Shown here: one piece after another, positions 1-64,000 of the stretch
How positions within the stretch are numbered: position 1 is the stretch's first letter
Layout of the letters: every line of letters starts with the position of its first letter
Assembly: GCF_016735595.1 (NCBI RefSeq)
Contig: NZ_JAERRB010000002.1
Span: 570,996-634,995 of the forward strand
Source: Chryseolinea lacunae
GTDB taxonomy: Bacteria > Bacteroidota > Bacteroidia > Cytophagales > Cyclobacteriaceae
DNA length: 64,000 nt
Reading direction: 5' to 3'
Made by a program: the position numbers and the translations under genes
Notes under the pieces: generated by a model
The model's input: only the letters and a program-made list of their open reading frames with translations
What the model was told of the DNA's origin: nothing
Database searches by the model: none

Positions 1-1170
1 GGCCTGCTCCAGCGCCACGCCATATTGCATCGCAGCTTCTTTTTCCTGACGGTTCACACGGAGCGCTTGTTCGTTATACAATTCCTCGTCGCGCTTTGCT
101 TTGTATTGTTCGCTCTTGTAGCGGTGACGGATCGGCACATAGTCTGTCAGTGTCCACCGGGTGGAGATGCCGATCATGTAGTTATATACCTGGTATTTTG
201 TGCCGCTCGAAAAATCGGTGCGATACGAATCGTCCTGGTTCGACACGCCGGAACCCCGTGCCCACCCGGCAGCCACGAGCGAAATAGACGGCAGGAACGA
301 ACGACCTATCGCCGTGCTGCGGGCCTGTGAAGCTTGCATGCGTGTCTGAAAAACACGCAGGGTTGGGTTGGCCGACACATGAAACGGACCGGCATCGCCA
401 GCGGTAGGAAGACCCGTATAAAAATTCAGACTGTCGATGCTAAGGCTGTCGGATAGTGCTCCCGTCAACTCCATAAGCCGGTATTGTTGTGCTTGCTCGT
501 TGCGGTCACTTTCCAGCAGCAGCAATTTTGCTTTTGTGTATTCTGCATAGGCCAGTGCACTGTCCACGCCAGGGCGCATGCCCGAGCGAACACCGGCATC
601 AACCACATCGCGAAAGCCGGCGGCGCGGTCGAGATTGGATTGTTGAATGTCTTTTAGTTTTTCGCCGATCAATAAAAGCAGATAGGCATCGGCCACGCGC
701 ACCTGGTGTTGAAAAATCTCGTTGTCGTAGGCGGCTTGGTTGGCTTCGCGGTTGAAGCGTGCGGCCGTTACCTGGGTGGCTACTTTGCCAAAGTTGATCA
801 CGTTCCACTCCAGCAAGGCCGAGGTAAAGCTGCCAAAGGTGCCGTCGTAGATGTTGGTGGCGCGTATGCCTCCTGAAGGTGAAATCACCGTGCCGCCGTT
901 GGGATAGAACGATCCTGCAACACTGTTGTTGGTAGAGTAGGTGTATTGGTGTTGCACCGAAAGGCGCGGAATATATTCGCTGGTGCTGGTCTTCACATCC
1001 TGCGCGGCGCTGTTCACGTCGGCGGCGCGCGCTTTCAGCAACGGATATTCTTTAACACTTTTGTCGAGCAAGGTTTGAAGATTCTCCTGCTGCGCCAGGG
1101 CCTCGGGCAACCCCGCCATGAACACCAGGAGGAGTGTGAGCCCTGAATATATGAACCGCGTGATCTGCAT
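1..1170 (-). CDS. TolC-family outer membrane efflux protein (3' end outside window)
   Basis: The minus strand is open from an ATG at 1170 to the window edge. The first ~24 residues form a signal peptide (ITRFIYSGLTLLLVFMAGLP, then ALAQ). Next comes a helical stretch typical of the outer-membrane-factor coiled coils (LLDKSVKEYPLLKARAADVN) and strand-like text rich in Tyr, Ser and Asn. TolC-family proteins form the outer membrane channel of RND or ABC efflux pumps. The gene is divergent from a response regulator/histidine kinase pair 213 bp away, so that pair may control the pump. The membrane-fusion and inner-membrane pump genes would lie beyond the left edge. The family call is fairly secure; the substrate is unknown. 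Confidence 0.8.
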   Translation of the reverse strand, partial: MQITRFIYSGLTLLLVFMAGLPEALAQQENLQTLLDKSVKEYPLLKARAADVNSAAQDVKTSTSEYIPRLSVQHQYTYSTNNSVAGSFYPNGGTVISPSGGIRATNIYDGTFGSFTSALLEWNVINFGKVATQVTAARFNREANQAAYDNEIFQHQVRVADAYLLLLIGEKLKDIQQSNLDRAAGFRDVVDAGVRSGMRPGVDSALAYAEYTKAKLLLLESDRNEQAQQYRLMELTGALSDSLSIDSLNFYTGLPTAGDAGPFHVSANPTLRVFQTRMQASQARSTAIGRSFLPSISLVAAGWARGSGVSNQDDSYRTDFSSGTKYQVYNYMIGISTRWTLTDYVPIRHRYKSEQYKAKRDEELYNEQALRVNRQEKEAAMQYGVALEQA

Positions 1171-1382
1171 AGTGTGCTGCTTCTTTTTGAAAAATTTTCA
1201 GCAATACTATGTTTCGATTCTGGAAATATTTGGGAATTTGAAGGTCGTCCGGGAAAAACGAGGTGAGGGGGCATGAATTTTTTTGCGCTTTGCTGCAGGA
1301 TTAGGTTTTTCGTTGAAAACAGGGCTGCATTCCTAAATTTCTCCAAAATCAGGGCCGTATCTTTAACAAAAAAAAGCATCCT

Positions 1383-2060
1383 TTGAAAGTCCTGGTTGTA
1401 GAAGATGAAGTAGGATTGGCGGAAAGCATTGCGGCGCACCTCACAAAAGACGGGTTCATCACTGAGACCGTCTTTAGCTATGAGGCCGCGGTGGAGAAGA
1501 TCAACCTCTATACCTACGACTGTGTGGTGGTAGACATCAACCTGCCCGACGGCATCGGCTTCGACATTGTGGAGACGTTAAAAAACCTGAAGGCCTCATC
1601 GGGCATCATCATCATATCGGCCCGCAACGCTCTCGAAGACAAAATCAAAAGCCTCGACATCGGCTCCGACGACTACCTGACAAAACCGTTTCACCTGTCG
1701 GAACTGAATGCACGGGTGAAATCGCTGTTGCGTCGTCGTCATTTCGGGGGCAGCAACGAAATCGCTTTTCAGGAAATCAAGGTCAACTACATTGCACGAA
1801 AAGTTTTTGTGAACAACACCGAAGTGGCCCTCTCCAAAAAAGAATACGATCTGTTGCTCTACTTCATGTCGAACATCGACGTGGCCCTCACCAAATCGGC
1901 CATGGCCGAACACCTCTGGGGCGACAACATCGACTCGGCCGATTCGTTCGACATGCTGTATTCGCACATCAAGAACCTGCGGAAAAAATTGACGGATAAA
2001 GGAAGTAAGGACTATATTCAATCCATCTATGGCATCGGGTATAAATTTGCAAAAAGTTGA
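1383..2060 (+). CDS. OmpR-family response regulator
   Basis: 225 residues starting at a TTG codon. The N-terminal receiver domain has the acidic pocket (VVEDE), phospho-acceptor Asp51 (VVVDINLPDG) and Lys101 (LTKPF). A C-terminal OmpR/PhoB winged helix follows, with the usual ending SIYGIGYKFAKS. The TTG is preferred because it begins exactly at the receiver motif MKVLVVEDE and no ATG lies nearby upstream in frame. The stop overlaps the TTG start of the histidine kinase gene by 3 nt, so the two are translationally coupled. It is divergent from the TolC-type gene, which suggests control of efflux (inference). Confidence 0.93.
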   Translation: MKVLVVEDEVGLAESIAAHLTKDGFITETVFSYEAAVEKINLYTYDCVVVDINLPDGIGFDIVETLKNLKASSGIIIISARNALEDKIKSLDIGSDDYLTKPFHLSELNARVKSLLRRRHFGGSNEIAFQEIKVNYIARKVFVNNTEVALSKKEYDLLLYFMSNIDVALTKSAMAEHLWGDNIDSADSFDMLYSHIKNLRKKLTDKGSKDYIQSIYGIGYKFAKS

Positions 2061-3328
2061 AGCTGTTCGATAGAACCAATTTCTACTACATCGTTTTTTC
2101 GGTGGTCATCTACATCCTGGTAGGGGTCTCATTCTATTTGGTGGTGGAACGCGTTATCTATCAGGAAGTGGAAGACCGCCTGAAGGTGGAACGCAGGGAC
2201 TTCGAGAATTTTATAGGTGTGCACGGCGTGTGGGACGAGAGCTGCTATTTTGTGGAAAACAAGATTGAGCTCACCCCGCTCAACGATACACTCCAGCAAT
2301 TTGCTGCATTCAAAGACACGTTGCTCTACAATCGCTACAACAACGAATATGTGCCGTTCCGCGAATACAGTTTTGCACGCACGGTGAACGGTGTCCCGCA
2401 TAAAGTGAGCATCCGCAAGTCGCTCATCGAATCCAAAAAACTGTTGAAGTCCATCACCGGCATCATGATGGTGGTGCTGAGCCTGGGGCTGCTGATCCTG
2501 TTCATATTTCAACGCCGCATAGCACGCCGCATCTGGGCACCATTCTATGACACTCTCACGCGCGCCCGGTCGTTTGACCTGAACGAAGGCAAAGGCCTTT
2601 CGCTGACGAAAGAACAGATCTTTGAATTTAACGAGCTGAACTCCGTGCTCAACAAAGTGACCGACAAGATCGCCCGCGACTACACCAGCCTGAAAGAATT
2701 CACCGAAAATGCTTCACACGAAATTCAGACACCACTAGCCCTCATCAATAGCCGCGTGGAGGAACTTATCCAGCAAAGAAATTTCTCAGACGAACAAATG
2801 CGCTGGATCCAGGACATTTATCAATCTGCGTTGCGTCTCTCGAAGCTGCATCAGGCGTTGTTGCTGCTTTCCAAAATCGAGCATGGCCAGTTTTTTGAAT
2901 CGGAGACTATGGACCTGGGGCGCCTCATCGAACAAAAGCTGGAGGAGTTTGAAGAGATATTCAACCACAAGGCGCTCCGCGTAAGCGTCACGCTAACGGA
3001 ACCATTCACGGTGCAAATGAGCCCGGTGCTGGCCGACGTGCTCATTACAAATTTGCTCAACAACGCCGTGAAGCACAATGTGCAGGGGGGCGAAATAAAC
3101 ATCGTGGTGTCTGCCGCGGGCGTTGCGCTGAGCAACACGGGGGCGTCGCTCACCACGAACCCCGAGCGTTTGTTTGAACGCTTCAAGAAACAAAATCAGA
3201 CCTCGGCATCGCTCGGGCTGGGACTGGCCATCGTAAAAAAAATCTGCGACAGCTATCACCTCACCATCAACTATGGGGTCAACCAAAACCTGCATACCTT
3301 GCAGCTGGGCAGGAGCCAGGTGTTGTAA
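2057..3328 (+). CDS. Two-component sensor histidine kinase
   Basis: 423 residues. Membrane segments lie at about 10-30 and 134-152 and flank a ~100-residue extracytoplasmic sensor with no family I recognise. A HisKA domain follows with His221 in NASHEIQTPLALI, then a HATPase domain with N box NLLNNAVKHN and G2 box GLGLAI. The G1 region reads SNTG rather than the usual DxGxG, a variant I associate with some Bacteroidota kinases of this type. The TTG start overlaps the stop of the response regulator gene. It most likely phosphorylates that regulator. The signal is unknown; metal or drug stress would fit the adjacent efflux gene, but this is a guess. Confidence 0.92.
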   Translation: MKLFDRTNFYYIVFSVVIYILVGVSFYLVVERVIYQEVEDRLKVERRDFENFIGVHGVWDESCYFVENKIELTPLNDTLQQFAAFKDTLLYNRYNNEYVPFREYSFARTVNGVPHKVSIRKSLIESKKLLKSITGIMMVVLSLGLLILFIFQRRIARRIWAPFYDTLTRARSFDLNEGKGLSLTKEQIFEFNELNSVLNKVTDKIARDYTSLKEFTENASHEIQTPLALINSRVEELIQQRNFSDEQMRWIQDIYQSALRLSKLHQALLLLSKIEHGQFFESETMDLGRLIEQKLEEFEEIFNHKALRVSVTLTEPFTVQMSPVLADVLITNLLNNAVKHNVQGGEINIVVSAAGVALSNTGASLTTNPERLFERFKKQNQTSASLGLGLAIVKKICDSYHLTINYGVNQNLHTLQLGRSQVL

Positions 3329-3425
3329 TGCCGTTCTCTCGTGGCATGCAGGCTTCGTCTTCCGAATGCTTCTGTCGGTTCTGAAAAATTCCTATCTTTC
3401 CTATCCAATCTAAATTCTCCGGACC

Positions 3426-3794
3426 ATGGCGAACGCGTTAAAGATTCTGAACACGCTCTTCATTCTCTTCGCTTTGTTTATGGGTGTGAAGCAGGGATGG
3501 GCGATGCTTTCCGGTAAGCCCGAAATGGTGGCCATGTTCAGCAAATGGAACTTTGGAAAAACGGGTCTCATGCTTATGGGCATCGTGACTCTGGCCGGTG
3601 GTGTGTTGCTGCTGCATCCCAAAACTTTTGTGTGGGGAAACTACCTGACAGCGGCGGGCATTCTGCTCATCATCGCGCTTCACCTGAACGACCAGGATTT
3701 GAGAGGCGTGATGGTTGAACTTCCGTTCCTGTTGCTTTCGCTGGTGATACTCTATTTGCAATATCCCTTCCTCAGCTTCTTTCAGCGCGACTGA
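3426..3794 (+). CDS. DoxX-like small integral membrane protein
   Basis: 122 residues with four hydrophobic helices, at about 8-22, 45-62, 72-88 and 98-115. Size and spacing match the DoxX-like superfamily: helix 1, a short loop with KQGWAMLSGKPEMVAMF, then a tight three-helix bundle. No catalytic motif is visible, and members of this fold have varied or unknown roles. It stands alone between the kinase and the GH43 gene with ~100 bp on each side. The start ATG follows directly after a non-coding gap. Function cannot be assigned beyond the fold. Confidence 0.7.
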   Translation: MANALKILNTLFILFALFMGVKQGWAMLSGKPEMVAMFSKWNFGKTGLMLMGIVTLAGGVLLLHPKTFVWGNYLTAAGILLIIALHLNDQDLRGVMVELPFLLLSLVILYLQYPFLSFFQRD

Positions 3795-3851
3795 GCTACA
3801 TTCTTCTTCTCAAATTTTTTTATGCAACAATCTATGCAACAAAGATTGTTC

Positions 3852-3883
3852 TTGACATGGTGCGGGCAAAGGCCGTAGATTCG
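3852..3883 (+). promoter_or_regulatory. Candidate Bacteroidota promoter for the GH43 gene
   Basis: TTG at 3852-3854, a 21-nt spacer and TAGATTCG at 3876-3883 resemble the Bacteroidota -33/-7 pattern (TTG, about 19 nt, TAnnTTTG). The GH43 start lies 30 bp downstream. The -7 box has one mismatch to consensus. Confidence 0.4.
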
Positions 3884-3912
3884 AAATTCAAACAGCAACC
3901 CAAACTCTAAAC

Positions 3913-5019
3913 ATGCAACAACTCTTTAAACACACTTTACCCGTAATGATGATTGTGGCCCTTGCGGCCAGCGCCTGTCAGCGCAAAGCGGAAACGCAAA
4001 CCGAAACGGTGGAAGCACCCAAAAAGGATTCCGTGCCCACGTTTCCTACACCCGTGTCGCAGCCGCTCGTGACCGACATCTACACGGCCGATCCGTCGGC
4101 GCACGTGTTCGACAACAAAATCTACATCTATCCCTCGCACGACATTGAAGCGGGCATTCCGGAAAACGACAACGGCGACCACTTCGACATGCGCGACTAT
4201 CACATCCTTAGTCTTGACAGCGTGGGCGGCCCCGTGACCGACAACGGTGTGGCACTCGACATCAAGAACATCCCCTGGGCCGGTCGACAGCTTTGGGCAC
4301 CCGATGCCGCCTTCAACAAGGGTACGTATTATCTCTACTTTCCCGTCAAGGATAAGGAAGACATCTTCCGCATCGGCGTGGCCACCAGCAAATCGCCTGC
4401 GGGACCTTTCACAGCCCAACCGAAACCAATTGCCGGCAGCTTCAGCATAGACCCTTCGGTGTTTGCCGATGCCGACGGAAAATTCTACATGTACTTCGGC
4501 GGCATCTGGGGTGGACAACTGCAACGCTGGGTTACCGGAAAGTATGACACCCTGGGCAAGGAGCCCGAAGGCGATGTGCCTGCCATCGGCCCGCGCGTGG
4601 CCCGCCTCAGCAAAGACCTGCTGAAGTTTGACGAGCCCGTGAAAGAGATCAAGATCGTAGACAAAGACGGCAAGCCGCTGGCTGCCAAAGACCACGATCG
4701 TCGTTTCTTCGAAGCGTCGTGGGTGCATAAGTATAACGGCAAGTATTACTTCTCATATTCCACCGGCGACACGCACAACATTGCCTATGGCATCGGCGAC
4801 AGCCCCTATGGACCGTTCACGTATCAGGGCGTGATTTTGAAACCCGTAGTCGGGTGGACCAATCACCATTCCATCGTGGAGTTCAAGGGACAATGGTATC
4901 TCTTCTATCACGATAGCATCTTGTCGGGAGGCAAAACACATTTGCGTAGTGTGAAGATGACGAAGCTTCAGCACAACGCCGATGGGACCATAGAGACCAT
5001 CGACGCGTACGTGAAGTAG
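3913..5019 (+). CDS. Glycoside hydrolase family 43 lipoprotein
   Basis: 368 residues. The N-terminus is a lipoprotein signal ending AASACQRK, so the protein is probably anchored in a membrane facing the periplasm or cell surface. The remainder matches the five-bladed propeller of GH43: YTADPSAHVFDNKIYIYPSH carries the presumed catalytic base Asp, SIDPSVFADADGKFYMYFGG the pKa-modulating Asp, and FFEASWVHKYNGKYYFSYST the catalytic acid Glu. GH43 enzymes act on beta-xylosides, alpha-L-arabinofuranosides or related plant glycans; the exact substrate cannot be read here. It sits alone with its own promoter-like element and a strong terminator, and is not in a SusC/SusD locus. Confidence 0.9.
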   Translation: MQQLFKHTLPVMMIVALAASACQRKAETQTETVEAPKKDSVPTFPTPVSQPLVTDIYTADPSAHVFDNKIYIYPSHDIEAGIPENDNGDHFDMRDYHILSLDSVGGPVTDNGVALDIKNIPWAGRQLWAPDAAFNKGTYYLYFPVKDKEDIFRIGVATSKSPAGPFTAQPKPIAGSFSIDPSVFADADGKFYMYFGGIWGGQLQRWVTGKYDTLGKEPEGDVPAIGPRVARLSKDLLKFDEPVKEIKIVDKDGKPLAAKDHDRRFFEASWVHKYNGKYYFSYSTGDTHNIAYGIGDSPYGPFTYQGVILKPVVGWTNHHSIVEFKGQWYLFYHDSILSGGKTHLRSVKMTKLQHNADGTIETIDAYVK

Positions 5020-5038
5020 CCGCAGAGGAACTACCAGG

Positions 5039-5085
5039 AATGCTTTCACGCTTGCCATTCAAGGCGACGTGAAAGCATTTTTTTT
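5039..5085 (+). terminator. Intrinsic terminator after the GH43 gene
   Basis: A 12-bp stem (AATGCTTTCACG pairing with CGTGAAAGCATT) is followed by a run of eight T residues. Confidence 0.85.
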
Positions 5086-5210
5086 AGCTTGTGTGCGTGA
5101 GCCGAACGTTCGGCGACGATTTATCTTGCCCTGGCGTTGTATGTAAGATAAAGGCTAACTTCACCCGAATATCCTCTCGGTTTTTTATCACTTTTGAAAA
5201 AAAATTCTCT

Positions 5211-7214
5211 GTGTACCGCCTCTTAAAAATCTTTCTGTTCACAAACTTCTTGCTCCTGGCCATGTTGCCGGCCATGGCGCAGGGAGAGCAGGAGGCCATG
5301 ATGTGGTATGAAGGTTTTTTTCAGGGCATGAAGGGCCGCATTGAAAAGCCGCTCGCGGCGCGACAGGCGTTGTTGAAACAGGCCATCGCCGAACAGAACA
5401 GGGCGAAGGAAGCCACCTTACTAAAAGAGATAGGCTTGCTCCACCTCACACGCGCCCAGGACTATGAACAGGCCATGGACTATTTCATACGGTCGCTGGC
5501 CATTGAAGACTCGTTGAACCTGAAGCTCAACCAGATCTTCAGCTACCTCGCCATCGCGCGCGTGTTCGAGGAAGTGGGAGACTTCAACAAGGCTGAACAG
5601 TTTTTAACAAAAGCCCTGGAAAGGAATCGACCGCTGAACAACACGAGGCTGCACGTGATGATTCTCAACACGCTCGGAAGGATTCGCGCGGCACAAGGCA
5701 AACGCGATGAAGCGTTGCGTGACTATGAGGAGGTGCTGCAATTCAAGAACGAAGTAGACGATCCCAAAGCCGAAGCGCAAGCGTTGTTCAACATGGCGCA
5801 CCTCTACACGCAGGAAACAAAATACACCGAAGCCCTGGCCAAACACAAAGAGTCGCTCGTCATCAGCCGCTCCATTCACGACCGCCAAACAGAAGCACAA
5901 TCGTTGCGCGACATCGGCGAGTTGTATCGGCTCATGAAGAACGACACAAAAGCGCTGGCCAACCATGTGGCCGCGTTGGAAGTGCGCCAGGCCTTGAAAG
6001 ACAAGAAGGGAATCGCCGAATCGTATAACCATGTGGGGGCGATGTATTATCAGCAGAAAAATTATCAGCGCGCTGTCGCTAACCTGCAACTGGCCTTGGC
6101 ATCGGCCCGCGATGCGCAAGACCAACCTCAGATTCTGAAAAGCTATGAATACCTCAGTGCTTCATATAAGGAACTAGACGACTATAAGAAAGCGTGGGAG
6201 TATAAAGACCAGCAACAATTGTTGCACGAGTTTATCGAGAACGACCGGAACGAACATCAGCTGCTGGAACGGCAGAATCGCTACGAGATCGAGAAACAAG
6301 AATCGCGCATCGATCAGCTCGAAGTGCTGAAGGTGCAGCGGGAGAAAGAATTTCAAACCCAGAAGAAGCTGAGAAACTTTCTCTTCCTGCTGGTGGGCCT
6401 TAGTGTGGTGGTGGCGGCGTTGGTGCTTTATCTGTATCTGGTGAAACGTCGTTCCAACAAGGTGCTGGAAGCTGCGCATGTGATGATGCATCAGCAAAAT
6501 CAAAAACTGCAGGAGCTGAATGCCACCAAGGATAAATTCTTCTCCATCATCAGTCACGATTTGAAGGGGCCGTTGAATTCGCTCACGTCGTTTTCGGGAC
6601 TTCTCTTAAATCATACCGACAGTCTCAGCAAAGAAGAAATTCAAATGCTGGCGCAGGATCTCGATAAGTCTGTCAAGAACCTTTTTGCGTTGTTGGAAAA
6701 TCTGCTGGAGTGGTCGCGTTCACAAACCGGCAACATCGAATTCAAACCCGAGCCGTTCGATCTGGGTGCCGTGGTGGAAGAGAACCGCGCGTTGTTGAAA
6801 GCACAGGCGCAAGCCAAACACATTACGCTGGTGAACGACAGCGCTGGAACATGGCCCGTGCATGCCCATAAAAATTCCATCAACACCGTGGTGCGAAACC
6901 TCATTTCGAACGCGATAAAATTTACACCGGACGGCGGACAGATTACCGCGCACCTGAAACGCGACAACGGACAAGTGGTGGTGTCTATCGCCGACAACGG
7001 CGTGGGCATGAGTGCGGAGGTGATGCAAAAACTTTTCCGCATCGAAGCCAAACATTCCACCAAGGGAACGGCCGACGAAAAGGGCACGGGCCTGGGGTTG
7101 ATTCTCTGCCGGGAGTTCGTTGAAAAGAACGGTGGCAAGATCTGGGTAGAGAGCGAAGAGGGGAAAGGTTCTGTGTTTTCCTTTAGCGTGCCCCCCGAAA
7201 AGGGTTCCTGGTAA
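5211..7214 (+). CDS. TPR-containing membrane sensor histidine kinase
   Basis: 667 residues from a GTG at 5211, chosen because it opens a good signal peptide (LLKIFLFTNFLLLAMLPAMA, then Q); the frame is open further upstream but that part looks non-coding. Residues ~40-340 are helical TPR repeats (for example AEAQALFNMAHLYTQETKYT). A basic coiled coil leads to one membrane helix at about 388-410. The cytoplasmic part has HisKA with His449 in SIISHDLKGPLNSL and HATPase boxes NLISNAIKFTP, DNGVGMS and GTGLGLIL. The TPR region would be periplasmic. No response regulator is adjacent; the lone receiver at 9914 is a possible partner. The ligand is unknown. Confidence 0.9.
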   Translation: MYRLLKIFLFTNFLLLAMLPAMAQGEQEAMMWYEGFFQGMKGRIEKPLAARQALLKQAIAEQNRAKEATLLKEIGLLHLTRAQDYEQAMDYFIRSLAIEDSLNLKLNQIFSYLAIARVFEEVGDFNKAEQFLTKALERNRPLNNTRLHVMILNTLGRIRAAQGKRDEALRDYEEVLQFKNEVDDPKAEAQALFNMAHLYTQETKYTEALAKHKESLVISRSIHDRQTEAQSLRDIGELYRLMKNDTKALANHVAALEVRQALKDKKGIAESYNHVGAMYYQQKNYQRAVANLQLALASARDAQDQPQILKSYEYLSASYKELDDYKKAWEYKDQQQLLHEFIENDRNEHQLLERQNRYEIEKQESRIDQLEVLKVQREKEFQTQKKLRNFLFLLVGLSVVVAALVLYLYLVKRRSNKVLEAAHVMMHQQNQKLQELNATKDKFFSIISHDLKGPLNSLTSFSGLLLNHTDSLSKEEIQMLAQDLDKSVKNLFALLENLLEWSRSQTGNIEFKPEPFDLGAVVEENRALLKAQAQAKHITLVNDSAGTWPVHAHKNSINTVVRNLISNAIKFTPDGGQITAHLKRDNGQVVVSIADNGVGMSAEVMQKLFRIEAKHSTKGTADEKGTGLGLILCREFVEKNGGKIWVESEEGKGSVFSFSVPPEKGSW

Positions 7215-7383
7215 CGTCTTCGCCTGCAAATCTGTCGGGCAGTTTTCACAGGCGGTGCCTGAAAAGTCAAAAATCTTCAATAAATTTCGCCCCGCTTACA
7301 AGTCGGGCAGTTCCTGAAAATCAGCGAACTGACGTGTGGAAAGGCTTTTTAGAAATCATTACTTACTTTTTTTATTTTTTCTC

Positions 7384-9744
7384 ATGACAAGATTTAGTCT
7401 CTTATGGTTGCCCCTCATGATCTGTGCGACGGCATGGGGCCAGAATGCTGCGCTGACAGGCAAAGTGACCGGACCCAACCAGGAAGCGCTTCCGGGCGTT
7501 TCGATTCATGTGCTCAACACCAACGCGGGCGCGTCTACAGATGCGAACGGTGAGTTTTCCATTGCTGATGTTCCCCATGGCAAGTATACTGTGCAGGTTT
7601 CGGCTGTGGGCTACGCCACCCAAAACCAGGATGTGATTGTGGGCAGCGAAAATGCCGCGTCGCTCACCGTTTCCCTGCAGGAATCCTCAACCCAACTTGA
7701 CGCTGTGGTGGTGACGGCCGAAAAACAAGAACAAAATTTGCAGAAGGTGCCCTTCACCGTCAACGCCATCTCGGCGCGTCAGGTGGAGCAATATCGTTTG
7801 TGGAACAGCAAAGACATCACGGCCATTGTGCCCAACCTGTATTCTACCAACCCGGGCGACAATCGCAACGTGACGTCCATCCGCGGCGTGACGTCAACAT
7901 CCTACGATCCGGCAGTGGCCACCTATATCGATGGTGTGAACCAGTTCAGCCTCGACACCTACATGGCACAGCTGTTTGATGTGGAACGCATTGAAGTGCT
8001 GAGCGGACCACAAGGAACATTGTATGGACGCAACGCCATGGGCGGTGTCATCAACATCATTACCAAGAAGCCCACCAACACGGTGAGTGGTTTTGGGGAA
8101 GTGAACGTGGGCAACTATGGCCAGCAGCGTTATGCATTTGGCGTGCGCACACCACTGGTGAAGAACAAACTTTACTTTGGCGCCACGGCTGTCTATGATC
8201 GCATGAACGGTTTCTACAAAAACGATTTCGATCAAAACGACTTTGATAAAAAACACAGCCTGTCGGGCAACTACTACCTGCGCTACAATGTGTCGAACGC
8301 CTGGTCGATCACACTCAATGCAAAGCATTCGGCCAACCGTAACAACGGAACCTTCCCGCTGGCGGGCAGCAAAGATGAAGCCTTTGATAACCCTTTCCGC
8401 GTGAATCAAAACGCTGTGACGCAATTGGTGGATAATATCTTCAACAGCTCGCTGGTGGCAAACTATGCCGGACGCGGGTTGAACTTCTCGTCGCAAACTT
8501 CCTATCAATCCAACTACCGCTACTACAAAGATCCGATCGATGGTGACTTTTCTCCCCTCGATATCGTGAGCATCAAAAACAACTACGGTAGCCAATGGAA
8601 CAACGTGAAAGTGTGGACGCAGGAATTTAAATTCTCGTCGCCTGCCACGGCATCGGATTTCAAATGGACAGCGGGCACTTACATGTTCCACCAGAACAAC
8701 CCGGTGAAGCAGGCAACGCGCTATGGTGAAGATGCCGCTCTTTTCGGAATTCCCGACGAACTGAAAAACTCCTCGAGCATCATTACCAGCACGGGCAAAA
8801 GCACGGGCATTGCGTTCTACGGTCAGGCTACCTACAGCTTCTTCGAGAAACTTGATTTCACACTGGGCTTGCGCTATGACTATGAGCACAAAAAGCAAAG
8901 TGTGATGGGCGAGTTCCAAATGGACCCCAATCCGGATCCCATCATGGTGACGCAATCCGACACCACGGGCACGGTGAACTATCACGCCTTCTCACCCAAA
9001 GCCAGCGTGGCCTACCACCTCACCGACAACAACACGGTTTATGGAACCTATAGCCGCGGCTATCGCGCCGGTGGCCTCACGCAATTGTCGTCCGATCCTT
9101 CACAGCCTCCGTTGTTTGCGTACAATCCCGAATACAGCAACAACCTCGAAGTAGGATTTAAGAACCTGTTTTTTGAAAACCGACTTCAGGTGAATGTTTC
9201 GGCATTCTACGTTCGCATCACCGACGCACAGGTGCCGACCCTTATCTTGCCCGATGCCATCACCGTGACCCGCAACGCCGGAACGCTGACCAGCCAGGGC
9301 ATTGACCTCAACGTGTCGACTACACCGCTGAAGGGCCTGCAAATAGACTGCAACCTGGGTCTGAACGACGCCAAATACAAAACCCTGAAGCTCGCGCAAA
9401 ACGGAGAAGAAGTGAACCTGAACGGCAATCATCAGATCTTCACGCCAAGCATGACCTCGATGACAGCCGCACAATACACATTGGGCATCGGCGCCGTGAA
9501 AGTTTTGGTCCGTGGCGAATGGATGGCGCTGGGTAAGCAATATTTTGACCTTGGCAACACCGTCGAACAAAAGGCCTACAATGTGCTCAACGCCCGCGTG
9601 GGTGCGTCGTACCATGGGTTCGACGTCATGCTGTGGGGACGCAACCTGGGGGATACAAAATATATCGCCTATGCTTATGATTTTGGTGCCACCCACCTGG
9701 GCGACCCCCGGAATTATGGCGTGACACTGCGCAAAACATTCTAA
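7384..9744 (+). CDS. TonB-dependent outer membrane receptor
   Basis: 786 residues from ATG 7384; an in-frame GTG at 7336 would add 16 residues before the signal peptide. After the signal comes a carboxypeptidase-regulatory-like domain (about 25-105), then the plug (VVVTAEKQEQNLQKVPFTVN, later VERIEVLSGPQGTLYGRNAM), then a beta barrel ending LGDPRNYGVTLRKTF with a terminal Phe. Such receptors import iron complexes, cofactors or oligosaccharides using TonB energy. No SusD partner follows, and the single receptor with a classical plug looks more like a siderophore- or cofactor-type receptor than a SusC. The substrate is not determinable. Confidence 0.93.
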   Translation: MTRFSLLWLPLMICATAWGQNAALTGKVTGPNQEALPGVSIHVLNTNAGASTDANGEFSIADVPHGKYTVQVSAVGYATQNQDVIVGSENAASLTVSLQESSTQLDAVVVTAEKQEQNLQKVPFTVNAISARQVEQYRLWNSKDITAIVPNLYSTNPGDNRNVTSIRGVTSTSYDPAVATYIDGVNQFSLDTYMAQLFDVERIEVLSGPQGTLYGRNAMGGVINIITKKPTNTVSGFGEVNVGNYGQQRYAFGVRTPLVKNKLYFGATAVYDRMNGFYKNDFDQNDFDKKHSLSGNYYLRYNVSNAWSITLNAKHSANRNNGTFPLAGSKDEAFDNPFRVNQNAVTQLVDNIFNSSLVANYAGRGLNFSSQTSYQSNYRYYKDPIDGDFSPLDIVSIKNNYGSQWNNVKVWTQEFKFSSPATASDFKWTAGTYMFHQNNPVKQATRYGEDAALFGIPDELKNSSSIITSTGKSTGIAFYGQATYSFFEKLDFTLGLRYDYEHKKQSVMGEFQMDPNPDPIMVTQSDTTGTVNYHAFSPKASVAYHLTDNNTVYGTYSRGYRAGGLTQLSSDPSQPPLFAYNPEYSNNLEVGFKNLFFENRLQVNVSAFYVRITDAQVPTLILPDAITVTRNAGTLTSQGIDLNVSTTPLKGLQIDCNLGLNDAKYKTLKLAQNGEEVNLNGNHQIFTPSMTSMTAAQYTLGIGAVKVLVRGEWMALGKQYFDLGNTVEQKAYNVLNARVGASYHGFDVMLWGRNLGDTKYIAYAYDFGATHLGDPRNYGVTLRKTF

Positions 9745-9752
9745 GAAATCGG

Positions 9753-9798
9753 GAAACCGCACCGTCGTCGCAGGACTGGGATGGACGGTGCGGGTTTC
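9753..9798 (+). terminator. Hairpin after the TonB receptor gene
   Basis: Arms GAAACCGCACCGTC and GACGGTGCGGGTTTC pair with a single bulge. There is no T-run after the hairpin, so it may only stabilise the 3' end or terminate weakly. Confidence 0.5.
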
Positions 9799-9913
9799 GC
9801 GCGGGGGGAGGCGGCTGGAATGTAAACTTTATAGCGACAGTTCAGTTACAATGCCGGAATGATTTGTATTTATGTGGTCACGATGAAAGTTATGAACCGA
9901 ACCAGACCTCTGC

Positions 9914-10318
9914 ATGTCCTCCAAAATCGCTAATCTTTGGATTATCGACGACGATCCCATGTCGTCGTTCTACATCAAGCGCCTCGCGGAGCTGGGGGAG
10001 TTGGCCCACATCATCACCATCTACAACAGCGCCCAGGGGGCCATCGACTACCTCCTTCATCACAAGAACTCAGTCGAACATCTTCCCAATGTTATTCTCC
10101 TCGACATCTACATGCCCGAAGTGGACGGCTGGGGTTTCCTGGAAGCCTTAAAGAAAATAGAATCACAGCTCACCAAGCAGCCCGAAATCTATATCATCAG
10201 TTCGTCCAATCACCCCAAAGACCTTAGCAAAGCCGGCACCTTCCCGGAAGTACGCGCCTATTTTCAAAAGCCTGTGACGCTGGAAATATTGAAGCAGCAG
10301 GTGCGGGCGTTGCAGTAG
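9914..10318 (+). CDS. Stand-alone receiver-domain response regulator
   Basis: 134 residues, a single CheY-like receiver with no output domain. Visible are the acidic cluster WIIDDDP, phospho-acceptor Asp64 (VILLDIYMPEVDGW), the SSS stretch after strand 4 (Ser97-99) and Lys119 (FQKPV). Proteins of this shape in Bacteroidota act by protein contact or as intermediates in phosphorelays. It lies downstream of the TonB receptor and within 3 kb of the TPR histidine kinase, which has no linked regulator, so a functional link is possible but unproven. An upstream ATG at 9864 is in another frame. Confidence 0.92.
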   Translation: MSSKIANLWIIDDDPMSSFYIKRLAELGELAHIITIYNSAQGAIDYLLHHKNSVEHLPNVILLDIYMPEVDGWGFLEALKKIESQLTKQPEIYIISSSNHPKDLSKAGTFPEVRAYFQKPVTLEILKQQVRALQ

Positions 10319-10365
10319 AAATTTCTCGGTGCGCTGTTAATTTCCCTCTAAGAAATGATGTTATG

Positions 10366-10397
10366 TTCATCCTGCGAACGCAGAGTGAAGGAATATT
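10366..10397. repeat. Possible short dispersed intergenic repeat
   Basis: The text CATCCTGCGAACGCAGAG followed by TGAAGGAAT resembles a class of short intergenic repeats I have seen in many bacterial genomes (ATCCTGAxCGxAxxGAAGGAT). Only one copy is visible here, so this is an impression and not a demonstrated repeat. Confidence 0.25.
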
Positions 10398-10407
10398 GTT
10401 TTTGAAA

Positions 10408-10440
10408 ATCGCCAGGTGGAACCCTGGCGATTTATGTTTT
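10408..10440. terminator. Terminator between two convergent genes
   Basis: ATCGCCAGG and CCTGGCGAT form a 9-bp stem around a short loop, followed by TTATGTTTT. It lies between the receiver gene and the convergent OmpA-family gene and could serve both. Confidence 0.65.
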
Positions 10441-10441
10441 C

Positions 10442-12454
10442 TTACTTGATAATTTCTATCTCTGTTCTCCGGTTGATCTCGCGGCCGCCTTGTTCGTCGT
10501 CGTTCGAAACGATGGGGCGTTCGGAGCCGTAGCCTTTGGCCGATACGCGGCTGGCGTCAATGCCGTGGCTGGCGAGGTAGGTCACCACCGACGAGGCGCG
10601 TTTCAGCGACAGCGCTTTGTTGGAGGCAGCGTTGCCACTGTTGTCGGTGTGGCCGTTGATCTGCACCTTCAGGTTCGGGTTGGTGATCATGAGCTCGCGG
10701 ATGTTTTCCACTTCGGCCACCGACTCGGTTTTCAGGTCGGATTTGCCAATGTCGAAGAAGATGTTTTTCAAAACCACTTTCGAACCCACTTCGGCTTTCA
10801 CCATGATGATGTGAGTGTCAATTTCCTGGTACTCGGCAAACTCGGGCAACGCGAAGTTGATGGAGTTGAAGAGGTAGCCCGATTTTTCAGTAGCCACCCC
10901 GTAGTTGCCCCCGTGTGGAATGACCAGCTCAAACTCGCCCGTGAGGGGATTGGTGTTGATTTTTGTGATCACCTTGTTGGTCGTGTTGTCCACCAGCGAG
11001 ATGACGGCGCCGAGGGGAGAGGCGTTACTTTCGTCAATTACTTTACCCTTCAACAGCGTCACCACCTTTTGGGCTTTCTTGGCGGCGATGGACGGATCGA
11101 TAAATTCTTCGCTCTTTGGAATTTCGGTCTTTGCCGCTTTCTCTTCGGCGGCGGCTTTCTCTGCTGCAGCTACTACGGCAGGTTTAGGCTTGGGTTTGTA
11201 TTTGGGGTCGAGAAACTTAATGGAGTAGATATCCGCGTCGCCCAGTCCGCCTTCTTTGGCGGTGGAGAAATAGCCCTGCTTTTTGTCGGGCGACAGGGTG
11301 AAGAATCCATCATACTCCCACGAGTTCAACGGGTAGCCCATGTTTTCGGGCTTCTTCCATTTGCCATTCACAAACTCCGCCATAAAGATGTCGCTGTTGC
11401 CGAGGCGCGGGTGGCCATCAGACGAGAAATACAACGTCACGCCGTCGTGATGGATGAAGGGTGAGTCTTCGTTTTCGGGTGTGTTGATGATGGGACCGAG
11501 GTTCACGGCTTTGCCCCATTGGCCACGGCCGTCCAACTCGCTCACATATAGATCCAGTTCGCCGATGCCGCCGGGGCGGTTGCTGGCGAAGTATAATTTT
11601 TTGCCATCGGCCGTCACGCTGGCGCAGGTTTCCCAGAACATGCCGGTGTTGATGTTCTTGTTCAGGGGTTCGGGCTTCGACCATTCGTCGCCCGTGCGTG
11701 TAGAGGTATAGATGTCGCCTTCACCTTCTTCGAGGTAGAGAAACAAGGTTTTTCCATCAGGCGAAAGCGAAGCGGCGGCGTCGTTGTATTTGATGTTGAC
11801 GTTGGGGCTGATGAGCTTGGGCGCCGACCAGTCGCTGCCTTGCTTATAGGTCACATAGATGTCTTCAAAGTTCTGTCCGGCTTTGGCTCGTGCCGGGTCG
11901 TCGGTGCGGTTGGAGGTGAAGATAAGCGTGTTGCCGTCGGCCGAAATGATTGGGGAGTAGTCGCTGAAGGGCGTGTTCACGACCGGCCCCAGGTTTTGGA
12001 TGATCACGTTCAGTTCGTTTTGCGAGAGCGAGTCGGCAATGTGACACTCGGCAATTTTCTCGTCTACGATGCTCGACAGGTTGGCTTTCTTTTTCTTGAA
12101 CCGTTCGAAGTGTTCGATGGCCTTCTGGAAATCGTTGGTGTTTTGAAACGCAATGCCCAAATGATAGTCGATGTCGGGATTCACCGCGGGGTTCAGACGG
12201 TAGGCCTTGTCGATGTACGACGCGGCTTTCGACTTGGTTTCGGAATAGAGATAGGAGAGGCCGATCTTGAAATTGAGCGAGGCGTCGTCGGGATTAATTT
12301 CCTGCGCGGCCAGAAACGAGGCGAGTGCATTCTTATAATCTTTCTTTCCGTAGTATTTGTCGCCGGCCGCAATGAGGGCCTTTTGATCTTGCGCATACGT
12401 TGCACTGCCCAACAGCAATACAAGCACGATGAAAACGTATTTTCCCCTACACAT
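10442..12454 (-). CDS. OmpA-family protein with TPR, PD40 repeats and a CnaB-like domain
   Basis: 670 residues from ATG 12454, which opens the signal peptide (CRGKYVFIVLVLLLGSATYA, then Q); a longer frame runs upstream without a signal. Order: TPR-like repeats (about 25-130); PD40/WD40-like strands, for example PIISADGNTLIFTSNR and SLSPDGKTLFLYLEEG (about 160-420); an Ala/Lys/Pro-rich linker; a carboxypeptidase-regulatory-like beta domain (VTLLKGKVIDESNASPLGAV); and a C-terminal OmpA domain that binds peptidoglycan (QINGHTDNSGNAASN, ASRVSAKGYGSERP). This multidomain layout is common in Bacteroidota envelopes and is related in design to proteins linked to type IX secretion and gliding, but I cannot assign such a role here. 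Confidence 0.93.
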   Translation of the reverse strand: MCRGKYVFIVLVLLLGSATYAQDQKALIAAGDKYYGKKDYKNALASFLAAQEINPDDASLNFKIGLSYLYSETKSKAASYIDKAYRLNPAVNPDIDYHLGIAFQNTNDFQKAIEHFERFKKKKANLSSIVDEKIAECHIADSLSQNELNVIIQNLGPVVNTPFSDYSPIISADGNTLIFTSNRTDDPARAKAGQNFEDIYVTYKQGSDWSAPKLISPNVNIKYNDAAASLSPDGKTLFLYLEEGEGDIYTSTRTGDEWSKPEPLNKNINTGMFWETCASVTADGKKLYFASNRPGGIGELDLYVSELDGRGQWGKAVNLGPIINTPENEDSPFIHHDGVTLYFSSDGHPRLGNSDIFMAEFVNGKWKKPENMGYPLNSWEYDGFFTLSPDKKQGYFSTAKEGGLGDADIYSIKFLDPKYKPKPKPAVVAAAEKAAAEEKAAKTEIPKSEEFIDPSIAAKKAQKVVTLLKGKVIDESNASPLGAVISLVDNTTNKVITKINTNPLTGEFELVIPHGGNYGVATEKSGYLFNSINFALPEFAEYQEIDTHIIMVKAEVGSKVVLKNIFFDIGKSDLKTESVAEVENIRELMITNPNLKVQINGHTDNSGNAASNKALSLKRASSVVTYLASHGIDASRVSAKGYGSERPIVSNDDEQGGREINRRTEIEIIK

Positions 12455-12555
12455 GGATAGGTCAGGTTTATGAGTTAAAAAATCACTTCTAATATCGAAA
12501 AGATAACGGCCGCAAAAAAGCCACCCGTCCATCCCAATCCTGCACAGCCGTGCCA

Positions 12556-14223
12556 TTACTTCAGTTTTTTCGCGCCGGGTTTTGGTTTCACCCATCCCGG
12601 TCCATGCACCACCACACCGGGTCTTGCTCCCGTATGCTCGCCGTTGCGCAGCACCTGCACGCCGTTCACAAACACATGTTGCACGCCGGTGGCATACTGT
12701 TTCGGTGATTCAAATGTGGCGTGGTCGGCAATGGTGCGGGCGTCGAACACTGCAAGGTCGGCATAATAACCCGGCTTCAGGCTGCCACGCTTTTGTATTT
12801 TGAGATTGGCGGCTGGCAACGCCGTTAACCTGCGGATGGCCTCCGGCAACGGCACTATTTTTTCGTCGCGCACATATTTTCCCAGGAAACGCGCAAACGT
12901 GCCATAGGCCCGGGGATGCGTGCCCCAATCTTTAAAGTCTTTTGCTTCCGACATAGACGCGGCGTCGGAGCCAAAGCTCACATACGGCAGCGTGAGCATA
13001 CGCTTCACGTTGGCTTCGGAGATGAGGAAGTAGACCGCGGCAATGGTCGACTTGTCGCGTACCACCAGGTCGATCACCGTTTCGTCGGCGTCTTTTCCGT
13101 GATGGCGGGCCACTTCGTCGAGGCGTTTGCCCAGGTATAGTTTGTTCAGTGAATCCAGGCGAAAGCCCAGCATCATCACGTCTTTGGGATCGGAATTTTT
13201 GGTGGGGATGCCACGGCGCATTTCGTCCAGTACCCTGGCGCGTGTGGCCGGATTTTTCAGTCGCTTGCGCATCGCGGCCGCGCCGCCTTCCTGCACCCAG
13301 GTGGGCAGTCGGGCCGTGAGGCCTGTGGCGCTGGCGGTGTAGGTATACATGTTGGCCGTGATCTTCAGGCCGGCCTTGCGCGCGCTGTCCAGTTTGGCGA
13401 TCACGGTTTCCACTTTGTTCCAGTTGCGTTCGTGATTGATTTTGAGGTGATAGATCTCTGCGGGAATGTGCGCTTCTTTCGAGATGCGAAAGGTTTCATT
13501 CATGGCCGACAGAATGTTGTCGCTTTCGCTGCGCATGTGAGTAATGTACATGCCGCCGTATTGCCCGGCCACTTCGGCCAGGGCGATAAGTTCTTCGGTG
13601 GAAGCATAGTCGGCCGGCGCGTAGATGAGCGACGAGCCAAGGCCCATGGCGCCTTCTTCCATGGCTTGCTTCACCAGGGCTTTCATACGCTTCAGTTCTT
13701 CGGCCGTGGGAGGGCGGTTGTCGTGGCCCACTTCATGGATGCGTATGGACGTGGCCCCCACAAACGACGCAACGTTCGGGCTGATGCCTTTCTTCTGCAC
13801 ATAGTTGAAATAGCCACCCAACGTGGTCCACAAACTGTCGACGGGTTTGGCGGTGGCCTTTCGCTTCACGGGACCGGCAGACCAGCCTTCGCCAAACACT
13901 TCCAGTGTCACACCTTGTTTGATGTCGCTCATAGAGCTGCCGTCCATCAGGAGGCTGCGGTCGGCCCAGCTCAGCATGTTGATGAAGCCCGGCGCAACGG
14001 CCAGACCGGTGGCGTCAATTTCTTTTTTGCCCATGGCATTGTCGAGGTTGCCGATCACGGCAATGGTGTCGGCTTGCAGGGCGATGTCGGCCGTGAACGG
14101 TGCGCCGCCGGAGCCGTCATAGACTGTTCCGTGGCGGATGATGACATCATATTCCTGTTTGGGCCTGGGCCGGCACGCTATAATGATCCAGAAGGCAACA
14201 CCCAACACGAGACAATACCGCAT
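12556..14223 (-). CDS. D-aminoacylase-like amidohydrolase lipoprotein with altered metal site
   Basis: 555 residues with a lipoprotein-type signal (WIIIACRP). The fold is that of N-acyl-D-amino-acid deacylases: a small beta domain (YDVIIRHGTVYDGSGG), a TIM barrel and a C-terminal strand return (GYYADLAVFDARTIADHATF). The usual metal motif after PGFID is HxHxD; here the text is PGFINMLSWADRSLL, so both His are missing, and the NCG Cys ligand position reads GEGW. Downstream metal-site His are kept (YITHMRSE, EIYHLKI), as is FGSDAAS. It may be a distinct subfamily with one metal or another reaction. It hydrolyses amides or peptides only by family inference. Confidence 0.8.
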   Translation of the reverse strand: MRYCLVLGVAFWIIIACRPRPKQEYDVIIRHGTVYDGSGGAPFTADIALQADTIAVIGNLDNAMGKKEIDATGLAVAPGFINMLSWADRSLLMDGSSMSDIKQGVTLEVFGEGWSAGPVKRKATAKPVDSLWTTLGGYFNYVQKKGISPNVASFVGATSIRIHEVGHDNRPPTAEELKRMKALVKQAMEEGAMGLGSSLIYAPADYASTEELIALAEVAGQYGGMYITHMRSESDNILSAMNETFRISKEAHIPAEIYHLKINHERNWNKVETVIAKLDSARKAGLKITANMYTYTASATGLTARLPTWVQEGGAAAMRKRLKNPATRARVLDEMRRGIPTKNSDPKDVMMLGFRLDSLNKLYLGKRLDEVARHHGKDADETVIDLVVRDKSTIAAVYFLISEANVKRMLTLPYVSFGSDAASMSEAKDFKDWGTHPRAYGTFARFLGKYVRDEKIVPLPEAIRRLTALPAANLKIQKRGSLKPGYYADLAVFDARTIADHATFESPKQYATGVQHVFVNGVQVLRNGEHTGARPGVVVHGPGWVKPKPGAKKLK

Positions 14224-14304
14224 GATGAAAAAATATGAATGGGCATGTTAGCCACGTTTCGGCACAAATGAAAGAACATGTAAGGTTCTCCATGAATACG
14301 CGGT

Positions 14305-15057
14305 TTATGCCCGCGCACCGGCGTTGGAAATTTTTCCCGCCAGCATAAAAACCGGAAACTTCACCAGGTGTTCACCCTGGCCCCACAGGGGCGCAAGCCG
14401 TTCGATGAAGGCGGGCACGGGATCATAGCCTTTGTCTTTGATGAATTTCTGCGTGGCCGACCAACTGGAGAAATAACCCGACAGGTGTTCAAGCGTCCAT
14501 GTTACTTCGATGTTGAGCGGGGGTGCAGCGATGCGTTCGAAGGGGAAAGGGAGTGTGGCGTATTGATTTTCTACCAGCCTGCGCGCATGATCCCAATAGG
14601 GCCCCACGGTGTTTTCATAAAAGTCGGTGATGGCTTCGTCGATGCCGGGCGCGATGTAGAGCAATGCATATCCCCAGATGGCCAGCAAGGCACCGGGCTT
14701 TCCCACGCGATTTGCTTCCGCATAAAAACGATCGAGGTCAAACCAGTGCAACGCTTGTCCCACCGTGATGAGGTCGAACTGATGTGGGGCGAAAGTGGTT
14801 TGCTCGGCCGCGCTGATGGCGTAGACAATGTTGTGGGCCGGCGCCGCATGATCGAGTTGCTGTTGGCTGATGTCGGTGGCACACACGCGTTCAAAATGCG
14901 TTGCCAGCACCTGCGCCACTTGCCCGTTTCCGGTGGCACAATCCCACGCGGCTCCTTTTTCTTTCACGTGCTGGAGAATGAACGTATACAACGCTTCGGG
15001 ATAGACCGGGCGGAAGGCGGCGTATTGTTTCGCTTGCGTGGAGAAGAGGTCTTTCAT
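14305..15057 (-). CDS. Class I SAM-dependent methyltransferase
   Basis: 250 residues. The SAM-binding motif I reads AWDCATGNGQVAQVL, followed by acidic loop TDISQQQLDHA and motif IV FDLITVGQALHWFD. The opening KDLFSTQAKQYAAFRPVYPE is typical of the Methyltransf_11-type enzymes annotated as trans-aconitate-methyltransferase-like or UbiE-like. The substrate cannot be predicted. The stop lies 82 bp from the D-aminoacylase-like gene on the same strand, and the start is 16 bp after the stop of the agmatinase-like gene, so all may be co-transcribed. Confidence 0.85.
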   Translation of the reverse strand: MKDLFSTQAKQYAAFRPVYPEALYTFILQHVKEKGAAWDCATGNGQVAQVLATHFERVCATDISQQQLDHAAPAHNIVYAISAAEQTTFAPHQFDLITVGQALHWFDLDRFYAEANRVGKPGALLAIWGYALLYIAPGIDEAITDFYENTVGPYWDHARRLVENQYATLPFPFERIAAPPLNIEVTWTLEHLSGYFSSWSATQKFIKDKGYDPVPAFIERLAPLWGQGEHLVKFPVFMLAGKISNAGARA

Positions 15058-15073
15058 TATTTTTTTTAGAAGA

Positions 15074-15874
15074 TTATACGGATGTCGCCGGCAAAAGCTT
15101 CACCAGAATCTCTTTAAAAAACTTGGCCGCCACCATGGCCGTCATGCCGTTGATGTCGCGGGTGGGGTTCAGTTCCACGATGTCGGCGCCCACGATGTTG
15201 GCTTGCAGGTTTTGGATGATCGACAACACCTGCCGCGTAGAAAATCCTCCGGGTTCGTGGTGCGAAACACCGGGCACAAAGGCCGGGTCCAGTGCGTCGA
15301 GGTCGAGTGAAATGTAGAGCGGGCCGTCGAACGAAAAGGTTGTGCCGTCTTTCCAGTCTTTCATCTCGATGGCTTCCACACCAAACCGTTTGGCTTGTTC
15401 GCGTTGATGCGGATTGTAGGTGCGAATGCCGACTTGCACCAGCCGCTTGATCAACCCTTCTTCGAGGATGCGTGCAAAGGGACAGGCATGCGAATGGCGG
15501 TTGCCTTCGAAGTTGTCGTAGAGATCGCCGTGCGCATCGAGGTGCAGGATGTTGAGGTTGGTATATTTTCGGGCAAAGGCTTTGATGATGGGGTAGGTGA
15601 TGGAGTGGTCGCCACCCAGGCTCAGCACGTGTTGTTTCCGGTCGACCTGTGCAAAAACGTTTTCTTCAATTTCGCGAAACGCTTCGGGCATGGACGAGAG
15701 GGTGAGGTCGCCGAGGTCATTCCAATGCAGGTTTTGGTTGAGGTCTACGCCGCTTTCGGTGCAATAGTTTGCCGAGTCCGAGCGATAGGCTTCGCGGATT
15801 TTTTGTGGCGCCTGCGCGGCACCCCGGAGAAAAGAAGAATTGACGTCGAGCGGAATGCCAAGAATAGAAACCAT
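15074..15874 (-). CDS. Ureohydrolase (agmatinase/arginase family)
   Basis: 266 residues, near the usual family length. All manganese ligand motifs are present: GGDHSITYP, LDAHGDLYD and SLDLDALDPAFVPG. HSHACPFARI fits the substrate loop. Family members split a guanidino group to release urea; agmatinase (giving putrescine), arginase and formimidoylglutamase share these motifs. The length and the DPAFVPGVSHHEPGG text favour agmatinase, but substrate specificity is not certain. It is the first gene of a minus-strand run with the methyltransferase. Confidence 0.88.
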   Translation of the reverse strand: MVSILGIPLDVNSSFLRGAAQAPQKIREAYRSDSANYCTESGVDLNQNLHWNDLGDLTLSSMPEAFREIEENVFAQVDRKQHVLSLGGDHSITYPIIKAFARKYTNLNILHLDAHGDLYDNFEGNRHSHACPFARILEEGLIKRLVQVGIRTYNPHQREQAKRFGVEAIEMKDWKDGTTFSFDGPLYISLDLDALDPAFVPGVSHHEPGGFSTRQVLSIIQNLQANIVGADIVELNPTRDINGMTAMVAAKFFKEILVKLLPATSV

Positions 15875-16086
15875 GGGGTGTGATTTTGGAGGTTTAAAGA
15901 ATGTAAAAATAGACGATTGTGCTCTTTTTTACGTGCGGGAGATGAAAAGGGTATGAAATGAAAAAAAGACGGTGCTTGTCTTCGAAGGCTTTTCCTTTGG
16001 TGTAATTACCTTATAAAATCTTTTTTTTACGGGATGAAACACAGATATTTAAATGACCCCGCAGCCCATCCTAACCCTATAACACC

Positions 16087-17544
16087 ATGAGCACTTTCAA
16101 ACGCAGAGATTTTATCAAGAGCAGCGTAATGGCCGGCGTGAGCGCCTCCATGCTCGACACCACACCCTGGGAAAAGCACACCGCGTCCGACACGGTGAAG
16201 ATCACTCCGTCGGCGTCGCCCAAGAAAGTGATTGTGGGCGGAGCAGGACTGGCTGGCTTGTGCACGGCCTACGAACTGGTGCGTCGCGGCCACGAGGTGG
16301 TGGTGATGGAAGCGGCGGGCCGGCACGGCGGGCACGTGTTCACGGTACTCGATGGTTTGTCAGACGGTCTCTATGGCGACTTCGGCATGGAACACATCTG
16401 CAAGCCCGGCTATGATAAATACTGGGGCTACATCCAGGAGTTCGGCCTCACGGCATTGCCCTATCCCCGACGCAAAAACCTGGTGCGAAGAATCGATGAG
16501 AAATTCTACACAGAAGAAATGCTGCGCGATGCGGCCGTGCTGAAAAAGTTTGGCTTCAACGAGCGCGAAGTGAAATACCTGTCACAAAATCCGTGGTGGG
16601 ATTTGGAGTCGCTCTATACCAAACCCTATCTCGATAAATTCAAAGATGAATATCAACCGTTTGGTGTTGGCTACGACCACTTCGACACCGTGCCCATGGC
16701 CGATCTCTACAAAAAAGATGGTGCGTCCGAAACGGCTTTGCGTTTCCTCGGTGGCACAAGTTATTCGGCGCAGTTCGAACTGTGGCGCGCGGGCATTTTG
16801 CATTTGCGCGGCGTCCCTCTTGCGCCCCCGGAAGTTTTCCGGCTGAAGGGTGGCAACCAGATGTTGCCGAATGCATTTGCGAAACGACTCGGCACCCGCG
16901 TGTGGCTCAACTGCCCCATTCTTTCTATCAAGCATGGCAACACGGGTGTGACCGTGAAGTACAAACAGTTTAATGAAGAAAAAGAAATGCAGGCCGACTA
17001 CTACGTGAATTGCATTCCGCTGCCCGCATTCAAAAACATCCCCGTGTCACCACCATTCCCTCCCGAGAAACAATACGTGCTCGACAACGTGACATACGAT
17101 TCCTACCAGCGTTTTGTGTTTCAGGCATCATCCAAATTTTGGGAGGAAGACAACCTCACCATCAACATGGACCTCAACCTTCCCGACCTGGAGCAGGTGT
17201 GGCAATCGGCCGAAGAAGTAGATACGCATCGCGTCATCGTGTTGGGCACTGGTCCCGGTGGTGTGTCGCCACAGCGCGCACTGGCCGCATTCCGTTCAGT
17301 ATATCCCGGCAAGCGCGACACCATCGAATATGTGACCAGTCGTGACTGGACAAAAGAAACTTATGCGTCCACCTGCGAGCGCCTGCCGTTTGCCATTGGC
17401 ACGCTGCGCAAATTCTGGCCCGAGGTGATGAAACCCCACGGCCGTATTCACTTTGCCGGCGCCTATGCCGACAACCTCAACTGGGGCACCGAGGCGGCTA
17501 CACGCACCGGAAACCGCGTAGCCGAAGCCATAGACAAAGCCTGA
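16087..17544 (+). CDS. Tat-exported flavin amine-oxidase-like oxidoreductase
   Basis: 485 residues. The N-terminus STFKRRDFIKSSVMAG is a twin-arginine signal, so the folded flavoprotein is probably exported. The FAD dinucleotide motif is VIVGGAGLAGLCTAYE, followed by the acidic end VVVMEAAGRHGGH. The C-terminal FAD motif RIHFAGAYADNLNWGTEAA matches flavin monoamine oxidases and phytoene-desaturase-like enzymes. The stop codon overlaps the start of a cytochrome c gene by one base, suggesting that electrons pass from the flavin to that cytochrome rather than to oxygen (inference). The substrate is unknown. Confidence 0.88.
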   Translation: MSTFKRRDFIKSSVMAGVSASMLDTTPWEKHTASDTVKITPSASPKKVIVGGAGLAGLCTAYELVRRGHEVVVMEAAGRHGGHVFTVLDGLSDGLYGDFGMEHICKPGYDKYWGYIQEFGLTALPYPRRKNLVRRIDEKFYTEEMLRDAAVLKKFGFNEREVKYLSQNPWWDLESLYTKPYLDKFKDEYQPFGVGYDHFDTVPMADLYKKDGASETALRFLGGTSYSAQFELWRAGILHLRGVPLAPPEVFRLKGGNQMLPNAFAKRLGTRVWLNCPILSIKHGNTGVTVKYKQFNEEKEMQADYYVNCIPLPAFKNIPVSPPFPPEKQYVLDNVTYDSYQRFVFQASSKFWEEDNLTINMDLNLPDLEQVWQSAEEVDTHRVIVLGTGPGGVSPQRALAAFRSVYPGKRDTIEYVTSRDWTKETYASTCERLPFAIGTLRKFWPEVMKPHGRIHFAGAYADNLNWGTEAATRTGNRVAEAIDKA

Positions 17545-18311
17545 TGTTGACAGGGAAAATGAACATGTTCCGCAAGCTTTTGATCGGAGGCATGACGTTG
17601 TCGTTGGCAGTTGTTGTATATCTGGTGATGACGTCGTTTCAGGCACGACCTGTGGTAAATGCCACTCCCTTAGTGAAGATCGTTGTACCTGCCCGTGGCA
17701 CAACGGTTTCGTGGAACACGCTCGTCTCTTATAAAATCAGCGTCGACGACAAGGAAGACGGCAACTCCGCCTATGATGAGATTGCGCCTCACGAAGTGTT
17801 GCTGCAGGTGTTCTATGTAGCCGACTCGTCGACCCTGAGTGTTCACGTGAACGAAAAAGCAAATGCGGCTCCCGAACCGCAGGGTTTGTTGTCGATTACC
17901 ACACTGCCGTGCTTTAATTGTCATACGGCTAACGCTAAGCTTATTGGACCATCGTTTGATCGCATTGCAGCCAGGTATCCACACACGTCTTCGACGGAGG
18001 ATGCGTTGGTCAACAAAATAATGAAGGGTTCACTCGGCACATGGGGAGAAATTCCCATGCCTCCCAATCCGGATGTCGATCCGGCAACAGCCAAAGAAAT
18101 TGTTCGCTGGATTTTGAAAGGCAACAGAAACCCCGATCATTTTTTTCTTGCCGGGTTGGAAGGGAGTTTTAGAACAAAACTTAAAATGAAGGGGGATACA
18201 GGAAAGGGTGTTTATGTTTTAAGGGCAAGTTATACTGATCATGGGGCAACGGACGGGTCAGTTGATCGGCGGCGTGGACAGTGTAGTGTTGTTTTGAAGT
18301 TGGAGAAGTGA
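17544..18311 (+). CDS. Membrane-anchored mono-haem cytochrome c
   Basis: 255 residues with an N-terminal hydrophobic anchor or signal at about 10-32. An N-terminal beta domain (about 40-105) resembles the Ig-like part found with c-type cytochromes (VKIVVPARGTTVSWNTLVSY). A class I cytochrome domain follows with haem motif CFNCH at 123-127, IGPSFDRIAARY and the axial Met in EIPMPPNP at about 172. A C-terminal beta extension ends QCSVVLKLEK. The start overlaps the stop of the flavoprotein gene (TGATG), so translation is coupled and the two likely form one periplasmic electron-transfer unit. Confidence 0.88.
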   Translation: MLTGKMNMFRKLLIGGMTLSLAVVVYLVMTSFQARPVVNATPLVKIVVPARGTTVSWNTLVSYKISVDDKEDGNSAYDEIAPHEVLLQVFYVADSSTLSVHVNEKANAAPEPQGLLSITTLPCFNCHTANAKLIGPSFDRIAARYPHTSSTEDALVNKIMKGSLGTWGEIPMPPNPDVDPATAKEIVRWILKGNRNPDHFFLAGLEGSFRTKLKMKGDTGKGVYVLRASYTDHGATDGSVDRRRGQCSVVLKLEK

Positions 18312-18325
18312 TATAGGCAGTGGCG

Positions 18326-18923
18326 TTGAGCGCTTGGAATGATAGGGAATATTTTCTTTTAGGTCATCGTGTATTTCATAGCCCCGCTCCCGGGCCGCGG
18401 GGGCCCCGCATGTTCCCATCAGGGCTATGCCCTACCCGCGCATGCCATGACCAGGCCAAAGGTAGGCCAAGGCCCTGATGGGAACATGCTGGAGGTGGTG
18501 CGGGTGTGTTGTGCGGGAGGTGTGTGAGTGGGCGCCTGAGTGTGATTCGTTTTCTTGTTTTTTTTCCTTCTTCTTTTTGTTCTTTCTTTCTTCTCTTTCT
18601 GACTTGCGGTGTTGAGCGAGTATTCGTTTTTCTTTTTTGGAGTGATAAATATTCAAAGAGGAAGAGATGATGCGACAAAAATTCAATACATGTCCAAATC
18701 GTCAATTCTTAATAACAGTGCATCACACTCAAGTCTCGCTCACACACTTCCTTCCAGCATGTCCCCTCTGAGGCCTAAGCGGACTTTGGCCTGGTCATGG
18801 CATGCGCGGGTACGGTTAAGCCTCAGAGGGGACATGCGGGGCCCCCGCGGCCCGGGAGCGGGGCTATGAAATGTGAGATGACCTATAAAAACAACTTATA
18901 CTATCATCCCAACCCTTCGACAA
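18326..18923. repeat. Inverted-repeat element, copy A
   Basis: About 598 bp between two convergent genes. Left and right arms are inverted copies of each other: AGGTCATC then ATTTCATAGCCCCGCTCC on the left (from 18361), the complement on the right (to 18884), with weaker pairing out to 18326 and 18923. Each arm contains a hairpin (18409-18488 and 18758-18836). The left stem is CATGTTCCCATCAGGGC with GCCCTGATGGGAACATG; the right stem is CATGTCCCCTCTGAGGC with its perfect complement. Both enclose the loop text CGCATGCCATGACCAGGCC. A GT-rich strip lies just inside each hairpin. The core is AT- and pyrimidine-rich with no credible gene. Copies B and C have the same plan. Confidence 0.85.
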
Positions 18924-19009
18924 CACCATTTCTAAAAACGTAAGGACAAAAAAATACCTCCGCATCATCTTTCGACAACACGAAGGCATAAGAAACTAAT
19001 CTTTAAAAA

Positions 19010-20758
19010 CTACTTCTTCGTTATCAACGCAAGCTCCTTCAATTGCTCATCCGAGATCGTTGAAGGTGTATCAATCATCACATCGCGGCCCGCGTTATTT
19101 TTCGGGAAGGCGATGAAGTCGCGGATAGAATCGGCGCCACCAAAAATAGAACAGAGGCGGTCGAAGCCAAAGGCGATGCCGCCGTGTGGAGGTGCGCCAA
19201 ACTCAAATGCTTCCATGAGGAAGCCAAACTGTTTCTTGGCTTCTTCTTCGCTGAAGCCTAAATGGCTGAACATCATTTGTTGCGTGGCGCGATCGTGTAT
19301 ACGAATCGATCCGCCGCCCACTTCTGTTCCGTTGATCACCATGTCGTAGGCATTTGCGCGCACATCGCCGGGGGCGGTGTCCAGCAGCTTGATGTCTTCC
19401 GGCTTGGGCGACGTGAACGGATGGTGCATGGCGTGATAACGCTTGGCTTCTTCGTTCCACTCGAGCAACGGGAAGTCCATTACCCAGAGTGCCGAAAATT
19501 TTTGCTTGTCGCGCAGGCCAAGTTTGTCGCCCATCAGCAAACGAAGTTCGTTCAGTTGTTTGCGGGTGGTGAACGTTTCGCCGGCCATGATCAGCAGGAG
19601 GTCGCCAGGCTTTGCGTTGAACTTTGCCGTCCATGCCCCCAGTTCTTCGGGCGTATAAAATTTATCGACCGACGACTTGATGGTGCCATCGGTTCTGTAT
19701 TGCACATACACCAATCCTTTAGCGCCCACCTGCGGGCGTTTCACAAATTCGGTGAGCTCGTCAATTTGTTTGCGTGTATATTCTGAACAGCCCGTGGCGT
19801 TGATGCCCACTACCAGTTCAGCACTTTCGAACACCGGGAAGTTTTTGCCTTTTGTGAGCTCCGTTATTTCTACGAACTCCATGCCGAAGCGTGTGTCGGG
19901 TTTGTCGGAACCATAGCGTTGCATAGCCTCGTCGTATTTCATCCGGGGCACAGACGGAAGTTCGATGCCTTTCACGTTCTTGAAGAGGTGACGCACCAGT
20001 CCTTCGAACATGTTGAGAATGTCTTCCTGTGTGATGAACGCCATCTCGCAGTCGATCTGTGTGAATTCCGGCTGGCGGTCGGCACGCAGATCTTCGTCGC
20101 GAAAACATTTCACAATTTGATAATAGCGGTCAAAGCCCGACACCATCAGCAATTGCTTGAAGGTTTGGGGCGACTGTGGCAAGGCATAGAACTCGCCGTG
20201 GTGAACGCGCGAGGGCACGACAAAGTCGCGGGCGCCTTCGGGTGTAGACTTGATGAGCACGGGTGTTTCCACCTCGATAAAGTTCTGGGCGTCGAGATAG
20301 GTGCGGGTCTGCTGTGCCATCTTGTGGCGCAGTTGCAAGCTTTCGCGCACGGGGTTACGACGCAAGTCGAGGTAGCGGTATTTCATGCGCAGCTCGTCGC
20401 CGCCGTCGGTGTCGTCTTCGATGGTGAAGGGGGGAAGTTTGGCGGCGTTCAGCACGGTGATGGCCGTCACTTTCAGTTCGATGTCGCCCGTAGCGATCTT
20501 GTCGTTTTTGGAAAGTCGCTCGGTCACAACACCTTCCACCTGCACCACAAACTCGCGTCCGAGGGTGCGTCCTTTGGCCACCAGTTCGGCGGGCGATTTT
20601 CCTTCTTCAAAGATCAATTGCGTGATACCATAGCGGTCGCGGAGGTCGATCCACAAAACACTGCCTTTGTCGCGGGTGCGCTGCACCCAGCCCGCCAGCG
20701 TAACGTGTTTATTTGCGTCTGATAACCTCAATTCGCCGCAAGTATGAGTCCGTAACAT
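19010..20758 (-). CDS. aspS: Aspartate--tRNA ligase
   Basis: 582 residues, the usual length of bacterial AspRS. An N-terminal OB-fold anticodon domain ([20 protein letters not shown]) is followed by the class II catalytic core with motif 1 ([20 protein letters not shown]), motif 2 ([18 protein letters not shown]) and motif 3 ([10 protein letters not shown]). The bacterial GAD insertion domain lies between them ([19 protein letters not shown]). It charges tRNA-Asp in the cytoplasm. It is transcribed towards copy A of the repeat element, and divergently from a small exported protein gene. Confidence 0.98.
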
Positions 20759-20814
20759 CTGAGTTTTAATTAATTTAGCCGCGAATTTAACAATACTTTG
20801 TGTCTGCGCCTTAT

Positions 20815-21405
20815 ATGCTAAAAATTAAAAGTGGTGTTCTCCTGCGGCTTTCCCTGGTAGTTTTTGTCGCTTTTGTCGCGGTGGCGGCCGTCAAGCCCAA
20901 GCTCATGAAAGTGAAGGTGAACGACGCCATCACGGTTTCTGTGCCCAACGAATGGCGCCCCATGGACGATATGGATTTCAACGAGCGTTATCCTTCCATA
21001 CGTGCCCCGTTGGCCGCCTACACCAACAACGAACGCGAGGTGGACTTCAGCGTGAACATCTCGGCCACCCAATGGCCCGATGCCGACCTGCCCCTGGCGC
21101 AAAAATTCTTCCGCGCGGGCGTCATGAACATGTTCGACCGGGTGGAGATGATCGAGGAAGGCATTCACGAGGTGGGCGGAAAGAAATTTATCTTCTTCGA
21201 GTTCGACTCGCGCATCAACGGCAGCAAAAAGCAAGAGGGCCTCAAAGACCCCGTAATGCGCTATACCTACATTCAATACCTGCTTTTGCCGGGACAAACC
21301 CTGGTATTCTCGTTCAACTGCCCCAAGCGCCTCAAAGCCGATTGGCAGGAAACGGCCCGGCTCATGATGACCAGCATCAAAATAAAGGCGGCCGCAAAAA
21401 AATAG
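20815..21405 (+). CDS. Uncharacterised exported protein
   Basis: 196 residues from ATG 20815; a GTG 15 bases upstream is in frame but would lengthen the signal unnaturally. A hydrophobic signal ([20 protein letters not shown]) precedes a globular alpha/beta region: [20 protein letters not shown], later [15 protein letters not shown] and [20 protein letters not shown], ending in a basic helix. The strand pattern recalls PsbP/DcrB-like folds, in which a small envelope protein senses or stabilises others, but I do not recognise the family with certainty. It lies between aspS (divergent) and tadA (same strand, 73 bp). Confidence 0.75.
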
Positions 21406-21440
21406 GCGCGTCTGGCCAAAGAAAGTGGAGGGTGCCGTGC

Positions 21441-21470
21441 TTGTCATTCTCCGCAGGGCGGTTAGTTTTG
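21441..21470 (+). promoter_or_regulatory. Consensus Bacteroidota promoter for tadA
   Basis: TTG at 21441-21443, exactly 19 nt, then TAGTTTTG at 21463-21470, an exact TAnnTTTG match. The tadA ATG at 21479 follows 8 bases later, implying a very short or leaderless mRNA, and rules out the upstream GTG at 21425 as the start. Confidence 0.7.
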
Positions 21471-21478
21471 TGGCGCCT

Positions 21479-21922
21479 ATGGAGCTGTATACCGACGAGT
21501 ACTTTATGCGCGAAGCGTTGAAGGAGGCCGACAAAGCCCTCGCCATCAGCGAAGTGCCCGTGGGCGCGGTGGTGGTGTGCAAGAACCGCATTATTGCGCG
21601 GGCCCACAACCAAACCGAGAAGCTCACCGACGCCACCGCCCACGCCGAAATGCTGGCTGTGACCGCCGCGGCAAACTACCTCGGTTCCAAGTATCTTAGC
21701 GAATGTACACTCTACGTCACGCTGGAACCGTGCGTGATGTGTGCCGGAGCCTTAGCCTGGGTGCAATTGCAGAAACTGGTCTATGGCGCATCTGATGTGC
21801 AGCGCGGCTTCAGCCTGGTGTCAACCCCGTTGCTGCATCCGCGCACCACAACGGTGAAAGGCATCAAAGCCGACGAGTGTAAAAAATTGATCGACACGTT
21901 CTTTGCCCGCATACGCAAGTAG
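21479..21922 (+). CDS. tadA: tRNA-specific adenosine deaminase
   Basis: 147 residues, typical for TadA. The zinc site is complete: TAHAEMLAV carries the zinc His and catalytic Glu, and PCVMCAG the two zinc Cys. The opening YMREALKEADKALAISEVPV variant (here FMREALKEAD, then VPVGAVVV) is diagnostic of the family. It converts A34 to inosine in tRNA-Arg(ACG). The ATG at 21479 is chosen over an upstream GTG because a consensus promoter lies directly before it. It is followed at 47 bp by the DUF3127 gene. Confidence 0.95.
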   Translation: MELYTDEYFMREALKEADKALAISEVPVGAVVVCKNRIIARAHNQTEKLTDATAHAEMLAVTAAANYLGSKYLSECTLYVTLEPCVMCAGALAWVQLQKLVYGASDVQRGFSLVSTPLLHPRTTTVKGIKADECKKLIDTFFARIRK

Positions 21923-21969
21923 GACCGGGGAGGACAGAAGAATTTATAAAAACAGAAAAACGACAAAAC

Positions 21970-22311
21970 ATGGAAGTAAAAGGAAGAGTAGTTCAATTGC
22001 TGCAAATGCAAACCGGCATGGGCAAAAAAGGCCCTTGGAAAAAACAGGAGTTCATCATGGAAACCCCGGGCCAGTATCCCAAGAAGATTTGTATGTCTAT
22101 CTGGGGCGACAAGGTGGACCAATTCAACCTGGCCGTAGGCGAACTGATCAGTGTTACCGTTGACCTTGAGAGCCGCGAATACAACGGCCGCTGGTACACC
22201 GAAGCCCGCGCCTGGAAGATCGAAAAGACCAGCGGAGGCAACACCCCGCCGCCATCGGACGAAGAACCTTTCATGGCACCTAACTCGGCCACCGACGATC
22301 TGCCGTTCTAG
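21970..22311 (+). CDS. DUF3127-family protein with SSB-like acidic tail
   Basis: 113 residues. Residues 1-85 match the DUF3127 family of Bacteroidota: MEVKGRVVQLLQMQTGMGKK, KKQEFIMETPGQYPKKICMS and WYTEARAWKIEK, a small beta-rich domain consistent with an OB fold. A Pro/Ser/Glu linker leads to the C-terminal DDLPF. That ending closely resembles the DDDIPF tip with which single-stranded-DNA-binding proteins recruit partners. The function is not established; a role in ssDNA handling is an inference from fold and tail. It lies close downstream of tadA on the same strand. Confidence 0.85.
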   Translation: MEVKGRVVQLLQMQTGMGKKGPWKKQEFIMETPGQYPKKICMSIWGDKVDQFNLAVGELISVTVDLESREYNGRWYTEARAWKIEKTSGGNTPPPSDEEPFMAPNSATDDLPF

Positions 22312-22420
22312 GACGCATTCTCAGAATCACAGTGCCGTCCCCGTAAAGGGGTACAGCACAAAGCAATAACCGTATATATAATCCTCGACGATTGAAATTT
22401 TCTTCGGCGGGTTTGGGTTG

Positions 22421-22428
22421 TATATTTG
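22421..22428 (+). promoter_or_regulatory. -7 promoter box upstream of superoxide dismutase
   Basis: TATATTTG matches TAnnTTTG exactly and lies 47 bp before the start codon. No well-spaced TTG is seen upstream, so the assignment rests on the -7 box alone. Confidence 0.4.
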
Positions 22429-22474
22429 ATATCGGAACAAAATAAATTGTTAAACCCTAAAAAAATTATTCATC

Positions 22475-23083
<609 letters not shown>

Positions 23084-23121
23084 AAGAGAGCTTCTTTTAA
23101 AACGAAGAAACAATAAATGGG

Positions 23122-23157
23122 AAATCCGTCGCTCCAATCGAGCGATGGATTTTTTTT
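23122..23157 (+). terminator. Intrinsic terminator after superoxide dismutase
   Basis: AAATCCGTCGCT pairs with AGCGATGGATTT (one G-T pair), followed by a T-run. Confidence 0.8.
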
Positions 23158-23181
23158 GTCGGGTGTTTTTATTCGACAGAC

Positions 23182-23810
23182 TTGTCTGAGCGTTTTGAGA
23201 GATAGGTTCTTTCTATGCGTCATTTTTTTTCGCGCATTTCATAGCTCCGCTCATGGCCGCGGGGGCCTCGCATGTTCCCATCTGGGCTTTATCCGATCCG
23301 CACATGCCATTACCAGGCCAAAGATAGGATAAGGCCCAGATGGCAACATGCTGGAAGGTGGGTGTGTAGTGCGGGAGGTGTGTGTCGGGAGTGTGGGTGT
23401 GAAAAAGTGGGAGAGATGGGAGTTGGTGTGCGTGGCAAGCGGGGTGGGCTTTTCTCTATGATATTGTTCATAGAATCAATAAAATCGTCACCTTGAAATT
23501 ATCAACACAAGGATTCAAAAGGTAATGCGACTTCATTAAACTGGATTAGCGAAATGACAGGATCCAGCAATCGTAGAATGATTTCACGGGGATGAAGAAC
23601 AAATCACGTTCATTCACTCTCACTCCCACACCATCCCCCCAGCATGTTCCCATCTGGGCCTTGGCCTACCTTTGGCCTGGTCATGGCATGCGCGGGTAGG
23701 GCATAGCCCAGATGGGAACATGCGAGGCCCCCGCGGCCATGAGCGGAGCTATGAAATGCGACAAGAAAATGACGCACAGAAAGAATCTATCTCACAAAAC
23801 GTTCAGACAA
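23182..23810. repeat. Inverted-repeat element, copy B
   Basis: About 629 bp, again in a gap between convergent genes, and the best preserved copy. The outer arms share TTGTCTGA, CGTTTTG, GAGATAG, TTCTTTCT and TGCGTCATTTT in inverted orientation, followed by CATTTCATAGCTCCGCTC and a GC-rich stretch ending GGGGGCCTCG. Hairpins lie at 23271-23350 and 23643-23722, with stem CATGTTCCCATCTGGGC and complement (one mismatch on the left, none on the right). The loop CGCATGCCATGACCAGGCC is intact on the right and has two changes on the left. The ~290-bp core has no gene and no similarity to the core of copy A that I can see. Confidence 0.88.
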
Positions 23811-23828
23811 ACAATCACAAGTCAACGC

Positions 23829-24923
23829 CTACCCCTCTCTAAACAAAAACTCACTCAAACTCCCAAACTCCACCCCAGGCATCAAAACCGTACTCGGAAA
23901 ATTCCCATGATTCACGGCATCCGGAAAATGATGCGTCTCCAAACAAAGCCCGCCACGGAAGTGATACCGCGCACCGTGCTTGCCCCTGAAATCGGCATCC
24001 AAAAAATTCCCTGCATAAAAATGAAACCCCGGCTCGGTTGTCTTCACGTCCATTCGCAGCCGCGACCGCGGCTCAATCACACTCGCCGCCGCCTTCAGTT
24101 TTTTACTATGCTCACGCTCCAGCACAAAAAAATGATCATAGCCACCCGCTGCCCGCAGCTGACTGTAGTCTGAATCAATCTGCTCATCAATAAAACGCTC
24201 TTCCCGAAAATCAAATGGCGTGCCCCTCACCGACGCAATCTCGCCTGTGGGCATGAGCCGCGCTGTGGCCGGCAAATACCATGGCGCATGGGTCTGCAAC
24301 AAGTGTCCACCAATATTGCCATGCGCATGACCGCCAAGATTGAAATAACTGTGCTGTGTCAGGTTCACGAGTGTAGGTTGGTCAGTGGTGGCCATAAACT
24401 CCACCGTAAGGCGGTTGTCGCGATGCAAGGTGTAGGTTACTTGCGTGGTCAGGTTTCCGGGGAATCCTTCTTCCAGGTGAGCACTCACATATTGCAATGT
24501 GATGCCCACGGTGTTGGCCGTGCCAAACGTTTCGGCATCCCACACTTTTTTTCCAAAACCAATATGCCCCCCGTGGTGATGAAACCCGCCGGGCGTCACG
24601 GCAAGCTGATAGGTTCGGCCTTGTATGTTCACTTTGCCGGTGTCGATGCGGTTTGCCACGCGGCCCACCACACAGCCCATATAGAATGGATCGTCGATAT
24701 ACTCGTGCAGCGTGTCGTAGCCCAGCACCACGTCAACCGAAGTGCCGTCGGGGCGGGGCACATAGAGCGACTGGATGATGGCGCCATAGTTGGTTACATG
24801 CAGTTGAAGGCCGCCAGCGAGTGAGAGTTTATAGAGCCAGATGGCTTTGCCGCCCACATGGCCCCAATACGTTTTTTCAAGCGTGTGTTGTGCAGCGGCA
24901 GGCTGCGCTGGGGAAGCATTCAT
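23829..24923 (-). CDS. galM: Aldose 1-epimerase (galactose mutarotase)
   Basis: 364 residues. Family motifs are LHVTNYGAIIQSLYVP, VVGRVANRID, the substrate-binding GGFHHHGGHIGFGKKVW, NLTQHSYFNLGGH with the catalytic His, and a Glu in GLCLETHHFPDAVNHG. It interconverts alpha and beta anomers of galactose and related sugars. The first ~12 residues (NASPAQPAAAQ) form a short polar lead with no export signal. Its start overlaps the stop of the kinase gene by 4 nt (ATGA), so it belongs to the LacI-kinase-galM operon. Confidence 0.95.
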   Translation of the reverse strand: MNASPAQPAAAQHTLEKTYWGHVGGKAIWLYKLSLAGGLQLHVTNYGAIIQSLYVPRPDGTSVDVVLGYDTLHEYIDDPFYMGCVVGRVANRIDTGKVNIQGRTYQLAVTPGGFHHHGGHIGFGKKVWDAETFGTANTVGITLQYVSAHLEEGFPGNLTTQVTYTLHRDNRLTVEFMATTDQPTLVNLTQHSYFNLGGHAHGNIGGHLLQTHAPWYLPATARLMPTGEIASVRGTPFDFREERFIDEQIDSDYSQLRAAGGYDHFFVLEREHSKKLKAAASVIEPRSRLRMDVKTTEPGFHFYAGNFLDADFRGKHGARYHFRGGLCLETHHFPDAVNHGNFPSTVLMPGVEFGSLSEFLFREG

Positions 24924-26002
24924 GAAAGGAAAAAATGATTTTTGTTTTTTAATTCGTCGGCAATAATTTTTTGAAACACATCGCTTTTTTCTTCGAGCCG
25001 GTTCAGCAGAATGAGCTGGTTGCTGGCGCGCACAAAATTGTGGTCTTCATAGCGCGCGCCATAGTAGGCGTCGTTGTTACAATAGTCGGCCAGGAAGCGG
25101 ATGGCCTGCATGTAGATGAGGAACAAGCCGGAATAGAGAATGAGATTCTGTTCTTCGTCGGTCAGCGCGTCGCCCATGCTGCTCACATAGCCGTGAACAA
25201 TGGCGCGGAAAAACTCGTCGCGCACTTCAATCTTGTCAAAATCTTTTTCTTCTTCGCTGGCCGGCGACAAGTAGGTGCGCATCATGTCGCCCATGTCGCT
25301 GATGAAGAAGCCGGGCATCACCGTGTCGAGGTCTATGATGCAGAGGCCTTTGCCCTGGGCGTCGAACAGCACGTTGCTGATCTTGGTGTCGTGGTGCATC
25401 ACGCGGCGCTTCACGGTGCCGTTGAGGCGAAGGGCTTCAAACTTCTCCACAATGTGCAGGTGTTTGCGCGAGTCGGCAATGATGGCGGCCGCACGCTTGA
25501 TGCGCTCGGGGTTGCCATAGCGGGCTGCGTCGTCAAATTGATAGTAGCGCAGCGTGAGGTTGTGAAAGTCGGGAATGGTGTCGTGCAGTTTCTCGGCATC
25601 GAAGTCCGACAGCAGCCGTGCGAACTTGCCAAACTGAAACGACGCCTCAAACGCCTGGTCCGGCGACGACACCACGTCGATGGTGTGCGAGCCGTTGATG
25701 AACGGAAACATGCGGAAATAACCTTCTTCTTTGTCGTGCACCATGTCTTCGTTCTTCAACGTCTTCACGGGTGCCACAAACAAATAGTCAGGATGATGCT
25801 CGTGCAGATATTGGTCCACCATGCTGATGTTGTTGGCTACTTCAAACGGATTCTTGAACACAAAGTGATTGATGCGTTGCAGTATGTAATGCTTCGGGCC
25901 ACACGACACTTTCCAGGTTTTGTTGATGAGGCCGCTCACCAAAGGGTCGACCACACAAGCGCTGCTGTCGAGGCCGTAGGATTGGAGAATGGATGCGATC
26001 AT
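24920..26002 (-). CDS. Sugar kinase of the aminoglycoside-phosphotransferase fold (NahK-like)
   Basis: 360 residues. The kinase fold shows an N-lobe strand (LINKTWKVSCGPKHYILQRI), the catalytic loop VMHHDTKISNVLFD (HxDxxxxN) and metal-binding IIDLDTVMPGFFISDMGDMM. These match the phosphotransferase enzymes that include N-acetylhexosamine 1-kinase, which phosphorylates the anomeric OH of GlcNAc or GalNAc. The partner genes (a LacI regulator, a mutarotase and, divergently, a GH109 N-acetylgalactosaminidase-like enzyme) support an amino-sugar substrate, by inference. It overlaps galM by 4 nt and follows the regulator gene by 28 bp. Confidence 0.85.
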   Translation of the reverse strand: MIASILQSYGLDSSACVVDPLVSGLINKTWKVSCGPKHYILQRINHFVFKNPFEVANNISMVDQYLHEHHPDYLFVAPVKTLKNEDMVHDKEEGYFRMFPFINGSHTIDVVSSPDQAFEASFQFGKFARLLSDFDAEKLHDTIPDFHNLTLRYYQFDDAARYGNPERIKRAAAIIADSRKHLHIVEKFEALRLNGTVKRRVMHHDTKISNVLFDAQGKGLCIIDLDTVMPGFFISDMGDMMRTYLSPASEEEKDFDKIEVRDEFFRAIVHGYVSSMGDALTDEEQNLILYSGLFLIYMQAIRFLADYCNNDAYYGARYEDHNFVRASNQLILLNRLEEKSDVFQKIIADELKNKNHFFLS

Positions 26003-26030
26003 TGATAAGGTTGCTAAAAGGTTAACGTGC

Positions 26031-27044
26031 TCAGGTGTGTATAAACAATCTGGGCTCTAATATTATTTTCTTGAACTTGTCTGTCACCTTGTGTTTGGGC
26101 GTGTTCAAAATCTCGAGAATCATCTCCGTGGCGCGCTGCCCCTGGCGATAGGGAAACTGCTCAACCGAAGCCAGCGGCGGATTTTCCATATAGCTCCACA
26201 CCGGCAGGTTGGCAAAGCTCACAAAGCTGATGTCCTGGTTGATCCTGATGTTCATCTTGCGCGCATACTGCATGGCATCGAGCGCCACATAGTCGTTGAA
26301 TGCAATCACGGCCGAGGGGCCGGTCTTTAACGTGAGCAACGTTTGCATGGCACGGCACGTGGCTTCGGGCGACAGATCCGAATGCACCACAAACTCCGGC
26401 TTCACCTCCACGTGCAGCGAGCGAAGCGCTGAGTCATAGCCCGCCAGCCGTTCTCTGGTGGCCAGCAGTTCTTTGGGACCGTTAATGAACGCGATGCGTG
26501 TGTGCCCGCGTTTCACCAAAAATTCGATAGCCTCCAGCATGCCCGCTTCCATCTTGCACGTTACCGTGTTGGCTTCATAGCGGTCTGGCACGCGGTCGAA
26601 GAACACCACAGGGATGTCGTATTTCTGCAGCGCGTCGAAGTGCGAAAAGTCTTTTGTGTTTTTGGCGATCGACACCAGAATGCCATCCACGCGATGGTTC
26701 TTCATGGCTTCCACAATTTTCTTTTCGCGTTCGGTGTCGTCGTGCGATTGGCCCATCAACACGTTGTAGTTATGTTCGCTGGCAAAATCTTCGATGCCGC
26801 TGATGGCCTCCGAAAAAAAAGCCTCCGACAAGTGGGGCAAAATCACGCCAAGGGTAAGCGTTTTGCCCGACTTCAAAAACAACGCCGTCTGATTGGGTTC
26901 ATAGCCCAACTCATGGGCCACCTCTTTCACGCGACGCGTAGTGCCTTCGCTGATCCCTTCGCTGTTGTGCAGCGCGCGCGACACCGTGGAAATTGACAGG
27001 TTCAGCATCCGTGCAATTTCTTTTATAGTCGGGGCCTTCTTCAT
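26031..27044 (-). CDS. LacI-family transcriptional regulator
   Basis: 337 residues from ATG 27044, which places the helix-turn-helix (PTIKEIARMLNLSISTVSRA) at the N-terminus as in all LacI proteins; an upstream in-frame start would add 24 residues with no match. The hinge (GYEPNQTALFLKSGKT) and periplasmic-binding-like effector domain (LGVILPHLSEAFFSEAISGI) follow, with sugar-pocket text RGHTRIAFINGP and SAVIAFNDYVALDAM. First gene of the operon with the kinase and galM, so it probably controls that operon and perhaps the divergent GH109 gene. The effector is likely a sugar related to the pathway. Confidence 0.95.
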   Translation of the reverse strand: MKKAPTIKEIARMLNLSISTVSRALHNSEGISEGTTRRVKEVAHELGYEPNQTALFLKSGKTLTLGVILPHLSEAFFSEAISGIEDFASEHNYNVLMGQSHDDTEREKKIVEAMKNHRVDGILVSIAKNTKDFSHFDALQKYDIPVVFFDRVPDRYEANTVTCKMEAGMLEAIEFLVKRGHTRIAFINGPKELLATRERLAGYDSALRSLHVEVKPEFVVHSDLSPEATCRAMQTLLTLKTGPSAVIAFNDYVALDAMQYARKMNIRINQDISFVSFANLPVWSYMENPPLASVEQFPYRQGQRATEMILEILNTPKHKVTDKFKKIILEPRLFIHT

Positions 27045-29327
<2,283 letters not shown>

Positions 29328-29383
29328 TTTGACTGGTTGATAGTGGATGAATACGGAGGAGGCAACAGGCTTCTCCAAAACTC

Positions 29384-29416
29384 AAAACCGCCGCAGGATC
29401 TGCGGCGGTTTTTTTT
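29384..29416 (+). terminator. Intrinsic terminator after the GH109-type gene
   Basis: AAAACCGCCGCA pairs with TGCGGCGGTTTT around a 5-nt loop, followed by T residues. Confidence 0.88.
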
Positions 29417-29476
29417 GTCTTGTTGACAACGCGCTTGAGTGTTGTGACTTTTTTCATTCCTTCGAATTAAAGAACT

Positions 29477-30217
29477 ATGACGAAGCAGATAATGAAGTCG
29501 CCCAGACTGAAACGAGTCACAAGTCTTGGTTTGCCTGTCTATGCGGTGCTTATGCTACTACTGGGCATCCTATGTTTCTTTCCTATCGATAAGTTCAGAC
29601 TAATACCAGAAAAGGAAGTTGCCGATTTTTATGATGTTGTACTGGGACAAATAATCTACGACAAATTTTATGACCAAAATTTGTCAGTGTTTAAAGCGAC
29701 TCTTGATAGTTCCTACAGCAAATTCAGGAGAGGAGAAATTACGGAGGAGGAATTTGAACGGAGCTTGCAATATTACCGCGAATTGAGAATGAATTTATTA
29801 CCCAAGGCCACGATAAGTTTCTATGACAAGATCGGTGTTTATGAACGCGGCAATATGAAGAGGGATGATAAAGAAGAAACTAAGGCAATTCTTGCCAAGG
29901 ACACTCTGTTTCAAAGAGATTTTTCGAAAGCGACTCTTCACATGCTTGATTCATTGTTTGTCCCGTGTGGAAAGAAGGCGTCCGAATTCAATGTTCATTT
30001 CATGAACGTTGTTGAGGATAAGCGAACGACACATTGGTTTGGAGATGGCGGAACCCTCTGTCTGTCAAAGCCCGTCTTTAATGCATCTGGTGACAAAGCC
30101 ATTTTGTATTGCGAACGTGTCGTCAGCGGAAAGAACGGTGTGGGATTATTCGCGTTTGTTGAATTCAGGGACGAGCAATGGAAAGTTTTCAGATATAAAT
30201 TAATCTGGCAAAGCTGA
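29477..30217 (+). CDS. Uncharacterised membrane-anchored protein of lower GC content
   Basis: 246 residues. One N-terminal membrane helix (SLGLPVYAVLMLLLGILCFF) is followed by a charged extracytoplasmic region with KFRRGEITEEEFERSLQYYR and a C-terminal beta-rich part. The ending (SKPVFNASGDKAILYCERVV, then GLFAFVEFRDEQWKVFRYKL) is a pattern I have seen in small Bacteroidota proteins of unknown role. Codons are visibly AT-richer than in flanking genes, which suggests recent acquisition. No family or function can be named. It is monocistronic, with a terminator upstream and a convergent GyrI-like gene downstream. Confidence 0.75.
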   Translation: MTKQIMKSPRLKRVTSLGLPVYAVLMLLLGILCFFPIDKFRLIPEKEVADFYDVVLGQIIYDKFYDQNLSVFKATLDSSYSKFRRGEITEEEFERSLQYYRELRMNLLPKATISFYDKIGVYERGNMKRDDKEETKAILAKDTLFQRDFSKATLHMLDSLFVPCGKKASEFNVHFMNVVEDKRTTHWFGDGGTLCLSKPVFNASGDKAILYCERVVSGKNGVGLFAFVEFRDEQWKVFRYKLIWQS

Positions 30218-30233
30218 GGTGGTTCGTCTATAG

Positions 30234-30725
30234 CTATGCAGGGTTCAACCGCACCGGCACCCAGACTTCCTCTTCCGAATCCGGCTGATTATTCTTGTAC
30301 TTAATACCTAAAATTTCAAAATGTGCTCTCGCATCCAGCGCATACCCTGACCGCGGAAACCAGTCCGCATAGATAAAATGAAATGTCTTTTCAAAATCAC
30401 TGGCAGCGCCCTGGTGTAGAAAGACAGCGTATAGTCCCCCCGAAAGTGTCAATGTTTCCATCGCGTGAGGGATGTCATCAAAGTGCGTCACTTCAACCGC
30501 GGCCCATTTCGTGTGTTCGGTATCGGGTCCGAAGCCATGAATGCTAAAACCGGTGTCATACACCTGCACACAGAAAATGTCGCTCGACACCGTGTTGGCA
30601 ATCTCCTTGCGTCGCGGCATAAAGCCCTGAAAGAGCATCGCTGTTTTGTTGTTCGTCAAACTCATGCGGACACGCTGGCCAATAAGTTTTTTGGGTGGCA
30701 ACGTTTCGATGCGGGGTTCATTCAT
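30234..30725 (-). CDS. GyrI-like effector-binding domain protein
   Basis: 163 residues with no DNA-binding part. The opening RIETLPPKKLIGQRVRMSLT is the characteristic first strand of the GyrI-like/SOUL small-molecule-binding fold, followed by FQGFMPRRKEIANTV, WAAVEVTHFDDIPHAMETLT and a final strand block with FEKTFHFIYADWFPRSGYAL and FEILGIKY. Stand-alone GyrI-like proteins bind hydrophobic or cationic drugs, or in some cases hydrolyse them or inhibit gyrase. It is convergent with the membrane protein gene and divergent from the DinB-like gene. The ligand is unknown. Confidence 0.85.
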   Translation of the reverse strand: MNEPRIETLPPKKLIGQRVRMSLTNNKTAMLFQGFMPRRKEIANTVSSDIFCVQVYDTGFSIHGFGPDTEHTKWAAVEVTHFDDIPHAMETLTLSGGLYAVFLHQGAASDFEKTFHFIYADWFPRSGYALDARAHFEILGIKYKNNQPDSEEEVWVPVRLNPA

Positions 30726-30879
30726 GAATAAAAATTTATTGGTGAAATTTCGGTTTAAAATCTCAGATGGTCAAACGCAGGAAGGGGGAAGGCGCTAACC
30801 TATTTGGTGAATTTTTTTTGTCAGAATCACCCCCTCAGTTTGTCAGGTTCACAACACACACCATGGCCGGTGTCGGTTC

Positions 30880-30887
30880 TATCTTTG
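30880..30887 (+). promoter_or_regulatory. -7 promoter box upstream of the DinB-like gene
   Basis: TATCTTTG is an exact TAnnTTTG. It lies only 4 bases before an ATG at 30892 and 37 before the ATG at 30925, which argues for the second start. No properly spaced TTG is visible. Confidence 0.4.
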
Positions 30888-30924
30888 TGATATGTTCACA
30901 GCACACGAAACACCTCATGTCATT

Positions 30925-31452
30925 ATGAAACGCGAATTGCTGATTCTACTCGACACCACCACGCACGACTTGTTGCACGTGCTCGCGTCCTTCACGCCCC
31001 AACAGTTCAACACGGTTCCCTTCGAAGGAAGCTGGACACCCGGGCAGGTAGCCGAACATGTATACAAATCGGAAGCCGGCATCCCCAAGTTATGGTCCGG
31101 ACGCGTCATCCCAACCCTGCGCAAGCCCGACGAAAAAGCGGACACCCTCAAGTCCATCTTCCTCGACTACACCATCAAAATGGAATCGCCCGAATTCATT
31201 CTTCCTTCCAACACACCCAAAGACAAGGATACACTGATTAACCAACTCCGCACAAACCGCTTCGCCATCCGGCACTTGGCCGAAACGATCGATCTCACGC
31301 TCACCTTTCCCGACTTCCCCTTTCCAACGTTCGGCGAACTCACCGGCATTGAGTGGGCAACTTTTGTGGTGTGTCACGCCAAACGACACACGCGGCAACT
31401 TCAAAACCTGCATCGGGTACTCAACGGAGCAACACACCTGCAACAACAATAG
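30925..31452 (+). CDS. DinB-family (DinB_2-like) protein
   Basis: 175 residues from ATG 30925, preferred over the ATG at 30892 because the latter would sit at the predicted transcription start. The four-helix-bundle fold of DinB/YfiT is indicated by WTPGQVAEHVYKSEAGIPKL with the first metal His and CHAKRHTRQLQNLHRV with the final pair. Family members are metal-dependent and include thiol transferases and hydrolases; many are stress-linked. The exact reaction is unknown. It lies among other small stress-type genes (GyrI-like, dihydrofolate-reductase-like). Confidence 0.88.
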   Translation: MKRELLILLDTTTHDLLHVLASFTPQQFNTVPFEGSWTPGQVAEHVYKSEAGIPKLWSGRVIPTLRKPDEKADTLKSIFLDYTIKMESPEFILPSNTPKDKDTLINQLRTNRFAIRHLAETIDLTLTFPDFPFPTFGELTGIEWATFVVCHAKRHTRQLQNLHRVLNGATHLQQQ

Positions 31453-31553
31453 ACCGTGGTCGCTCGCGGGAATTGAAACGGAACTGAAATCGCTGCCTAT
31501 AAATCAGTAACTTCCTTTCACAAACGATCAGATAGAACCTTAGGCCACACATC

Positions 31554-32129
31554 ATGCGCAAACTGAAACTCCAAATACAAACCTCCATCGACGGCTACAT
31601 TGCGTCAGTCGACGGCAACGGAAACTGGATGATCTGGAACTGGGGTCCGGAGTGGACCTGGGATGAAGCACTGCAAACCTATTTCAAACAACTGCATGCC
31701 ACCATCGACACGGTGTTGCTCAGCAAGAACATGGCCGAAGAAGGATTTATCAATCACTGGGGCGCCGTGGCCGAACGCGCCGATGATCCGCAATATGGCT
31801 TCGCGAAAAACATTACTGATGCAAGCAAGGTGGTGTTCACAAAAACACTGAAGAAAGCGCCGTGGCCCAACGCTGTGCTGGCCAAAGGAGACTTGGCGCA
31901 GGAAGTGAACAAACTGAAACAACAACCGGGCAAAGATCTCATTGCCTATGGCGGCGCGTCTTTTGTGTCGTCGCTCATCAAAGCAAACCTGGTAGACGAA
32001 TATTATCTTTTTGTGAACCCTATCGCCCTGGGCAAAGGCCTTCCGATCTTCGCCGAACGCCGTCCCCTGCGCTTATTGAGCAGCCAGGGTTTTTCCTGCG
32101 GCGTAAGCGTTCTGCAATACGCGAGGTAA
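31554..32129 (+). CDS. Dihydrofolate reductase-like (RibD C-terminal) protein
   Basis: 191 residues. The opening KLKLQIQTSIDGYIASVDGN is the signature of the DHFR-like RibD_C family, with the later nucleotide-binding LIAYGGASFVSSLIKANLVD and DEYYLFVNPIALGKGLPIF. These are NADPH-dependent reductases whose substrates are mostly unknown; they are not the essential folate enzyme. It is convergent with the AraC-family gene, with 31 bp between stops. Confidence 0.9.
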   Translation: MRKLKLQIQTSIDGYIASVDGNGNWMIWNWGPEWTWDEALQTYFKQLHATIDTVLLSKNMAEEGFINHWGAVAERADDPQYGFAKNITDASKVVFTKTLKKAPWPNAVLAKGDLAQEVNKLKQQPGKDLIAYGGASFVSSLIKANLVDEYYLFVNPIALGKGLPIFAERRPLRLLSSQGFSCGVSVLQYAR

Positions 32130-32160
32130 GAAGATTTCAGAACACGCAGCCAACCGAAAC

Positions 32161-32982
32161 TTATCCCGCCACCTTCGACGGCGTGATGCCATAGGCTTTC
32201 TTGAACGCAAACGAGAAATGCGACAAGTCTTTGAAGCCCACATCCAGATAAACGTCAGAAACCCGGTCGCCTTTTTCCTTAATGCGATAGTAAGCATCCT
32301 TGAGTCGCTGTTGCTGAATCCAGCGGTTGGGCGACGTATGAAAAATGCGTTCGAAGTCGCGTTTGAATGTGGCCAGGCTGCGGCCGGTCAGATACGCAAA
32401 ACGCGTCAGGTCCACATTGAATTTGTAGTGCTCGTTCATGTAGGCTTCAAGATCCACCTTGCCAGGCTCGCTGAAGTCGAACAACACGTTTTGAAGTTCG
32501 GGATGCGTTTGGAGCAACAGCATCACCGCCTCCTTCACCTTGAGGTTGGTGACGGCGTTGTTCAACGGCGTGGTGGTGTTGAGGTAGGGCGTGAGTGAAT
32601 CCATAAAGTTGGTAAACAACGGATTCGATTTTAAGGTCAACACGTTTTCGCCCGTATACGGTGCCGTCATTTTCAGATTGTGTTCCGCACTGATGCTGCG
32701 CAACGTCTGTTCATCAATCATGACCGACACCGATCGATACTCCCCACCGGCAGGAGGTCGCTTGGTGAACTTGGCGAGTTGATTCTTTCGCAAAAACCGG
32801 AAGTCTCCGGGATTGAACGTATACGTTTTTCCACTCATGTGAAGGTCGGAACTTCCTTCTATGGTGAATCCGAATACATGGTCCGGCACAAATTGCTCGC
32901 CCTCACTGCTCTTGTGCGAATAGCAAGAGTAGAGAATGTGCGGCAGCCGGTTGTCTTTCTCTTTCGAGGCCATAGCCGTCAA
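32161..32982 (-). CDS. AraC-family transcriptional regulator
   Basis: 273 residues. The N-terminal cupin-like sensing domain (DLHMSGKTYTFNPGDFRFLR) precedes a C-terminal AraC double helix-turn-helix: DLTRFAYLTGRSLATFKRDF and RVSDVYLDVGFKDLSHFSFA, ending FKKAYGITPSKV. Its target is unknown; the DHFR-like gene (convergent) and the SDR gene (same strand, upstream by ~146 bp) are the nearest candidates. Confidence 0.93.
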   Translation of the reverse strand: MTAMASKEKDNRLPHILYSCYSHKSSEGEQFVPDHVFGFTIEGSSDLHMSGKTYTFNPGDFRFLRKNQLAKFTKRPPAGGEYRSVSVMIDEQTLRSISAEHNLKMTAPYTGENVLTLKSNPLFTNFMDSLTPYLNTTTPLNNAVTNLKVKEAVMLLLQTHPELQNVLFDFSEPGKVDLEAYMNEHYKFNVDLTRFAYLTGRSLATFKRDFERIFHTSPNRWIQQQRLKDAYYRIKEKGDRVSDVYLDVGFKDLSHFSFAFKKAYGITPSKVAG

Positions 32983-33128
32983 TACGTTTTGTACTTAAAA
33001 AGATCAACAGGATCGCCCGCCAAAAACGCGCAACCCTGTTGACGTTATTTTCCTAAAGTGTTTTCAAAAAAGCCAGGCCGTTGGCCGGCTGCCCCGTGAA
33101 GAAACAGCCGCTGACCGTGGTTGGACTA

Positions 33129-34022
33129 TTAACGCTTGTCAATGGCCTTTAAGTTCATCAGGGCTTTTCCGGCGGCTGTATCCAGGAAATTCACGGCATC
33201 ATCGTGGTCGGTAGACAGCGTTACGGACATCCATTTTTCGAATTCGGCTTTGCGTGCTTCGTCGGCGAGTTTCAAAATACCGGCGGCCTCGCTGCCCAGC
33301 ACCAGGTGCACGGGAGGTTCAGGATGGTCGACCAGGCCGATCATGGCTTTTGCCGCTTTGGCAGGATCGCCCATGGGCACAAAGTCGCCGGAGAAAAATC
33401 CACGCATCCAGTCCACGGTTGTTTCATAGCCTTCCACGCTCGGTGCAAACGTCATCGATGCACCGGCCCAGTCTGTCCGGAATCCGCCCGGCTCCACACA
33501 CGTCACACGGATGCCCAGCGGTGCCACCTCTTTCGAAAGCGCTTCGCTGAAACCACTCAAACCAAACTTGGCCGACTGATACATCGACAACCCCGCACCG
33601 GCCACACGGCCGCCAATGGAACTGATCTGTAAAATTCTTCCCGACTGCTGTCGGCGCATGTGGGGCACCACGGCGCGTGTCACTTCAATGGGACCATAAA
33701 GATTTGTGTCGAGCTGACTGCGCACCTGCTCGTCGGTGAATGCCTCCGCGGCTCCCGTGATGCCCACCCCGGCGTTGTTCACCAGCACATCGATGCGACC
33801 GAAATGTGCGATGGCATCGGCCACGGCTTTGTGAACCTGGTTGCGCACCGTCACATCCAGTTTCAGCGGAAGCACCTGTCCGGGATATTTGTCGAGAAGG
33901 TTGTTCAACGGTTCCGTGTTTCGTGCTGTCGCGGCAACCCTGTCGCCATGTGCCAACACTGCTTCTGCAAGGCTGCGTCCCAATCCGCGGGAGCTGCCTG
34001 TGATAAACCAAACTTTTGTCAT
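33129..34022 (-). CDS. Short-chain dehydrogenase/reductase
   Basis: 297 residues, classical SDR. The Rossmann motif is ITGSSRGLGRSLAEAVL, with NNAGVG, the catalytic Ser in ILQISSIGGRV and YQSAKFG providing Tyr and Lys. The basic residue after strand 2 (AATARN) favours NADP. It lacks a signal and acts in the cytoplasm. Such SDRs of ~290 residues reduce carbonyl compounds of many kinds; the substrate is unknown. A TACCTTTG promoter box lies ~22 bp upstream on the minus strand. Confidence 0.93.
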   Translation of the reverse strand: MTKVWFITGSSRGLGRSLAEAVLAHGDRVAATARNTEPLNNLLDKYPGQVLPLKLDVTVRNQVHKAVADAIAHFGRIDVLVNNAGVGITGAAEAFTDEQVRSQLDTNLYGPIEVTRAVVPHMRRQQSGRILQISSIGGRVAGAGLSMYQSAKFGLSGFSEALSKEVAPLGIRVTCVEPGGFRTDWAGASMTFAPSVEGYETTVDWMRGFFSGDFVPMGDPAKAAKAMIGLVDHPEPPVHLVLGSEAAGILKLADEARKAEFEKWMSVTLSTDHDDAVNFLDTAAGKALMNLKAIDKR

Positions 34023-34043
34023 GATTCTGTTTTTTTATAATGA

Positions 34044-34051
34044 CAAAGGTA
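34044..34051 (-). promoter_or_regulatory. -7 promoter box for the SDR gene
   Basis: On the minus strand TACCTTTG matches TAnnTTTG exactly, 22 bp before the start codon. No consensus -33 element is seen. Confidence 0.45.
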
Positions 34052-34157
34052 GGCGTGCTATCGCGCGGCAGTTTTGTTAAAAGGCTCAATGTAGTTTGTT
34101 GGAAAGATCAGGCTGCAGATGGTATGCGCGGATGTAAAGCGCATTGTGCTTACCTCT

Positions 34158-34583
34158 CTAGAAATTCAAGGCGTGCATCACACCGATCCGTATGGCGAAC
34201 TCGCCCTTGAAATAAAAATCGCCCATCGCTTCAAAGCGCCATGCTTCGTCCATCTGAACGTGCCAGCCTGCGCCGACAGCAAAATCATTTTGGCCGATCA
34301 GGCCGCGCACGCGAGTAAAGAAGGTTTCGGATGGATACCATCGTCCGCCCAACACAAGACTTGCACCGCCATCAGTCCAGTAGTCCACGCCGGCAGAGCC
34401 TGTGAATTGAGGTGTGAAAAAGTAATGCCCTTCGGCGGCGAATTGTGCTTTCTTCAGGAAGCTGTCGTAGTCGGTGCGCGCAATGTCCAGTGCGCCACCC
34501 ACCATGATGTCGTGGGTCTTTTGTGCGTGGAGGGCGAGGGAGAGAAAGAAGAAGATAAAAATCAGCGAACCGCGTAAAAACAT
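34158..34583 (-). CDS. Small outer membrane beta-barrel-like protein
   Basis: 141 residues from ATG 34583, which directly starts the signal peptide (LRGSLIFIFFFLSLALHA, then Q); the upstream ATG would add seven residues inside a palindrome. The mature part alternates polar and hydrophobic residues as in an eight-stranded barrel (HDIMVGGALDIARTDYD, FAAEGHYFFTPQFTGSAGVD, FAVGAGWHVQMDEAWRFEAM) and ends with Phe (IGVMHALNF), a usual barrel ending. Function unknown. A perfect inverted repeat enclosing a promoter box lies right before it. Confidence 0.7.
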   Translation of the reverse strand: MFLRGSLIFIFFFLSLALHAQKTHDIMVGGALDIARTDYDSFLKKAQFAAEGHYFFTPQFTGSAGVDYWTDGGASLVLGGRWYPSETFFTRVRGLIGQNDFAVGAGWHVQMDEAWRFEAMGDFYFKGEFAIRIGVMHALNF

Positions 34584-34584
34584 A

Positions 34585-34626
34585 AAACCTGCATTAACGA
34601 TCAAAGATAGATGTTAATGCAGGTTT
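34585..34626 (-). promoter_or_regulatory. 14-bp inverted repeat enclosing a promoter -7 box
   Basis: AAACCTGCATTAAC (34585-34598) and its perfect complement (34613-34626) flank 14 bases that, on the minus strand, include TATCTTTG (34602-34609), an exact -7 box. Just downstream on the minus strand comes TTTTATGTTTTT. It can be read as an operator over the promoter of the small barrel gene, or as the terminator of the DEAD-box helicase gene, or both. Confidence 0.6.
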
Positions 34627-34692
34627 GGGATGATGCTGCGATAAAATATTCGTGGCTACGCGTTCTGCGTCGGCAGTCGGCGTGGTCGCGTC

Positions 34693-36141
34693 TTAGTCGA
34701 GGCTTGAGCGATGAATGCCGCCACCCCAGCTTTTGTCGCCGTTGTTGTTTTCACGTGGGCGCGAAGTGTTGCCACCTTCCGAACGCTTGGGCTGTGCCGA
34801 CGAAGGCTGCGACGATGCTGTAGTTGCTCCGTTGCTGCTACGACGATTGCCGCCGTGGCGATTGCCGTTGCTGTTTCGGTTTCCGCCACCGTTGCCACCA
34901 CTGCGGTTGCCACCATTACGGTTTCCGCCGTTGCTCCGGTTGCCACCGCGATTGCCTTGCTGTTGTTGACGCGGCGCCGCATTGGCTTTGGGCATACCCA
35001 CGTGTAACATCGGATAAGGATGATCCTCCACCACGGGAATGTTTTTCTTGATGAGCTTGTGAATGTCGCTCAGGTATTCTTTTTCTTCTTCGTCGCAGAA
35101 CGAGAACGAGATGCCGTTTGCACCCGCGCGACCTGTGCGGCCGATGCGGTGAACATAGGTCTCGGGAACGTTGGGCAGTTCGTAGTTGATCACGTGCGAA
35201 AGGTCTTCCACATCAATGCCGCGGGCGGCGATGTCGGTGGCTACCAGCACACGCGTTTGTTGCGACTTGAAGTTGCTGAGGGCACGCTGACGTGCACCCT
35301 GCGATTTGTTTCCGTGAATGGCTTCTGCGCGCACGCCCGCCTGGTTGAGGTCTTTGGCAACGCGATCGGCACCGTGCTTCGTACGGGCAAACACCAGCGC
35401 CGTAGCGATGCTGCGGTCTTTCAACAAATGCAACAACAGTTTTTTCTTGTCCTTCTTCTCCACAAAAAACACCGATTGTTGAATGGTGTTGGCCGTAGAC
35501 GAAACCGGCGTCACTTCCACGCGCTCGGGGCGGGTGAGAATGGTGTCGGCCAGTTTGGCGATTTCGGGCGGCATGGTTGCCGAGAAGAATATGGTCTGCC
35601 GTTTTTCGGGAACGCGGGCGATCACTTTTTTCACATCGTGAATAAAGCCCATGTCCAGCATGCGGTCGGCTTCATCCAACACCAGCATCTTCAGGTTTTG
35701 AAGTTTCACAAAGCGCTGATCCATCAGGTCGAGCAAACGACCGGGTGTGGCAATGAGAATGTCTATACCGGCGCGCAGCGCATCCGTTTGTGAACGCTGT
35801 GGCACACCACCGAAAATCACTGTGTGGCGAAGACGAAGGTGTTTGCCATAGGCGGCGAAGCTTTCACCGATTTGGATGGCTAGCTCTCGGGTGGGTGTTA
35901 AGATCAGGGCTTTGATGCCCGCAGGACCTTTCACAAAAAGTTCATCCTGGTGAAGCAGGTGCAAAATGGGCAAGGCAAAGGCAGCGGTTTTTCCGGTGCC
36001 GGTTTGAGCGCAGGCCAAAAGGTCTTTGCGCTCCAGCAAGATGGGTATAGATTGCTCCTGTACAGGAGTGGGTTTCGTATAGCCTTCTGAGTTCAGGGCC
36101 CGTAAAATGGGCTCAATGAGATTTAATTTTTCGAATGACAT
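34693..36141 (-). CDS. DEAD-box RNA helicase with Gly/Asn/Arg-rich tail
   Basis: 482 residues. Two RecA domains carry the Q motif ([14 protein letters not shown]), Walker A ([15 protein letters not shown]), DEAD ([15 protein letters not shown]), SAT (FFSATMPPE) and motif VI ([12 protein letters not shown]). The arrangement is RhlE-like. Residues from ~395 form a low-complexity tail of Gly, Asn, Arg, Gln and Ser that probably binds RNA and may drive condensate formation. It unwinds structured RNA in ribosome assembly, decay or cold adaptation. A ~100-nt leader with two hairpins precedes it, a feature often tied to cold or autoregulation. Confidence 0.96.
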
Positions 36142-36258
36142 GTTTTTTGTTTTGTGCTACAAGAGGACTTTGTTAGCTGTTTAAATGACGCCTCTTGAAT
36201 AATCGTGGCGTGAAAACGCCTTTTTTACGTGATTTTGGAGGAGTGATGTGCAAAGGTA
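36142..36258 (-). promoter_or_regulatory. Promoter box and structured leader of the helicase gene
   Basis: On the minus strand TACCTTTG (36251-36258) matches the -7 consensus, giving a leader of about 100 nt. The leader holds a small hairpin GGCG-TTTTCA-CGCC and a longer one with perfect arms CAAGAGG and CCTCTTG, ending ~20 nt before the start codon. The design suggests control at the RNA level, but no known riboswitch is recognised. Confidence 0.45.
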
Positions 36259-36432
36259 CAAAACTTTAGCGAGAGTACCGTCACTCCATCCCAACCCATC
36301 CATCCGGAACCTTTCCGGGTCGTTTCAGCATCAATCCCAACCGTCTGACACATCGGCAACGCATACAAAACCGGTTTTTCGATAAATTGATTCCAAGACC
36401 TTTTCGAACAACCCAAACTACCACCCCAACCC

Positions 36433-37950
36433 ATGAAATCATTTTTCTTCCTCCTTTGCTCGCTGCTGGCGAACGCAATGCTGGCGCAGGAACGCCCCAT
36501 CGGCATCTTTCAAGACTATGCAGACGTGGGCTCGCCCAAGTTTGCCGGCGCAACCCAGTTCAACGACGACACGCAGACCTATACACTCAAAGGTGCCGGC
36601 TACAACATCTGGTTTGCACGCGATGAGTTTCAGTATGCCTACAAAAAACTGAAAGGCGATTTTATTCTCACAGCCGATTTTGAATTTGTTGGCGCCGGCA
36701 CCGATCCCCACAGAAAGATCGGTTGGATGATCCGCGAATCGAAAGACGACAACGCTGCACACGTGACCGCCACGGCGCATGGCGACGGCCTCACGGTGTT
36801 GCAATGGCGCATGCTGAAAGGCGCCTTCATGCGCGACCCCGAAGACGAGATCTTTCCCACGAAAAAAAATTACCAGATCATTCAGGTGGAACGCGTGGGA
36901 AAGAAGATCATCATGCGCGCTGCCCACCGTGGCGAGCCGTTGCAAGTGATCGGCTCCGTAACGCTCGATCATTTGAAAGACGAACTACTGGCCGGACTGT
37001 TCATTTGCTCACACAACCCCGATGTGGTGGAGGAAGCCCGCGTGTGGAATGTTCGCATCGATCAGCCCGTGGCCGAAAATTATAACCCCTACAAAGAAGG
37101 CTTCATCGGTTGTCGCCTGGAAGTGATGAACGTGTGGGATGGAAAACGCAAAGTGATTCGCGAGTCGACCGGTCGTTTCGAAGCTCCCAACTGGATGCCC
37201 GTAGGGCAGAAGCTTTTATTCAACGAAGGCGGATCGCTTTATAAAATACCCGTGAACGGCGGAACACCCGAGAAACTCAACACCGACTTTGCCAACCGGA
37301 ACAACAACGACCACGGCATTTCATTCGATGGGAAAATGCTTGCCATCAGTCATCATCGCGATGGCCTGCCCGGCGGTGGTTCCACCGTGTATGTGTTGCC
37401 GCTGGAAGGAGGCACACCAAAACAGATCACCGACAAAACGCCTTCTTACTGGCACGGCTGGTCACCCAATGGAAAAGACGTGGTGTACGTGGGGCAACGC
37501 GATGGCAAGGTGTATGACATCTATAAAAAGTCCATCGGCGGTGGCGAAGAAATTCAACTCACGCAAAACAAAGACACGCACGTTGACGGTCCCGAATATT
37601 CTCCCGATGGCAAATACATCTACTACAACGGAAACCAATCGGGCACTATGCAACTCTGGCGTATGAAGCCCGACGGCACAGCAAAAGAACAACTCACCTT
37701 CGACGAGTACAACAATTGGTTCCCGCACATTTCGCCCGATGGAAAATGGATTGTCTTCATTTCTTTTCCACCCGACATCAACGTGAACGACCACCCGTCC
37801 TACAAGCGCGTGATGCTTCGGCTGATGGGCGTCAACGGTGGGGCACCACGCGTGATCGCCTACTTGTATGGTGGACAAGGCAGCATAAATGTTCCTTCCT
37901 GGTCTCCCGATAGTAAGTATATTGCGTTCGTGAGCAATTCGGGTAAGTGA
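36433..37950 (+). CDS. TolB-like beta-propeller exported protein
   Basis: 505 residues. Signal peptide SFFFLLCSLLANAMLA, then Q. Residues ~20-215 form a concanavalin-like beta domain (DFILTADFEFVGAGTDPHRK, IGWMIRESKDDNAAHVTATA) of the DUF1349 type. From ~230 a PD40 propeller follows with repeated SPDGKYIYYNGN, SPNGKDVVYVGQ and SPDGKWIVFISF blocks. Similar proteins in Bacteroidota are annotated as TolB family or biopolymer transporters, but there is no Tol system here, so an extracellular binding role is as likely. It stands alone, 47 bp before an ABC ATPase gene on the same strand. Confidence 0.85.
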   Translation: MKSFFFLLCSLLANAMLAQERPIGIFQDYADVGSPKFAGATQFNDDTQTYTLKGAGYNIWFARDEFQYAYKKLKGDFILTADFEFVGAGTDPHRKIGWMIRESKDDNAAHVTATAHGDGLTVLQWRMLKGAFMRDPEDEIFPTKKNYQIIQVERVGKKIIMRAAHRGEPLQVIGSVTLDHLKDELLAGLFICSHNPDVVEEARVWNVRIDQPVAENYNPYKEGFIGCRLEVMNVWDGKRKVIRESTGRFEAPNWMPVGQKLLFNEGGSLYKIPVNGGTPEKLNTDFANRNNNDHGISFDGKMLAISHHRDGLPGGGSTVYVLPLEGGTPKQITDKTPSYWHGWSPNGKDVVYVGQRDGKVYDIYKKSIGGGEEIQLTQNKDTHVDGPEYSPDGKYIYYNGNQSGTMQLWRMKPDGTAKEQLTFDEYNNWFPHISPDGKWIVFISFPPDINVNDHPSYKRVMLRLMGVNGGAPRVIAYLYGGQGSINVPSWSPDSKYIAFVSNSGK

Positions 37951-37997
37951 GATCCACTTGGCTGCACAACGCCCGATTTAATTTTTGATAGGGTAGG

Positions 37998-39392
37998 ATG
38001 ATAGAGATAAAGCACGCAGACATCATTAAATCGGGCGAACGCCTGTTTGATAATTTTAGTTGGACGATAAACGCGGGAGAACACTGGGTCATCACCGGTG
38101 CAAATGGAAGTGGCAAGACGCTTCTGCTGGAATTGCTGGCCGGGAAAGTGCACTTGCCAAAAGGCGAACTGCACATGGATTTTATCGCGGGCAACACCTG
38201 GGATGAACGCCATGCCGAACGCAAACGCAAAATTCACTACATCCCCACACACGCGCTGCAGGCCTTCCTCGCCAACACACCCAATCTGTTTTATCAACAA
38301 CGTTACTACACCCTCAACGAGTCGGAGACCACGCCCACGGTGCGAAGCATATTGGGAAAGGAAGCAGACCAACTTGAAGCGCTCAACATTCCCCCCAGCC
38401 TTTCCATCGCGCACCTGCTCGACGTGGAGGTGACACGACTGTCGAACGGACAACTGAAGAAGGTGTTGTTTTGCAAAAGCATACTCAGCGAAATTCCAAA
38501 GGTGTTGTTGCTCGACTATCCCTTTGAAGGGCTGGACCCGCAAAGCCGGAACGATCTCTGTGCGTTCCTCGATTTCATCGCCACCACCTACGGCATACAA
38601 ATCATCATGGTGGATCACTATCACCAACTGCCCACGGTGATCAACCGGAGACTTGTGCTGGAGAAATTTGGTGTTAAGAAAACGGAAATCGTGTCGGCAC
38701 AAAGCGAAATGGAATTGCCGTTGGCGACAACAACGACTTCAATCATAGAAGAAAGCAATGGGGAGCCTGTCATTGCCATTCGTGATCTCAAAATTCAATA
38801 TGGCGAGAAAGTAATTCTCGAACATTTTAACTGGCATGTCAATCGGGGAGAACGTTGGGCGCTTGTTGGCCGGAACGGTGCGGGCAAGACCACGCTGTTC
38901 AGCATGATCTTCGCCGACCACCCCATGGCCTACACGCAAAACATCTCGCTGTTTGGTCGCCGTCGTGGCAGTGGCGAATCTATCTGGGACATTAAGCGGC
39001 GCATCAACTACCTGGGGCCTGAACTGATCAACTACCTGTCGCCAAAGTCCATTCCGCAATCGGGCCGGTGGTACATCACCAACCAGAACAGGAATGCCCC
39101 CGGCGAAAAGCTGCAAACGCTGGTCGACTATTTTGATGCCGGTCACTACATTGACAAACCTGTGAACGTGTTTTCGTCCGGCCAACTGCAAATGCTGCTC
39201 ATGATGAGTTGCTTCCTCACAGAGAAAGAACTTATACTGTTGGACGAGCCCTTCCAATTTCTCGACCTGGAACAACGCGGGCGCATCACATCCTTTTTGC
39301 AATCGCAGCTTCATGCCGACACCACCCTAATTCTCATCACCCACGACGCGCAAGACATTGCAGAGTGGGCAGCGCACACGTTGAGGCTGTGA
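37998..39392 (+). CDS. Twin ABC-ATPase protein (ModF-like), first site atypical
   Basis: 464 residues with two ATP-binding cassettes and no membrane helices. Domain 1: Walker A TGANGSGKTLLLEL, signature RLSNGQLKKV, Walker B VLLLDYPFEGLD, where the catalytic Glu expected after Asp is Tyr. Domain 2: Walker A VGRNGAGKTTLFSM, signature FSSGQLQMLL, Walker B LILLDEPFQFLD, complete. The layout matches ModF/PhrA-like proteins of unknown role (linked by name to molybdate transport or photorepair). The missing Glu suggests one hydrolytic and one regulatory site. Confidence 0.88.
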   Translation: MIEIKHADIIKSGERLFDNFSWTINAGEHWVITGANGSGKTLLLELLAGKVHLPKGELHMDFIAGNTWDERHAERKRKIHYIPTHALQAFLANTPNLFYQQRYYTLNESETTPTVRSILGKEADQLEALNIPPSLSIAHLLDVEVTRLSNGQLKKVLFCKSILSEIPKVLLLDYPFEGLDPQSRNDLCAFLDFIATTYGIQIIMVDHYHQLPTVINRRLVLEKFGVKKTEIVSAQSEMELPLATTTTSIIEESNGEPVIAIRDLKIQYGEKVILEHFNWHVNRGERWALVGRNGAGKTTLFSMIFADHPMAYTQNISLFGRRRGSGESIWDIKRRINYLGPELINYLSPKSIPQSGRWYITNQNRNAPGEKLQTLVDYFDAGHYIDKPVNVFSSGQLQMLLMMSCFLTEKELILLDEPFQFLDLEQRGRITSFLQSQLHADTTLILITHDAQDIAEWAAHTLRL

Positions 39393-39551
39393 AGTTGGCT
39401 TCTGTTCCGGCCTAACCTTGAAATGCAGCGTCAGCAAATGATTTATGTCGTTCTGCGGGTCTGCTTCAAAAGCGGCTGGGTCATCGCGAATCGCATGTAA
39501 GAATAGCCACGACGAAATTTTCACTTTCGTTTTGTACGAGCCGGCAATCAT
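39327..39551 (-). CDS. Possible small protein or gene remnant (doubtful)
   Basis: 74-residue open frame. Its first ~55 residues read like real protein (SYKTKVKISSWLFLHAIRDD, then AAFEADPQNDINHLLTLHFK) and the same frame stays protein-like for another ~28 codons upstream of the ATG (VGPDRSAIAGFIAFET) before a stop. The last ~20 residues overlap the 3' end of the ABC ATPase gene and look less convincing. It may be a fragment of a lost gene or a small unannotated gene. No family recognised. Confidence 0.25.
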   Translation of the reverse strand: MIAGSYKTKVKISSWLFLHAIRDDPAAFEADPQNDINHLLTLHFKVRPEQKPTSQPQRVRCPLCNVLRVVGDEN

Positions 39552-39677
39552 TGTTTCGAATGCGATAAATCCCGCAATCGCTGAGCGATCCGGGCCGACA
39601 CGGTTGTGGGAAACTTTTTCGAGAGCCTTTGCGTAGTTAGCTCAGATTAATATATTTACATTGATCTATACACGATC

Positions 39678-39962
39678 ATGGCACTGAACTGGAAACAAGT
39701 AGAGAAGATTTCGAAGGCTTTGGGCGACTCAAACCGCCTCAAGATCCTGCAGCATATCTCAAAAAGAGGAGGGTGTGGGCAATGTTCTGAGATCCAGGAC
39801 GTCATCGACCTTACACAGCCCTCCATCAGCCACCACATCAAGATTTTAGTGGAAGCCGGCTTGATAGAAGCCGAAAAAGAAGGACGGAACCATAAATACA
39901 GCCTCAACGAACAGCTCGTAAAAGACTATACAATGGCCGTTAACTTGCTGAAATCCAACTAG
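39678..39962 (+). CDS. ArsR-type winged-helix repressor
   Basis: 94 residues, typical of ArsR/SmtB. The opening WKQVEKISKALGDSNRLKIL and the recognition helix region IDLTQPSISHHIKILVEAGL are diagnostic, followed by the wing EAEKEGRNHKYSL. A CGQC pair (GGCGQCSEIQ) near residues 33-36 could sense metal, thiol or redox stress, but the standard ArsR metal motif ELCVCD is not present. Downstream lie an Old Yellow Enzyme gene and a DoxX-like gene, with two matching operator sites in the gap, so this probably represses that electrophile or redox-response unit and itself. Confidence 0.93.
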   Translation: MALNWKQVEKISKALGDSNRLKILQHISKRGGCGQCSEIQDVIDLTQPSISHHIKILVEAGLIEAEKEGRNHKYSLNEQLVKDYTMAVNLLKSN

Positions 39963-39979
39963 TCCTTTTTTTTGAGAAA

Positions 39980-40003
39980 ATACATCGAAAAATTTAAATG
40001 TAT
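39980..40003 (+). promoter_or_regulatory. Operator candidate 1 for the ArsR-type repressor
   Basis: A 24-bp site with outer arms ATACAT and ATGTAT (perfect inverse) and inner text CGAAAAATTTAA. The same text recurs 88 bp further on. It lies between the repressor gene and the Old Yellow Enzyme gene. Confidence 0.65.
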
Positions 40004-40067
40004 CGATGAACTTTTCGGGAACGAGACGGCTTATAGCATAAGAAACTGACGGTATTTTTTTGAATAA

Positions 40068-40091
40068 ATACATCGAAACATTTAAATATAT
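40068..40091 (+). promoter_or_regulatory. Operator candidate 2 for the ArsR-type repressor
   Basis: Same pattern as the site at 39980: ATACAT, inner CGAAACATTTAA, then ATATAT. 22 of 24 positions agree with site 1. It ends 21 bp before the Old Yellow Enzyme start. Confidence 0.65.
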
Positions 40092-40112
40092 CATTCTTTA
40101 ATATAATCATAC

Positions 40113-41222
40113 ATGCACATGAATACTTCCACAGCCCTTCAATCCTATACACTCGGTCAACACCTTCTCACCAATAAAATCGTGATGGCACCCATGACGC
40201 GTCTGCGGGCAGTCGATAATATTCCCAGTCAGCTTATGGCCACCTATTATGCGCAACGCGCTTCTGCGGGCCTCATCATTTCAGAAGGGGTGTCGCCCTC
40301 ACCGAATGGATTGGGTTATGCACGGATGCCCGGCATTTATTCTGCGCAACAAATTGAAGCCTGGAAGCCCATCACCAGCGCCGTGCACAAAAAGGGTGGT
40401 AAAATTTTCGCACAGCTGATGCACGTCGGACGCATCGGCCATCCTGACAACCTACCGGAAAACGCACGACTCATTGCCCCATCGTCGGTGGCAGCCAATG
40501 GAGAAATGTGGACCGATCAAAACGGACACCAAAAATTCCCGGTTCCCGAAACGATGGACGATGTCTTGCTGCAAAGCACACGCGATGAGTTTGTGCAAGC
40601 CGCACGCAACGCCATCGCTGCAGGCTTCGACGGTGTGGAACTGCACGGGGCAAACGGCTACCTGCTCGAACAATTTCTTTCGCCCCACACCAACCAGCGC
40701 ACCGACAACTATGGCGGCAACATAACAAACCGCGCGCGCTTTGTGCTGGAAGTGGCCCAGGCCGTGAGCCTTGCCATTGGGGCCGATCGCACCGGCATTC
40801 GTTTGTCGCCCTTCGGCGCGGCCAACGAAATGCCTTACTATGAAGAAGTGACAGCCACCTATGAATATCTGGCGGAGCAGTTGAGCGACCTCGGCGTTGC
40901 CTATGTCCACCTCGCCGATCACTCGGCCACCGGTGGCCCGGAAATTCCGCTGAGCATGAAGCGCGCCATTCGCGACAAGTTCAACGGCACACTCATTTTA
41001 AACGGCGGCTATAGCCTGGCCGGTGCCACAGAAGATATCGAATCTGGCCTGGCCGATCTGATAGCCTTCGGAAGACCATTCATTAACAACCCCGATCTCG
41101 TGGATCGCTTCCGCAAAAACTTTCCGCTCAACCTATTCCTGGATGCGCGAACCCTCTATTCGGGCGGCGCCAAGGGTCTCATCGACTATCCGGTGTTTGA
41201 GGATGAATCGGTGAGCGTCTAA
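40113..41222 (+). CDS. Old Yellow Enzyme-family alkene reductase
   Basis: 369 residues, the full TIM-barrel length. The FMN-binding opening KIVMAPMTRLRAVDN and QRASAGLIISEGVSPSPNG, then IFAQLMHVGRIGHPDN, and the classical active-site stretch GVELHGANGYLLEQFLSPHT with NQRTDNYGG are all present. The family reduces activated C=C bonds and nitro compounds with NADPH, often as a response to reactive electrophiles. Control by the ArsR-type repressor is suggested by two operator-like sites in the 150 bp before the gene. Confidence 0.97.
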   Translation: MHMNTSTALQSYTLGQHLLTNKIVMAPMTRLRAVDNIPSQLMATYYAQRASAGLIISEGVSPSPNGLGYARMPGIYSAQQIEAWKPITSAVHKKGGKIFAQLMHVGRIGHPDNLPENARLIAPSSVAANGEMWTDQNGHQKFPVPETMDDVLLQSTRDEFVQAARNAIAAGFDGVELHGANGYLLEQFLSPHTNQRTDNYGGNITNRARFVLEVAQAVSLAIGADRTGIRLSPFGAANEMPYYEEVTATYEYLAEQLSDLGVAYVHLADHSATGGPEIPLSMKRAIRDKFNGTLILNGGYSLAGATEDIESGLADLIAFGRPFINNPDLVDRFRKNFPLNLFLDARTLYSGGAKGLIDYPVFEDESVSV

Positions 41223-41273
41223 AATTTTGAAAAGACCAGCTTATATATAACAAACCTAAAACGCTTAAATGCT

Positions 41274-41681
41274 ATGTCAACAAAAATCAAATCTTTCAGT
41301 GTGGTAAGTGCCCGCATCGTGCTCGGACTTATCTACTTCGTCTTCGGACTCAACTTCTTCCTGCACTTCCTGCCTACACCTCCCTCGGCTGGCGGACCGG
41401 CCGATAGTTTTGCAGGCGCGTTGTTTCAGTCGGGCTATTTCTTCCCGTTCCTGAAAGGCCTCGAAGTGATTATGGGAATCCTGTTGCTGGCCGGCGTGTT
41501 TGTGCCGCTCGCGTTGGTGATCCTCATGCCCGTGAGCATAAACATCCTGCTCTTCCACGCCTTCCTCACCGACAACGTGGTGATGGCTGTGGTGATCATC
41601 GCCCTGCAACTTTACCTGGCCTGGGGCTACCGCGACTATTTCAAACCCCTGTTTTTGCCGAAGGCGACGGCGAATATCTAA
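41274..41681 (+). CDS. DoxX-like membrane protein
   Basis: 135 residues with four membrane helices: SARIVLGLIYFVFGLNFFLH, FLKGLEVIMGILLLAGVFVP, LALVILMPVSINILLFHAFL and VVMAVVIIALQLYLAWGY. The opening matches DoxX (ARIVLGLIYFVFGLNFF). It follows the Old Yellow Enzyme gene by 51 bp and ends in a strong terminator, so it probably belongs to the same ArsR-controlled transcript. DoxX proteins are often linked to redox stress, but a biochemical role is not established. Confidence 0.88.
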   Translation: MSTKIKSFSVVSARIVLGLIYFVFGLNFFLHFLPTPPSAGGPADSFAGALFQSGYFFPFLKGLEVIMGILLLAGVFVPLALVILMPVSINILLFHAFLTDNVVMAVVIIALQLYLAWGYRDYFKPLFLPKATANI

Positions 41682-41711
41682 TACAATTTAACTCAGCGGA
41701 TAGATGAATGG

Positions 41712-41750
41712 TGTTAACCCCGGCGCAAGTTGGGGTTAACATTTTTTTTT
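41712..41750 (+). terminator. Intrinsic terminator after the DoxX-like gene
   Basis: TGTTAACCCC pairs with GGGGTTAACA, followed by nine T residues. Confidence 0.9.
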
Positions 41751-41822
41751 GGTGGTGTGTATCGGTGATATTTATAACCGAATTAGTCCATGCCATGGAT
41801 GGATAAAAAATCAGAAACAACT

Positions 41823-42197
41823 ATGCCGCTCGTTCTGAAAGCACCCGCAGATCCCAAGTCGATATAGAATTTTTGTGAAGCGATAGACTTCGCCATGCCA
41901 AAGGATTATTTGGAATTCATGGCCGTGTCGAACGGTGCAGAAGGTGAGTTGAACAACACCTACCTCAGGCTTTGGCCCGTGGAGGAATTGATTGAACTCA
42001 ATCGGGGTATGATGTGCCGGAATTTGCACCCGATTTTTTTGTTATCGGATCGAACGGCGCTGACGAGGCGTTCGCGATTGATAAGAACACGGGGAGAATA
42101 TTACGAGATGCCTCTCATACTCATGTCGGCCGAAGAGGCCATAGCACTGGGCAACGACTTCAAAACTTTTGTGGAGACATTAAGCACCCGCGATTGA
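41823..42197 (+). pseudogene. Broken SMI1/KNR4-family (immunity-type) gene
   Basis: Reading across frames gives a SMI1/KNR4 domain: MPKDYLEFMAVSNGAEGELN, YLRLWPVEELIELNRG, then PEFAPDFFVIGSNGADEAFA with IDKNTG, then EYYEMPLILMSAEEAIALGN. Three lesions interrupt it: an in-frame TAG in the N-terminal part (near 41862), loss of one base near 42008 and gain of one base near 42107 that restores the frame. SMI1/KNR4 proteins commonly serve as immunity proteins against contact-dependent toxins. No toxin gene is adjacent. Sequencing error could explain one lesion, hardly all three. Confidence 0.75.
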
Positions 42198-42199
42198 TC

Positions 42200-45100
42200 T
42201 CAGAACCCCAACCCCAACTGTTGCTCATCCTTTTTCCGGACCGCCTTCGGTTTTCCGCGGGGCACCGAAATCACTTCACCCTTCCGGATGTAAAGTAAAA
42301 AACCGGTGATGTCGATGAAATTCATCTGGCGCAAAATCTCCATGTATTCCGACACCTGGTGTTGGTCGGCGCGTGTGGGCTCTCCGGTTTTGAAATCGAT
42401 GACGATCGCTTTTTTGTTTTTGATGAGCAGGCGGTCGATGCGATTCTCGATGCCGCCCGGCATGAGGATGGGAATTTCGGTGCGCACATCCCACGCTTCG
42501 CTAAACCACGAGGCGATCTGATCGTTGCGCAGCAGCTCCTGCAACTGGTCTGACAACTCCTCTTTCTGACCTTGTGTGATCAACCCTTCCAACACAATGC
42601 GGTCCAGGGTGTCGGGAATGTCTTGTGCATACTGAATGCGCGACAGCACCGCGTGCAGGTGAATGCCGTAGGTGATTTTTTCCTGCTGCTCCGAAGGCGT
42701 GTCTTCAAAAAATGATTTAGCCGACTGGCGCATCACCAATTTGTTACGCCAGCGGAACGACGTATACACCGGCAACGTCATGGCGTTGTCGCGGGCCACC
42801 GATGTGGAAGAGGCAGCCGACCACACGCCGGCGTTGTATTCCTGCAACGCTTCGCTCCAGTGTTTTTCGTTTTCTTTCGGGATGCTCGCATAGAGCAAGG
42901 CCGACACATTCTTTTTGGTGTTGCGCACGTCGGGGTGTGGGGCCATCACCATGAGGCCGGTCTCGGCGCGAGTCAGCGCCACATAGAGCAGGTTCAGGTT
43001 GTCGAGGTAGCTGCGGGTGCGTTCGGTTTCGTAGTAGTCGGCGAAGTAGGTTTGTTGCAGGATGCTGGAATATTTCACCGGCATAAAGCCCGCGTCCGCA
43101 TAAGGTTGTTGTTCGGCCGTCACCCACAGGTGTGGCGAGCGCAGGGCGTCGTGGTCGAGGTTCCAGGTGCAGAAGGGGATGATCACATATTTGAACTGCA
43201 GACCCTTCGATTTGTGCACGGTCAGAATCTGCGCTGCGTCTACCTCACCCGAAACCTGCACCGATTTTTTGTGTTTGTTGTTTTCCCACCATTCCAGGAA
43301 TGCACCGAGATCGTTTTTTTCGCGTGTATAAAATTCCAGCACCAGGTTTTGGAAGGCGAGGAGATAGGCAATTTCGCCGGTCACGTCGCCGAGCTTGAAG
43401 ATGTCGATGATGGTTTCGGTGAGCTCAAACAGCGGCAGTTTTTTCAACGCCGGTTTTTCTTTCTTGAAGGCGTCGGGCAGGTTGCCTTCAAAGAACACCT
43501 GGTTGGTCACAGCAAACACTTCGGTGAGGTTGCGGCCCGGCTCGTGCAGCTTGGCAAACTCATAGCCCAGTTGCGCGCGCGCAATGGCATCGTCCGGGTT
43601 TAGCAAATAGCGCAGGGCGCCGAGCAGGAGGTTCACCGTGGCTGCACCGTCGAGGCGAAGCGATTCGTTCGAGATCACATCGTAGGCACAGCCGGGTTTG
43701 GCTTTGCCCGAATTTTTGTAATTGAGCAGGTGTGCCACAATCTCTTGCCCTTCTTCATTCTTGCGCACAAGAAATGCGATGTCTTTCAAGGGCACGCCCA
43801 TTTCCTGGAGGCGTTCAAGGTAAAGTGGAATTTCGTCGAGCGCTTGTTCCTTCCACTTCATCGATTCTTCTTCGTGCAAAAATTTCACCTGCACAAAGCC
43901 TTCGCTGTGGCGCGATATTTTTTGGGTGATGTCGCGATAGGCTTCCACGGGAATGGACTGTCCCGTTTCCATCGTCACGATCTTCGATGCCTTGTCGAAC
44001 ACGGCGTTGTTGAAGTCTACCACCACGGGTGCGCTGCGGTAGTTGCTGCTCAGTTCCTTCACCGACACACGCGATGGGCCAATGTGGTGTTCAATTTCCT
44101 GTTGCAGCAATTTCAGATCGCCACCACGCCACCGGTAGATGGCCTGCTTCACATCGCCCACCACCAGACTTGAAAATCCCTGGTCGAGACTGTTTACCAA
44201 CAGCGGCAAAAAGTTTTTCCACTGCATGGCCGACGTGTCCTGGAATTCGTCGATGAGGTAGTTCTTGTAGAACGAACCCACCTTCTCGTAAATGAAAGGG
44301 GTGTCGCTGTCCTGGATCACGCCGTTCAAAAACTTGGGGGCGTCGGCCAGTAACATCAGGTTGTTTTCGTCTTTGTATTCGCGAAGCTTGCGCGAGATGT
44401 CGGCCAGCAGCCCGAACACATACAGGTTTTGGATGGCCACTTCGGCGCTGAGGCTTTTTTCGAAGTGCGCATCATAGTCTGCCATCAGTTGTTGAATGAT
44501 GGGAATGATTTTGTGATCGGCCACCGCGATGAGGCCCTGCCGGTTGCGACACGTTTTGCTGGGCCAGTTTTCGGCGGTCATGAAGTAGGTGGCCACGCGA
44601 TCGCCGGCAGGCTTGATTTCTTTCAGTCGTTTTTCGGCAGCATATTGTTCAAGAAAGCCATAGAGCCCCGAGCCTTTGCCATAGTGTATGTCGCTGGGGT
44701 TCCATTCGTTAAGCAGAGAGAGGGCTTCTTTGGCGGGCGCCGTCACTTTGCTGAGGAAGAAGTTTTTTTGTTGCCACAAGGTGGTGCGGAGCGTATTGAA
44801 GAACTTCCGGTCGCTTGTGGTTTTGATGACCAGCTCTTCGATGTCCTTAAATTCTTCGCGGAAGATTTCGTTCGAGAAGTCAATCAGGTTCTGGCGCACA
44901 TCCCAGGCCCGCTCGTTCTCCAGGTTCTCTTTGGCAAACTCCACCACCCAGTCGGTCAGTTCTTTGTTGGCGCCAAGTTCGTCGATGAGGTTGTCGATCA
45001 CTTCCTCCATCACGGCGTCTTGCTCAATCTCCAGGCGATAGTCGCCCACCAACCCGGCTTCGCGCGTAAACGAGCGTATCACCTTCTGGAAAAAGGCGTC

Positions 45101-45427
45101 TATGGTGCTGATGGAGAATTGTGCATACTGGTGGAGGATGGCCGACTGTGCTTCCTGTGCATACTGGCGAAAGGTGTTGTTGTCCAGCCCGAGTTCGGCC
45201 TTCAGTTCGTCGGCCAGCGGGTCGGGCTCGCCTTTGGCAAACGTGTCGAGATACCACAGGATGCGGTCTTTCATTTCCTGCGTGGCCTTGTTGGTGAACG
45301 TCACGGCCAGGATATGCTTGAAGTAGCCCGCGCGATATTGCAGGGCCAGCAGCAAATAGGCTTTGGCCAGCGTGCGGGTTTTGCCCGAACCGGCCGAGGA
45401 GCGATATATGGAGAATAGTTTATCCAG
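42200..45427 (-). CDS. UvrD/Rep-type helicase with C-terminal RecB-like nuclease (AddA-like)
   Basis: 1075 residues if read from a CTG at 45427. The Walker A motif (YRSSAGSGKTRTLAKAYLLL) lies upstream of the first ATG/GTG/TTG (TTG 45355), so the canonical start would remove it. Further motifs: VTFTNKATQEMKDRI, the Walker B region YLIDEFQDTSAMQW, GDVKQAIYRWRGG, LTVHKSKGLQFKYVI and NLLYVALTRAETG. The C-terminus has the PD-(D/E)XK nuclease text ENRIDRLLIKNKKAIVIDFK. It repairs double-strand breaks with a partner AddB-like subunit, which is not adjacent. Either a rare CTG start or a frameshift near 45430-45455 explains the N-terminus. Confidence 0.9.
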   Translation of the reverse strand: MDKLFSIYRSSAGSGKTRTLAKAYLLLALQYRAGYFKHILAVTFTNKATQEMKDRILWYLDTFAKGEPDPLADELKAELGLDNNTFRQYAQEAQSAILHQYAQFSISTIDAFFQKVIRSFTREAGLVGDYRLEIEQDAVMEEVIDNLIDELGANKELTDWVVEFAKENLENERAWDVRQNLIDFSNEIFREEFKDIEELVIKTTSDRKFFNTLRTTLWQQKNFFLSKVTAPAKEALSLLNEWNPSDIHYGKGSGLYGFLEQYAAEKRLKEIKPAGDRVATYFMTAENWPSKTCRNRQGLIAVADHKIIPIIQQLMADYDAHFEKSLSAEVAIQNLYVFGLLADISRKLREYKDENNLMLLADAPKFLNGVIQDSDTPFIYEKVGSFYKNYLIDEFQDTSAMQWKNFLPLLVNSLDQGFSSLVVGDVKQAIYRWRGGDLKLLQQEIEHHIGPSRVSVKELSSNYRSAPVVVDFNNAVFDKASKIVTMETGQSIPVEAYRDITQKISRHSEGFVQVKFLHEEESMKWKEQALDEIPLYLERLQEMGVPLKDIAFLVRKNEEGQEIVAHLLNYKNSGKAKPGCAYDVISNESLRLDGAATVNLLLGALRYLLNPDDAIARAQLGYEFAKLHEPGRNLTEVFAVTNQVFFEGNLPDAFKKEKPALKKLPLFELTETIIDIFKLGDVTGEIAYLLAFQNLVLEFYTREKNDLGAFLEWWENNKHKKSVQVSGEVDAAQILTVHKSKGLQFKYVIIPFCTWNLDHDALRSPHLWVTAEQQPYADAGFMPVKYSSILQQTYFADYYETERTRSYLDNLNLLYVALTRAETGLMVMAPHPDVRNTKKNVSALLYASIPKENEKHWSEALQEYNAGVWSAASSTSVARDNAMTLPVYTSFRWRNKLVMRQSAKSFFEDTPSEQQEKITYGIHLHAVLSRIQYAQDIPDTLDRIVLEGLITQGQKEELSDQLQELLRNDQIASWFSEAWDVRTEIPILMPGGIENRIDRLLIKNKKAIVIDFKTGEPTRADQHQVSEYMEILRQMNFIDITGFLLYIRKGEVISVPRGKPKAVRKKDEQQLGLGF

Positions 45428-45506
45428 GGAATGCAGCGTGTTAGGAGCGTGACATGAACAAACGTTGAAAATAACAACGGCTTTGCACCGTCACGCCGGT
45501 TGCGGG

Positions 45507-45514
45507 CAAACTTA
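45507..45514 (-). promoter_or_regulatory. -7 promoter box upstream of the helicase-nuclease gene
   Basis: On the minus strand TAAGTTTG matches TAnnTTTG. A transcript from here would have a leader of ~70 nt before the CTG start and would contain a four-codon open frame (ATG at 45455, stop at 45441). Confidence 0.35.
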
Positions 45515-45693
45515 CTGAAACACGGCAAGAATACAGGATGTTTGCCACGCCAATCGATGAAAAAATCGAAAAAGGCCGTGACTGCCGGCGCTAATATTCT
45601 GGCCGGTTAGCCCTTACCTAAGCCGTCGGCACGGTATTCATCGTGTGGGGCAGTATGGAACCTAAAATTTCATAACTTGAAGGGCGTCTTTCT

Positions 45694-47973
45694 ATGAGAA
45701 AACTGTTTTTGATTTTCCCGAAGCTGGTGTACTCTTTTCCCGTTCAGCTGTTGCTGAACAACATCAAGCGAAATCATGTGTTGATATTGTGCTGGATCAT
45801 TCTGTTTGCCATGGTCACGGGCAGCTTCGGTAAGTATCTCGGCATTCCCTACCTTTTTCTCGATCCCGAATACCTCAACCAGGTGAACTTCCGGAGCTTC
45901 TTCATCATCGGCATGGTGTCGGCGGGGTTCACCACGGCGTTTCACATCACGTGCTACATCACCGACGGCCATCGCTTTTCGTTTGTGGGTGCGCTCAGCA
46001 GACCGTTCTCGAAGTTTGTCATCAACAACAGCATCATTCCGGCAATTTTTCTGGTGGTGTATGTTCACGAAATCATTCAGTTTCAGATCAGCAACGAATA
46101 CAGCCGCACCGGCGACCTGGCGTGGAATTTGGCTGGGCTCATTGCAGGCTATGCAGTGATGTCGCTCATCTTCTTTGTCTACTTCTGGTTCACCAACAAA
46201 GACATCTTCAAGTATGTGGTGTGCCGCATCGACGAAAAGATCAAACAAAACGTGAAGGTGACGCGCGCCAGCGCCATGAAGAAACTCGACATCGCCCGCA
46301 AAAAACAAATACGGGTCGACAACTACCTTGACTTCACACTGAGATCACGTGAGGTAGAGGATTCCAGTTTCTATGATAAGTCCACCATCTTGCAGGTGTT
46401 CGATCAAAACCATTTCAACCTCGTCATCATCGAGCTGTGCATCTTCGGGTTGATTTTGGTGCTGGGCATTTTCAAAGACTATCCGTCGTTTCAGCTTCCG
46501 GCTGCGGCCAGCTTCATCATCTTCCTCACCGTGTTTGTGATGATGGCCGGGGCATTTTCCTATTGGTTTGGCGGATGGTCGGCCACCACGGCGCTCATTC
46601 TTTTCCTGGTGCTCAACCACCTGGTGGGCGAAGAATACCTCACCAAGCGCTATGAAGCGTTTGGCCTCAACTATCAAATGCCCGCGTCTGAATATTCGGT
46701 GGCGTCGCTGCGTAAATTGAACGACACCGTCCATGTGCAGCGCGACTGGCAAAACAACCTGGGCATGCTGGAAAACTGGCGCCGGAAATTCCCCGACGAT
46801 CACAAACCCAAAATGGTTTTTCTCTGCGCCAGCGGCGGCGGAAAGCGCGCAGCCCTATGGACACTCACGGCCCTTCAAACGGCCGACAGTCTCACGCACG
46901 GCGACCTCATGGAGAAAAGCATTCTCATCACCGGGGCCTCGGGTGGCCTGATCGGCGCCAGCTATTTTCGCGAACTGAAGCTGCGCGACAAGCTTGGCGA
47001 GAAGGTGAAACCCTACAACGAAACCCATCGCCATCGCATATCGACCGACAACCTGAATCCCCTCATCTTTAGCCTCATGGCCAACGACCTGTTTGTGGGT
47101 TTCACAAAATTTGAATACAACGGCAACTACTACTATCGCGATCGCGGCTACACCTTCGAAGAACAACTGAACCAGATCACCGAGCGGCTGATGGACAAAC
47201 CCATCAAAGCCTACGACAGTGTGGAACAACAGGGCCTGGTGCCCATGATCATTCTGGCGCCCACCATTGTGAACGACGGCCGCAAACTCTACATCGCGTC
47301 GCGCCCGGTGTCGTTCATGAACTACGACATCATGAGCTTTCCCGACTATGCCCTTTCGAAATATGCTGGCATCGATTTTCAGACGTTGTTCGTGGACCAG
47401 GGTGCGGGCGACCTCCGTTTTCTGTCGGCCCTGCGCATGAGCGCCACGTTCCCGTATATAACACCCAACACAACCCTGCCCACCGAGCCGGCCATCAAAA
47501 TTATGGACGCCGGCATCTCCGACAACTTCGGCCTCACCGATGCGGTCCGTTTCATGTATGCCTACAAAGACTGGATTGCCGAAAACACTTCGGGTGTGGT
47601 GTTCGTGTCCATTCGCGATTCGCCCAAGCTGGGCACCATCGCCCCCAAAGTGGGCCAGACCATCATCGACGATGTGACGCAGCCCATCAGCAGTGTCTAC
47701 AACAACTTCGAAAATTTCCAGGACATCAACAGCGACATGCTCATCAACCAGGCCAAGTACTGGTTTCACAATTCCATCGACCGCATCGACATTCAATACC
47801 AGGCCGAGTCGTATGTGCCCATTCTTCAGAAAATGGATAGCATCCGCCAGAACAATTCCCGCGCGTCGCTCAGCTGGCGCCTCACCACGCGCGAGAAGTA
47901 TGGCATCATTTCTTCGATCAACTCCGACGAAAACAAAGTCGAGTTGAAGAAACTTTCGGAGTTGCTAAAGTAA
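45694..47973 (+). CDS. Patatin-like phospholipase with N-terminal membrane domain
   Basis: 759 residues. The N-terminal ~330 residues contain about seven hydrophobic segments (for example VLILCWIILFAMVTGSFGKY, GLILVLGIFKDY, ASFIIFLTVFVMMAGAFSYW), split by a cytoplasmic basic stretch. From ~395 a patatin domain begins: oxyanion loop CASGGGKRAALWTL, nucleophile motif ITGASGGLIGASYF (GxSxG) and the catalytic Asp in IMDAGISDNFGL (DxG, here DAG). It is a serine lipid hydrolase by family. A patatin catalytic domain fused to a large membrane domain is unusual compared with soluble or BamA-fused patatins. Confidence 0.88.
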   Translation: MRKLFLIFPKLVYSFPVQLLLNNIKRNHVLILCWIILFAMVTGSFGKYLGIPYLFLDPEYLNQVNFRSFFIIGMVSAGFTTAFHITCYITDGHRFSFVGALSRPFSKFVINNSIIPAIFLVVYVHEIIQFQISNEYSRTGDLAWNLAGLIAGYAVMSLIFFVYFWFTNKDIFKYVVCRIDEKIKQNVKVTRASAMKKLDIARKKQIRVDNYLDFTLRSREVEDSSFYDKSTILQVFDQNHFNLVIIELCIFGLILVLGIFKDYPSFQLPAAASFIIFLTVFVMMAGAFSYWFGGWSATTALILFLVLNHLVGEEYLTKRYEAFGLNYQMPASEYSVASLRKLNDTVHVQRDWQNNLGMLENWRRKFPDDHKPKMVFLCASGGGKRAALWTLTALQTADSLTHGDLMEKSILITGASGGLIGASYFRELKLRDKLGEKVKPYNETHRHRISTDNLNPLIFSLMANDLFVGFTKFEYNGNYYYRDRGYTFEEQLNQITERLMDKPIKAYDSVEQQGLVPMIILAPTIVNDGRKLYIASRPVSFMNYDIMSFPDYALSKYAGIDFQTLFVDQGAGDLRFLSALRMSATFPYITPNTTLPTEPAIKIMDAGISDNFGLTDAVRFMYAYKDWIAENTSGVVFVSIRDSPKLGTIAPKVGQTIIDDVTQPISSVYNNFENFQDINSDMLINQAKYWFHNSIDRIDIQYQAESYVPILQKMDSIRQNNSRASLSWRLTTREKYGIISSINSDENKVELKKLSELLK

Positions 47974-47999
47974 TTGTCCCACTAAAAACGTCTTCATTG

Positions 48000-50387
48000 T
48001 TACTCTGTGCGCAAGGCATCGGCCGGGTTGCTGAACGCCGCCTTGAGTGCCTGAAAGCTTATGGTGAGCAACGCAATGACAACCGATGCGGCACCGGCCA
48101 GCACAAAGATGCCCACACCGATGTGGATGCTATATTGAAAATCTTTCAACCACTGTGTCATCGCGGCATAGGCCACGCCGCTGGCCAGCACAAACGAAAT
48201 AAGGATGAGCACAATAAACTCAACCGACAGTTTGTAGAAGATGGTGGCGTTGCTGGCCCCAAGCACTTTGCGGATGCCGATTTCTTTTTTGCGTTGCTCT
48301 GCCGTGAAGGCCGACAAGGCAAACAAGCCCAACCCGGCAATCACCAGCGCGAGCACCGTGAAGTGCGTGAACATGTTGGCAAAGGCCTGCTCGTTGCGAT
48401 AGAGGTTGGCAAACTGTTCGTCGAGGAATGCATATTCATAGATAGTGCCCGGGTTAACTTTTTTCCAGGTCTGCTCCACAAAGGCCAGGGTAGCGGCTGC
48501 ATCGTCGGCTTTTATTTTGATGGCCATGGCGTTGTTGGTTTTGTTGTAGAGCATGAACATGGGCTCGAGTTTGTGGCGCACGGTGGCAAAGTGAAAATCC
48601 TTGACCACACCCACCACTGTGTAGGGCGTTTGATCGTTGACGGTGGCGCCCGTTTGCAGCGATATTTTTTTGCCCACGGCATCGTTCCATTTCAGCAGGC
48701 GCAGCATTTCTTCGTTCACGATCATGGAAAGCGAATCGTCGAAGTCGAGCGAAAAGTTTCTGCCGGCCGCCATCGTCATGTCCATGGTGGGAATAAAGTT
48801 TTCGTCGGCCACCATGATGCTGGCAATGATGTTGGTTTCGCTGGTGGACCCTTCGGGAAAGATGTTGGTGCGTCCCAGTTGCTGGCCGATGCGCGACGAT
48901 GAAGTTCCCACCGAAACCACATTTTGGTTTCGCATCAACTCTGTGCGAAGCGTCGTGGCCCGGGTCACTGCATCGCCGTTTTGTTGCATGGTGATGACCT
49001 GGTCGCGACTGTAGCCCAGGTCGGCATCATAGATGAAACGCATTTGCTGATACACAATGCCCGTGCCCACCATGAGCGCGATAGAAATCGTGAACTGCAA
49101 CACCACCAGGGCCTTGCGCAGGTGGATGCCTTTTGTTGAATTTTTGAACGAGCCCTTCAACACCAGGATCGGCTTGAACGACGACAACACAAACGCCGGA
49201 TACAACCCTGCAAGCAAGCCCACCACCAACACCAGCGTGCCGATAACGACAAGACTGAAGGGACGGAACAAAATGGCGGCATCGGCAAAACGTTGATAGG
49301 TGTTGTTCAACAACGGCACCGCCGCAAACACCACGGCAATGGCCAACAGGGCCGCCACGGCCGTGACCACAATCGACTCGGTGAGGTGCTGACCGATGAG
49401 TTGGTAGCGCACCGCGCCAATCACCTTGCGCATGCCCACTTCTTTGGCGCGACCCGCCGACTTGGCGGTGACGAGGTTCATAAAGTTTACGGCCGCCAAA
49501 ACGAGGATGAGCACGGCAATGGTAGAGAGCACGTATACATTCAGGATGTCGGATTTGTTGGCGTTGGTCTCGAACAGAATTTCTTTCGACTTAAGATGCA
49601 CATCGCTTAGCGGTTGAACGACGGGCGTAAAGAATTGATAGGCGTTGTTTTTCTTGGTGATGGCCTGCAGTTTGGCGTTGAGGTCGGGAACATTGGCGGG
49701 CTTGTCGAGCAGCAGATACGAGAAGGTGAAAATTCCCTGCCACGTTTGAAGTGCCTGTTGCAGACCGTCGTCGTTTTGGCCCGGCACCAGTGAGTGGAGC
49801 AAGTCGAATTGCAGGTGCGAATTTTTGGGAAGGTCGGCCATCACCGCCGTCACAAACAGGTCGGTGGTTTGAAAGAGTTTCACCGTTTTTCCAATAGCAT
49901 TTTCGTTGCCAAAGATTTTTTTGGCCAGGCTTTGGGTGATGACAATGGAGCCGGGTTTGTCGAGTGCACCTTTTGTTTGGCCTTCCACAATGTGGAAATC
50001 AAAGATGTCGAACACGCTGGGGTCTACGCGGAATGCGGCTTCACACTTCAGCATGTTGTCGCCATAGCGCAGGTCGTAGCGGCCGCCGCCGGTGAAGCGC
50101 ACGCTCTCCACCACCTCGGGCAACTCGTCTTTGGCGGTTGGTGCCAGCATCGGTTGGGTGACTCCCACATGCTTGCTGCTCACCCCTTCGGCGCTATCGA
50201 TGGTGAGGATGCGCACAATGCGGGCGTATTTATCGTGGAAGGTGTCGTAGGAAAGATCTTCTTCGATATAGAGATAGATCATCATGCTGGCGGCCAGGCC
50301 GAAGGTGAGGCCTAAAACCTTGATCAGGGAATAACCTTTTTGTTTCAGAAGGTTGCGTAGGCCGATGATGAAGTAGCTTTTGAACAT
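48000..50387 (-). CDS. MacB/FtsX-type ABC transporter permease (1)
   Basis: 795 residues with the duplicated permease layout: TM1 at about 20-42, a large periplasmic MacB_PCD domain (45-240), three TM helices with the FtsX motif RAKEVGMRKVIGAVRYQLIG (about 315-400), TM at ~430, a second periplasmic domain, then three TM helices with RKKEIGIRKVLGASNATIFY. Such mechanotransmission permeases work with a separate MacB-like ATPase in export or envelope signalling. No ATPase gene is next to it. It is one of three related permease genes within 9 kb. Confidence 0.93.
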   Translation of the reverse strand: MFKSYFIIGLRNLLKQKGYSLIKVLGLTFGLAASMMIYLYIEEDLSYDTFHDKYARIVRILTIDSAEGVSSKHVGVTQPMLAPTAKDELPEVVESVRFTGGGRYDLRYGDNMLKCEAAFRVDPSVFDIFDFHIVEGQTKGALDKPGSIVITQSLAKKIFGNENAIGKTVKLFQTTDLFVTAVMADLPKNSHLQFDLLHSLVPGQNDDGLQQALQTWQGIFTFSYLLLDKPANVPDLNAKLQAITKKNNAYQFFTPVVQPLSDVHLKSKEILFETNANKSDILNVYVLSTIAVLILVLAAVNFMNLVTAKSAGRAKEVGMRKVIGAVRYQLIGQHLTESIVVTAVAALLAIAVVFAAVPLLNNTYQRFADAAILFRPFSLVVIGTLVLVVGLLAGLYPAFVLSSFKPILVLKGSFKNSTKGIHLRKALVVLQFTISIALMVGTGIVYQQMRFIYDADLGYSRDQVITMQQNGDAVTRATTLRTELMRNQNVVSVGTSSSRIGQQLGRTNIFPEGSTSETNIIASIMVADENFIPTMDMTMAAGRNFSLDFDDSLSMIVNEEMLRLLKWNDAVGKKISLQTGATVNDQTPYTVVGVVKDFHFATVRHKLEPMFMLYNKTNNAMAIKIKADDAAATLAFVEQTWKKVNPGTIYEYAFLDEQFANLYRNEQAFANMFTHFTVLALVIAGLGLFALSAFTAEQRKKEIGIRKVLGASNATIFYKLSVEFIVLILISFVLASGVAYAAMTQWLKDFQYSIHIGVGIFVLAGAASVVIALLTISFQALKAAFSNPADALRTE

Positions 50388-50711
50388 ACGATTAGCGGAT
50401 TAGTTAGACCGTGTCAATTCAATTCCAATGCCATTGCTAAAACCTCGAATTCAGCGCTGAATGCGCGAACGTGTTCTTTCGGGGTGAGCGTTCGCGTGCA
50501 ATGTTGTCCGGCGGCGGTCGTAGAATGTTGCAACAGCGACCAAAATGATCGTGTCGCAGAGGAACAAATGTGATCGGAAGTGCGTAAATTGAAATACACA
50601 CCCAGACCGCGTTAGCCGGCAAGTAAAAATACATTTTCCCGCCGTGTTATTCATCGTCCTATCAGATGAGTAGTTTGTAGGTATTGGCTTGATACTGACA
50701 AAACTCAACAT
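50388..50711. other. Intergenic region with a hairpin, no gene seen
   Basis: 324 bp between divergent genes. Three overlapping minus-strand frames of 61-86 codons show no protein-like text. A hairpin with arms GCGCGAACG and CGTTCGCGT (50463-50497) is visible. Promoters for both genes should lie here; TAGTTTG at ~50667 is close to a -7 box but lacks one base. Confidence 0.4.
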
Positions 50712-51260
50712 ATGAAAGGTTTATCTGTACTGGTCACGATCATCATAGTGATGGCCATGGCCGCATGCGACACGCCCACCGTTCCGGAAGACGACAACAC
50801 TTCGGCCGTGGGTGAAGAAAACAAAGCAATCGTGGATAAATATATTCAAGCCAGTCTCACTGGCGACGTAGGCACCATGGAACAATTTATGGCCCCGAAC
50901 TTCAAAGACCACGGCCCCGTGAAAGGCGACACCACCAGCAGATCGCGCTACCTCGAGCGAACCCAAAAAAACTGGCAGGAAACCTTTGCCAGCATGAAAT
51001 ACAATCGCATCTCCGCCCTGGCCCACACCGAAGAAGCCGGTCCCCTCAAAGGCGACTGGGTGCTGGAGTGGGGCACGTTGGGCGTGACCTACAAAAACGG
51101 GCGCCCTCCGGTGTCGATAAAGATTCACGTCGTGTATAAAATCAAGGACGGGAAAATTGTTTATTCCTCGTCCTACTACAACGAAGCCGACGCCCTCAAA
51201 CAACAGGGCTATGCCTTTGTGCTGAAAGACGAACCCGTGAAAGAGAAAGTGATCGACTAG
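50712..51260 (+). CDS. SnoaL/NTF2-like lipoprotein
   Basis: 182 residues. Lipoprotein signal ending MAMAACDTP. The mature part has the cone-shaped NTF2 fold pattern: helix AIVDKYIQASLTGDVGTMEQ, FMAPNFKDHGP with the His often seen in SnoaL cyclases, helix RYLERTQKNWQETFASM, and strands GDWVLEWGTLGVTYKNG, IKIHVVYKIKDGKIVYSSSY. Members bind small hydrophobic ligands or catalyse ring reactions; many exported versions are uncharacterised. It is followed by a terminator. Confidence 0.85.
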   Translation: MKGLSVLVTIIIVMAMAACDTPTVPEDDNTSAVGEENKAIVDKYIQASLTGDVGTMEQFMAPNFKDHGPVKGDTTSRSRYLERTQKNWQETFASMKYNRISALAHTEEAGPLKGDWVLEWGTLGVTYKNGRPPVSIKIHVVYKIKDGKIVYSSSYYNEADALKQQGYAFVLKDEPVKEKVID

Positions 51261-51292
51261 TACACATCACGCGTTTGCGCGACATTTTTTTA

Positions 51293-51341
51293 ATGCGCCA
51301 TGAAGCCGCTGAACAACGGCTGTGCATGGCGTATTTTTTTT
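51293..51341 (+). terminator. Terminator after the SnoaL-like lipoprotein gene
   Basis: ATGCGCCATG and CATGGCGTAT arms with a further inner AGCCG/CGGCT pairing, followed by a T-run. Confidence 0.75.
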
Positions 51342-51436
51342 GCCCTTTGAAACTAAACCGGGCGTGTCCACATCGAAAGGGCGTGGTCTTTGCAGTATGC
51401 GGAATCGCCGTACCTTTGGCGCAAGGTCAACCCCAC

Positions 51437-52090
51437 ATGTCCGTCACCATGAATTGTATGTCGTCTGTTTTTTTTCGAAAAGTTTTTCTCTGTGTTTTGT
51501 TCTCCCTGGCGGGATGGATGGCCGTTGCCCAGGCCTACAAAGCCGAAGAATTCCAGGCCACAAAGCTGAAGGCGCGTTATGGTGCCATGATCGTATACAA
51601 CGGGCGCACCAATGCCTTTTCGTTTCGCATCGCGGCCGACTCTATCGGCACCCCCGAAAATCCGAACTTCCTGTGGGTGGATGGAAAACTGCTTCAGGCC
51701 ACCATCATTCCCTTCGTGCAAAAAGCAAACTATGCCGACCTTGATGAAGCGGAACAAAAACGTTTGTTGGAAGCCTACCGGAAATACGAACAATCGTATT
51801 TCGAAAAAGAACTGAACGCCAAGCTCAAAACCAAGGCGGAGTTTATCACCCTCAACCACAAAACCATGTTGTTGTGGACCATCGAAATGCCCAAAGACTC
51901 GGGCAACCTCTCCAAACAGTTTTTCATTTTCACCATCTGCTTCGACCAGATGCTCACCTTCAACATGCCAGTCGAAAAAGGCCAGGACGAAGTGGGCGTG
52001 AAAGACGTGCTGACGCGCACGGCCGAAAGCCTGGAACTGAGTTATGGGAAACTATACGATCTTAATAAATTATACTACGAACTGAAGTAG
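51437..52090 (+). CDS. Uncharacterised exported protein
   Basis: 217 residues from ATG 51437; ATGs at 51449 and 51458 are also possible, and the frame is open further upstream through the terminator, which cannot be coding. A signal peptide (VFLCVLFSLAGWMAVAQA) precedes a charged alpha/beta protein: KARYGAMIVYNGRTNAFSFR, then NPNFLWVDGKLLQATIIPFV and a long basic helix (KRLLEAYRKYEQSYFEKELN). It ends with ESLELSYGKLYDLNKLYYEL. I do not recognise the family. It is convergent with the second permease gene. Confidence 0.7.
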   Translation: MSVTMNCMSSVFFRKVFLCVLFSLAGWMAVAQAYKAEEFQATKLKARYGAMIVYNGRTNAFSFRIAADSIGTPENPNFLWVDGKLLQATIIPFVQKANYADLDEAEQKRLLEAYRKYEQSYFEKELNAKLKTKAEFITLNHKTMLLWTIEMPKDSGNLSKQFFIFTICFDQMLTFNMPVEKGQDEVGVKDVLTRTAESLELSYGKLYDLNKLYYELK

Positions 52091-52123
52091 TCTGCGAAGT
52101 TCTATCCCGCGTCAGCGGTTCCA

Positions 52124-54481
52124 TCATTCGCTGCGCAACGATTTCACCGGGTTGGCTTTGGCTGCTTTCACGGCCTGAAAGATCACCGTCACCAACGCGA
52201 GCAACAGCGTCAGCACACCCGAGCCTGCAATGATCCACCACGAAATGGAGATGCGGTAGTCATAGTCCGCCAGCCATTGATTCATGAACCACCATCCCAA
52301 TGGCGCGGCGAACACAAAGGCCAGCAGGATGAGGCGTGTGAAGTCGGTCGACAACAGCACCACCACATTCGAGATGGTGGCACCCAACACCTTTCGGATG
52401 CCGATTTCTTTGGTGCGCTGCTCGGCCGTGAACGCCGCCAGCCCAAACAATCCCAGACACGAAATGAGAATGGCCAACCCGGCAAACACATTGGCCAAAC
52501 GACCGATGCGCTGCATGTCGGTGAACTTGCGATTAAATTCGTCTTCGGTGAATTGGTAAAGGAATGGATAGGCCGGGTTATATTTTTTGAACACGCCTTC
52601 AATGCGCGTCATGGATTGCCCTATGGGTTGTGAAGCCGAGAGGCGCACCGTCACGTCCGTTACCCATCCCGGATCGTAGACCACGATGGTGGGATCTACG
52701 GGCCGATGCGGATAGGCCATTATCACGTCTTCGGTCACACCAACGACGGTGTAGGTGCGATCGCCTGTGGTGAGCTTTTCGCCAATGGGATTTTTGAAGC
52801 CGATATAGTCGCGCGCGGTTTCGTTGATGATGATGGAGAGCGAATCGTTTACGGTGGGAGAGAAGTCGCGCCCTTGCAACATTTTTACATGAAGCGTTTT
52901 TGTGTAGTCATAGTCCGTGCCCACCACGGCAAACGACTTGCGTTGGTCTTCAAATTTTCCGGGCCACACCACGTCTACAAAACCATAGATGGAGGTGATG
53001 GGGCTCGATGATTTTGTGACCGACTCGGCCGCACCGCTGGCGAGCAAATCACGCTTGATGGCGTCAAAGTTTTTCGGGATGTCACCATTGGCACCGATGG
53101 TGATGAGGCGGTCCACATCGTAGCCGGTGGGCCGGGTGCGCAGGTGGTTAAGCTGTTGATAGATGACCGCGGTAGAAATGATGAGCACAATGGAGAAAAA
53201 GAATTGCCCGATCACCATCACTTTGCGCGGGGTGCTTCCATCCTTTCCGGTTTGAAGTCTTCCCTTCAGCACAGCCGCCGGCCGGAAAGAAGAAAGATAA
53301 AGTGCGGGATAACTGCCCGACAGAAATGCCGTGAACACAATCACACCAAACGACGCCAGCCACAACCAGGGATTGCCATAGTCGATGAACAAGGTTTTGT
53401 CGACCAGTAAATTGTAGAAGGGCAAAAGACTTTCGGCCAATCCCAGCGCAATCACAAACGCCAGCAGGGTAATAAAAAACGTTTCGCCCAGAAACTGGAA
53501 GATCAGGTCCTTGCGTCGCGAGCCAACACTTTTGCGAATGCCCACTTCGCGTGCCCGCCGTTCCGAACGCGCCGTGGCAAGGTTCATGAAGTTGATGCAG
53601 GCAATCACCAGAATGAAAATGGCAATGATGGTGAACATGCGCACATACACAATGGTGCCCGTGGCGCTCTTGCCTTCTTTGAACTCGCCATACAAACGCC
53701 ACCGTTCCATGGGCAGAAACGTGACCTCGGCCGTGGTGTTTGCTTCGTGTTTTTTGATGATGCCCTTCACCCGGTCTTCGATGGCCTGCGGGTCGGCGCC
53801 TTCTGCGAACTCCACATACATGTTGAACGAACTGTTGCCCCACTCGCTCAGTGCCGTCTTTGTCCAGGGTTCGCGAATCATGTAGGTCGAGAAGGGCAGG
53901 AGGCAGTCGAAAACAAACGTGGAATTGTTGGGAACATCTTTGATCACACCCGACACCTTCAGGTCCACGCGATCGTCTACACGCACCACCTTGCCCAGCG
54001 CCGGTTCGTTGCCAAACAGGGCGCGTGCCGTGCTCTCGGTAATCACTAGGGTGGAGGGATCGGTCAGTTGAGGGGCGGGCGGTCCTTGCACCACGGGAAA
54101 CGAAAACATGGTCAGAAAATCTTCGGCCACGTAGTAGCCGTGTTTATAGAATTTTTTATCACCAACGGTCAGCAGGTAGTCGCGGCCCCAGTCGGTAGGC
54201 ACCACGTGCGCGATGTCGCGTTCTTCTTTAAGGCCTTCCCACAAGCCGAGGGGAACGGCGCGTTGGGTTTGGATGCCCTGGTCGCCCAGTGCATTGATGT
54301 GCACGCGATAGAGCCGGTTTTTCTTTTCATGAAAGTTATCCCACGACCGCTCGTCGGCCACCCACAACAAAATGAAAATGGTGCAGACCATGCCGATGGA
54401 AAGGCCCGCGATGTTGATGAAGGAGTAGACTCCGTTTTTGAGGAGGCTTCTCAAAGCGATCACAAAATAACTTCGGAACAT
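52124..54481 (-). CDS. MacB/FtsX-type ABC transporter permease (2)
   Basis: 785 residues, same architecture as the neighbour at 48000: opening SYFVIALRSLLKNGVYSFIN, periplasmic MacB_PCD domain, TM block with RAREVGIRKSVGSRRKDLIF, a second periplasmic domain and a last TM block with RTKEIGIRKVLGATISNVVV, ending AAKANPVKSLRSE. The recurring ending (ANPVKSLRxE) is common to this permease family in Bacteroidota. No ATP-binding partner adjacent. Its stop faces the small exported protein gene; upstream, at 16 bp, ends the third permease gene on the same strand, so 2 and 3 are an operon. Confidence 0.93.
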   Translation of the reverse strand: MFRSYFVIALRSLLKNGVYSFINIAGLSIGMVCTIFILLWVADERSWDNFHEKKNRLYRVHINALGDQGIQTQRAVPLGLWEGLKEERDIAHVVPTDWGRDYLLTVGDKKFYKHGYYVAEDFLTMFSFPVVQGPPAPQLTDPSTLVITESTARALFGNEPALGKVVRVDDRVDLKVSGVIKDVPNNSTFVFDCLLPFSTYMIREPWTKTALSEWGNSSFNMYVEFAEGADPQAIEDRVKGIIKKHEANTTAEVTFLPMERWRLYGEFKEGKSATGTIVYVRMFTIIAIFILVIACINFMNLATARSERRAREVGIRKSVGSRRKDLIFQFLGETFFITLLAFVIALGLAESLLPFYNLLVDKTLFIDYGNPWLWLASFGVIVFTAFLSGSYPALYLSSFRPAAVLKGRLQTGKDGSTPRKVMVIGQFFFSIVLIISTAVIYQQLNHLRTRPTGYDVDRLITIGANGDIPKNFDAIKRDLLASGAAESVTKSSSPITSIYGFVDVVWPGKFEDQRKSFAVVGTDYDYTKTLHVKMLQGRDFSPTVNDSLSIIINETARDYIGFKNPIGEKLTTGDRTYTVVGVTEDVIMAYPHRPVDPTIVVYDPGWVTDVTVRLSASQPIGQSMTRIEGVFKKYNPAYPFLYQFTEDEFNRKFTDMQRIGRLANVFAGLAILISCLGLFGLAAFTAEQRTKEIGIRKVLGATISNVVVLLSTDFTRLILLAFVFAAPLGWWFMNQWLADYDYRISISWWIIAGSGVLTLLLALVTVIFQAVKAAKANPVKSLRSE

Positions 54482-54497
54482 AAGAGGTTCGTTTTTT

Positions 54498-56924
54498 TTA
54501 TTCGTTTCGAAGAGCCTTCACCGGGTTGGCCACGGCGGCGCGCACCGATTCAAAGCTCACCGTAGCTAACGCGACAAACAACGCCGCAAGCCCGCTGTAG
54601 ATAAAGATCGTGAAATCTATGGGCGCCTTATATTCAAAACCTTTCAGCCACTGCGACATGGCATACCACGCTATGGGCACGGCAATCACAAACGCGATGA
54701 CCACCAGCTTCACAAACTCTTTCGACATCAACGTCACAATCTGGCTCACGTCGGCACCAAGCACCTTGCGCACACCAATTTCCTTGAAGCGACGCTCGGC
54801 CATAAAGGTTGACAAACCATAGAGTCCCAGACACGAAATGAGCATGGCCAACGCCGTGAAGCTTGTGATGATGGACGCCACCTTGCGATCTTCTTCATAG
54901 TTCTTGCGGATGGAATCGTCGAGAAACGTATACTCAAACGGCGTGTCGCTGTTGGTGCTCTTCCAGATCTTTTCGACGGAGGCAATCACATCTTTGAAAT
55001 GGGCCGCGTCTACTTTCAGAATCACAAAGTCGTAGGAGCGGTCTTCTGGTGCCATGCGAAAGAGGAGCGGCCGGATTTTTTCTTTAAGCGAACTCTGGTG
55101 ATAGTCTTCCATCACCCCAACAATGTGGAACGTGGATTTTTCTCCCTGCCATTCCGTGAACACGTCCTGCCCCACGGCTTTGTCCGGATCGAACCCGATC
55201 GCTTTGGCACCGGTGCGGTTGATGATGATGTTGCCGTTGCTTTCGGTTGCGCGGTGTTCGCTGAACGAGCGGCCGGCCACCATTTTAATGCCCAGCAATT
55301 CCAGGTAGCCATGACTCACATAGTTGTTCAAATGATCGACTGCCTTTTCCATGTTGGCGCCTTGCGGATAGATGGAGAAGTCAGACCAGATTTGTGACCC
55401 GGGCAAATAGTCGGTGGCCGCCACACTTTGCACATGGGCTGCGCGACGAAGTTCGTTTTGAAGCGCGTCGGCATTTTTCGACGCCGAGGCTGTGCGTAAC
55501 GGCAGCACAATTTTGGCGTCGGCGTTGAAGCCAAGATTTTTGTTTTCGATATAACGCAGCTGACTGCCGATGATGAGCATGCCACACACCAGCGCGATGC
55601 CGATCATGAACTGAAACACCACCAGCGACTGCCGCAGCAGGCCCGAGCCACCGCTCAACGAAATCTTGCCCTTCAACACTTGCGCCGGCTGAAACGACGA
55701 AAGGTAGAACGCCGGATAACTTCCGGCCACAAGACCCGTCACCAGCGTGAGGCCCACCAGCGAAGCGATCATATACCACACGTTGTCCGTGCCAAGTGTG
55801 ATGCTTTTTCCCGTGAGGTTGTTAAAGAACGGCAGCGCCAGTTGCACCAGCACAAGGCTGAGCAAAATAGAGATAAGCACAATTACCATGGCCTCGCCAA
55901 GAATCTGTCCGATAAGCGAACTGCGGAATGCCCCCATGGCTTTGCGCAACCCAATCTCGCCCGCGCGCTTTGTGGCCTTCGCTGTGGACAGGTTCATGAA
56001 GTTGATGCAGGCGATGAGCAGAATGAACACCGCGATCGATGCAATGATATAGATATAGATAATGCGCGGACTCTTACCCACCTCCGACCGCAAGTAAATA
56101 TCTTTCACCGGTTCGATCGACAACGTTTTGAACAGGCCAAGCGCTTTCATGTCTTCGGCTCCGTGCTTCACCAGCACTTCGTTCATTTTTTTCTCCACCG
56201 CCTTCACGTCATGTCCGGGGGTGAGTCTCAAATAGGAGGGCACAAAGTTTTGTCCGGCCCACTCGTCCTGGGCATCCGGCGAGCGCATATATTCGGCCCA
56301 GCCCGAACTGGTCATGGAGATGAAGAAGTGCGGCATCACGTGGCTCTTGTGCGAATCGTCGAACACGCCCGTGATTTTGAAATCGCCCGCAGGTCCGCCA
56401 AGGCTCACGCTGATCATCTTGTTGAGCGCCTCGCTTGAGCCAAACAGTTTGTGGGCCATGGTTTTTGAAATCACCACGCTGTTGGCATCGGTGAGTGCTT
56501 TCGCGGGATTGCCTTCGAGCAACGAATAGGCGAGCACATCAAAAAGGGTGGAGTCGGCCAGGTAGCCGTCGCTTTCATAGAAGATGTTGTCTTCGTAGCG
56601 GATCAGGCTTTGGGTAGCACCGGGCGGATTGAGCAGGCGCGTGGCCGACACCACTTCCGGAATCTCGTCGCGCAACGCCATGGCAATGGGCGGAGAGGCC
56701 GTGCCCGATTCGTCAATGCCCATGTCGCCCTGAAAGTGTGTGACGATGCGATACAGGTTGTCGCGGTCGGCAAGGTGCGTATCTACCTTAAATTCGTCTT
56801 CGATATAGAAAGCCAAAAGCAGACAGCACGCCACCCCAAGCGAAAGACCAAAAATGTTGATGAACGAATAGGCCTTGTTCCGACTGATGTTGCGTAGTGC
56901 GATCTTGATATAGTTCCTGAGCAT
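54498..56924 (-). CDS. MacB/FtsX-type ABC transporter permease (3)
   Basis: 808 residues from ATG 56924 (opening LRNYIKIALRNISRNKAYSF), chosen because all relatives begin with this amphipathic stretch; an upstream in-frame start would add 23 residues. Two FtsX blocks are seen: RAGEIGLRKAMGAFRSSLIG and RFKEIGVRKVLGADVSQIVT. It ends VANPVKALRNE. First gene of an operon with permease 2 (16 bp apart). With permease 1 this makes three paralogues that are well diverged from each other, so they probably serve different substrates or signals. Confidence 0.93.
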   Translation of the reverse strand: MLRNYIKIALRNISRNKAYSFINIFGLSLGVACCLLLAFYIEDEFKVDTHLADRDNLYRIVTHFQGDMGIDESGTASPPIAMALRDEIPEVVSATRLLNPPGATQSLIRYEDNIFYESDGYLADSTLFDVLAYSLLEGNPAKALTDANSVVISKTMAHKLFGSSEALNKMISVSLGGPAGDFKITGVFDDSHKSHVMPHFFISMTSSGWAEYMRSPDAQDEWAGQNFVPSYLRLTPGHDVKAVEKKMNEVLVKHGAEDMKALGLFKTLSIEPVKDIYLRSEVGKSPRIIYIYIIASIAVFILLIACINFMNLSTAKATKRAGEIGLRKAMGAFRSSLIGQILGEAMVIVLISILLSLVLVQLALPFFNNLTGKSITLGTDNVWYMIASLVGLTLVTGLVAGSYPAFYLSSFQPAQVLKGKISLSGGSGLLRQSLVVFQFMIGIALVCGMLIIGSQLRYIENKNLGFNADAKIVLPLRTASASKNADALQNELRRAAHVQSVAATDYLPGSQIWSDFSIYPQGANMEKAVDHLNNYVSHGYLELLGIKMVAGRSFSEHRATESNGNIIINRTGAKAIGFDPDKAVGQDVFTEWQGEKSTFHIVGVMEDYHQSSLKEKIRPLLFRMAPEDRSYDFVILKVDAAHFKDVIASVEKIWKSTNSDTPFEYTFLDDSIRKNYEEDRKVASIITSFTALAMLISCLGLYGLSTFMAERRFKEIGVRKVLGADVSQIVTLMSKEFVKLVVIAFVIAVPIAWYAMSQWLKGFEYKAPIDFTIFIYSGLAALFVALATVSFESVRAAVANPVKALRNE

Positions 56925-57064
56925 GATGCGGTTAGTTTTTGCGAGATACCGGGCACGTTCCAAGATCAGTGCCAGTCCGCCATATCGCCCCACAGGGGCT
57001 GCAATGCTGCAATTTTCATTTTATTCACGATCAATACCGAACGCAGGTGTCCGCATCCGGCCGC

Positions 57065-57442
57065 TCAGGAAAGCCGTCGCTGGGTGACCCACCACTGGTT
57101 TCCGAAGGGATCGGCAAAGCCGGCGCTGCGGCCATATTCGCGGTCGCCCGGTTCCTGCAGCGAGGTGCCGCCGTGGGCCAGGCCTTTTGCATAGAGGTCG
57201 TCGGCCGATTCCACCATAACAAACATGCCTGCGGGAAATGGTGGGTAGGTGTCGGTGGCTTCTGTGAACATAACCACCGCTTTGCCGATGCTGAACTCGG
57301 CGTGCATCACGGTGCCGTCGTCGCGCTTGCCGGCATATTGTTCCGTGGCGTTGAACACATTTTTAAGAAAAGTGATGAACCTGGCGGTGTCTTTAATGAC
57401 CAGGTAGGGCATGATGGGCAAATAGTAGTCCGGTGTTTTCAT
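57065..57442 (-). CDS. VOC-family (glyoxalase/bleomycin-resistance-like) protein
   Basis: 125 residues from ATG 57442; the upstream start would add 22 residues lacking similarity. The two beta-alpha-beta-beta-beta modules are clear: MPYLVIKDTARFITFLKNVF and MHAEFSIGKAVVMFTEATD in the first, GMFVMVESADDLYAKGLAHG and SAGFADPFGNQWWVTQR in the second. The family, close to PhnB-like members, binds a metal or an antibiotic; the actual ligand is unknown. It lies ~100 bp downstream of the AraC-type gene on the same strand and may be its target. Confidence 0.9.
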   Translation of the reverse strand: MKTPDYYLPIMPYLVIKDTARFITFLKNVFNATEQYAGKRDDGTVMHAEFSIGKAVVMFTEATDTYPPFPAGMFVMVESADDLYAKGLAHGGTSLQEPGDREYGRSAGFADPFGNQWWVTQRRLS

Positions 57443-57543
57443 AAAGATGATACTGGTGTTTAATGAAACTGCGGGCAACGATGTGTTGCTCGTTACGCGA
57501 AGTAACATCAGAGGGTGCTATCAGAAATTGTAAAAATGCGACA

Positions 57544-58353
57544 TCAGGCATCGCGGTATTCCACGCCCTCTGCCTTTCCCGAAAAATAATAGCCCGGATG
57601 ATAGCCCGAAAACTCCCGAAACTCATGGATGAAATGCGACTGATCGAAATACCCGCACCCATAGGCAATCTCCGTGAGCGATTTCTCACGATTGCCATAT
57701 TCTTCGAGCGACGATTGAAACCGCACAATGCGCGAAAACAATTTCGGACTAAAGCCCGCATGCACTTTAAATTTCCGTTCGAACTGGCGCCGCGATAAAA
57801 AATTGTCGTGGGCCAACGCGTCGATGTTAACCGCACCGTTGGCATGAATCACACGCTGAATGGTGAACGCCACAGCATCCTCGGCCTGATAGTGCCGGAT
57901 GAGTTTACGTTCCAGAAACGACGTCAGCAACGCCCTGCGTGAAGCATGACACGGTGCCAACGCCATTTGTTCTTCAAGGTCAACACCTTCCTGCCCCAGC
58001 AGCGTGTGCAGGTCGGGCATCTCGTTGGTGAGCTCCTCTGCCGGATAGGCAAACAACTGGGGAATGGCATACGGATAGAGGTAGGCACCAAAGATGCCAA
58101 AGCCTTCGCAGGTCACAAACCGGTTGTAGCGTTTGGTCTGCGCATGCAATCCTGAGACAAAAGACTTTTCTGTTTTTCCATCTTCCAGTAACTCATCGAA
58201 CCTTCCCCGAAAGTGGAATACAAGTTCCGGGCATCCGGAGGCCATGGTGCGGTGCACGTAAGGCGTTGCACAGGATGCTTCTCCTTCCAGCGCCCAGAAG
58301 CAGCGCACAAAGGGTGCGAGTGATGGGGGTGGCATGAAGGTGTGGTAAGGCAT
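57544..58353 (-). CDS. AraC-family regulator (DUF6597-type N-terminus)
   Basis: 269 residues. The N-terminal sensing part (PSLAPFVRCFWALEG, then CPELVFHFRGRFDEL, GIFGAYLYPYAIPQLF) is typical of AraC proteins with the DUF6597-like domain. The C-terminal DNA-binding part reads IDALAHDNFLSRRQFERKFK and SLTEIAYGCGYFDQSHFIHE, ending FSGYHPGYYFS. Copy C of the inverted-repeat element begins ~70 bp before its start codon, so the element may affect its promoter. The nearest target is the VOC gene downstream. Confidence 0.93.
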   Translation of the reverse strand: MPYHTFMPPPSLAPFVRCFWALEGEASCATPYVHRTMASGCPELVFHFRGRFDELLEDGKTEKSFVSGLHAQTKRYNRFVTCEGFGIFGAYLYPYAIPQLFAYPAEELTNEMPDLHTLLGQEGVDLEEQMALAPCHASRRALLTSFLERKLIRHYQAEDAVAFTIQRVIHANGAVNIDALAHDNFLSRRQFERKFKVHAGFSPKLFSRIVRFQSSLEEYGNREKSLTEIAYGCGYFDQSHFIHEFREFSGYHPGYYFSGKAEGVEYRDA

Positions 58354-58423
58354 TGGAAATGATTTTTTGTAGAGGTAAGATACGTTGAAAGGGGAGAAAA
58401 GTGAACCCTGTATGAGCGTTCGC

Positions 58424-59126
58424 GCTGAGTGTTTTGTGGGATAGGTTGTTTTTTCTTTGGTGAGTTTTCGTGCATTCCATAGCTCCGCTCATGGCCGCGG
58501 AGGCCTCGCATGTTCCCATCAGGGCTAGATCCGATCCGCGCATGCCACTGCCAGGCCAAAGACCGTATCAGGCCGTGATAGGAACATGCTGGAAGGGGTG
58601 AAGGGATGGTGCCGTGGATAGGTGAGTGAATACAATTACCCTCACCAGGGCAATTTTCTGGCTCCATCAGGAGCCCACTAAGAACGATGAAATGCTGTGT
58701 GACAATGACGCACACACTGTCGTCAAAAATGTAAATGACCACCAGTCCGTATTGCTGCAAAGACAATGTTGTGAAATGCACGCACGAATTTTTTGCTAAA
58801 ATACTTCACAGAGATGATCAACAGATCCCAACCACCAAAGGCACATCAAAAATACATTCAGCAAAAAAGAACGCGTAGACAGCAGAACCCATCAAAAAGA
58901 AACCCACATCGCCACACATTAGACACTGCCCGCCTCACACCACACACCCACACCCCGTTCCAGCATGTTGCCATCTGGGCCTTGGCCTACCTTTGGCCTG
59001 GCATGGGCACGTGCGGGTAGGGCATAGTCAAGATGGGAACATGCGAGGCCCCGCGGCCATGAGCGGAGCTATGAAATGCACAAAAACAAAAAAAGAAAAC
59101 CATAACTATCTCACAACACGCTCAGC
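58424..59126. repeat. Inverted-repeat element, copy C
   Basis: About 703 bp, the most diverged copy, between the AraC-type gene start and the kup stop (tandem genes, unlike A and B). Outer arms share GCTGAG, TTGTG, GATAG and a T-rich tract, then GTGCATT-CATAGCTCCGCTC and GGCCGCG in inverted orientation. Hairpins lie at 58509-58588 and 58964-59043; their stems have two to three mismatches (left: CATGTTCCCATCAGGGC against GCCGTGATAGGAACATG). The loop keeps CGCATGCCA-TGCCAGGCC on the left. The core of ~375 bp contains no credible gene. Confidence 0.82.
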
Positions 59127-59188
59127 AAGAAGCGGCACACTAACAAACAAAGTTCGACATCAAGCAAAAAGAAGAAACAAAAACCTAA

Positions 59189-61141
59189 TTAATCATTCCT
59201 CTCTCGCTTAATCTTGACCTTCGCCATCGGCCCCACCTGAATAGGCACCTTCTCCACCTCGAGGTTCGCCGCCTCAATACCATACAACTCTTCCGTAGAA
59301 AGACTATGCTCCTTCAGCAACCGGTACCCTTGAATAATAACCCGGTCAAAACTCGAAATCTCACTATCCGAAGAAGCCCACGAATGAAGGATGATAAACT
59401 TGAAATCCGACATCATGCTATACTTATGCAAGGAAGGATACGGGCTCGTCAGATCAATCTCCCCCGCGTCGGCCATTTCATGAATGATCTTATTGAAAAG
59501 CAAATTCACCCGATGATCAGTCTTGAATCCCAGCTTGATGCGCACAAAGAAACATTTCTTGGGAATGATCGTGTCCACCACATACTTGCTGCTGAACGGA
59601 CTGTCTACCGTTTCCACGTGCACAAACCAGAACACATCGGCTCGCTTGGGACGTTTCTTGAAAATGGAGTAAATAATGTTCGAGTCGATGTAGCGCTTGC
59701 TGTCGGCCATGGCCAGATACACCAGGTTGGTGGCTTCCTTGGGCACAGAGGTGTCGGCTTGCAGATCCTGCAACATGCCCACGTAGTGCTTCAAATCCAC
59801 AAACTCCGTGTGCCGGTCGCGCAGCCCGCGTGCGTGCAGCAGGATGTACATCATCATAAAGAACAGAAAGGCAATGGTGAACGTGAACCAGCCGCCGTGC
59901 TGAAACTTGTCGAGGTTCGAAATGAGGAACATGCCTTCTACAGAGAAGAACAAAAACGCCAGCGCCGCCGAGCGGATGGTCGACTTCTTCGCGGTCATGA
60001 AATAGAACACCAGCAGCGACGTGGTCATCAGCATGTTGATGGTGATGGCCAGACCATAGGCACCTTCCATCGACGACGATTCTTTGAAGATGAGCACCAC
60101 GGCAATACAACCCAGCAGCAAAATCCAGTTGATGGCCGGCACATAAATTTGTCCCTTCAGCTGGCTTGGGTAGCGCACGCGCGTGCTGGGCCACAGCTTC
60201 AGCTTCATGGCTTCGTTCACCAGTGTGAACGTGCCCGAGATGAGGGCCTGGCTGGCAATGATGGCGGCCATGGTGGCGATGATGATGCCGAAGATGAGGA
60301 ATTGTTCGGGGATGATGGCGTAGAACGGAATCTGATCGCCCATGGGCAAGCCCTGGTGCTCGAGCAGCCATGCACCTTGACCAAAGTAGTTGCAAAGCAA
60401 CGACAGTTTGATGAAGCCCCAGCCAAAGCGAATGTTTTCTTTGCCGCAGTGGCCAAGGTCTGAATAGAGCGCTTCGGCTCCCGTGGTGCACAGGAACACC
60501 GCGCCCAGCAACCAGAAGCCGCCGGGATATTTGGTGATGAGGTTGAACGCGTAGATGGGGTTGAATGCCTTGAAGATTTGCGGATGGTCGTAGAACTGCA
60601 TCACGCCAAACACGGCGATCACCACAAACCACACGAGCATGATGGGACCAAACGTTTTGCCCACCACGCTGGTGCCAAACTGCTGGAAGATAAACAACGC
60701 CACCATGATGGTGATGACGATGGTGACTGTGGGAATTTCGGGATTGAGAATGCGCAGCCCTTCAATAGCCGACGACACGCTGATGGCCGGTGTGATGAAC
60801 CCGTCGGCAATGAGCGTGCAGCAGCCGATCACCGCGGGATAGATAACCCACGAGGCTTTGTAGCGCCGCACCAAGGCATAGAGCGCGAAAATTCCACCTT
60901 CTCCTTTGTTATCGGCGTTGAGCGCGAGATAGACATATTTGAGGGTGGTGATGAGCGTGAGCGTCCACACCACGCACGAAAGACCGCCGAGAATCAGGTC
61001 TTCGTTGATGACCTGTGTGCCGACGATGGCTTTGAATACATAGAGCGGTGAGGTTCCAATGTCTCCGTATATAATTCCGAGGGAAACAAGAACACCCCCG
61101 ACAGAGAGCGGGGTTTGATATTTATCGTTCGATATGGCCAT
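59189..61141 (-). CDS. kup: KUP-family potassium transporter
   Basis: 650 residues, full KUP length. The family signature LGIIYGDIGTSPLYVFKAIV opens the protein and is followed by about twelve membrane helices (for example TVVITIMVALFIFQQF, LLGAVFLCTTGAEALYSDLG, which includes the TGAEALYSDLGHCG block). The C-terminal ~180 residues are a soluble cytoplasmic domain. It imports potassium with protons. The ATG at 61141 directly precedes the conserved N-terminus. Downstream of the stop lies copy C of the repeat element. No c-di-AMP riboswitch is apparent upstream. Confidence 0.97.
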   Translation of the reverse strand: MAISNDKYQTPLSVGGVLVSLGIIYGDIGTSPLYVFKAIVGTQVINEDLILGGLSCVVWTLTLITTLKYVYLALNADNKGEGGIFALYALVRRYKASWVIYPAVIGCCTLIADGFITPAISVSSAIEGLRILNPEIPTVTIVITIMVALFIFQQFGTSVVGKTFGPIMLVWFVVIAVFGVMQFYDHPQIFKAFNPIYAFNLITKYPGGFWLLGAVFLCTTGAEALYSDLGHCGKENIRFGWGFIKLSLLCNYFGQGAWLLEHQGLPMGDQIPFYAIIPEQFLIFGIIIATMAAIIASQALISGTFTLVNEAMKLKLWPSTRVRYPSQLKGQIYVPAINWILLLGCIAVVLIFKESSSMEGAYGLAITINMLMTTSLLVFYFMTAKKSTIRSAALAFLFFSVEGMFLISNLDKFQHGGWFTFTIAFLFFMMMYILLHARGLRDRHTEFVDLKHYVGMLQDLQADTSVPKEATNLVYLAMADSKRYIDSNIIYSIFKKRPKRADVFWFVHVETVDSPFSSKYVVDTIIPKKCFFVRIKLGFKTDHRVNLLFNKIIHEMADAGEIDLTSPYPSLHKYSMMSDFKFIILHSWASSDSEISSFDRVIIQGYRLLKEHSLSTEELYGIEAANLEVEKVPIQVGPMAKVKIKRERND

Positions 61142-61685
61142 CCTGTTATACCCCGACTTTCGGAAGGGGTGTCATGAGTATAGAGCTTGTGTTGCTCGGC
61201 ATGGGGCGCCGAAAGTTGTCAACTAGTATGTTATGTGAACCAAAGGTGGAATTGAAGTCAGAAGAACACAGGTGGGAGAACGCGGTGAAAGAAACAGCCA
61301 ACGGTCGCAAAAGCAACATCATGCCAACGCCCAGCGCAGCCCTGAGGCTTGCGAAACCTCCACCAGCAATGTCAATGAGGGGTTTGCCCGGGTTAGCAAT
61401 ACGCATACGCGTGGTTTTTTAGTGTGGGCATGGAAAGGTTCAGGTATCGTTCCAAACGTCGCAAATTTAACTTCCTTTATACAATCCCAAAAACAAAACA
61501 ACATAATGTTGGCAGTTGTTTGACGAACACAACAATCGCCAAACGCCGAAAAGCCGTGGCCGTTGTGTTTAACCAGCGTATCCATTGGCACCTTAACTGC
61601 TAAAAAAAATAATTTGACAGACCAGCCCTTTTGGCATCGAAATCAACTGTATTTTTGCTCAAGAACCCCTAAAACCAAACTTCGT
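61142..61685. other. Intergenic region between kup and a lipoprotein gene
   Basis: 544 bp between divergent genes. Short frames on both strands (61146-61406 minus, 61174-61422 plus) overlap and show no family. A TTTTGG / TATTTTTG pair at 61629-61657 (16-nt spacer) is a fair promoter for the lipoprotein gene at 61686. I see no riboswitch or RNA gene. Confidence 0.4.
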
Positions 61686-62432
61686 ATGATCAGAAAGCTC
61701 GCTTTTGTGTTACCCGTTGCTGCTCTTCTTGCAGGCTGCGGCGCTAAAGAAAAGGAAAAACTCCAGTCGCAGGTAGACTCCCTCAAGGTAGAACTTGAAA
61801 CCAGCCAGAAGATGGCGCAAACGTTAACTGAAGTCGGCGCCATGATGGATTCCATCGACGCCAGCCGTCAGCTGTTGCGTGTGAACATGGTAGAAGGAAC
61901 AACCTACGACGACTACAAGACCCGCATGAAAGATATCAACGGGTATGTGAGAGACACGCAAAAGAAAATCGACGATCTCGAAAGCTCACTCAAAACCTCA
62001 AAGGCTAACGCCAACGCCTTCAGCAAAACCATCAAAAAGCTGAAAGCCGACCTGGAATCTAAAACACAGGAAATTGCTGGTTTGCAAGAGCAGGTAGACA
62101 AATACCGCAACGAAAACCAAAACCTCATCACCACGGTGGGTATGCAGGAATCGGAACTGGCCGACAAGCAAACACAAATCGAAACCAAAACACAGGAGCT
62201 TGCCCTCATCGAAGCCCGGGTTCAGGAGTTGATGATCCAAAGCAAAATGACGGAAGCCGACGCATATTTTGCCCGTGGCCAGGCCGTTGAAGAAGCTGCT
62301 GCACGTACCAAACTGGCTCCCCGCAAGAAAAAAGACACCCTGAGAGAAGCCATCGAGCTCTATAAAAAGGCACTGTCGCTGGGCAAAGCCGAAGCACAGG
62401 AAAAAATCACCACGCTGGAGGCGAAACTCTGA
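61686..62432 (+). CDS. Coiled-coil lipoprotein
   Basis: 248 residues from ATG 61686, which begins a lipoprotein signal (FVLPVAALLAGCGAKE); the longer frame upstream runs through the promoter. Residues ~22-180 form long helices with heptad-like Lys/Glu/Gln patterns (EKEKLQSQVDSLKVELETSQ, TQEIAGLQEQVDKYRNENQN). The end resembles one TPR unit (TEADAYFARGQAVEEAAART, then LREAIELYKKALSLGKAEAQ). A structural or scaffolding role in the periplasm is likely; no enzyme motif is seen. It ends in a strong terminator. Confidence 0.85.
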   Translation: MIRKLAFVLPVAALLAGCGAKEKEKLQSQVDSLKVELETSQKMAQTLTEVGAMMDSIDASRQLLRVNMVEGTTYDDYKTRMKDINGYVRDTQKKIDDLESSLKTSKANANAFSKTIKKLKADLESKTQEIAGLQEQVDKYRNENQNLITTVGMQESELADKQTQIETKTQELALIEARVQELMIQSKMTEADAYFARGQAVEEAAARTKLAPRKKKDTLREAIELYKKALSLGKAEAQEKITTLEAKL

Positions 62433-62458
62433 TCGTTCCCCTCTCCGTGAGCCAAAAA

Positions 62459-62488
62459 GAACCTCTGCAAGGCGCAGAGGTTCTTTTT
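62459..62488 (+). terminator. Intrinsic terminator after the coiled-coil lipoprotein gene
   Basis: AGAACCTCTGC pairs perfectly with GCAGAGGTTCT around a 5-nt loop and runs into seven T residues. Confidence 0.92.
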
Positions 62489-62553
62489 TTGTTTCGAACC
62501 GGCCTTCCCCCGGCCGTCTAAAATTTAATAGCCAAGAACCCTCACTTTCTTAC

Positions 62554-62561
62554 TACCTTTG
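62554..62561 (+). promoter_or_regulatory. -7 promoter box upstream of the CBS/CorC gene
   Basis: TACCTTTG matches TAnnTTTG exactly, 17 bp before the start codon. No TTG at the expected distance. Confidence 0.45.
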
Positions 62562-62578
62562 CATCTCGAAGTTCCCGT

Positions 62579-63874
62579 ATGGCATTTGATGTTTTTGTAA
62601 CCTTATTTCTCGTCGTATTGAATGGTTTCTTTGTGGCAGCCGAGTTTGCCATCGTGAAAGTTCGCTCCTCGCAGATTGCGCTGGAGAAAGGAAACATCTC
62701 TAAGCGTGCCGCCCAGAACATCATCAACAACCTCGACGGCTACCTGGCCGCCACGCAACTGGGCATCACCCTGGCCAGCCTGGGCCTGGGTTGGGTAGGA
62801 GAAGACGTGATGTCGCGCATCATCCTCGATGTGATGTCGGCCCTTGGCCTGTCGCTCACCGAAGCCCTTGCACACCGCATCGCCCTGCCCATCGCCTTTG
62901 CCATGCTCACCATTTTGCATATCGTGTTTGGCGAGCTTGCCCCCAAGTCGCTGGCCATACGCTACTCGGCCTCAACCACCCTGCGCGTGTCGGTGCCGCT
63001 CCAGATTTTCTACTACGTGTTCCGTCCCTTCATCTGGTTGCTCAACGGCTTTGCCAACGTGATCCTGAAAATCTTTGGCGTGAAGCCCATCACCGAACAG
63101 GAAATACACTCCGAAGACGAACTGAAACTCATCATCGCCGAAAGCGAAGAAGGCGGCGCCATCGAACCCAACGAACGCGAGCTGATCCAGAACGTGTTCG
63201 ACTTCGACGACCGCATCGTGCGCCAGGTCATGGTGCCGCGCGTCAAGATCAGCGGCATGCAGGCCAACCTCAACATCAGCGAAGCGATGGACCTGGTGCT
63301 GCGCGAAGGTTATTCAAGATACCCGGTGTTCGAAAATTCGTTCGACGAAATCATCGGCATCGTGCACGCCAAAGACATCATTGCCGTCTATGTGCAGAAA
63401 ACCAACAAGGGCATCAAAGACGTGATGCGCCCCGCCCACTTCATTCCCGAAGCCAAACCCATCGACATGCTGCTGCGCGAATTCCAGCGACGCAAAACAC
63501 AGATGGCCATTGTGGTCAGCGAATTTGGCGGCACCATCGGCATCATCACCCTCGAAGACATCATCGAAGAACTGGTAGGCGAAATACAGGACGAACACGA
63601 CCACGAACAACAGATCGTGACCCCGCTCGACAAAGGCGTGTTCCAGATCGTGGCCCAATCGTCACTACACGATATCAATAAATTCGTGGAAGAACCCTTT
63701 CCGGAATCGGAAGAATATGAAACGCTGTCGGGCCTGCTCACCTCCCACAAACCGTCTATGAAAGAAGGTGACACCTTCACGCTGCTGGGCTACAAATTCA
63801 AAATCCTCAAACTCAGCAAAACCCTCCCCGAACTGGTAGAAGCCTCATGGCTCGGCGACACACCGGAGGATTAG
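62579..63874 (+). CDS. CNNM/CorC-type transporter with CBS pair (hemolysin family)
   Basis: 431 residues. DUF21/CNNM membrane domain (about 1-200) with helices FDVFVTLFLVVLNGFFVAAE and ATQLGITLASLGLGWVGEDV; conserved EFAIVKVRSSQ and LAPKSLAIRY. Two CBS motifs follow (VMVPRVKISGMQANLNISEA; MAIVVSEFGGTIGIITLEDI), which bind adenine nucleotides, then the CorC_HlyC domain (about 345-425). The family is implicated in magnesium/cobalt efflux rather than haemolysis. A convergent gene that looks like corA follows at the right edge, which fits divalent-cation handling. Confidence 0.95.
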   Translation: MAFDVFVTLFLVVLNGFFVAAEFAIVKVRSSQIALEKGNISKRAAQNIINNLDGYLAATQLGITLASLGLGWVGEDVMSRIILDVMSALGLSLTEALAHRIALPIAFAMLTILHIVFGELAPKSLAIRYSASTTLRVSVPLQIFYYVFRPFIWLLNGFANVILKIFGVKPITEQEIHSEDELKLIIAESEEGGAIEPNERELIQNVFDFDDRIVRQVMVPRVKISGMQANLNISEAMDLVLREGYSRYPVFENSFDEIIGIVHAKDIIAVYVQKTNKGIKDVMRPAHFIPEAKPIDMLLREFQRRKTQMAIVVSEFGGTIGIITLEDIIEELVGEIQDEHDHEQQIVTPLDKGVFQIVAQSSLHDINKFVEEPFPESEEYETLSGLLTSHKPSMKEGDTFTLLGYKFKILKLSKTLPELVEASWLGDTPED

Positions 63875-63957
63875 TCCATAGTATTGAGTCCATAGTCCTT
63901 AGTATAAAATTCAGATCCAAAGACTCAGGACTAAATACTCAAGACTCAAGACTAATT
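63874..63957. repeat. Short AGTC-rich tandem/inverted repeat
   Basis: The left half repeats TAGTCCATAGTATTGAGTCC-like units; the right half carries GACTCAGGACTAAATACTC and CAAGACTCAAGACTAA, largely the inverse. It sits between two convergent genes and could fold into a loose bidirectional hairpin. Confidence 0.5.
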
Positions 63958-63962
63958 ACCAG

Positions 63963-64000
63963 CTAGAACCATTTCTTCTTCTTGAAATAGATCATCATGG
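63963..64000 (-). CDS. C-terminal end of a probable CorA-type transporter (partial)
   Basis: Only 12 codons are inside the window: MMIYFKKKKWF then stop. A hydrophobic residue run followed by YFKKKKWF is the common C-terminus of CorA magnesium/cobalt transporters in Bacteroidota, and the neighbouring CorC-type gene agrees. The fragment is too short for certainty. Confidence 0.4.
   Translation of the reverse strand, partial: MMIYFKKKKWF

Follow-up and report, generated by a model that had tools for sequence, protein, structure and literature searches.

Bacterial MITEs and fold-back elements are gene-less and have long inverted arms. Integron attC sites, which lie after genes, conserve their structure more than their stem sequence and have a variable tip. 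In the portions of two published accounts drawn on here (PMC3733652, PMC6006769), REP, BIME and REPIN repeats are described as dispersed intergenic hairpins, found singly or as inverted dimers and frequently placed at gene 3' ends, and the relevant portion of the second (PMC6006769) attributes atypical structures to RAYT subclass 2.6 of Bacteroidetes.

The window, the whole 64,000-nt stretch of Chryseolinea lacunae DNA analysed here, contains three inverted-repeat elements, A, B and C, built from a unit that resembles each of these systems in part. As with REPs, the units are dispersed, occur solo and as inverted dimers and often lie at gene 3' ends, but each is ~200 nt long and has two hairpins, with an internal loop that is conserved, whereas REPs are 20–40 bp palindromes with a GTAG/CGTC foot. 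Nor do the listed units have a Y1 gene within 5 kb, unlike the REPtron, in which the Y1 gene is flanked by repeats. The units share with MITEs the lack of genes, inverted arms, element-free sites and mini-palindromes consistent with internal loss, yet solo arms predominate, what is conserved is a structured module inside the unit instead of a terminal repeat, and the unit core exceeds its flanks in conservation at three shared sites. Similarity to attC sites extends to a folded unit with a variable tip, conservation of structure over stem sequence and position after genes; however, the units are dispersed rather than gathered in one array, other positions are conserved, and no integron integrase exceeds the cut-off in 14 genomes. 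Like Rfam RNA families, they contain a covarying hairpin with a conserved loop. At the gathering score, Rfam 15 gave no match in the window and, at six other loci, tRNA and DUF805b matches, neither on a unit; with E up to 5, four loci gave six weak sub-gathering matches, none of which was accepted. The original prediction that no described family has this plan thus holds within Rfam 15 and the open-access literature searched, neither of which contained a relevant match.

The repeating unit and its copies in the genome

The three predicted intervals (18326–18923, 23182–23810 and 58424–59126) are present with the described plan, as confirmed by sequence inspection and a repeat search, and A, B and C each consist of two copies of one ~200-nt unit in inverted, tail-to-tail orientation (Table 1). 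Each unit runs from a leader through a small hairpin, HP1, and an ~80-nt hairpin, HP2, to a GT-rich tail. HP2 has a conserved internal loop, CCGCAC/CCAAAG, and a tip that varies in length, in some cases with inserted hairpins. An ungapped repeat search of the window recovered the arms as three-copy direct families of 132 nt and 93 nt and as inverted matches of 108 nt at 85% complementarity in A, 143 nt at 87% in B, and 97 nt at 75% plus 56 nt at 80% in C. The cores, which had been called unrelated and gene-less, are mutually different and have no credible gene; those open reading frames of at least 80 aa that touch them extend through the arms. In single-stranded DNA folding, four of the six arm cores, those of A and B, beat dinucleotide shuffles (z −2.9 to −4.2), and the two of C are no better (z −1.3 and −0.3; 22/200 and 85/200 shuffles as good).

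Table 1. Features of elements A, B and C in window coordinates. Arm limits are from the nhmmer arm profile and arm core matches from model R2.
Feature	Position	Strand	Basis
Element A left arm (leader, HP1, HP2 ~18408–18489, GT-rich tail)	18322..18528	+	nhmmer arm profile; sequence
Element A left arm, R2 model core match	18370–18495	+	113.8 bits
Element A core between tails, no credible gene	18529..18720	.	ORF list; sequence
Element A right arm, inverted unit	18721..18923	-	nhmmer; core 18751–18875, 94 bits
Element B left arm, HP2 ~23270–23351	23183..23382	+	nhmmer; core 23233–23357, 101 bits; sequence
Element B core, no credible gene	23383..23616	.	ORF list
Element B right arm, inverted unit	23617..23811	-	nhmmer; core 23636–23760, 103 bits
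Element C left arm	58419..58613	+	nhmmer; core 58471–58595, 101.4 bits; sequence
Element C core, no credible gene	58614..58929	.	ORF list
Element C right arm, inverted unit	58930..59130	-	nhmmer; core 58957–59080, 100.2 bits

The initial description of a family of three 600–700 bp elements was too narrow, because the repeating unit is the single ~200-nt arm, often solo, and pairs are one arrangement of it. This Chryseolinea genome (labelled G000; other G-numbers denote relatives and L-numbers loci) has at least 27 arms that contain both HP1 and HP2, at no fewer than 20 sites, as seven tail-to-tail pairs and 13 solo arms; the L024 arm has both hairpins and no leader. All close pairs are tail-to-tail (7/7), and solo arms score like paired arms (mean 135.8 versus 136.7 bits). 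Outer variable segments are on average more alike inside the seven pairs than in random pairings (2/5000 as high), unevenly so, from 0.35 to 0.82, with L016 falling below the between-pair mean of 0.41. The likeness of HP2 inside pairs is not exceptional, with 372/5000 random pairings as high. A terminal-repeat test in G000 detected inverted repeats at the ends of pairs A, B, C and L015 and weakly at L016, and no clear right-hand terminal repeat in the 13 solo arms or in pairs L010 and L019. Outside G000, three of the 46 units tested (L124, L125 and L146) are enclosed by inverted repeats that none of 60 shuffles equalled; L145, a second copy present in the genome that has L146, showed no such flanking repeat. 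Mini-palindromes consisting of outer arms only occur at L027, L055 and L073. The 234-aa open reading frame between the arms of the L019 pair has no Pfam match over cut-off, and at L060 of G005, where two units lie 192 nt apart, Tandem Repeats Finder reports no array.

Distribution in relatives and gene neighbourhood

A covariance-model search, of the kind proposed with the original prediction, found units in 10 of 390 genomes of the order at E 0.001, in a patchy and mostly multi-copy distribution; one of the 10 is doubtful, the G248 match (27.5 bits) having been judged unconvincing by eye and rejected as a unit. These genomes, together with the dispersed copies in G000, set aside the concern that the elements are absent elsewhere. 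Against plasmids and phages, the 125-nt core of the B left arm had no match at E 1e-5, and one exact degenerate pattern had none in viral contigs.

Comparison of filled and empty sites provides examples of presence and absence. G001 and G002 both lack element A at the corresponding intergenic site and element C, along with a neighbouring AraC-like gene, at the corresponding locus; arm L052a of G001 is absent in G002. Junctions, exact ends and target duplications are not readable because the flanks of the element-free sites are too diverged. No flanks are shared between 23 G000 site stretches and 14 G001/G002 loci, and the G002 places for L051, L053 and L054, located by a synteny guess, gave no flank matches. 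Three further shared loci have lost the core in one species (L055/L045, L073/L042 and L050/L074). Between lineages, the outer arms vary and the hairpin module is maintained. In three sites that G001 and G002 have in common, 350/363 aligned core letters are identical (96%) versus 248/379, 128/180, 139/166 and 335/425 in the flanks beside them (65–84%), a test biased by the detection of shared sites through intact arms. A fourth orthologous site, in another genus (G334/G059), exhibits no contrast (core 98/103 versus flanks 132/147 and 143/150).

By our own gene calls, 9 of 86 units have divergent gene neighbours, a raw count without a genome baseline that covers the units with both neighbours called (another 10, of 96 in all, had one uncalled). 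In the second unit set (other genera and further G004/G005 units), 38 cases had both neighbours called, and in 31 of these the downstream neighbour faces the unit; thus one strand usually lies 3' of a gene. Units are found in both orientations relative to genes. Gene-arm-gene-arm layouts occur at L042 and L050, and several arms adjoin variable gene islands; these island-border arms might reflect recombination rather than transposition. Among the locus stretches compared, no linked transposase lies beside the units. A recurrent neighbour gene was considered there as a mobiliser and rejected, the largest cluster being spurious open reading frames through the arms; the next clusters belong to common gene families (FtsX-like permeases and SusC-like receptors, for example).

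Covariation, wobble pairs and competing explanations

HP2 was compared in two alignments, A1 within the genus (five genomes) and A2 across other genera plus G004 and G005, which share the rows of L056–L060. Both sides of the stem have changed in 15 of 29 pairs in A1 (139 cells versus 10–20 with partners slid) and in 25 of 29 in A2, which was fitted to the structure (313 cells versus 18–61). The count of pair types in A1 is not exceptional, being equalled by 86/500 shuffles. The matching stem changes show that the folded shape of the unit is kept. Cells with GU and AC number 16:22 in A1 and 25:43 in A2 (57 of 60 rows used, 50 distinct, the last three, partial matches, having been dropped), versus 19:0 in 11 tRNAs, a favourable control since ARAGORN itself looks for paired stems. 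The sign varies by subset, with 0:13 in G000 and 16:9 in the remaining A1 rows. Wobble pairs thus do not outnumber A-C mismatches, which points to a DNA or two-strand structure, and the count favours such a hairpin over one-strand RNA. Of the suggested "structured RNA or DNA", the structure is supported by covariation, and one-strand RNA is disfavoured.

A multi-copy structured RNA, either a 3'-UTR element or a small RNA with hairpins acting in the transcript, would fit the HP2 covariation, the conserved core at three shared sites and the downstream neighbours that face the unit in the second set. However, GU is not preferred over A-C in either of the two partly overlapping alignments, units lie in both orientations relative to genes, no Rfam match is relevant, and no promoter or terminator was identified, albeit without a dedicated promoter scan; we consider this explanation unlikely, if still plausible. 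If hairpins were required in transcripts of both strands, the wobble bias would be lost too, so an RNA role survives the wobble count. An ordinary MITE of a known DDE insertion sequence, in which the terminal inverted repeats are cut by a transposase encoded elsewhere and the hairpins are passive, implies a genomic insertion sequence ending in CTGAACGTTTTGTGAGATAG. Tail-to-tail pairs with partly matching outer arms, the outer-arm-only mini-palindromes and the inverted repeats around three tested units are in line with this, but the hairpin module is conserved across lineages while their outer arms diverge, solo arms account for 13 of the 20 sites and score like paired ones, and L145, the sister copy of L146, has no such repeat. 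Such an origin appears quite improbable.

Mobilisation of the units as REPs by TnpA_REP (RAYT, a Y1 HUH transposase) in a REPtron-like system is largely refuted and very unlikely, despite habits in common with the repeats in the portion of PMC3733652 cited above (dispersed hairpins, inverted dimers, gene 3' ends) and the atypical structures that the cited portion of PMC6006769 gives for Bacteroidetes subclass 2.6. Across 13 unit-bearing genomes, not one of the 43 Y1 matches has a listed unit within 5 kb, the nearest being 5.6 kb away in G269 and 10 kb away in G000; only 19 of the 43 are on the same contig as a listed unit, and draft contig ends could hide linkage. The sole G000 match adjoins a different long hairpin, 17 of the 21 genomes searched in which no unit was detected also contain Y1 matches, and inspection of the arm alignment by eye shows no GTAG/CGTC foot on the ~200-nt units. 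Recombination sites of an integron-like attC type, which mobilise gene cassettes, would explain a long imperfect hairpin with a variable-length tip, the gene-arm-gene-arm layouts and the arms that edge variable islands. Yet this is the least probable explanation, as the sites are dispersed, the conserved letters sit in the internal loop, and the integron integrase TIGR02249 exceeds its cut-off in none of 14 genomes (best single piece 154.5 bits versus 265), which do contain other tyrosine recombinases. Neither a cognate RAYT gene, in 13 unit-bearing genomes, nor an integron integrase over cut-off, in 14 genomes, was found as a mobiliser.

A candidate family of mobile structured repeats

The unit looks like a small mobile structural element rather than noise. 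With moderate confidence, we favour a new REP/MITE-like family of gene-less, structured, non-autonomous mobile repeats. The proposed MITE-like, gene-less and mobile character draws support from the dispersed copies, the element-free sites in relatives (A, C and L052a) and outer arms that are alike on average within pairs, a likeness that does not extend to each pair. The basic unit is the ~200-nt arm, with the conserved two-hairpin module (HP1 and HP2) as its cargo. Its spread would presumably be driven by an enzyme that acts in trans and recognises the hairpin, and lone arms or tail-to-tail inverted pairs may thereby be inserted between genes, in many cases beside gene 3' ends. They may work through folded DNA, as a single-stranded hairpin or cruciform, or through transcripts of both strands. 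It is plausible that some fixed copies are held by selection and serve the host as two-way 3'-end structures. A rather unlikely possibility is a self-spreading DNA-structure site, in which a host or mobile-element protein recognises the conserved loop of an extruded hairpin, marking gene 3' ends and island borders and directing insertion or recombination; this would represent hairpin recognition outside RAYT/REP and integrons, selected at fixed sites.

The favoured family adds a structured repeat whose definition rests on a covariance model and not on sequence identity, and which spans several Cytophagales genera, possibly extending beyond them. Some fixed copies exceed the surrounding DNA in conservation, and the repeat pairs without a wobble preference, so that action as DNA or as RNA, and the recognising protein, become testable.

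The elements and their repeating unit

The three inverted-repeat elements of the window (A, B and C) are present as claimed in the original prediction, by sequence inspection, by a repeat search of the window and by a profile of their six arms, which re-finds all six and sets the element limits. In the repeat search the arms group into three-copy direct families and also pair as inverted repeats, the longest being 143 nt with 87% complementarity; three-copy direct repeats of 57–100 nt also come from FtsX/MacB-like permease paralogues (by resemblance) at 48002–56036. Each arm begins outermost with a leader, CTGAACGTTTTGTGAGATAG or a near variant, followed by a variable stretch and CATTTCATAGC. 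Inward lie HP1, a small GC hairpin, and HP2, a second hairpin that spans roughly 80 nt and runs GCATG...CATGC before TGG. The innermost part is a GT-rich tail. The stretches between the arms of A, B and C contain no credible gene, as had been proposed. The hairpin-bearing parts of the arms (arm cores) beat shuffles in folding as single-stranded DNA in A and B (z −2.9 to −4.2) and do not in C (z −1.3 and −0.3).

Arms of the three elements and gene islands compared between species
Feature	Coordinates	Basis or remark
Element A arms	18322-18528 / 18721-18923	six-arm profile
Element B arms	23183-23382 / 23617-23811	six-arm profile
Element C arms	58419-58613 / 58930-59130	six-arm profile
Island comparison	L052 2600-8200 vs L158 4450-11640	arms at island edges
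Island comparison	L042 2800-13000 vs L073	arms at island edges

Although the elements are real, they do not constitute a three-element family; the repeating unit is one arm, present at many sites genome-wide, and genome and covariance-model searches find it both elsewhere in C. lacunae and in related genomes. Element A as query against the 7.9 Mb genome gave 57 matches, and 40 of 46 candidates were scored. Fetched places and a profile search together yield at least 27 arms in which both hairpins are present, spread over no fewer than 20 sites and arranged as at least seven tail-to-tail pairs (A, B, C, L010, L015, L016 and L019) and at least 13 solo arms. L024 is a solo arm without leader; partial or mini copies (L026, L027, L028) and a partial match at C4:142090 exist besides full arms. 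Solo and paired arms score alike (means of 135.8 and 136.7 bits). The core of pair L019 contains a 234-aa ORF, in which no Pfam family exceeded the cut-off.

Relatives show further arrangements: direct pairs (L042, L050, L054), three composites in G004 that join two subtypes head to head (by eye; one is truncated), two units spaced 192 nt in G005, where TRF reported no array, and in one stretch of Chryseosolibacter indicus a tandem array of period 224 and 2.6 copies (TRF). The array of the latter species, on contig 42 (L137/L141, about 7–9 kb), has heptamer-type (ATTAGGC-like) tails, and all its leaders are similar to the region where the adjoining SusC-like gene starts. At three G004 loci (L109, L110, L111), a second repeat, GAGCCAAATGCGGG...GCATATTTGGCTC with a TTTCTTTTTGT..ACAAAAAGAAA hairpin, precedes units of one subtype.

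At an E-value limit of 0.001, the covariance model matched 10 of the 390 genomes sampled from the order, among them G248, whose 27.5-bit match was rejected on its look as a unit. The remaining nine bearers span six genera and three families, all except G301 with several copies; named bearers are Chryseolinea serpens DSM 24574, Chryseosolibacter histidini PWU4 and Chryseosolibacter indicus PWU20, along with a Chryseolinea MAG and Flammeovirgaceae UBA2366. G003, of the same genus, has no unit match. A second model matched 4 of 395 genomes in a phylum sample: G000 (C. lacunae), G059, G046 from a different family within the order, and G787 from a different order within the class, in which HP1 and an outer stem agree and the internal loop differs. 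Searches of one arm core against plasmids and phages, and of one pattern against viral contigs, returned no match.

Pairing changes in HP2

Across 53 arms, drawn from five genomes within the genus, 96.3% of HP2 pairs are standard and 15 of 29 pairs show two-sided changes; these occupy 139 cells, compared with 10–20 after sliding the partners. The tally of pair types, on the other hand, is equalled by 86 of 500 shuffles. A wider, structure-fitted alignment, built on model matches at 48 loci in G004, G005 and other genera (53 distinct rows, three partial), has two-sided changes at 25 of 29 pairs, and 313 cells against 18–61 slid. Between lineages the stem letters vary widely, the tip varies in length and sometimes carries inserted small hairpins, and the internal-loop CCGCAC and CCAAAG are mostly kept. 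Small palindromes, mostly in loops, were also seen by eye inside HP1 or HP2 at L107, L126, L123, L121, L140 and L111, and include CCTGCCTGCC..GGCAGGCAGG and CCCGATAG..CTATCGGG, plus others. Paired changes could also arise by mutational repair of imperfect palindromes, which would leave the conservation of the internal loop unexplained.

In structured RNAs, G-U pairs are commoner than A-C mismatches. The GU:AC counts are 16:22 in the genus alignment (0:13 in C. lacunae, 16:9 in the other genomes) and 25:43 in the wider one (50 distinct rows, some common to both), compared with 19:0 in 235 pairs of 11 tRNAs from the fetched loci, a favourable control because ARAGORN seeks paired stems. One-strand wobble tolerance is therefore not consistent, and the counts fit a DNA hairpin, or a hairpin required in transcripts of both strands.

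Occupied and empty sites

Sites that are filled in one genome and empty in another lend support to the proposed MITE-like mobility, with flanks too diverged to show any junction to the base. The relatives G001 and G002 are collinear with the region around A and lack the element; C is lacking in both together with an AraC-like gene, B sits at a synteny break, and arm L052a is present in G001 and lacking in G002. This gene, which stands next to C within the interval 57510–59180, is AraC-family-like by resemblance. The 14 loci fetched from G001 and G002 share no flanks with any of 23 C. lacunae site stretches, whereas four G001 loci have flanks in common with G002 loci. Two shared loci have an arm in one species and a mini-palindrome of outer arms in the other, and at a third only the first ~55 nt are left in one species, as would be expected if arms or pairs decay. 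On average the two partners of a pair resemble each other in their outer variable segment more closely (mean over the seven pairs 0.556, unevenly spread from 0.35 to 0.82) than randomly paired arms do (0.414; 2 of 5000 as high), whereas in HP2 they do not (372 of 5000 as high); thus, hairpins may be exchanged between elements. Outside this genome, inverted repeats surround three of 46 units tested (L124, L125, L146), with 0 of 60 shuffles as high.

Several arms also border variable gene islands (L042/L073, L050/L074, L052/L158). The islands of L042/L073 and L052/L158 are almost wholly different between two species, with adjoining sequence about 81–89% identical. Neighbours were called on both sides of 86 of 96 units: 33 convergent, 44 co-directional and 9 divergent, as raw counts from heuristic gene calls, with no genome baseline and the two arms of a pair counted separately. 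About 70 nt from a unit in G152 lies a sequence that resembles the 3' end of a group II intron (L121 1–80).

With gap columns excluded, 350 of 363 letters of the arm core agree at three sites that G001 and G002 have in common, compared with 248/379 far upstream, 128/180 in the leader, 139/166 in the tail and 335/425 downstream. A fourth shared site (G334/G059) gives no contrast (core 98/103, flanks 132/147 and 143/150); pooled over the four, the core is identical at 448 of 466. Decayed cores are under-counted since the sites were found via intact arms, and at three further shared loci the core is lost in one species. Flanking stretches of shared loci are 88–94% identical, one 68%. Given this sampling, we cautiously read the identities as suggesting that some fixed copies are under constraint.

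Candidate movers and known systems

A RAYT was considered as the mover and rejected: the 13 unit-bearing genomes have 43 Y1 matches, all of them more than 5 kb away from any listed unit. Such matches are equally common where units are absent (17 of 21 genomes), and the single one in C. lacunae adjoins a different hairpin. That hairpin, very long and near-perfect (CTGGCGCGAGTTTGCAACTCGTGCC...), precedes the RAYT-like match at about 1290–1400 of L029 (G000:C12:638448-641693) and, being unlike the units, is perhaps a separate REP family. The integron integrase fares no better as a candidate, its model exceeding the cut-off in 0 of 14 genomes, and the gene families that turn up repeatedly next to units in the fetched stretches are all common ones.

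Literature and Rfam searches found no earlier description, in agreement with the claim that no described family with this plan is known, and on those searches it appears not to be in print. The nearest described systems are REP/BIME repeats and MITEs (PMC3733652 and PMC6006769), which the units resemble in behavior, although the units fall outside the REPtron criteria. On the MITE side, terminal inverted repeats show in pairs A, B, C and L015 and faintly in L016, with none clear in L010, L019 or the 13 solo arms. We give an even chance to the reading that the unit is a non-autonomous mobile repeat: it would be moved in trans by a mover recognising its folded structure, and some fixed copies would act as 3'-end structures.
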